Below are positions 1 to 26,455 of a stretch of DNA of 26,455 bases, one piece after another (position 1 is the stretch's first letter; every line of letters begins with the position of its first letter). The stretch is from Pseudovirgaria hyperparasitica. Lineage: Eukaryota > Ascomycota > Dothideomycetes > Acrospermales > Acrospermaceae. Position numbers and translations under genes: made by a program. The notes under the pieces were generated by a model. The model saw nothing but the letters and a program-made list of their open reading frames with translations. It searched no databases and was not told the DNA's origin. The DNA lies in the NCBI RefSeq assembly GCF_010093815.1, contig NW_022985595.1, positions 1 through 26,455 on the forward strand, in the 5' to 3' direction.

Positions 1-390
1 TGGAGCTGCACTGTTATCAGTTCCATAGCGTTCTTCACAATCTTTAGCTTACCATGTCTGTCACCTCTGATGCTGGCAGCATGGTTTGTAGAGCTACTGG
101 TAGACAGTCCCGCCTAGATAAGTCTAGATATTAGAAAGAGCTTGGTATCGTGATTCTCATCATGTGTTCTTTGTGCTTCATTTATATACGTCCTCGACTC
201 ATCCGCCTCTTCCAGCGGTTCTATCGTCTGACTCTACGTCGCAGTGTGCCAGGTAATCGTACTCACCTCCTCCTTGCTTGAAAAGTCTACAGGATTATGC
301 GTGGTGCCAAAAATCATTTTTGCATAAACTCCCTGCGCCCTCCTAAGGGCGTTGACTTTCAGCTAGTCTCCGACAATCCAATACTAGCTA
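1..390. other. Outer flank of copy A, shared with the right arm
   Basis: This stretch lies outside the unit but is repeated, inverted, at 25769-26158 with three mismatches. On the minus strand it reads like a promoter/5' leader, with TATATAAA at 188-181. The right-hand equivalent leads into an open frame at 26198. A related gene may therefore start just left of this window, running leftward. No ORF of its own is convincing. Confidence 0.5.
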
Positions 391-932
391 ACGTCCCTCC
401 CTACGTCGCGAGAAACCCTGTGGGCCGAGATGCCTTCAATACTTTCAATCATAACAAATTGTCCTGTGGTATGGGACCTTGCAAGCTCTCGGGATAGAGG
501 CTTCACACCCTATACTACATTTCTACTTAATCTTGAGCGTTGTGATTATCTACGTGGCTTGATATCTAAAAATACAGCAAACCGCTTGATTAAAGTCTTG
601 CACCCGTCGACCGATTTATCATGCTTCAAGCTTTGCACTTCGTTGGAAAATCTACCATGTCGTAGCCAAATAGATAAAGGCCATATCCCGAGCTTTTTAA
701 GCAGACAACAGCGTCTTGTGTCGTGATACAGCAGCTTTTAGACTTAGCATCGAGCAGCGCCAAGAAATCGTCAGCACTGGTCATGTACTAAAAGCCGAAA
801 GAGTGCTAGATGTGGCTGAAGTCTTGCTTGCCCAAAACGTCTGTACCTTCAGTAGCCCGTAAAACCCGAGCGCCTGATGAGGCCTGACTTTACTCTAGCG
901 AGCCCTGCCCCATAAATTTGCACCGTCCTTCC
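391..932 (+). repeat. Outer terminal inverted repeat of copy A
   Basis: This segment matches the reverse complement of 4623-5167 along its length with many substitutions, roughly a fifth of bases by eye. Shared landmarks include GTCGCGAGAAACCCTG near the tip, CTCAAGATT/AATCTTGAGCGTT, AAACCGCTTGATT, CCATGTCGTAGC, AAGCAGACAA.AGCGTCTTGTGTCG and AAAACCCGAGCGCCT. Short ORFs inside are conserved between the arms only because the whole arm is duplicated. I do not regard them as genes. Confidence 0.85.
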
Positions 933-1267
933 TTGTCTACTAGCTTGGCTAAAGGGTGACTCGCTTGCGACACCTCGAAGGCCCGCATAGCCCTGTCATC
1001 TAGGCCAATGGGCTACGCTGTCCCTGCGCGTCGACAAACGACAGCAAAGCCGTCATGTAAATCCACGTGATCGACGCAACTGCAGCCTTGTGCACTTGAT
1101 GCAGCGGACGCTACTTCATCGAAACATAATCCCAGCATTCGTTTCACTCTGCTTGTAATACACGATGGTTACATCCATGCAAGAACACTAATTTACCCCG
1201 AGACTACAAGACCCAGCGAACGTGCGCCTAGTCCAACGAACCCGCCGAACTTAGTGTGCCCCTTACA
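933..1267 (+). promoter_or_regulatory. Upstream region of the HNWD gene inside the unit
   Basis: This is the stretch between the outer TIR and the HET-NACHT ATG, with an identical mirror at 24892-25226. It should contain the promoter. I see no convincing TATA box. Near 1020-1043, GTCCCTGCGCGTCGACAAAC weakly resembles the TIR tip and could be a relic of an older unit end, but the match is too poor to rely on. Confidence 0.35.
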
Positions 1268-4236
1268 ATGCACCTGCTAACGCACAATCCACACGGCAAC
1301 CTCATCGTCCAGACCTTTACGAACGAACCCTTGCCTCCATACGCGATACTTTCACATACATGGCATGAAGATAATAGTCAAGAGGTCAGCTTTGACGATC
1401 TACAGACGGGCCGGGTGCAGCAAAAGCATGGCTATGGCAAGATACGATTTTGCGAGCGGCAGGCTGTTGCGGATGGATTGCGGCACTTCTGGATCGACAC
1501 CTGCTGCATCAACAAGTCGGACAAAGCGGAAGAGTCTCAGGCCATCCAGTCTATGTTCCGCTGGTATCGCAATGCAGCTCGATGCTACGTCCACTTGTCA
1601 GACGTATCGGTGAAGCCAAAGAGAGATCAAGATGTGATCTCATGGGAGACAGCCTTCCGTAAAAGCCGGTGGTTCACCCGTGGCTGGACACTGCAAGAAC
1701 TTCTTGCGCCCAGCAAAGTAGAGTTCTTCTCAGAAGAAGAACACAAGCTAGGCGACAAGGAGACGCTCAAGGAACAGATTCGCAGAGCTACAGGCATCCC
1801 AAGTGCGGCGCTCGAAGGTGTTCCTCTTTCTGAGTTTACCGTCGAGGATCGGTTCCGCTGGAAAGGAGATCGCGAGACGACACGAGAAGAAGACGGGGCA
1901 TACTCGCTGCAAGGAATTTTTGATGTTAACCTAGCGCCTCTTTACGGCGAAGGCGCTGTGGGAGCATTTGAGCGTCTCAAGCGTGCAATCAGTCAGCTAG
2001 CACAGTGTATTTCAGACCTCCGTGGCACGAATCCGCGCGACGACAAGAAACGCATTCAGGATACAAAGGGCGGACTACTCGAAGATGCTTATCGCTGGAT
2101 CCTCTCCAACGAGACTTTCCGGCGCTGGCATAGCGATCTGCAGAGTCCACTACTATGGATAAAGGGTGACCCTGGCAAGGGAAAGACAATGCTACTATGT
2201 GGCATTATCAACGAGCTTGAAAAACCCGCAGCTTACACCGTCAACATAAGCTACTTCTTCTTCCAAGCAACCGACTCGCGCATCAACAACGCCGTAGCCG
2301 CACTCCGAGGGCTTCTATACTTACTTGTGATACAGCAGCCGTCGCTTATCTCTCACGTACGCAAGCATCATGATCAAGGTGGAAAGACCGTGTTCGAGGA
2401 TGCAAATGCTTGGATTGCCCTGACAGAGATCTTCACAGACATCCTACAGAGTCCCGATCTGGAGCCGACATTTCTAGTTGTTGATGCACTGGATGAGTGC
2501 GCGACCAATCTCCCAAAACTCTTGGATTTTCTTGTGAAAAGTTCATCTGCGCATTCCAAAGCCAAGTGGATTATATCTAGCCGCAACCGGTTTCTTATAG
2601 AGGAGCGACTGGAGCAGGCAGGGCGTAAAGCTCGGCTTAGTCTTGAGCTCAACGCTGATTCAGTGTCAACGGCCGTGCGGGCGTTCATTGGGTACAAAGT
2701 AGATCAGCTCACCGGGCAGAAACGATATGACGATCGAACTCGGCAGGCTGTGCTAGCACACCTGGAGTTAAATGCAAACGACACCTTCCTCTGGGTAGCG
2801 CTAGTGTGCCTAGACCTCGCAGGAACATCGAAACGACATGTGCGGAGGAAGCTTGAATCTATTCCGGCCGGACTTGATTCTCTATACGAGCGAATGATGC
2901 GGCAGGTCAGTGAATCCGACGACGCTGAAGTTTGCAAGCAGATTCTAGGAGTGTCTTCACTGGCGTATCGTCCGCTTAAACTAGCCGAGCTCGGGGCTCT
3001 TAGGGAGCCGCTGGATGGCCTCGTCGAAGATGCAGAGTCGTTAAGCGAGCTTGTCAGCCTCTGTGGCTCGTTTCTCACGCTACGAGACCGTACCATCTAC
3101 TTTGTGCATCAGTCCGCCAAGGATTTTCTCCTCGCCAAGGCCGCTAATAAGGTATTCCCTTCTGGCACAGGAGTCGCTCACCACGGCGTCTTTACAAGGT
3201 CACTTGAGATCCTGTCTAGGACTCTTCGTCGCGATATATATAAACTGAAAGCGTTCGGGTGTCTAGTTGGGGAGGCTCAACAACCAGATCCTGATCCACT
3301 AGCAGCTGCACGCTACTCCTGCGTTTACTGGATTGACCATCTGCGTGACTCGAACCTGCTTTCTTCTATGAGTCATGAGGCTCTTCAACATGGTGGCATT
3401 GTTGATATCTTCTTCCGAAGCAAGTTCTTATACTGGCTGGAGGCTCTGAGCTTGTGTGCAAGCATACCAAAAGGTGTGGTCTCGATGACTAATTTGCATC
3501 TTCTAATACAGGTACCGAATTTGGAAACAATCATTAAGACATATCACGCTAACAGAACCAGAACAAGCATGAGCCAACATCATTTACCGAGTTCCTATAT
3601 GATGCACACCGATTCTTTCTGTATCACAAAAGTGCAATTGAAACCAGCCCACTCCAGGCTTATGTTTCTGCATTACTGTTCAGTCCATTAAATAGCAAAG
3701 TCCGGAGGCAGTTCCAGCATGAAGAGCCCGACTGGATCACCGTTAAGCCAGTAATAAGCAGTAGCTGGAGCGCGTGTATGCAGACGCTCGAGGGCCATAG
3801 CGGTTATGTCAAGTCCGTGGTGTTCTCGCACGACTCGACGCGGCTGGCATCAGCGTCATTCGACAACACGGTCAAGATCTGGGATGCGAGCAGCGGAGCG
3901 TGTGTGCAGACGCTCACCGTCGGAACATGCATTCAGAACCTCTCATTCGACTCTACCGGCTCGCATCTGTATACTGATATTGGCAAGATTGCTATCATCT
4001 CTCCACCAAATTCCCAACCAATTACTATTACAGATCCCCAACACCCTGATTTCTGCGATATAGGTGTTGAACCAGGAGGAATATGGATCACTTGCAGTGG
4101 GAAAAATGTTCTTTGGGTCCCATCAGAGTATCGAAGATGGTGTTCATTAGTGCATGGAAACAGGGTTGGCATTGGTACTGGATCCGGAAAGGTGTGGTTC
4201 TGCAATCTGACCGCTAAGGCTGACAAGTCCATATAG
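1268..4236 (+). CDS. HET-NACHT-WD40 (HNWD-type) NLR protein, copy A
   Basis: Predicted 974-residue STAND/NLR protein of the family that includes Podospora HET-D/HET-E, which trigger cell death on non-self fusion. Exons are 1268-3511 and 3556-4236 around a 44-nt GT-AG intron. Splicing restores the frame and the family-typical linker ending in EEPDWITVKP. HET domain: AILSHTW at 26-32, WIDTCC at 75-80, RGWTLQELLAP at 138-148. NACHT: Walker A GDPGKGKT at 300-307, Walker B-like VVDALDEC with D406 and D409-E410. One canonical WD40 repeat lies at about 823-868 (LEGHSGYVKSVVFSHDS, TVKIWDASSGAC), followed by the degenerate C-terminal tail typical of this family. I chose ATG 1268 (MHLLTHNP) because HET domains usually begin MRLL-like and the frame upstream has only GTG. 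A WD array cut to one repeat is unusual. No stop or frameshift is present. Confidence 0.93.
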
Positions 4237-4622
4237 AAACTAAAATCAAGTCACATGGAATTAAATAGACATAAAATTAATCATAAGGAATATTCATTCG
4301 ATTCTAAGAATTAAGCTTCGCTCGAGCTTTACTGTGGATCAATTTGGTTATGTGTAAACACGTCAAGGGCTTCTTGCCACATTGGGTTTCTCGCCACGCA
4401 GGGAAGGACTCCTGGCAGACAGGCGATGGGCTAAGGCCATAGATTGCGAGCTGTGTATCGCATAAAGCTGCAAATATCCCCTCACGTGCAAATAGCACAT
4501 GGTGGTGTGTACTGTGGACCACTGACTTCGAGTGTCCCTAGACAGGTTAAGCTTGTACGGGGTCGATATGGCCGCTTTCTTGTGTTCCCTAGATAAGGAC
4601 AAGCGACCGCTGGTGCTCCGTA
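4237..4622. other. HNWD 3' flank inside copy A
   Basis: AT-rich just after the stop codon (4237-4310), consistent with a 3' end. A relic TIR tip follows (4330-4409), then about 210 bp without a gene. The mirror is 21537-21922. Confidence 0.5.
4330..4409 (+). repeat. Relic third copy of the unit's terminal sequence
   Basis: GGGTTTCTCGCCACGCAGGG at 4384 followed by AAGGAC matches the tip at 5150-5165 (GGGTTTCTCGCGACATAGGG then AGGGAC) in the same orientation. The preceding 50 bp also align (for example CAATTTGGTTATGTGTAAA with CAATTTGTTGTGATTGAAA). It looks like the end of an older, nested member of the same repeat family, closer to the HNWD gene than the present TIR. The mirror is 21750-21829. 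Confidence 0.6.
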
Positions 4623-5167
4623 GTGGGGCGGTACAGATCTTTGGGGTAGGGGCCGCTAGGGTCAAGTCAGGCCTTGTGAGGCGCTCGGGTTTTAAAAGAT
4701 GCTTAAGCTATAGCTAGCACGTCTTGGTCAACCAGACTTCAGCCACATCTAGCACTCTTCTGGCTTTTGATACATGGCCATTGTCGACGAGTTCTTGGCG
4801 CTGCTGGACACTGAGTCCAAAAGCTGCTGTATCTCGACACAAGACGCTATTGTCTGCTTAAAAACCTCGGGATACGGCCTCCATCTATTCAGCTACGACA
4901 TGGTATATTTTTAAACGGAGTGCAGAGCTTAAAGCGTGATAAATCGATCGAATGGTGCAGCACTTGAATCAAGCGGTTTATTGTATTTTTATATATCAAG
5001 CCACACAGACAATCGGAACGCTCAAGATTGAGTGGAAGTGCAGTACAAGATATGGAGTCCATATCCCGAGAGATTGAAAGTTCTCAGACCCCAGAACAAT
5101 TTGTTGTGATTGAAAGTGTTGAAGGCATCTCGGCACGCAGGGTTTCTCGCGACATAGGGAGGGACGT
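4623..5167 (-). repeat. Inner terminal inverted repeat of copy A
   Basis: This is the inverted, diverged partner of 391-932. It ends in GGGAGGGACGT at 5167, next to TA. The divergence between the two TIRs of one unit contrasts with the near-identity of the two arms, so the TIRs are much older than the arm duplication. Confidence 0.85.
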
Positions 5168-5308
5168 TAGTGCCCCAGAGATGGCCGTTGTGCATCAATG
5201 ATACTAGTGTACTGCCGGTGAGTCTTTCAGTCACTTTTCTGCCTCGAGTGAAGCGTAGCATATTCTACATTACGAAAAATTCAGATCAGATATGTCCGTT
5301 TGATATAG

Positions 5309-7666
5309 CTAGCGCTTCAGTCCACCCATAGCTTTTCTGAACGTTTCTAGGCCTTTCTCCAACATATTTTTCCTAGACTCCAGACGAAGGCGCTGTTGCA
5401 TGATCTCAGGAGGCTCAGCAGCGACGAACTCGATTTCTTTCTCCGTCATTTGTGTCACTACTAGAGGCGAAAGAATGTTTTCAGGGAGGGGTTCGACCAA
5501 GTGGCGCTCAATGACAGCCTTAGTGACGGCGTTGACGAAGTACTTCATCTCATCTTTGTAGAACGCACGCTCAATATCAAGAGCTTCCTGGCTTGAGAAG
5601 ACGTCCATATCCAGCTCGATCGCTTTATTCATGGCCTCTGAGAGCTTTCCAGGGTCAATATGCGTACTTATGTCGTTGTAGCGATCATACGTGCTGACTT
5701 GTGAGGCTTCTGAGGCTTTCTTCGTGATTTTCTCGTGTTTGCGTTGACGCATCTTCTGTACCGTGGTAGTGAAGTAGTGGTTATAAGTAGTTGGATGGCG
5801 AGTTTTGTCCTTTAGGACCTTGTGCAGTTCTTCTTCCGCGCCGGTAAGAGCTTTGCTTAATGCACCATCCACATACAGAGTTGTAAGCCGGCCCTTGAAC
5901 TCAGATGGAGCGGCATCCCGGAGAACCACATCGATGAACTCCTTACAAGCAGTCGCAACCGTGTTAATATGCTGAGAAGCAATCTGCTCCCATGGCTGGG
6001 ACTGCTCCCAGAAAAGCTGTGATATCAGCATTGGCTGGAATGTGCCAGGAAGCTCGTAGCCACGGGAGCGCTCCAAAGTCTTCTTGACCCAGTCGATGGC
6101 TTCTTGACGTGTAAGCTTCGTGGGCTTGGGAAGAGACATGAGCTCCCGGTGTTCATCGAGATTACCAAGCTCTTCCTGCGCTTTTATATCCTCTTTGATT
6201 TCTCCCTCTCCGTCACCAGGTCCGGCTCCGAATGCGTATTTATGACCCCTCAAGCGCATATCGTTGGCGAAGGTGATGTTGAGGTGTTGGATCACAGCTC
6301 GAAAGCGGCGGATATTCTCGGATGCATCAACAGCAGCGTCCTTGTTGATTGGTCCGAAAAACGACGACTCGTAATAGCCCTTGGTAGCAGAATTCAAGAT
6401 GTCGCTGATGCGCATGCTGATCTTCATCAGAACCATGCGCTGCTCATGAGTGGTGTTGCGCTTGTCGCCTAGCTTCACAAGCTCTGCAATTGTACCCTGA
6501 AGCTTGTGAACTATTTCGTCCTTCAAAGAAGGAAGCTCCTTGATCAAATGATTGAGTAGCACTTTACTGAGACGCTCGCGCAAGGAGTTAATGCCAACGC
6601 ACTCACGGGGTAGGTCCGCGTAGCGGCCCTTGTTAAAGAACATGTCCTCGTCTGCGTTGCGTTGCTCAAAGGAGAACTTCATCTGATTATCACCACGATT
6701 CTTAAGCATGTGCCAACCGCGCTCCAAGTAAATATCCTTGTTCTGGACCAACTCGATCCAGGTCAGTTCATTATCAGTGCCTTCACGGAGGAAGTCAGGC
6801 TTGGTGACGATGCCAAGGGTACGACGACCCTGGTCGTCGATCTTGCGGCAATGGTCCAGAATAATTTGATTAGCGTAATCGTTCTTTGCGCTCACCACTG
6901 CCAAAATGATGGTACGCGGGTTTTTCATGTACTCCTTAACCAGGTTCAGGATCAGCTCTTTATCGATCTCTGTCTGTGCTTTGTTGGTTGCATGGATGAG
7001 ACCCGGAAGGTCCACGAGAGTACTAGCCATTCATTAGTACGCCTTTAGCATATCGGATGAATGACATACAGTTGAGGCCTGGCTGGACCAGTGATCTCGA
7101 CCGACAGCACATCACGAGAGAATGCCCTTGAATTGATCCCACCTACAACCCCTAGGCCCATCGCTAGTGTCGCCTCTTCGATCACATCTGGAAGCTGACT
7201 GAAGTCGTTCATGGACTTGCTGAACGATTTGAGCTTGGCTTGCTCCGACTTTGGGCGAAGCTTGTCTGGAGTGATCGTGATTGTGCTGGTGGACGATGCA
7301 GAACGACGGAGGATGATCTAGAAGTCGTTAGCATAATACCTGGGGCATTTGAGATTTACTCACTTCAGTCGCAAATCTCGTACACAGGTTTTCCTTACGA
7401 GGAAACGGAATCTCGGTGATAGCCTCAAGTACAGAGCTTTTACCGGATGACTGGTCACCGCAGACTACAAGCTGGGGTAGTTCCACAATACCACTGAGAC
7501 CTGTACGTCGCAGCTTGTCTACGATATCCATAACTTTCCGCTGATCTGCAGACTGTAAAGCGTGCAGTGAGCTTGTAGTGACAGAGTCCGGGTCGATAGG
7601 CACTGTCGATGTGGTTGACATCTCGACGCCTTCAAAATCGGAGTCGCTAGACGTGCCACTTGCCAT
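5309..7666 (-). CDS. Dynamin-like (Mx/Vps1-type) GTPase
   Basis: Three exons (7666-7364, 7317-7070, 7022-5309) with introns of 46 nt (GTGAGT...TAG) and 47 nt (GTATGT...TAG) give a 754-residue protein. Dynamins bind GTP, oligomerise on membranes and drive fission or remodelling. Large GTPase domain: P-loop GDQSSGKSS at 70-78, switch region CTRFATE at 95-101, DLPG at 188-191 (split from its leading TLV by intron 2), TKPD at 257-260, and LKNRG near 290-294. The middle/stalk follows, then a C-terminal GTPase effector domain (about 660-754). I chose ATG 7666 (CAAATATGG) because an in-frame ATG at 7858 would add 64 residues with an odd hydrophobic stretch, more likely 5' UTR. No breaks are visible. 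It ends 140 bp from the left arm. Confidence 0.93.
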
Positions 7667-8286
7667 ATTTGTGAACAAACTCTTTTTGTAGGCGAAGCAG
7701 ATAACACTGTCGAGTTGAAGTGGTACGGAAGAGATAGTTGGACGAGCAACAGAGTGACTTAGAGATGGATCCAAAGAGGCTGCCGCAGTGAGTGCGAGGG
7801 AAATAGACAGCAAGGCGATTGCTGCGGAATTACATCTTCGCTTTTTGCGATGTACCAAGGATCTATTGACATCTTGCGTTACACTGCTTATCCCACGAGT
7901 TGTCTTAAAAAAACAAAGGAAAACAGTCAGCAGCCCTGTCCCAACAACTGAGTAGAACTTTTTGAAAACGTGGCCATTTTAGTGGACACATCCCCCCTTC
8001 TTCCCCCTATACCTGCTTTGCAGTTCTCGCATTTCTCTGGATCTACGTATCTGCTGGCTTGCATAACATGCATGACCACAGTTCAGCGCCTCAAACGCTT
8101 TACATCCCTGTAGCGGACTGGATCATGCATTGCGGGATGAAAAAGCTGCTTTCTATCTGCGAGCGAGACCAAGCCAGCCATCGGGATAAGACAGTCATCG
8201 GTGATCTGGGCTTGGTTCTCCACATGTTGGCACACCGTAGTAGACTTTCTCGCTTCTGGTGCTTCCGTGGCTGCTAGATACTACTG
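7667..8286. other. Upstream region of the dynamin-like gene
   Basis: This holds the 5' leader and presumed promoter of the minus-strand dynamin-like gene. Runs such as CCCCCCTTCTTCCCCC (7990-8005) are pyrimidine-rich on the plus strand. A 72-codon plus-strand frame at 8059-8277 has no recognisable features and starts at TTG. I do not call it a gene. Confidence 0.4.
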
Positions 8287-8640
8287 CTAGAAATCGCAAC
8301 GCGGTTCTGATTGGCAATGGCACAAAACAAACGGGGCCTCTAGACCTCCAGGAATCATCTTCGCAACGGTCTCTGAGCCTGCATGTAAAGCGCGGCGTCC
8401 AGCCTCTAGATCATACTTCGATTCGTTTAGCGATGTTATCTTTCCTGATCTAGGAAGACCACTGAGTCCGGTTACTTCGACTGCGTTCTTGTTGCCAGAC
8501 ACTAGTTCCCGGCATATAGTATCTTCTGCAGCACCGACTGTTATTGTCGCTCGTGTAGGTTGGGACATTATGTCTAAAGGCATTTCAACAGGAAGGGGGG
8601 CGAAAACGCAAAAACAAACTTTTGTGAGAAGTTCATGCAT
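8287..8640 (-). CDS. Small hypothetical ORF with a P-loop-like motif
   Basis: An ATG-initiated frame of 117 codons that I do not recognise. It contains GLPRSGKIT, which fits the G-x4-G-K spacing of a Walker A loop but has Ile in place of the Ser/Thr usually following Lys. No Walker B or other nucleotide-binding motif follows. It stands alone between the dynamin-like gene's promoter and a stretch without genes. It may be a chance frame, or a remnant of a larger ATPase or GTPase. Confidence 0.22.
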   Translation of the reverse strand: MHELLTKVCFCVFAPLPVEMPLDIMSQPTRATITVGAAEDTICRELVSGNKNAVEVTGLSGLPRSGKITSLNESKYDLEAGRRALHAGSETVAKMIPGGLEAPFVLCHCQSEPRCDF

Positions 8641-9256
8641 TCAGTATCATTAGCCCATAGGTTTGGCTTACACGCCACTCCGACAGTTGTTCACCGGAAT
8701 CGAGGAATTCAAACACCTGTATATGCGCGGAATGCGAAGAGAAGCACTGCACTGCAAATCATGCTGCAGCTCCCTCTGTTCCTTTCTACAGAAGAAGTGG
8801 CTAGACGCTTCGTTACTTGCGACAGTTTCTCTCGACTGCCGCTGAGGTTGGAATGGTGCCGCATAGCAGCGTTCTCGACGCTCCTCCGGATGCTGATCAC
8901 GATACCAAGATGGAGGTGATTGTCTAGGAAGACCCGACATCTTATACCATTAACGCAGAAGCATGGTGGTGGCATGCCAACAGGAAGAGACGTGGAACGT
9001 TCACTTGGTCTAGACCGTTGCAATCGGAAAGTGCGACCACTGGCTCCCTCACGACGTTCTGCAAGACTTTGCCATGATATACGCAGCTTTGACGCTAGTC
9101 TACTCCAGCGGACTTACAACTTTCAGAGTCTGCAAGTCTCCGCGTTAGGTTGCCGAGACTCACCGCCTACCGTGTTGTAAAACTACACACACACAGGTAC
9201 CGATCACAGAGCAATTTAGTAGAGTACCCTAAAGACCCATGCGACAGAGCCTCTCA
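8641..9256. other. Stretch without a supported gene
   Basis: Short frames occur on both strands (8635-8919 plus, 8668-9023 minus). They overlap each other and show no motif. I see no repeat or RNA gene here. Confidence 0.4.
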
Positions 9257-9517
9257 CTAATGCTCTCTTGATCGGAGGATTATCCGGCTGTGAGTGTTGA
9301 TTTGGCGTGGCGGTGTTGGGGTACGCTTCATGCGCGACGCACTACCCGTATCTCTCGTACTACGTTTCTGCTTCTTCCTTGGTACTGCTTTTTGTAAAGC
9401 CTCACGCTTGCCTGTAGAGGACTTTTGTATAGCTGTCTCATGATCGCGAGTTTGCCTTTGGCCCTCTCCCTCAGTCATGTAGCGGCGAAACAGGGATGAT
9501 TCATGCCATGCTGCCAT
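9257..9517 (-). CDS. Small basic hypothetical ORF
   Basis: From ATG 9517 (MAAWHESSLFRRYM) there are 86 codons to the stop at 9257. The second half is strongly basic and Ser/Thr/Pro-rich (RKKQKRSTRD, KRTPTPPRQ), like a nuclear or nucleic-acid-binding tail. I recognise no family. The frame stays open for 25 codons upstream to a TTG, so it may be the last exon or remnant of a longer gene. Confidence 0.25.
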   Translation of the reverse strand: MAAWHESSLFRRYMTEGEGQRQTRDHETAIQKSSTGKREALQKAVPRKKQKRSTRDTGSASRMKRTPTPPRQINTHSRIILRSREH

Positions 9518-10343
9518 CTCGGTTGGTATTCTCCAAAGCGATCTGAGTGGGATCAGTTGTAAACGCCGTTTATACGTCTGCCTTGAGCACAATGGTTACA
9601 ACATACACAATACAGCCACTGATAGGCTTCCTGGCCAGCCCATCGTACTCGGAGAAAGTCTGCAACCTCATGTATCAGCGTGACAAGGGCTGCACAAAGG
9701 GATTGGTGGATTCGAGGAGTCTGGTAGTCAACACTGATGCAAAGGAGAAGATGAATCCATGTCACGGCTTGCAGCTGGGCGGATACACCAGCCAATGCGT
9801 TGCGAGGCGAGCGGCTGTACTGTACCACCATCGCCATCCGCTGTGATGCGCGGTAAGACCCTGGGCCAGCTCCACCGTCCTCTCTGATCGAGCACTGCCG
9901 CACTATGCCGCACTAAGGGCGCTGTTGCTTCGATACGCAGTCTGCACGGTCCAGTGCCTATCAATTGTCGCCATCGCCGCAGAAAAGTCCTAACAGCCAC
10001 GCGGAGGTTGGACTAAGCCTGTTGGTAGGTAAGCGGTTTTTGGCGAAAGACTCGTATGACTCTTGAGGCTGCAGCAATGATCGGTGAGAGAAGCCTAGGC
10101 GGTCTCCACTTCAATCAGGAGACCAGTCGGTGCACCATTATTGCAGACATGTGGCTGATTATCGGTGTACAAGAAGGGACCGTCTGCTGATACAGCATGG
10201 GCAACAACAGTTTGGAGATCATTAGAGCTTGTTGAAGCAAACTAACCGTAGTCAATTGCCTAGTTGACAGTGGTCCCTCGCTCATACAAATGCAAATGCA
10301 TACGGTCATTTTTTTGTCTACTAGTGGTAAGGCTGAGGCCCTG
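9518..10343. other. Stretch without a supported gene
   Basis: Overlapping short frames on both strands. The only one of slight interest is a plus-strand frame from ATG 9592 to 9846 with four cysteines and no clear signal peptide. It lies over an equally long minus-strand frame and is not called. Confidence 0.35.
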
Positions 10344-10640
10344 TTAAAAGCTCTGTTCATTCTGGTGGAGGCTTGCATTCCAGTTACTATTGCAATTTCT
10401 GATCGGGTTGTAATTGTGCCGGTATTTTCGCATGAAAATCTGCATGATGAAATCAAATTGACCATCCACTTTCTTCATGGCAGCTTCCGCATCTGCAACG
10501 GCGGCTTCGTGTATTACATCTCCTAAAGCACATGTCCTTTCCATAATGCGCTCGAGGAAGTCGCCGCAGTCAACAAAGTCCGGGTCGCGCGAGAAAGGGA
10601 CTGTGGAGAAGGGCGCGGGGCGGGTCGGACGCTTTCGTAT
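10344..10640 (-). pseudogene. Relic resembling the start of a STAND/NB-ARC domain
   Basis: A continuous minus-strand frame of about 97 codons encodes, near its start, FSTVPFSRDPDFVDCGDFLERI followed by MERTC only 22 codons on. This resembles the conserved segment just ahead of the P-loop in fungal NB-ARC/TPR-type STAND proteins (V-P-F-x-R-D-P-D-F-V-x-R-G). No P-loop follows, and the rest (HEAAVADAEAAMKK) is not recognisable. I infer a truncated 5' piece of another NLR-type gene. The match rests on memory of the motif, so confidence is moderate at best. Confidence 0.38.
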
Positions 10641-10772
10641 CTAGTCGCGGGTGCGAGTCGGGTCTAGCGTACGTGGGGCAGGGTAATGATAGACATCGTG
10701 CTACTTCTGCCTCAGACCGCAGTCCCCACCCACCTGTCGTCTTACAGAAGGCCACAGCCAGACGAGGCTGAG

Positions 10773-10793
10773 CAGCAGCAGCAGCAGCAGCAG
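10773..10793 (+). repeat. (CAG)7 microsatellite
   Basis: Seven perfect CAG units in the presumed 5' leader of the gene stub that starts at 10874. Confidence 0.95.
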
Positions 10794-10873
10794 TCCACCA
10801 CCAATGTTGCGCAGACTACCTCAGCGGCACTGCTTTACTTCCATCTCTTGACATCAATACTCACCACCTCAAT

Positions 10874-11028
10874 ATGCGAAAGTTTGGTAGCGTGTTTCGC
10901 CCAAAGAAGACTGCGACGGTCCTGCCCACGCCAGATCCATCAGACCCACCCTTGCCAGATGGCGAAGCGGGAGCACAACCCTTCGGACTGCGCCGACACG
11001 CCGACCCCCTTTTTATTAGTCAAGGGCA
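10874..11028 (+). pseudogene. 5' stub of an unknown gene cut off by a retroelement fragment
   Basis: ATG 10874 follows a pyrimidine-rich leader (ACTTCCATCTCTTGACATC...CACCTCAAT) typical of fungal 5' ends. The frame begins MRKFGSVFRPKKTATVLPTP and is Pro/Asp-rich for about 50 codons. At the palindrome 11013-11043 the sequence changes to antisense gypsy reverse transcriptase, and the remaining codons to 11227 are retroelement read backwards. I do not recognise the protein. I infer that a real gene start was severed at this junction. No continuation is visible on the far side of the retroelement. Confidence 0.4.
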
Positions 11029-11043
11029 GCCCTTGACTAATAA
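11013..11043. repeat. 31-bp palindrome at the retroelement breakpoint
   Basis: Two perfect 15-bp arms, TTATTAGTCAAGGGC (11013-11027) and its reverse complement (11029-11043), flank a single A. The right arm belongs to the gypsy pol frame (minus-strand residues LLVKG after TTAP). The left arm marks where pol homology stops. Confidence 0.95.
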
Positions 11044-12700
11044 CGGCGCAGTTGTGAAGCAGTTCTTCAACGATCGGAACGCATCTCGCGCTTCCGGCGT
11101 CAACCGTATCTCGACCGACTCAGCTTTGCGCTGCGCTCGCCCACCTATGGGGATATTACCGCCATTTTCAGTGAGTTTGTTGAGCGGCGCCGCAATGCGT
11201 GAGAAACCTGCAATGAATTTGCGGTAATAGTTCACGAAACGTATGAACGTCCTGATTTGAGGTACAGTAGTAGGCTCTGGCCATTCCATGATGGTCTTTA
11301 CGCGCTCTGGCTCCATTTTTAGGCCGCCATGAGTCACAATGAAGCCGAGAAACCCAACTTCTTGTTGGTGAAACTCGTATTTGGACAACTTTGCGTAGAG
11401 CTTATGCTGCCTTAAGCGATTCAGCACCGATTTGACGTGTTCTTCGTGCTCCTCCAGGCTATCGGAGTAAATCAGTATATCATCGAGATAAACTACACAG
11501 ATCACGTCCAGTAATCCTGCAAGTGCAGTATTGATGTAGCCCTGAAACGCTCCTGGTCCATTTGTTAGCCCAAACGGCACAACAGTGTACTCGAAATGAC
11601 CATATCTGGTCCGAAATGCGGTTTTCTACTCATCTCCGCGACGAATTCGAAGCCGATGATAAGCATCTCGCAAATCAAGCTTAGTAAAGTACTTCGCCTT
11701 CGTTAATTGGTCCAAAGATTCACCAACTAGCGGTAATGGGTGCCGATTCTTCTTGGTCACCGCATTTAATGCCTGATAGTCGACGCAAAGGCGTAGGCTG
11801 CCGTCCTTCTTCTTTATGAAAAGAATAGGTGCGCCGGCTGATGACGTACTACGACGTATCCAGCCCCTTCCGAGGAACTCTTCGATGTATTTACGAAGAA
11901 CTTCGAGTTCTAACCTCGAAAGTGGGTAAAGTGGACTTTAAGGGACGTCTGCTCCCTCTTCGAACTCGATCTTTAGCTCGCGCGGTCCATGATCGGGGAG
12001 AAGTGACGCATCTCCTGCCGAAAATACATCCGCATACTGCGAATACGTGTCGGGCAGTGTATCTTTGCTCCGATTAGGGTCACCGTCGTCGTCTTCGTCG
12101 ACGATCGATAGCGATGCAAGGTAGATTGGCGACGATCGAGTCCGTACAGCGAGGTTCCATGCCTCTTTGCTGATATTTGCGATCTGCTGGTATAATTTAC
12201 CGCGATGTCGACGGAACGTCAATGTCTCCTTCCAAAAATCGAGGATTGGATTTAGGCGTTTGAGCCAAGGCATTCCTAGAATCATATTCCATTGCCCAAT
12301 ATTAGCGAAGATGAACTGATCATTCATCTGCTGCTTTGTTGTCTTTGAGTCATGAACTTCGCAATTCGTCGTAGTTTGACCCAAAGTTCTGACTTCATGA
12401 CCATCAACTGCGATGGTTCGGCCAAGTTTGCCGAGGTCATACGCTAATCTGCACTCTTTTGCAAGGATCGACGAAATATAGTTGTCTTCTGTGCCCGTAT
12501 CCACGAGGGCCTGTACAGTTTTGGTGCCTTTTGCTGTGGGTAACGATACTTTCAGCAGAATGAGGTGTTTACTCGCAGGAAGCCGTTGAGGCTCCTCCTG
12601 AGTGTATGTAATCTGGCCAATAACGCGGTCAGGTCTCGCGAAATGGCCTATGCGCTGTGGTCCTGCTGTTTTGCGACAGGCGTGGCATTTGAGCCTGTGC
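11029..12700 (-). pseudogene. Gypsy pol remnant (protease and reverse transcriptase)
   Basis: The protease active site appears as VDTGTEDNY near 12500, followed by LGMPWLKRLNP. Reverse transcriptase motifs follow: [43 protein letters not shown] and the catalytic VYLDDILIYS (about 11470-11495). Two stops interrupt one frame: TAA at 11940-11938 and TAG at 11628-11626. The second replaces the Trp expected in DEWKTAFRTRYG, a TGG-to-TAG change as RIP produces on the other strand. The frame ends after the TTAPLL segment that normally leads into RNase H. Confidence 0.88.
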
Positions 12701-13430
12701 CCTGTCCTTTTCCGCGTTGAGAGTTACCGCCCCGACTGGATCGGTATCCTCTTGACGCATTTTTGCCCCGATTTGCGCTCTTCTGGCGCTGATCGTTGTG
12801 AGGTTGCTCATGATCGAACGTATTCGATCGACCTCGCTTCTGACCGGTTTGGGGTTCGTCGACCTTGCCTAAGGATCCGCGTTCCCCGAGGATGCGGTAA
12901 TGTTCTTTATCTTTCTCCTCTAATTCGTGTAGATGGTTGAAACTTGACAATGCTATTCCCAGTCTTTCTCTGATCGACGGGAGTAGTGCTTCGCGATACT
13001 GAAATATGCGTATATTCTCCTGTAACATTGGGATGTTATCCCAGAGGTTCTGTAAGTATTGTAGGAGTTGAGTGGGCGTCTGATTTGGTCGTTGTCCGAC
13101 GCTTTTCAACTCGGATAAGGCCTTCCTTTCGCGTTCTCCTGTGGTGCCGAGTGTATTCAGCATGAATTTGGCTAGATCGTCCCAGGTTGTCGCAAATAGT
13201 GGCTTAACTTCCTTCTGTCTGTCCCATTGATCGCGGGATTGTGAACCTAAGTAGCGTTCTCCGAATGAAATGCGTTGTCCTTCGGTAGAAAAGAGCGTAG
13301 GGTTGTCAAGGAAGTACTTTTCGCAGTCTCTCTTCCAATCTTTCCACTCCTTTTGGTTCTTTCTAGCAACATCTAGTAAGTGGTGTTCATACAGATGGAT
13401 CTTAGCTAATGCATTGAATATTATCAAGAG
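12648..13430 (-). pseudogene. Gypsy gag remnant
   Basis: About 260 codons of Gag: a Trp/Lys-rich N-terminal part (KEWKDWKRDCEKYF), a helical capsid-like region, and an Arg/Gly/Asn-rich RNA-binding tail (RSSRGGNSQRGKG). A degenerate zinc knuckle, KCHACRKTAG...IGHFARP, lies just downstream in another frame (near 12675-12690), so a frame shift separates it from Gag. The knuckle keeps CxxC and GH but its last Cys is missing. The open frame runs to 13454, but I end the homologous part at 13430, where the F-box/ankyrin ATG starts. The start of Gag is missing. Confidence 0.8.
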
Positions 13431-14693
13431 ATGTCTCTTCCGAATCTCCCTCATGAATTACTTCTTTCGATAAGCGATATGCTACATCGGCTTTGTTATA
13501 TAAATACTTTAGCTCGAACGAACCGACGACTATATTGGCAACTCAACAGCTATCTATACTCCCTCGATGTTAATGAAACTGGAGGGTCGGCATTAGTCTG
13601 GGCCGCAGAATCTGGATTAAGGAAAACTGCTTGGCTATCGCTCGCTGAAGGCGCGAATGCAGAAGCAGTCAACAAGATAACAATACCAAGTTTGCTGGAA
13701 TGCCTAGGTTTCAGGTATACATCGATTTACCTGACACCACTTCAGATTGCTCTGTCCTATGGGTCTGATTCTGTTGCAAGGCTCTTGATTAATCATGGCG
13801 CCCTGTCTTCGGCAATTTTTCCCCCTGAAATGTGTAGTTGCACAAACATTCATATGGCGGCTGCTATGGGGCTCACATCCACTTTGAAAACTTTGATTAA
13901 GCAAGGTGCAGATGTTGGAGCTCGCGATCGGTGTCTTCGAACACCATTACACTACGTTGCCGCAATACAAAGCCGGAAATTGCTAGAACAAGCATGGGTG
14001 GTTATGCTGCTTTTGTCAAACAATGCAGACCCCAAAACGGAAGATGCTCAAGGGAGGAGTCCGATATCCATGGGGAAAAAACGATTCAATCCCGTCGCCA
14101 AAATGGTATCAGAGAAAGGCGCTACAATTGAAGCGTACGAGATATCGTTGCGAGATCGAGAGACCTTCGAGGCGTGGCGCATATTGAAGGAAAACCGTGA
14201 AGAGACGACGTGGTCCGCAGAGACGAAAGCAAGCCAACCGCTTATACAATACGGGAAAGAGCGAAAGTCTAAGAACAGAAAGAAGAGAATTGCAGCCACA
14301 GGGAACCATACAATGCGAGATGAAATAGTGAAAGGAGAATTCCAGAAAGTCACTCAGATACCTGATAAGAACGCAGCTAAACAATTCGAATCTACCACGG
14401 TAAAAGCCAAGCAAGATTTGATAGAGGAGAAGGAGCGCTTGGGGAAGCATAGCATTTTAAGAGAGGCTTGGTCTACGATGAGGAGAGAGGCTGATCAGAA
14501 GAATCGTGCGGCCCATCAACTCAGTTCGTTGCCAAAGGCAGAATGCGATCATGTGCTGGGCCTATGGAAGTGTTGTGTGCGAAAGTCCTGTCAATTTTGT
14601 GGGGTTTCTGCAAAGAGGCTGTCTCTTTGTCCGGATTGTGGATTCGTGGCATGTGTGCGATGTAAATCATCAGAGATGCAGATGTATATGTAG
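13431..14693 (+). CDS. F-box-like/ankyrin protein with C-terminal Cys cluster
   Basis: Single-exon frame of 420 codons. Residues 3-45 resemble a fungal F-box (LPNLPHELLLSISDML, then NTLARTNRRLYWQLN). F-boxes recruit Skp1 in SCF ubiquitin ligases. Ankyrin-type repeats follow (about 52-75, 101-124, 138-161, 169-202: TPLQIALSYGSDSVARLLINHGA, TPLHYVAA...LLLSNNAD). Residues 230-370 are charged and Lys/Glu-rich. The C-terminus has Cys at 372, 381, 382, 387, 390, 400, 403, 408 and 411 (CQFCG, CPDCG, CVRCK), like a paired zinc ribbon. ATG 13431 sits at the edge of the retroelement, so its original promoter has probably been lost or replaced. The frame is intact. Substrate-adaptor function is inference from the architecture. 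Confidence 0.75.
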   Translation: MSLPNLPHELLLSISDMLHRLCYINTLARTNRRLYWQLNSYLYSLDVNETGGSALVWAAESGLRKTAWLSLAEGANAEAVNKITIPSLLECLGFRYTSIYLTPLQIALSYGSDSVARLLINHGALSSAIFPPEMCSCTNIHMAAAMGLTSTLKTLIKQGADVGARDRCLRTPLHYVAAIQSRKLLEQAWVVMLLLSNNADPKTEDAQGRSPISMGKKRFNPVAKMVSEKGATIEAYEISLRDRETFEAWRILKENREETTWSAETKASQPLIQYGKERKSKNRKKRIAATGNHTMRDEIVKGEFQKVTQIPDKNAAKQFESTTVKAKQDLIEEKERLGKHSILREAWSTMRREADQKNRAAHQLSSLPKAECDHVLGLWKCCVRKSCQFCGVSAKRLSLCPDCGFVACVRCKSSEMQMYM

Positions 14694-14904
14694 AGCAAAG
14701 TTAACGCGAGAGTTTTGGAGTAGCTACACCTGGGTGATTGAAAAAGCGAGTCCTCTAAGGATTTTTAGCCAACTTAGTTAGTACTGAAGCTCCGGTCGTA
14801 GTGTTGTATCATATGCTCCATGTCCTATGATTGATAATGATAGGCTGCCGAGCTGGCATCGTAAGTATGTTTGATTCACACTGTAAAGGATCCAGAGAGC
14901 TTAA
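14694..14904. other. Gap between F-box/ankyrin gene and transcription-factor remnant
   Basis: No clear gene. A possible spliced leader exists: ATG 14827, donor GTAAGTA at 14861, acceptor CAG ending 14937, which would join the transcription-factor frame. Its 11 codons carry no Zn2Cys6 motif, so I do not adopt it. Confidence 0.35.
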
Positions 14905-16758
14905 GATATTGCAAAATCTCCTCTACCTATTCCTCAGCACCTTTCAGATCATCATCGACCGACGAAAAGACAGAGAACGGATGTCGATGAGGGTGAGCCC
15001 ACAGCCGTTCCGATCTACGCACGACCTGCACAAAGCCATGTTCGGCCTCCAAAGGCTGGAGGGACCATAACAGATGCAATCATCCTGCTTGTCCTTGCAT
15101 TGGGCGCAGTTCTGCAGGAAGATAGACTGATCAGGGGTTCTCTCAACCCTCGCAATAAAATTGCCGAGTCAATCCACTCTCCTTCGACACGAATGCGATA
15201 TTCACCTGTAACCTCAATAGGTCTTCGGTCGCCTGTCGAAGACAAGGATCCAGGCAGCCCAGCACGTTTAAACAAGGAACTCATGAATCTGGACGTTATT
15301 CCTGGTCTACACTACTATGCGTATGCGTCTAATATCCTTGGGAATCTGTACGGTGGTAACGAAGTTTACCATGCCCAGGCGTTTCTACTAGCGAGCCTCT
15401 ACATGAACCAACTTGGTCGTGGCTTAGAGAGCTATAGCTGGATTAATGCTGCAGCCCGGGTTATTAGGTTCAACCTTAGAATGTATCTTACTTCCTAGCT
15501 ATATGAATCATGCAGAACGCTGACTCGCTGTAGAAATCACGTATATGTGAAGCCTGACCCTACGGACCCTTCTAAATATAATCGCCAGCAGCATCCCGAT
15601 AATCTACCTCCTGGTGAGGTAGCCAAGTTTAAAATCAAGATGAATCTCCTCAAGTTCGTATATTGGTCAGCAGTACAGCTTGAAAGGTTAGTCTAAAACG
15701 ATGAGGCACCATTAAATAGTAAAACTGAACTATAGCAGTGATATCCTTGCATATTTGCCACTACCAACAAGTCATATAACACTTTGGGAAGATCGAGTTG
15801 CCTATCCGAAAGATCAACCAGTGTCTGGCGAAACGGGACAAGTCGATAACCAGCGTGACATTATCATAGTGTTGTTTTTGGCACAGATACAGTTCCGTAA
15901 GATACTCAACCAGGTCCCTATGCATCTATCCACCTTATGGGACCATCCACCAGACAGCTTCCCAGCTGGCGTCTACGAGCCTCCATTCGGTAGAGAGGCG
16001 TCAACAGGCATACCTTCGTTTCTCAATTGGCTATATAACTGGCGAAACGTGAGTAAAGCGATGGGCGTGGATTGGGATGATTATGACGATCCTTCCCCCG
16101 ATCCGAATATTGCTAGGCTACGAGCGAAATACTATGGAGCAGAAACAATCATTACTCGACCATACCTACACTACGTATACCATTGCCCAGAAGCCGACCG
16201 AGATGTACTTAAACGAGCATGGACTTACATCAGATCTCGAAAGGAGAGCTGGACGGCTTCAAAGCTCCGGGAAGCGGAATGGGGAAACTCACTTGAAGAT
16301 CTTCTTGAGAGTGATCCAACTCAGTCTCGGGATGGCATTAGTACCAAAGCCATCAGGAGCATGCTGCTTAGTCATGCTTGTATGTGGTCCTCGATCCGGA
16401 GTACGAAAGCTTTCGACGGTATTCGAACACGTCTAAAGGTAACGAATATTTTTGGCACAATCCATGCGTGAGTATCCTTCATTATTACATAAGATATCAA
16501 ACACACGATATGAAACACCTAACATGAGACGACAGTCAATTCGGAAATTGCTTGGTTCTTGCACAGTGCTGCGAGTCTGTATGGTTTAAAGACCTTGAAG
16601 GGTTTGCCCCGATCCATGAAGTCCCCGAACTCCTTGAAGAAACAATGCACAAATGCAAAACATACTCAAACCTCGCACCAGCTCTTGTCAAAGATTATCA
16701 GATTTTACGCCAAGCTTCAGATAGCATCAGAGGATTGAGAGCATCCAGCACGTATTAG
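14905..16758 (+). pseudogene. Zn2Cys6-family transcription factor, C-terminal part only
   Basis: Three exons read as one protein: 14905-15686, 15736-16467 and 16536-16758, with introns of 49 nt (GTTAGT...TAG) and 68 nt (GTGAGT...CAG). The middle region shows signatures common in fungal-specific transcription factors: ITDAIILLVLALGAVLQ, YYAYASNILGNLYGGNEVYH, QAFLLASLYMNQLGRGLES and SWINAA. The tail runs VTNIFGTIHA|QFGNCLVLA to ILRQASDSIRG. There is no Zn2Cys6 cluster, and roughly the first 300 residues expected are absent. An in-frame TAG at 15496-15498 interrupts the first exon, possibly CAG to TAG by RIP. Both splice junctions restore sensible protein, so decay is recent. It may be a dead 5'-truncated copy. 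Confidence 0.72.
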
Positions 16759-17105
16759 ATGTACCCTCCAGAAGAGCACACCTGATCATCATAGCTAGTA
16801 CATTGTTTAAGACTCATATCATGTGGCGTGAAATAGCATCAAAATGGCAGTTTTAAATCTTGTCACTCTCACCGACACGCCTGGAAGTCCGTGACCCGGT
16901 GTGGTACCATGATGATCCCATGATCCGCTATGTTTTGCAAGGATATGTAAGCAAGTACCAGGATACTACAACTTAACCACTTTCCGTTAATCCAAGCGTG
17001 TTTGTAGCCTCATTTGGCTGAACATTGTGGATGTTGAGGTGCTGTGAGTGCTTGAGCTTTTCAGGCTCTATCATATGTTAGGCTTCTAATCCGCCTTATA
17101 GATCT
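16759..17105. other. Stretch without a supported gene
   Basis: I see no ORF, repeat or element end here. It should include the 3' flank of the transcription-factor remnant. Confidence 0.4.
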
Positions 17106-17391
17106 TCAGGCGGGGCGGTGGTGCATAAGTTTCAGGGTTGCTGCACCTTCTGTTAGGTGAACTCGACGCCCTGTCTTGACAATTTTATGTTTTGAGATCG
17201 GGATGCAGAGACCATCTGCGGTGTAGAACCTCGCTGTAGTGTGCAACGCTAGACTAGGCGGAATGTACAAGGGTGTCATCTTTTGCGATTGTGCGGTGGG
17301 CGAAAAGAGCGTAGGGGAGAAAGAGTTACCGCGAGTATCAGCAATAGAGTATTCATCCCAGTACAAAATATATAGTATTATCACTGGAAGT

Positions 17392-17754
17392 TTATGGTTC
17401 GGCGATATGCTCCAACAGGATATTGAAGCTGAGCAAAAGTGCCCACCTCGCGAGCTCGAAGTCTTGCAGGGATACATCAAATCCAGAAATCTCCGTAGAA
17501 ATGCTCGAACTGCGATCCTTTGTCTCGACATATATCTGATCAGGAGCGCTTCCATAACGTAAAATCCATCTTGCTGGAAAAGCCCCGGTTGTGGGAAAAT
17601 CACTACAAGCATTCATCGTATCTGTCTCCTCAGCCAGACCATTGAGCACTTTGTTTGAGCGCGTGAAGGCACGGATTCGAGGGCATCCTGGTAAAGCGTT
17701 TCGATGGACTTCAAGAAGGACTTCGGATCCAAGCTCTCCCGCTACGCCGCACAC
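17392..17754 (-). pseudogene. Unrecognised, possibly decayed minus-strand ORF
   Basis: 120 codons of ordinary-looking protein (for example PARWILRYGSAPDQIYVETKD and GFDVSLQDFELARWALLL). The frame continues upstream through one stop to about 17810. Downstream, after a one-base shift, another frame runs on to 17106 (ILYILYWDEYSIADTRG). That pattern fits a decaying gene read toward lower coordinates, starting close to the broken end of the carrier gene. I cannot assign a family. Overlapping plus-strand frames look like shadows. Confidence 0.25.
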
Positions 17755-17821
17755 AGACGACGCTTGGATGATAGGCCTCCATGCCTTTCCAGATTACCGG
17801 TATACGTTCTCAGTCACTTCT

Positions 17822-18416
17822 TTACGTCAGTGTTTCAACTGTTGAGGCATCAAGCTGCAGTCTTGTTTTAACAAGCCAGATTGGATTTGTAGCAGTCGCT
17901 GTTGCTATCCCAGCGGCAACGGCAGCGTAGGCGTGAACTATGGCCGCGTCTTCTCCGCACCCTAGCATCTGCGCTCTAAGATATTTACAGTTGCCGTATA
18001 CGTAGAATTTAATTGCAGTTGCAGGGACTACGCCTGCAAGGCTTGGCCCGAGACCTCGATAGAAGCCGCGCCAGCCTTCGGTATGGGAGATGGAGCCAAT
18101 GATCTGGAAGGTGCCGCGAATGTGGTCCTTCGATGGACCAAGAAAAGTAAGCCTGGACTGGACGGGAGACGCAGGAACGAGAGAAGGGCGGTGGTAATCT
18201 GATTGGAGTCGAGTTCGCAGACCATCAAGCGGGGATGTAACAAGCGCTGTGGCTAATCCTCCATTGCTTTAAGCAATCAAGGCTGTTCGTGACTTACGCG
18301 CCAGCAAGCAGATGTACCCAAGATCGTACCGGTCTCTGCTCTATCGAGCTACTATTTTTTGTCTTTGGAAGTATTGCTGAAGACTGAGAGCTGTGACGCA
18401 TCGATTCCTGTGCCAT
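17822..18416 (-). pseudogene. Truncated RIM2-like mitochondrial carrier (SLC25 family)
   Basis: Reading ATG 18416 to 18298, skipping 18297-18267, then 18266 to the stop at 17822 gives 187 residues. SLC25 carriers exchange metabolites across the inner mitochondrial membrane. Evidence: RSWVHLLAGA at the end of exon 1, signature TSPLDGLRTRLQ at 50-61, EGWRGFYRGLGPSLAGVVPATAIKF at 103-127 in two adjoining motifs, then NPIWLVKTRLQLD at 167-179. NPIWLVKTRLQLD is typical of the pyrimidine-nucleotide (RIM2) carriers. Only one carrier repeat and the start of the second remain of three, so the product cannot be a working transporter. The skipped 31 nt has GTAAGT and AG ends and keeps the frame, but is very short for an intron. 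Downstream of the stop no carrier homology continues, so the gene was cut here. Confidence 0.8.
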
Positions 18417-18798
18417 TCTCGTGGTTCATCGACGGCTATGTGCGTGCAATGGAGTGCGAGCTACGACGAAACAAGTCGCGTTGAAACGGATGTACACGCA
18501 TGCGACAAAGAAGAATGCATTGGAAGACCAATCAAACGAGCAGTGAGAGAAAAATTGAGAGCGTGTTGATGAATATGGAGCTTCTGTAATATCGCAGTGA
18601 AAATCTCGAGGAAACACGAATCTAAGCTGCGAGAAAGTCTTGGAGTTTCGGCAGAGCCGAGGAGTCCCCGGGGGCTGAGTCAAACAACCCGAGTCTTGCA
18701 ACGTCTCCAAAGACTTTCAATTCGGACTGAGTGTAGTCTACAACAAGATAGTTCTTCCACTTCGAAATCAATTCGCGAAATCTGTAGGTTTTGGTCCT
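18417..18798. other. Upstream of the carrier remnant; no gene seen
   Basis: It should contain the old promoter of the minus-strand carrier. Short frames on both strands lack features. Confidence 0.4.
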
Positions 18799-18887
18799 TT
18801 GGACATCTATGCTTGGACATCTAATGCTTGGACATCTAATGCTTGGACATCTAATGCTTGGACATCTAATGCTTGGACATCTAATGC
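18799..18887 (+). repeat. 15-bp tandem repeat, six units
   Basis: The unit TTGGACATCTAATGC is repeated head to tail. The first unit (18799-18812) lacks one A and is 14 bp. The next five are perfect. As 15 is a multiple of three, frames stay open on both strands through the array (MLGHL on plus, LDVQA on minus), but nothing else supports a gene. Confidence 0.97.
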
Positions 18888-19076
18888 TCGGCAGTATCTC
18901 GACGAAACGGTTCCCTGTCGCGTTGCGGAATTATGCGTCACTTCAGCCAGTGACTTCGGTCGAACTTGCTCGTGAACGCGTTGCTCAGTATTGAGGACAG
19001 CCGTTAGCCACACAGTGCGCGACATGCTTGAACATTTCAAGTAATAGATAGTAGAGAGTATAGAAAATCTTCTCTA

Positions 19077-19152
19077 CCCGTCCCATGCACTTCGGAGTTG
19101 TAACCTCCGAAGTGCTCCCGACTTGAACTGTACATATGCACTTCAACGGTAC
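19077..19152 (+). repeat. Left TIR of the pogo/Fot element
   Basis: It begins CCCGTCCCATGCACTTCGG. An internal hairpin (11-bp arms GCACTTCGGAG/CTCCGAAGTGC at 19087-19097 and 19105-19115, 7-nt loop) is preserved in the partner TIR. The few differences from the right TIR are mostly C/T or G/A. Confidence 0.95.
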
Positions 19153-19153
19153 T

Positions 19154-20760
19154 ATGCCTAAAGTCCCTTATACGTACTAAAATGAGGAGGAGAAGGTCTA
19201 ATCTGCCATTCGTGACTTTCAGAACGCGAAATTTGGATCATTAGCGGCCTCGGCGCGTCATCATCGCGCCATATACCGTCGTATCTTACATCGCAATCGC
19301 GGTATACCACCGAAAACCGCGCAAACCAAGACTTCTAATGGGCTCAATCCACAGCAGGAGCTTACCCTTAAGGAGTATATACACCGCTGCGACGAGATTG
19401 GTGTATCTGCCTTAATTAGGCAGATTCGGAGTGCTGCAGAGAGCATTCTTATACGTGATGCCAAGCCTGGTTCTGACTATATACCACGGCCAATTGGACG
19501 TGACTGGGTTACGCGCTGGCTAGCACGTAATCCTAAGTGTAAAATGGTAAAGCAGAAGGCACGAGAGTCTATACGTATTACAGCAGAGGACGTGGTAGAG
19601 ATGAAGGGCTTCTTTATGAAGTTCAAGCAGTTCTATACGTCCTATGGTATACAGGACCATGACGTATATAATATGGATGAGACTGGCTTCCGAATCGGTG
19701 TTAGAGGTTCACAGAAGGTGATTACTATGAAGAAGTACCCAGTCGCCCTCGGTACTGAAACAAATCGCGACTATATGACGTCTATCGAATGCATTTCAGC
19801 AGATGGATATGTGCTGCCCCCTTTACTTATTATGAAGGGGGTTGTAGTACAGGAGAAATGGATAAGCAGAGAGATAGGCCTACCAGGTGACTATGAAGTA
19901 TCCTGCTCGGAATCTAGCTATATGAACGACCAGCTAGCCCTATCGTGGATTTAACACTTCGATAAACACACAAAGTCTCGTACACTTGTCACCTATCGAC
20001 TCATCATATTAGATGGAGCAGTATCCGATTTAACCATCGAACTCATAGAGTATTGCGACAAGAATCAAATACTCCTCTTTGGACTACCTCTTAATAGTAG
20101 TCACGCGCTACAGCCACTTGATGTCAACTGTGTTCAGACGTATAAACAACATCATATAATGGGTGTTGAGATGGCTGTACGCGAAGGCCGCTTAGACTTT
20201 AATAAGGTTGAATTTCTCCATGGAATCCACTCATGGAGAGTCGCCACATTCAAGCCAGGTACGATTAGGAACGCCTTCAAGAAGACTAGGTTGATTCCTT
20301 TCAATCCTAATGTTGTATTAGATCAGATACGTGCTAAAATAGACGTCAAGGCACCTATATCTCATCGCCAGTTACTCCAGAAAATGGATGAACTACAGCA
20401 GGAGGGCAAGTTTACTGAAGCCAATCATAAACTATGGAGTAAACTATACAAATCAACACACGCACTCTCTATTAAGTATGAACTCTGTCGCAATGAACTA
20501 CGCGATAATCAACAAGCAGCCGTCAATCGTGCTAGACGTAACCCTCCTACAAAAGGGTGGGTATTGGCAAATATGGTCCCTTTAACGTGAGAGACTCTAG
20601 GGTTACTATTACAAAGAAGCGTGCGAGTACTATTAAGAGAGATGCACAGAGGGCGGCTAGGGAGGCTCAAAAACAGGCCACAGAAGTGCCTACTGCTGAG
20701 GAATGTGACTAGAACACGAGTACTCAATTCCCAGATGACTGCGAAGAAGTTGACGAGTAA
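19154..20760 (+). pseudogene. pogo/Fot DDE_1 transposase, inactivated
   Basis: From ATG 19154 a single frame encodes, in order, an N-terminal helix-turn-helix part, a CENP-B/Tc5-like DNA-binding segment (GRDWVTRWLARNPK) and the DDE catalytic core. The catalytic Asp codons are at 19676 (NMDETGF), 20012 (LILDGAVSD, where DGHGSH is usual) and 20120 (ALQPLDV), with 36 residues between the last two. Stops break it at 19178, 19199, 19952 and, after a shift near 20545 into the frame ending at 20760, at 20710. All four are TAA or TAG that one C-to-T change from CAA/CAG would create, as RIP does. The C-terminus is basic then acidic. It cannot make active transposase. Confidence 0.9.
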
Positions 20761-20815
20761 TAAATATATGGTATTAGCTATATAGACGTCGCTATCTTCA
20801 TTTTACAGATACATG

Positions 20816-20891
20816 GTACCGTTGAAGTGTATACGTACAGTTCAAGTCGGGAGCACTTCGGAGGTTACAACTCCGAAGTGCGTGGGACGGG
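20816..20891 (-). repeat. Right TIR of the pogo/Fot element
   Basis: Inverted partner of 19077-19152, with the same hairpin at 20853-20881. Confidence 0.95.
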
Positions 20892-20893
20892 TA

Positions 20894-20989
20894 CGGCCTT
20901 AGTAGCTAGAACCTACTTCTTAGAATAGGTAGCCTAGATACTAGGAGCCTCTTATTACCTAAGAACTATTAGTAGCTAACATAAGTAGT
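20894..20989. other. AT-rich linker between pogo element and right arm
   Basis: About 96 bp rich in TAG/CTA motifs (TTAGTAGCTA occurs twice, near 20899 and 20968). It has no ORF and nothing similar at the left arm's inner edge. It is probably a remnant of another repeat. Confidence 0.4.
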
Positions 20990-20991
20990 TA

Positions 20992-21536
20992 ACGTCTCTC
21001 CCTATGTCGCGAGAAACCCTGCGTGCCGAGATGCCTTCAACACTTTCAATCACAACAAATTGTTCTGGGGTCTGAGAACTTTCAATCTCTCGGGATATGG
21101 ACTCCATATCTTGTACTGCACTTCCACTCAATCTTGAGCGTTCCGATTGTCTGTGTGGCTTGATATATAAAAATACAATAAACCGCTTGATTCAAGTGCT
21201 GCACCATTCGATCGATTTATCACGCTTTAAGCTCTGCACTCCGTTTAAAAATATACCATGTCGTAGCTGAATAGATGGAGGCCGTATCCCGAGGTTTTTA
21301 AGCAGACAATAGCGTCTTGTGTCGAGATACAGCAGCTTTTGGACTCAGTGTCCAGCAGCGCCAAGAACTCGTCGACAATGGCCATGTATCAAAAGCCAGA
21401 AGAGTGCTAGATGTGGCTGAAGTCTGGTTGACCAAGACGTGCTAGCTATAGCTTAAGCATCTTTTAAAACCCGAGCGCCTCACAAGGCCTGACTTGACCC
21501 TAGCGGCCCCTACCCCAAAGATCTGTACCGCCCCAC
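20992..21536 (+). repeat. Inner terminal inverted repeat of copy B
   Basis: Mirror image of 4623-5167. It is read outward from the TA at 20990-20991 and differs from its partner at one base (20997) that I could find. Confidence 0.85.
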
Positions 21537-21922
21537 TACGGAGCACCAGCGGTCGCTTGTCCTTATCTAGGGAACACAAGAAAGCGGCCATATCGACCCC
21601 GTACAAGCTTAACCTGTCTAGGGACACTCGAAGTCAGTGGTCCACAGTACACACCACCATGTGCTATTTGCACGTGAGGGGATATTTGCAGCTTTATGCG
21701 ATACACAGCTCGCAATCTATGGCCTTAGCCCATCGCCTGTCTGCCAGGAGTCCTTCCCTGCGTGGCGAGAAACCCAATGTGGCAAGAAGCCCTTGACGTG
21801 TTTACACATAACCAAATTGATCCACAGTAAAGCTCGAGCGAAGCTTAATTCTTAGAATCGAATGAATATTCCTTATGATTAATTTTATGTCTATTTAATT
21901 CCATGTGACTTGATTTTAGTTT

Positions 21923-24891
21923 CTATATGGACTTGTCAGCCTTAGCGGTCAGATTGCAGAACCACACCTTTCCGGATCCAGTACCAATGCCAACCCTGTT
22001 TCCATGCACTAATGAACACCATCTTCGATACTCTGATGGGACCCAAAGAACATTTTTCCCACTGCAAGTGATCCATATTCCTCCTGGTTCAACACCTATA
22101 TCGCAGAAATCAGGGTGTTGGGGATCTGTAATAGTAATTGGTTGGGAATTTGGTGGAGAGATGATAGCAATCTTGCCAATATCAGTATACAGATGCGAGC
22201 CGGTAGAGTCGAATGAGAGGTTCTGAATGCATGTTCCGACGGTGAGCGTCTGCACACACGCTCCGCTGCTCGCATCCCAGATCTTGACCGTGTTGTCGAA
22301 TGACGCTGATGCCAGCCGCGTCGAGTCGTGCGAGAACACCACGGACTTGACATAACCGCTATGGCCCTCGAGCGTCTGCATACACGCGCTCCAGCTACTG
22401 CTTATTACTGGCTTAACGGTGATCCAGTCGGGCTCTTCATGCTGGAACTGCCTCCGGACTTTGCTATTTAATGGACTGAACAGTAATGCAGAAACATAAG
22501 CCTGGAGTGGGCTGGTTTCAATTGCACTTTTGTGATACAGAAAGAATCGGTGTGCATCATATAGGAACTCGGTAAATGATGTTGGCTCATGCTTGTTCTG
22601 GTTCTGTTAGCGTGATATGTCTTAATGATTGTTTCCAAATTCGGTACCTGTATTAGAAGATGCAAATTAGTCATCGAGACCACACCTTTTGGTATGCTTG
22701 CACACAAGCTCAGAGCCTCCAGCCAGTATAAGAACTTGCTTCGGAAGAAGATATCAACAATGCCACCATGTTGAAGAGCCTCATGACTCATAGAAGAAAG
22801 CAGGTTCGAGTCACGCAGATGGTCAATCCAGTAAACGCAGGAGTAGCGTGCAGCTGCTAGTGGATCAGGATCTGGTTGTTGAGCCTCCCCAACTAGACAC
22901 CCGAACGCTTTCAGTTTATATATATCGCGACGAAGAGTCCTAGACAGGATCTCAAGTGACCTTGTAAAGACGCCGTGGTGAGCGACTCCTGTGCCAGAAG
23001 GGAATACCTTATTAGCGGCCTTGGCGAGGAGAAAATCCTTGGCGGACTGATGCACAAAGTAGATGGTACGGTCTCGTAGCGTGAGAAACGAGCCACAGAG
23101 GCTGACAAGCTCGCTTAACGACTCTGCATCTTCGACGAGGCCATCCAGCGGCTCCCTAAGAGCCCCGAGCTCGGCTAGTTTAAGCGGACGATACGCCAGT
23201 GAAGACACTCCTAGAATCTGCTTGCAAACTTCAGCGTCGTCGGATTCACTGACCTGCCGCATCATTCGCTCGTATAGAGAATCAAGTCCGGCCGGAATAG
23301 ATTCAAGCTTCCTCCGCACATGTCGTTTCGATGTTCCTGCGAGGTCTAGGCACACTAGCGCTACCCAGAGGAAGGTGTCGTTTGCATTTAACTCCAGGTG
23401 TGCTAGCACAGCCTGCCGAGTTCGATCGTCATATCGTTTCTGCCCGGTGAGCTGATCTACTTTGTACCCAATGAACGCCCGCACGGCCGTTGACACTGAA
23501 TCAGCGTTGAGCTCAAGACTAAGCCGAGCTTTACGCCCTGCCTGCTCCAGTCGCTCCTCTATAAGAAACCGGTTGCGGCTAGATATAATCCACTTGGCTT
23601 TGGAATGCGCAGATGAACTTTTCACAAGAAAATCCAAGAGTTTTGGGAGATTGGTCGCGCACTCATCCAGTGCATCAACAACTAGAAATGTCGGCTCCAG
23701 ATCGGGACTCTGTAGGATGTCTGTGAAGATCTCTGTCAGGGCAATCCAAGCATTTGCATCCTCGAACACGGTCTTTCCACCTTGATCATGATGCTTGCGT
23801 ACGTGAGAGATAAGCGACGGCTGCTGTATCACAAGTAAGTATAGAAGCCCTCGGAGTGCGGCTACGGCGTTGTTGATGCGCGAGTCGGTTGCTTGGAAGA
23901 AGAAGTAGCTTATGTTGACGGTGTAAGCTGCGGGTTTTTCAAGCTCGTTGATAATGCCACATAGTAGCATTGTCTTTCCCTTGCCAGGGTCACCCTTTAT
24001 CCATAGTAGTGGACTCTGCAGATCGCTATGCCAGCGCCGGAAAGTCTCGTTGGAGAGGATCCAGCGATAAGCATCTTCGAGTAGTCCGCCCTTTGTATCC
24101 TGAATGCGTTTCTTGTCGTCGCGCGGATTCGTGCCACGGAGGTCTGAAATACACTGTGCTAGCTGACTGATTGCACGCTTGAGACGCTCAAATGCTCCCA
24201 CAGCGCCTTCGCCGTAAAGAGGCGCTAGGTTAACATCAAAAATTCCTTGCAGCGAGTATGCCCCGTCTTCTTCTCGTGTCGTCTCGCGATCTCCTTTCCA
24301 GCGGAACCGATCCTCGACGGTAAACTCAGAAAGAGGAACACCTTCGAGCGCCGCACTTGGGATGCCTGTAGCTCTGCGAATCTGTTCCTTGAGCGTCTCC
24401 TTGTCGCCTAGCTTGTGTTCTTCTTCTGAGAAGAACTCTACTTTGCTGGGCGCAAGAAGTTCTTGCAGTGTCCAGCCACGGGTGAACCACCGGCTTTTAC
24501 GGAAGGCTGTCTCCCATGAGATCACATCTTGATCTCTCTTTGGCTTCACCGATACGTCTGACAAGTGGACGTAGCATCGAGCTGCATTGCGATACCAGCG
24601 GAACATAGACTGGATGGCCTGAGACTCTTCCGCTTTGTCCGACTTGTTGATGCAGCAGGTGTCGATCCAGAAGTGCCGCAATCCATCCGCAACAGCCTGC
24701 CGCTCGCAAAATCGTATCTTGCCATAGCCATGCTTTTGCTGCACCCGGCCCGTCTGTAGATCGTCAAAGCTGACCTCTTGACTATTATCTTCATGCCATG
24801 TATGTGAAAGTATCGCGTATGGAGGCAAGGGTTCGTTCGTAAAGGTCTGGACGATGAGGTTGCCGTGTGGATTGTGCGTTAGCAGGTGCAT
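21923..24891 (-). CDS. HET-NACHT-WD40 (HNWD-type) NLR protein, copy B
   Basis: Inverted duplicate of the gene at 1268-4236. Exons are 24891-22648 and 22603-21923 with the same 44-nt intron. Both ORF translations are identical to copy A, so HET motifs, Walker A/B, the single WD repeat and the tail are all conserved. The two copies point toward each other across the spacer. Identical upstream sequence (about 1.2 kb, including the outer TIR) suggests both would be expressed alike. Because the copies match, one of them could be silent without consequence. The sequence does not tell. Confidence 0.93.
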
Positions 24892-25226
24892 TGTAAGGGG
24901 CACACTAAGTTCGGCGGGTTCGTTGGACTAGGCGCACGTTCGCTGGGTCTTGTAGTCTCGGGGTAAATTAGTGTTCTTGCATGGATGTAACCATCGTGTA
25001 TTACAAGCAGAGTGAAACGAATGCTGGGATTATGTTTCGATGAAGTAGCGTCCGCTGCATCAAGTGCACAAGGCTGCAGTTGCGTCGATCACGTGGATTT
25101 ACATGACGGCTTTGCTGTCGTTTGTCGACGCGCAGGGACAGCGTAGCCCATTGGCCTAGATGACAGGGCTATGCGGGCCTTCGAGGTGTCGCAAGCGAGT
25201 CACCCTTTAGCCAAGCTAGTAGACAA

Positions 25227-25768
25227 GGAAGGACGGTGCAAATTTATGGGGCAGGGCTCGCTAGAGTAAAGTCAGGCCTCATCAGGCGCTCGGGTTTTAC
25301 GGGCTACTGAAGGTACAGACGTTTTGGGCAAGCAAGACTTCAGCCACATCTAGCACTCTTTCGGCTTTTAGTACATGACCAGTGCTGACGATTTCTTGGC
25401 GCTGCTCGATGCTAAGTCTAAAAGCTGCTGTATCACGACACAAGACGCTGTTGTCTGCTTAAAAAGCTCGGGATATGGCCTTTATCTATTTGGCTACGAC
25501 ATGGTAGATTTTCCAACGAAGTGCAAAGCTTGAAGCATGATAAATCGGTCGACGGGTGCAAGACTTTAATCAAGCGGTTTGCTGTATTTTTAGATATCAA
25601 GCCACGTAGATAATCACAACGCTCAAGATTAAGTAGAAATGTAGTATAGGGTGTGAAGCCTCTATCCCGAGAGCTTGCAAGGTCCCATACCACAGGACAA
25701 TTTGTTATGATTGAAAGTATTGAAGGCATCTCGGCCCACAGGGTTTCTCGCGACGTAGGGAGGGACGT
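25227..25768 (-). repeat. Outer terminal inverted repeat of copy B
   Basis: Mirror image of 391-932. It ends next to the TA at 25769-25770. I saw no difference from the left copy. Confidence 0.85.
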
Positions 25769-25970
25769 TAGCTAGTATTGGATTGTCGGAGACTAGCTGA
25801 AAGTCAACGCCCTTAGGAGGGCGCAGGGAGTTTATGCAAAAATGATTTTTGGCACCACGCATAATCCTGTAGACTTTTCAAGCAAGGAGGAGGTGAGTAC
25901 GATTACTTGGCACACTGCGACGTAGAGTCAGACGATAGAACCGCTGGAAAAGGCGGATGAGTCGAGGACG

Positions 25971-25978
25971 TATATAAA
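25971..25978 (+). promoter_or_regulatory. TATA-like box in the outer flank
   Basis: TATATAAA lies 220 bp before ATG 26198 and is also present, inverted, at 181-188 in the left flank. The distance is long for a direct TATA-to-ATG spacing but allows a 5' UTR, perhaps with an intron (GTAAGC at 26109). Confidence 0.35.
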
Positions 25979-26197
25979 TGAAGCACAAAGAACACATGAT
26001 GAGAATCACGATACCAAGCTCTTTCTAATATCTAGACTTATCTAGGCGGGACTGTCTACCAGTAGCTCTACAAACCATGCTGCCAGAATCAGAGGTGACA
26101 GACATGGTAAGCTAAAGATTGTGAAGAACGCTATGGAACTGATAACAGTGCAGCTCCACAATGCATTCATTCGTATCAATCGCGATATTCAAGAGAG

Positions 26198-26455
26198 ATG
26201 TCTTCCGGTTCGTACAACTTTGCAACACTTTACAGCCAACTTCGCGATGCCACGGGTGAACTAGCTGCGCTGGCCAGGAACAATGAGAGTTTGCTTATGG
26301 AGATAGAAACCCTCCATCTTACGATCGACCTGGACTATCTTGCACAGGCTTCTGAGACCCAATCGTCGCCTACATCAACTACGGGGTTGCAGGGGGTGGG
26401 ACCTGACCTCACTTTTGAAGCTCTCCTCATATCCGATAGTGTCTGCCCATGCCGT
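26198..26455 (+). CDS. Hypothetical protein, 3' end outside the window
   Basis: The frame is open from ATG 26198 to the last base (86 codons, no stop). It starts MSSGSYNFATLYSQLRDATG, and residues 9-50 have the leucine spacing and charge of an amphipathic helix or coiled coil (LRDATGELAALARNNESLL). I recognise no domain. Its 5' flank is part of the duplicated arm, so a second copy or stub may lie just left of position 1 in opposite orientation. An overlapping frame from 26125 closes early. Confidence 0.5.
   Translation, partial: MSSGSYNFATLYSQLRDATGELAALARNNESLLMEIETLHLTIDLDYLAQASETQSSPTSTTGLQGVGPDLTFEALLISDSVCPCR

What the first reader, a model, noticed from the sequence alone, without database searches (positions are those of the whole stretch)
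1..26158. Giant hairpin: 5.17-kb inverted arms, nearly identical, around a 15.8-kb spacer
Two arms pair base for base (x with 26159-x), and only four mismatches were found by eye. Three of these lie in the outer 260 bp and one at the extreme inner end, so the 4.77-kb unit between looks essentially identical. Inverted copies this long and alike could drive inversion of the spacer, hairpin formation and gene conversion. The spacer orientation may differ between strains.
Basis: seen in the sequence. Interest (0 to 1): 0.75.

Follow-up and report, generated by a model that had tools for sequence, protein, structure and literature searches.

The report
Twin inverted fungal self-recognition genes
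A fungal contig carries two virtually identical mirror-image copies of a 4.8-kb transposon-like unit holding a self/non-self recognition (NLR) gene, apparently a recent duplication that repeat-directed mutation has not touched and that could let the DNA between the copies flip.

Summary
In detail: 1-5169 and 20990-26158 pair with 4 mismatches and no gap. The window is one whole 26,455-base contig (C47) of a 35.0-Mb, 59-contig assembly of fungal character. It starts inside the left arm, so 5.17 kb is a minimum.
Each arm's inner end is a TA at the edge of a nested 4,777-bp unit with ~540-bp imperfect terminal inverted repeats (TIRs). The unit carries a HET-NACHT-WD40 gene of the fungal HNWD type. 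Three junctions of this TIR family have an uninterrupted counterpart elsewhere in the genome, each breaking at TA.
The copies share outer flanks but not inner ones, so they are not two simple insertions. I read them as a recent inverted segmental duplication with breakpoints set by transposon ends.
Six gypsy-type copies elsewhere show repeat-induced point mutation (RIP); the arms do not, though they should be good RIP targets. The duplication is therefore probably younger than the last RIP-active sexual cycle, or RIP has been lost. Spacer inversion is plausible, as in the Saccharomyces flip/flop region, but untested. Without reads, an artefact in the outer left arm cannot be excluded.

The parts
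1..388 (+). outer flank of left arm: part of a repeat family with a coiled-coil-like ORF, cut by the contig start
   Evidence: 91-98% copies or part copies on C35, C36, C39, C45, C50; protein of the C35 copy matches only C35, C36, C39, C45, C47, C50
391..5167 (+). unit copy 1: 4,777-bp TIR-bounded unit with a HET-NACHT-WD40 gene, TA at 389-390 and 5168-5169
   Evidence: nested inverted repeats I3 and I5, alignment, TIR ends, junctions
391..928 (+). outer TIR of copy 1 (82-83% identical to the inner TIR)
4626..5167 (-). inner TIR of copy 1
1268..4236 (+). HET-NACHT-WD40 (HNWD-type NLR) gene, copy 1; one probable intron, best guess 3512 to 3561, 3567 or 3573; 968-972 aa; one Pfam WD40 stretch
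   Evidence: PF06985, PF05729, PF24883, PF00400; splice scan, which also allows other donors and acceptors
5170..20989 (.). spacer, 15,820 bp
5309..7858 (-). dynamin-family GTPase gene, two ORFs
   Evidence: PF00350, PF01031
11034..13361 (-). retrotransposon fragment (reverse transcriptase; gypsy-type by recall), not RIP-mutated
   Evidence: PF00078; 36 relatives at 76-84% among the 39 of 335 candidates scored; direction of changes tested against 6 of them
13431..14693 (+). ankyrin-repeat ORF
   Evidence: Pfam
14912..18793 (.). segment duplicated at 98-99% on C26 (17609-18796 also on C28 at 96%): regulator ORF whose Zn2Cys6 part lies only in the C26 copy, and a mitochondrial-carrier ORF
19077..20891 (+). 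decayed pogo/Fot1-like DNA transposon (name by recall), 82-bp TIRs, TA target with an uninterrupted counterpart on C35
   Evidence: no Pfam match for its ORFs
20992..25768 (-). unit copy 2, inverted, TA at 20990-20991 and 25769-25770
21923..24891 (-). HET-NACHT-WD40 gene, copy 2, identical
25771..26158 (-). outer flank of right arm
26159..26455 (+). right continuation of the same outer repeat family to the contig end

Best explanation
A recent inverted segmental duplication in a repeat-mosaic (perhaps subtelomeric or accessory) part of a filamentous fungal genome. The duplicated block is an outer repeat flank plus a 4.78-kb non-autonomous, TA-targeting, TIR-bounded unit that carries an HNWD-type NLR gene. 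SHOWN in the assembly: two copies with shared outer and different inner flanks; every unit edge at TA; uninterrupted counterparts for the outer junction, for the copy-2 inner junction and for one relative of the TIR end. INFERRED: the unit once moved as a DNA transposon; then ectopic recombination between unit copies, or an aberrant transposition using ends from two copies, put the same outer flank on both. The copies stayed identical because the event is young and has not passed through RIP, and possibly through gene conversion. Consequences (inferred): two inward-facing identical NLR genes, and arms able to flip the 15.8-kb spacer by homologous recombination.
For: Arms: 4 mismatches in 5,169, one of them (5162) in the 4,777 unit columns. 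The arm's inner end is the unit's TA edge, with nested TIRs. TA at all four unit edges. Uninterrupted counterparts: outer junction on C35 and C50; copy-2 inner junction on C35, 92% over 97 bases; TIR relative on C26 with its counterpart on C36. The 25-base TIR end occurs, at up to 3 mismatches, at six places, four on C47 and one each on C26 and C36; the control found 0. HET, NACHT and WD40 domains. Composite RIP index of 388-5170 is -0.43, against 0.73 to 1.11 in six loci holding gypsy-type copies. From the window's gypsy-type fragment to those six copies, C>T plus G>A number 155-202 and the reverse 36-43.
Against: No reads, so the outer extent and exact identity of the left arm rest on the assembly. 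Only two full unit copies were found, no transposase was found in the unit, and nothing shows movement today. The uninterrupted counterparts do not pair into one empty site for either copy: the C35 counterpart of copy 2's inner flank goes on with sequence unlike the outer flank, and the C35/C50 counterpart of the outer flank goes on with sequence unlike either inner flank. Copy 1's inner flank has no counterpart elsewhere. No telomere repeats were found on C47 or the other small contigs (some contig ends are withheld), so 'subtelomeric' is inference. Absence of RIP would also fit loss of RIP.
Confidence: 0.6

Rival explanations
1. Assembly artefact: only one full unit exists; the assembler ran from spacer end 5170 through a collapsed repeat into copy 2's sequence and flank, or polishing made two diverged copies look identical.
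For: C47 is a small contig whose two ends both stop inside the same repeat family. At all three outer mismatches the left copy, at the contig edge, is the odd one. No reads are available.
Against: The 5170 side joins the unit exactly at its TIR end and a TA, so a real TIR end of this family, or an error landing exactly there, is needed. The spacer is not palindromic, so a fold-back read does not explain it. No gaps or Ns.
Confidence: 0.25
2. Old inverted repeat kept identical by continual gene conversion, with recurrent spacer inversion, like the Saccharomyces flip/flop region.
For: Size and layout are alike (4.2-kb arms, 24-kb spacer; PMC9731477, abstract and passages). The mismatches cluster at the outer edge (P = 0.0016).
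Against: In a genome with RIP scars, an old linked 5-kb repeat should carry RIP; this one has no RIP-like composition. The outer mismatches may be edge errors. No related genome was available for a test of age.
Confidence: 0.12
3. Two independent insertions of the unit, one in each of two pre-existing inverted copies of the outer repeat at the same site.
For: The outer repeat is multicopy.
Against: Both insertions would have to share the exact base and orientation. The two outer flanks are 99.2% alike while the other near-full-length family copies are 92-95%. The inner flanks should then also be alike, and are not.
Confidence: 0.03

Closest known systems
Saccharomyces chromosome XIV flip/flop region (PMC9731477; abstract and search passages read)
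   Same: Two almost identical kb-scale inverted repeats that carry genes and flank a multi-gene spacer.
   Different: There both orientations are shown and the arms are conserved across a genus; here one contig, arms with transposon-like edges, an NLR gene, a genome with RIP scars, no orientation data.
HNWD genes of Podospora anserina, het-d, het-e, HNWD1-3 (PMC1805685; abstract, section 8 and passages read)
   Same: HET, NACHT and WD40 in that order; a duplicated family in a RIP-capable fungus, where two family pseudogenes were inactivated by RIP.
   Different: Here two identical copies without RIP composition in an inverted TIR-bounded block; one Pfam WD40 stretch, where Table 2 of the paper lists 2 to 15 repeats.
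Starship-type giant transposons with HET and NACHT cargo in Pyrenophora (PMC9594970; passages read)
   Same: Mobile DNA carrying heterokaryon-incompatibility and NACHT genes; one such element has terminal inverted repeats.
   Different: Those elements are far larger (the one with TIRs is 294 kb) and are typed by a DUF3435 captain and its cargo; here the unit is 4.8 kb, without a captain.
Segmental duplications of Colletotrichum higginsianum (PMC5576322; passages read, abstract in part)
   Same: Duplications probably driven by recombination between repeat elements.
   Different: Five of six there join different chromosomes; this is a short-range inverted pair.
Sclerotinia sclerotiorum MAT inversion (PMC3574095; passages read)
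   Same: Ascomycete region between inverted repeats.
   Different: 250-bp repeats, 3.6-kb region, inverted in every meiotic generation.

Membership tests
HNWD (HET-NACHT-WD40) NLR gene | N-terminal HET domain | tested here: met
   PF06985 E 1.3e-12, residues 29-117
HNWD (HET-NACHT-WD40) NLR gene | central NACHT with P-loop | tested here: met
   PF05729 E 6.2e-14, PF24883 E 5.4e-35; GDPGKGKT read in the ORF
HNWD (HET-NACHT-WD40) NLR gene | C-terminal array of several WD40 repeats | tested here: inconclusive
   one PF00400 stretch in a second ORF, in frame only if a predicted intron is removed
TIR DNA transposon with TA target (Tc1/mariner-like; name by recall) | terminal inverted repeats | tested here: met
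   391-928 with 4626-5167, 82-83%
TIR DNA transposon with TA target (Tc1/mariner-like; name by recall) | TA on both sides of a copy, with an empty site that joins both flanks | tested here: inconclusive
   TA at all edges; uninterrupted counterparts for single junctions, but none joins both flanks of one copy
TIR DNA transposon with TA target (Tc1/mariner-like; name by recall) | transposase, its own or from a partner with the same TIRs | tested here: inconclusive
   no transposase among the three unit ORFs scanned; the two other places with this TIR end, on C26 and C36, were listed for ORFs but not scanned with Pfam
Flip/flop inverted-repeat inversion region | both spacer orientations exist | not testable with these tools
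   one assembly only; no confirmed relative of the NLR protein in genome contigs or viral contigs
Starship giant transposon | DUF3435 captain at one end | tested here: not met
   the one DUF3435 place found is on C28:181920-183279, none on C47
Fold-back (missed-adapter) read artefact | palindrome without a unique spacer | tested here: not met
   the spacer pairs at chance level

The most novel reading that the evidence does not exclude
A fungal NLR self-recognition gene has been captured in a small TIR unit that spreads by TA-targeted transposition and by aberrant transposition with ends from two copies, making mirror-image gene pairs free of RIP; the inverted pair then keeps the gene identical by gene conversion and lets the block between flip: a built-in way to duplicate and preserve an allorecognition gene in a genome that mutates repeats.
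Probability: 0.15. Interest if true: 0.65.

Novelty: new variant of a known kind. Interest (0 to 1): 0.42.

Why it matters
If real, it is a snapshot of an NLR gene just after duplication: a linked, 5-kb, >99.9% identical repeat in a genome that carries RIP scars must be young or shielded, or RIP has been lost. Isolates could then show directly how such genes duplicate, whether RIP later hits them, and whether the arms flip the spacer. It also suggests that transposon ends can set the breakpoints of segmental duplications around allorecognition genes. If it is an assembly effect, it is a caution for small contigs that end in repeats.

Tried and rejected
Starship: three DUF3435 pieces at one place, on C28, none on C47. 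Telomere-bounded minichromosome: exact four-fold TTAGGG matches only on C9, C12, C16, C17, C20 (the backward control gave 1); of 18 contig ends fetched as 250-base pieces, five begin and end in N, so this is incomplete. RNA genes and tRNAs in the window: none found. Relatives of the NLR protein in genome contigs (14 pattern matches) and viral contigs (2): none confirmed; neither collection is fungal. Solved structures by sequence: none at E 0.01. A paired empty site for either unit copy: not found. RIP in the unit's own TIRs: 27 of 61 transitions lie in CpA/TpG context, above a naive quarter (binomial P 0.001), only a weak hint. Nine further ORFs of the window gave no Pfam match at E 0.01.

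In print: the listings of seven paper searches (open-licence library only) show no title about an NLR gene in a short inverted TIR pair; most of the listed papers were not opened. PMC9594970 (passages) does describe large transposons with HET and NACHT cargo. PMC5913888 was searched for 'inverted duplication' and 'inverted repeat': no occurrence in its main text. For alternative transposition making rearrangements in maize and rice I saw only the listing and start of abstracts of PMC3470690, PMC8225341 and PMC3744419. The taxon was not determined; 'filamentous fungus' rests on the HNWD gene, the intron and RIP, partly by recall.

Full report
OBSERVATION. Positions 1-5169 and the reverse complement of 20990-26158 differ at 4 of 5,169 columns (72, 209, 252, 5162), with no gap, and pairing drops to 19-30% per 250 bases inside. 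The repeat finder reports the same pair. The window is the whole contig C47 of a 35,028,730-base, 59-contig genome. The contig starts inside the left arm, so the true arm may be longer.

ANATOMY. Each arm has two parts. The outer 388 bases belong to a repeat family with copies or part copies at 91-98% on C35, C36, C39, C45 and C50. The right continuation 26159-26455 belongs to the same family, so both contig ends stop in it. A protein taken from the C35 copy matched only C35, C36, C39, C45, C47 and C50. The inner part is a 4,777-bp unit (391-5167; copy 2 20992-25768) with its own inverted ends, 82-83% identical over about 540 bases. TA lies at both edges of both copies, and the arm's inner end is the outer base of the inner TA.

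GENE. The unit encodes HET, then NACHT, then in another frame a WD40 stretch. Removing a GT-AG intron from 3512 to 3561, 3567 or 3573 joins these into one frame of 972, 970 or 968 aa; other donor sites also give open frames. The two copies are identical in the 811-aa ORF. The best-scoring other place in the genome is 38% identical over residues 248-753; the highest identity elsewhere is 63% over residues 4-118, on C36. The architecture is that of the Podospora HNWD genes (PMC1805685).

JUNCTIONS. The outer edge has an uninterrupted counterpart on C35 and C50, breaking after GCTA; the match runs three bases further (ACG), which I take as chance. The inner edge of copy 2 has one on C35, breaking after AGTTA, 92% over 97 bases. 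A relative of the TIR end on C26, of which only one end was recognised, has a counterpart on C36 that breaks at a TA. The 25-base TIR end occurs at six places in the genome within 3 mismatches, four on C47 and one each on C26 and C36; the backward control found none. This makes a transposon end likely. Against it: no transposase among the unit ORFs scanned, only two full copies, and no counterpart that joins both flanks of either copy.

HOW IT AROSE. The outer flanks differ at 3 of their first 387 bases, and the inner flanks share no 9-mer in register within 130 bases. Two independent simple insertions do not give this. Either ectopic recombination between unit copies carried unit plus flank to a second place, or an aberrant transposition used ends from two copies. 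I cannot separate the two.

AGE AND RIP. Six loci holding gypsy-type copies from elsewhere in the genome have composite RIP indices of 0.73 to 1.11; the unit has -0.43. These six were the only ones fetched of 36 relatives listed, from 39 of 335 candidates scored. Against the window's fragment they show 155-202 C>T plus G>A changes and 36-43 of the reverse, the former mostly in CpA/TpG context. So RIP has acted in this genome. PMC1805685 (passage) gives linked repeats over 400 bp and over 80% identical as RIP targets. The unit holds 667 CpA/TpG sites, yet the copies differ at one base. The simplest reading is that the duplication is younger than the last RIP-active sexual cycle; loss of RIP would fit too. 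Another duplication here is also without clear RIP bias: window 14912-18793 against C26, 98-99% identical, 16 C>T plus G>A against 11 of the reverse.

ARTEFACT. At the three outer mismatches the left copy, at the contig edge, is the odd one against the right copy and C35, C45 and C50. An artefact could fake the left arm's outer reach or its identity. It cannot easily fake the join of the spacer to the unit's exact end. I give it 0.25.

INVERSION. The parallel is the yeast flip/flop region, with 4.2-kb arms and a 24-kb spacer (PMC9731477, abstract and passages). Orientation there did not change in about 53,800 mitoses and 950 meioses. Here nothing tests it.

SPACER. It holds a dynamin-family gene, a gypsy-type fragment without RIP, an ankyrin ORF, a regulator ORF that lacks the Zn2Cys6 part found in the C26 copy, a mitochondrial-carrier ORF, and a decayed pogo-like element whose TA site is uninterrupted on C35. 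The names gypsy and pogo/Fot1 rest partly on recall: Pfam supports the reverse transcriptase but gave no match for the two transposase ORFs.

Noticed in passing
window 14912-18793; C26:220656-224621; C28:184728-186011: Segment shared at 96-99% by three contigs without clear RIP bias; C28's copy begins about 1.1 kb after the only DUF3435 (Starship captain type) gene found in the genome, C28:181920-183279.
   Followed up: partly
C35, C36, C39, C45, C46, C50 (loci L050-L057): The fetched stretches of these small contigs form a mosaic of shared blocks, mostly 85-98% identical, with non-RIP composition: a repeat compartment, perhaps subtelomeric or accessory.
   Followed up: partly
window 11034-13361: A gypsy-type fragment that looks like an unRIPed relative of six RIP-mutated copies compared.
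   Followed up: yes
window 18799-18888: 15-bp minisatellite, 6.1 copies at 98% matches.
   Followed up: no
C36:16776-17120: HET-domain fragment 63% identical to the unit's HET domain, the highest identity among the other matches in the genome, on another small contig.
   Followed up: no
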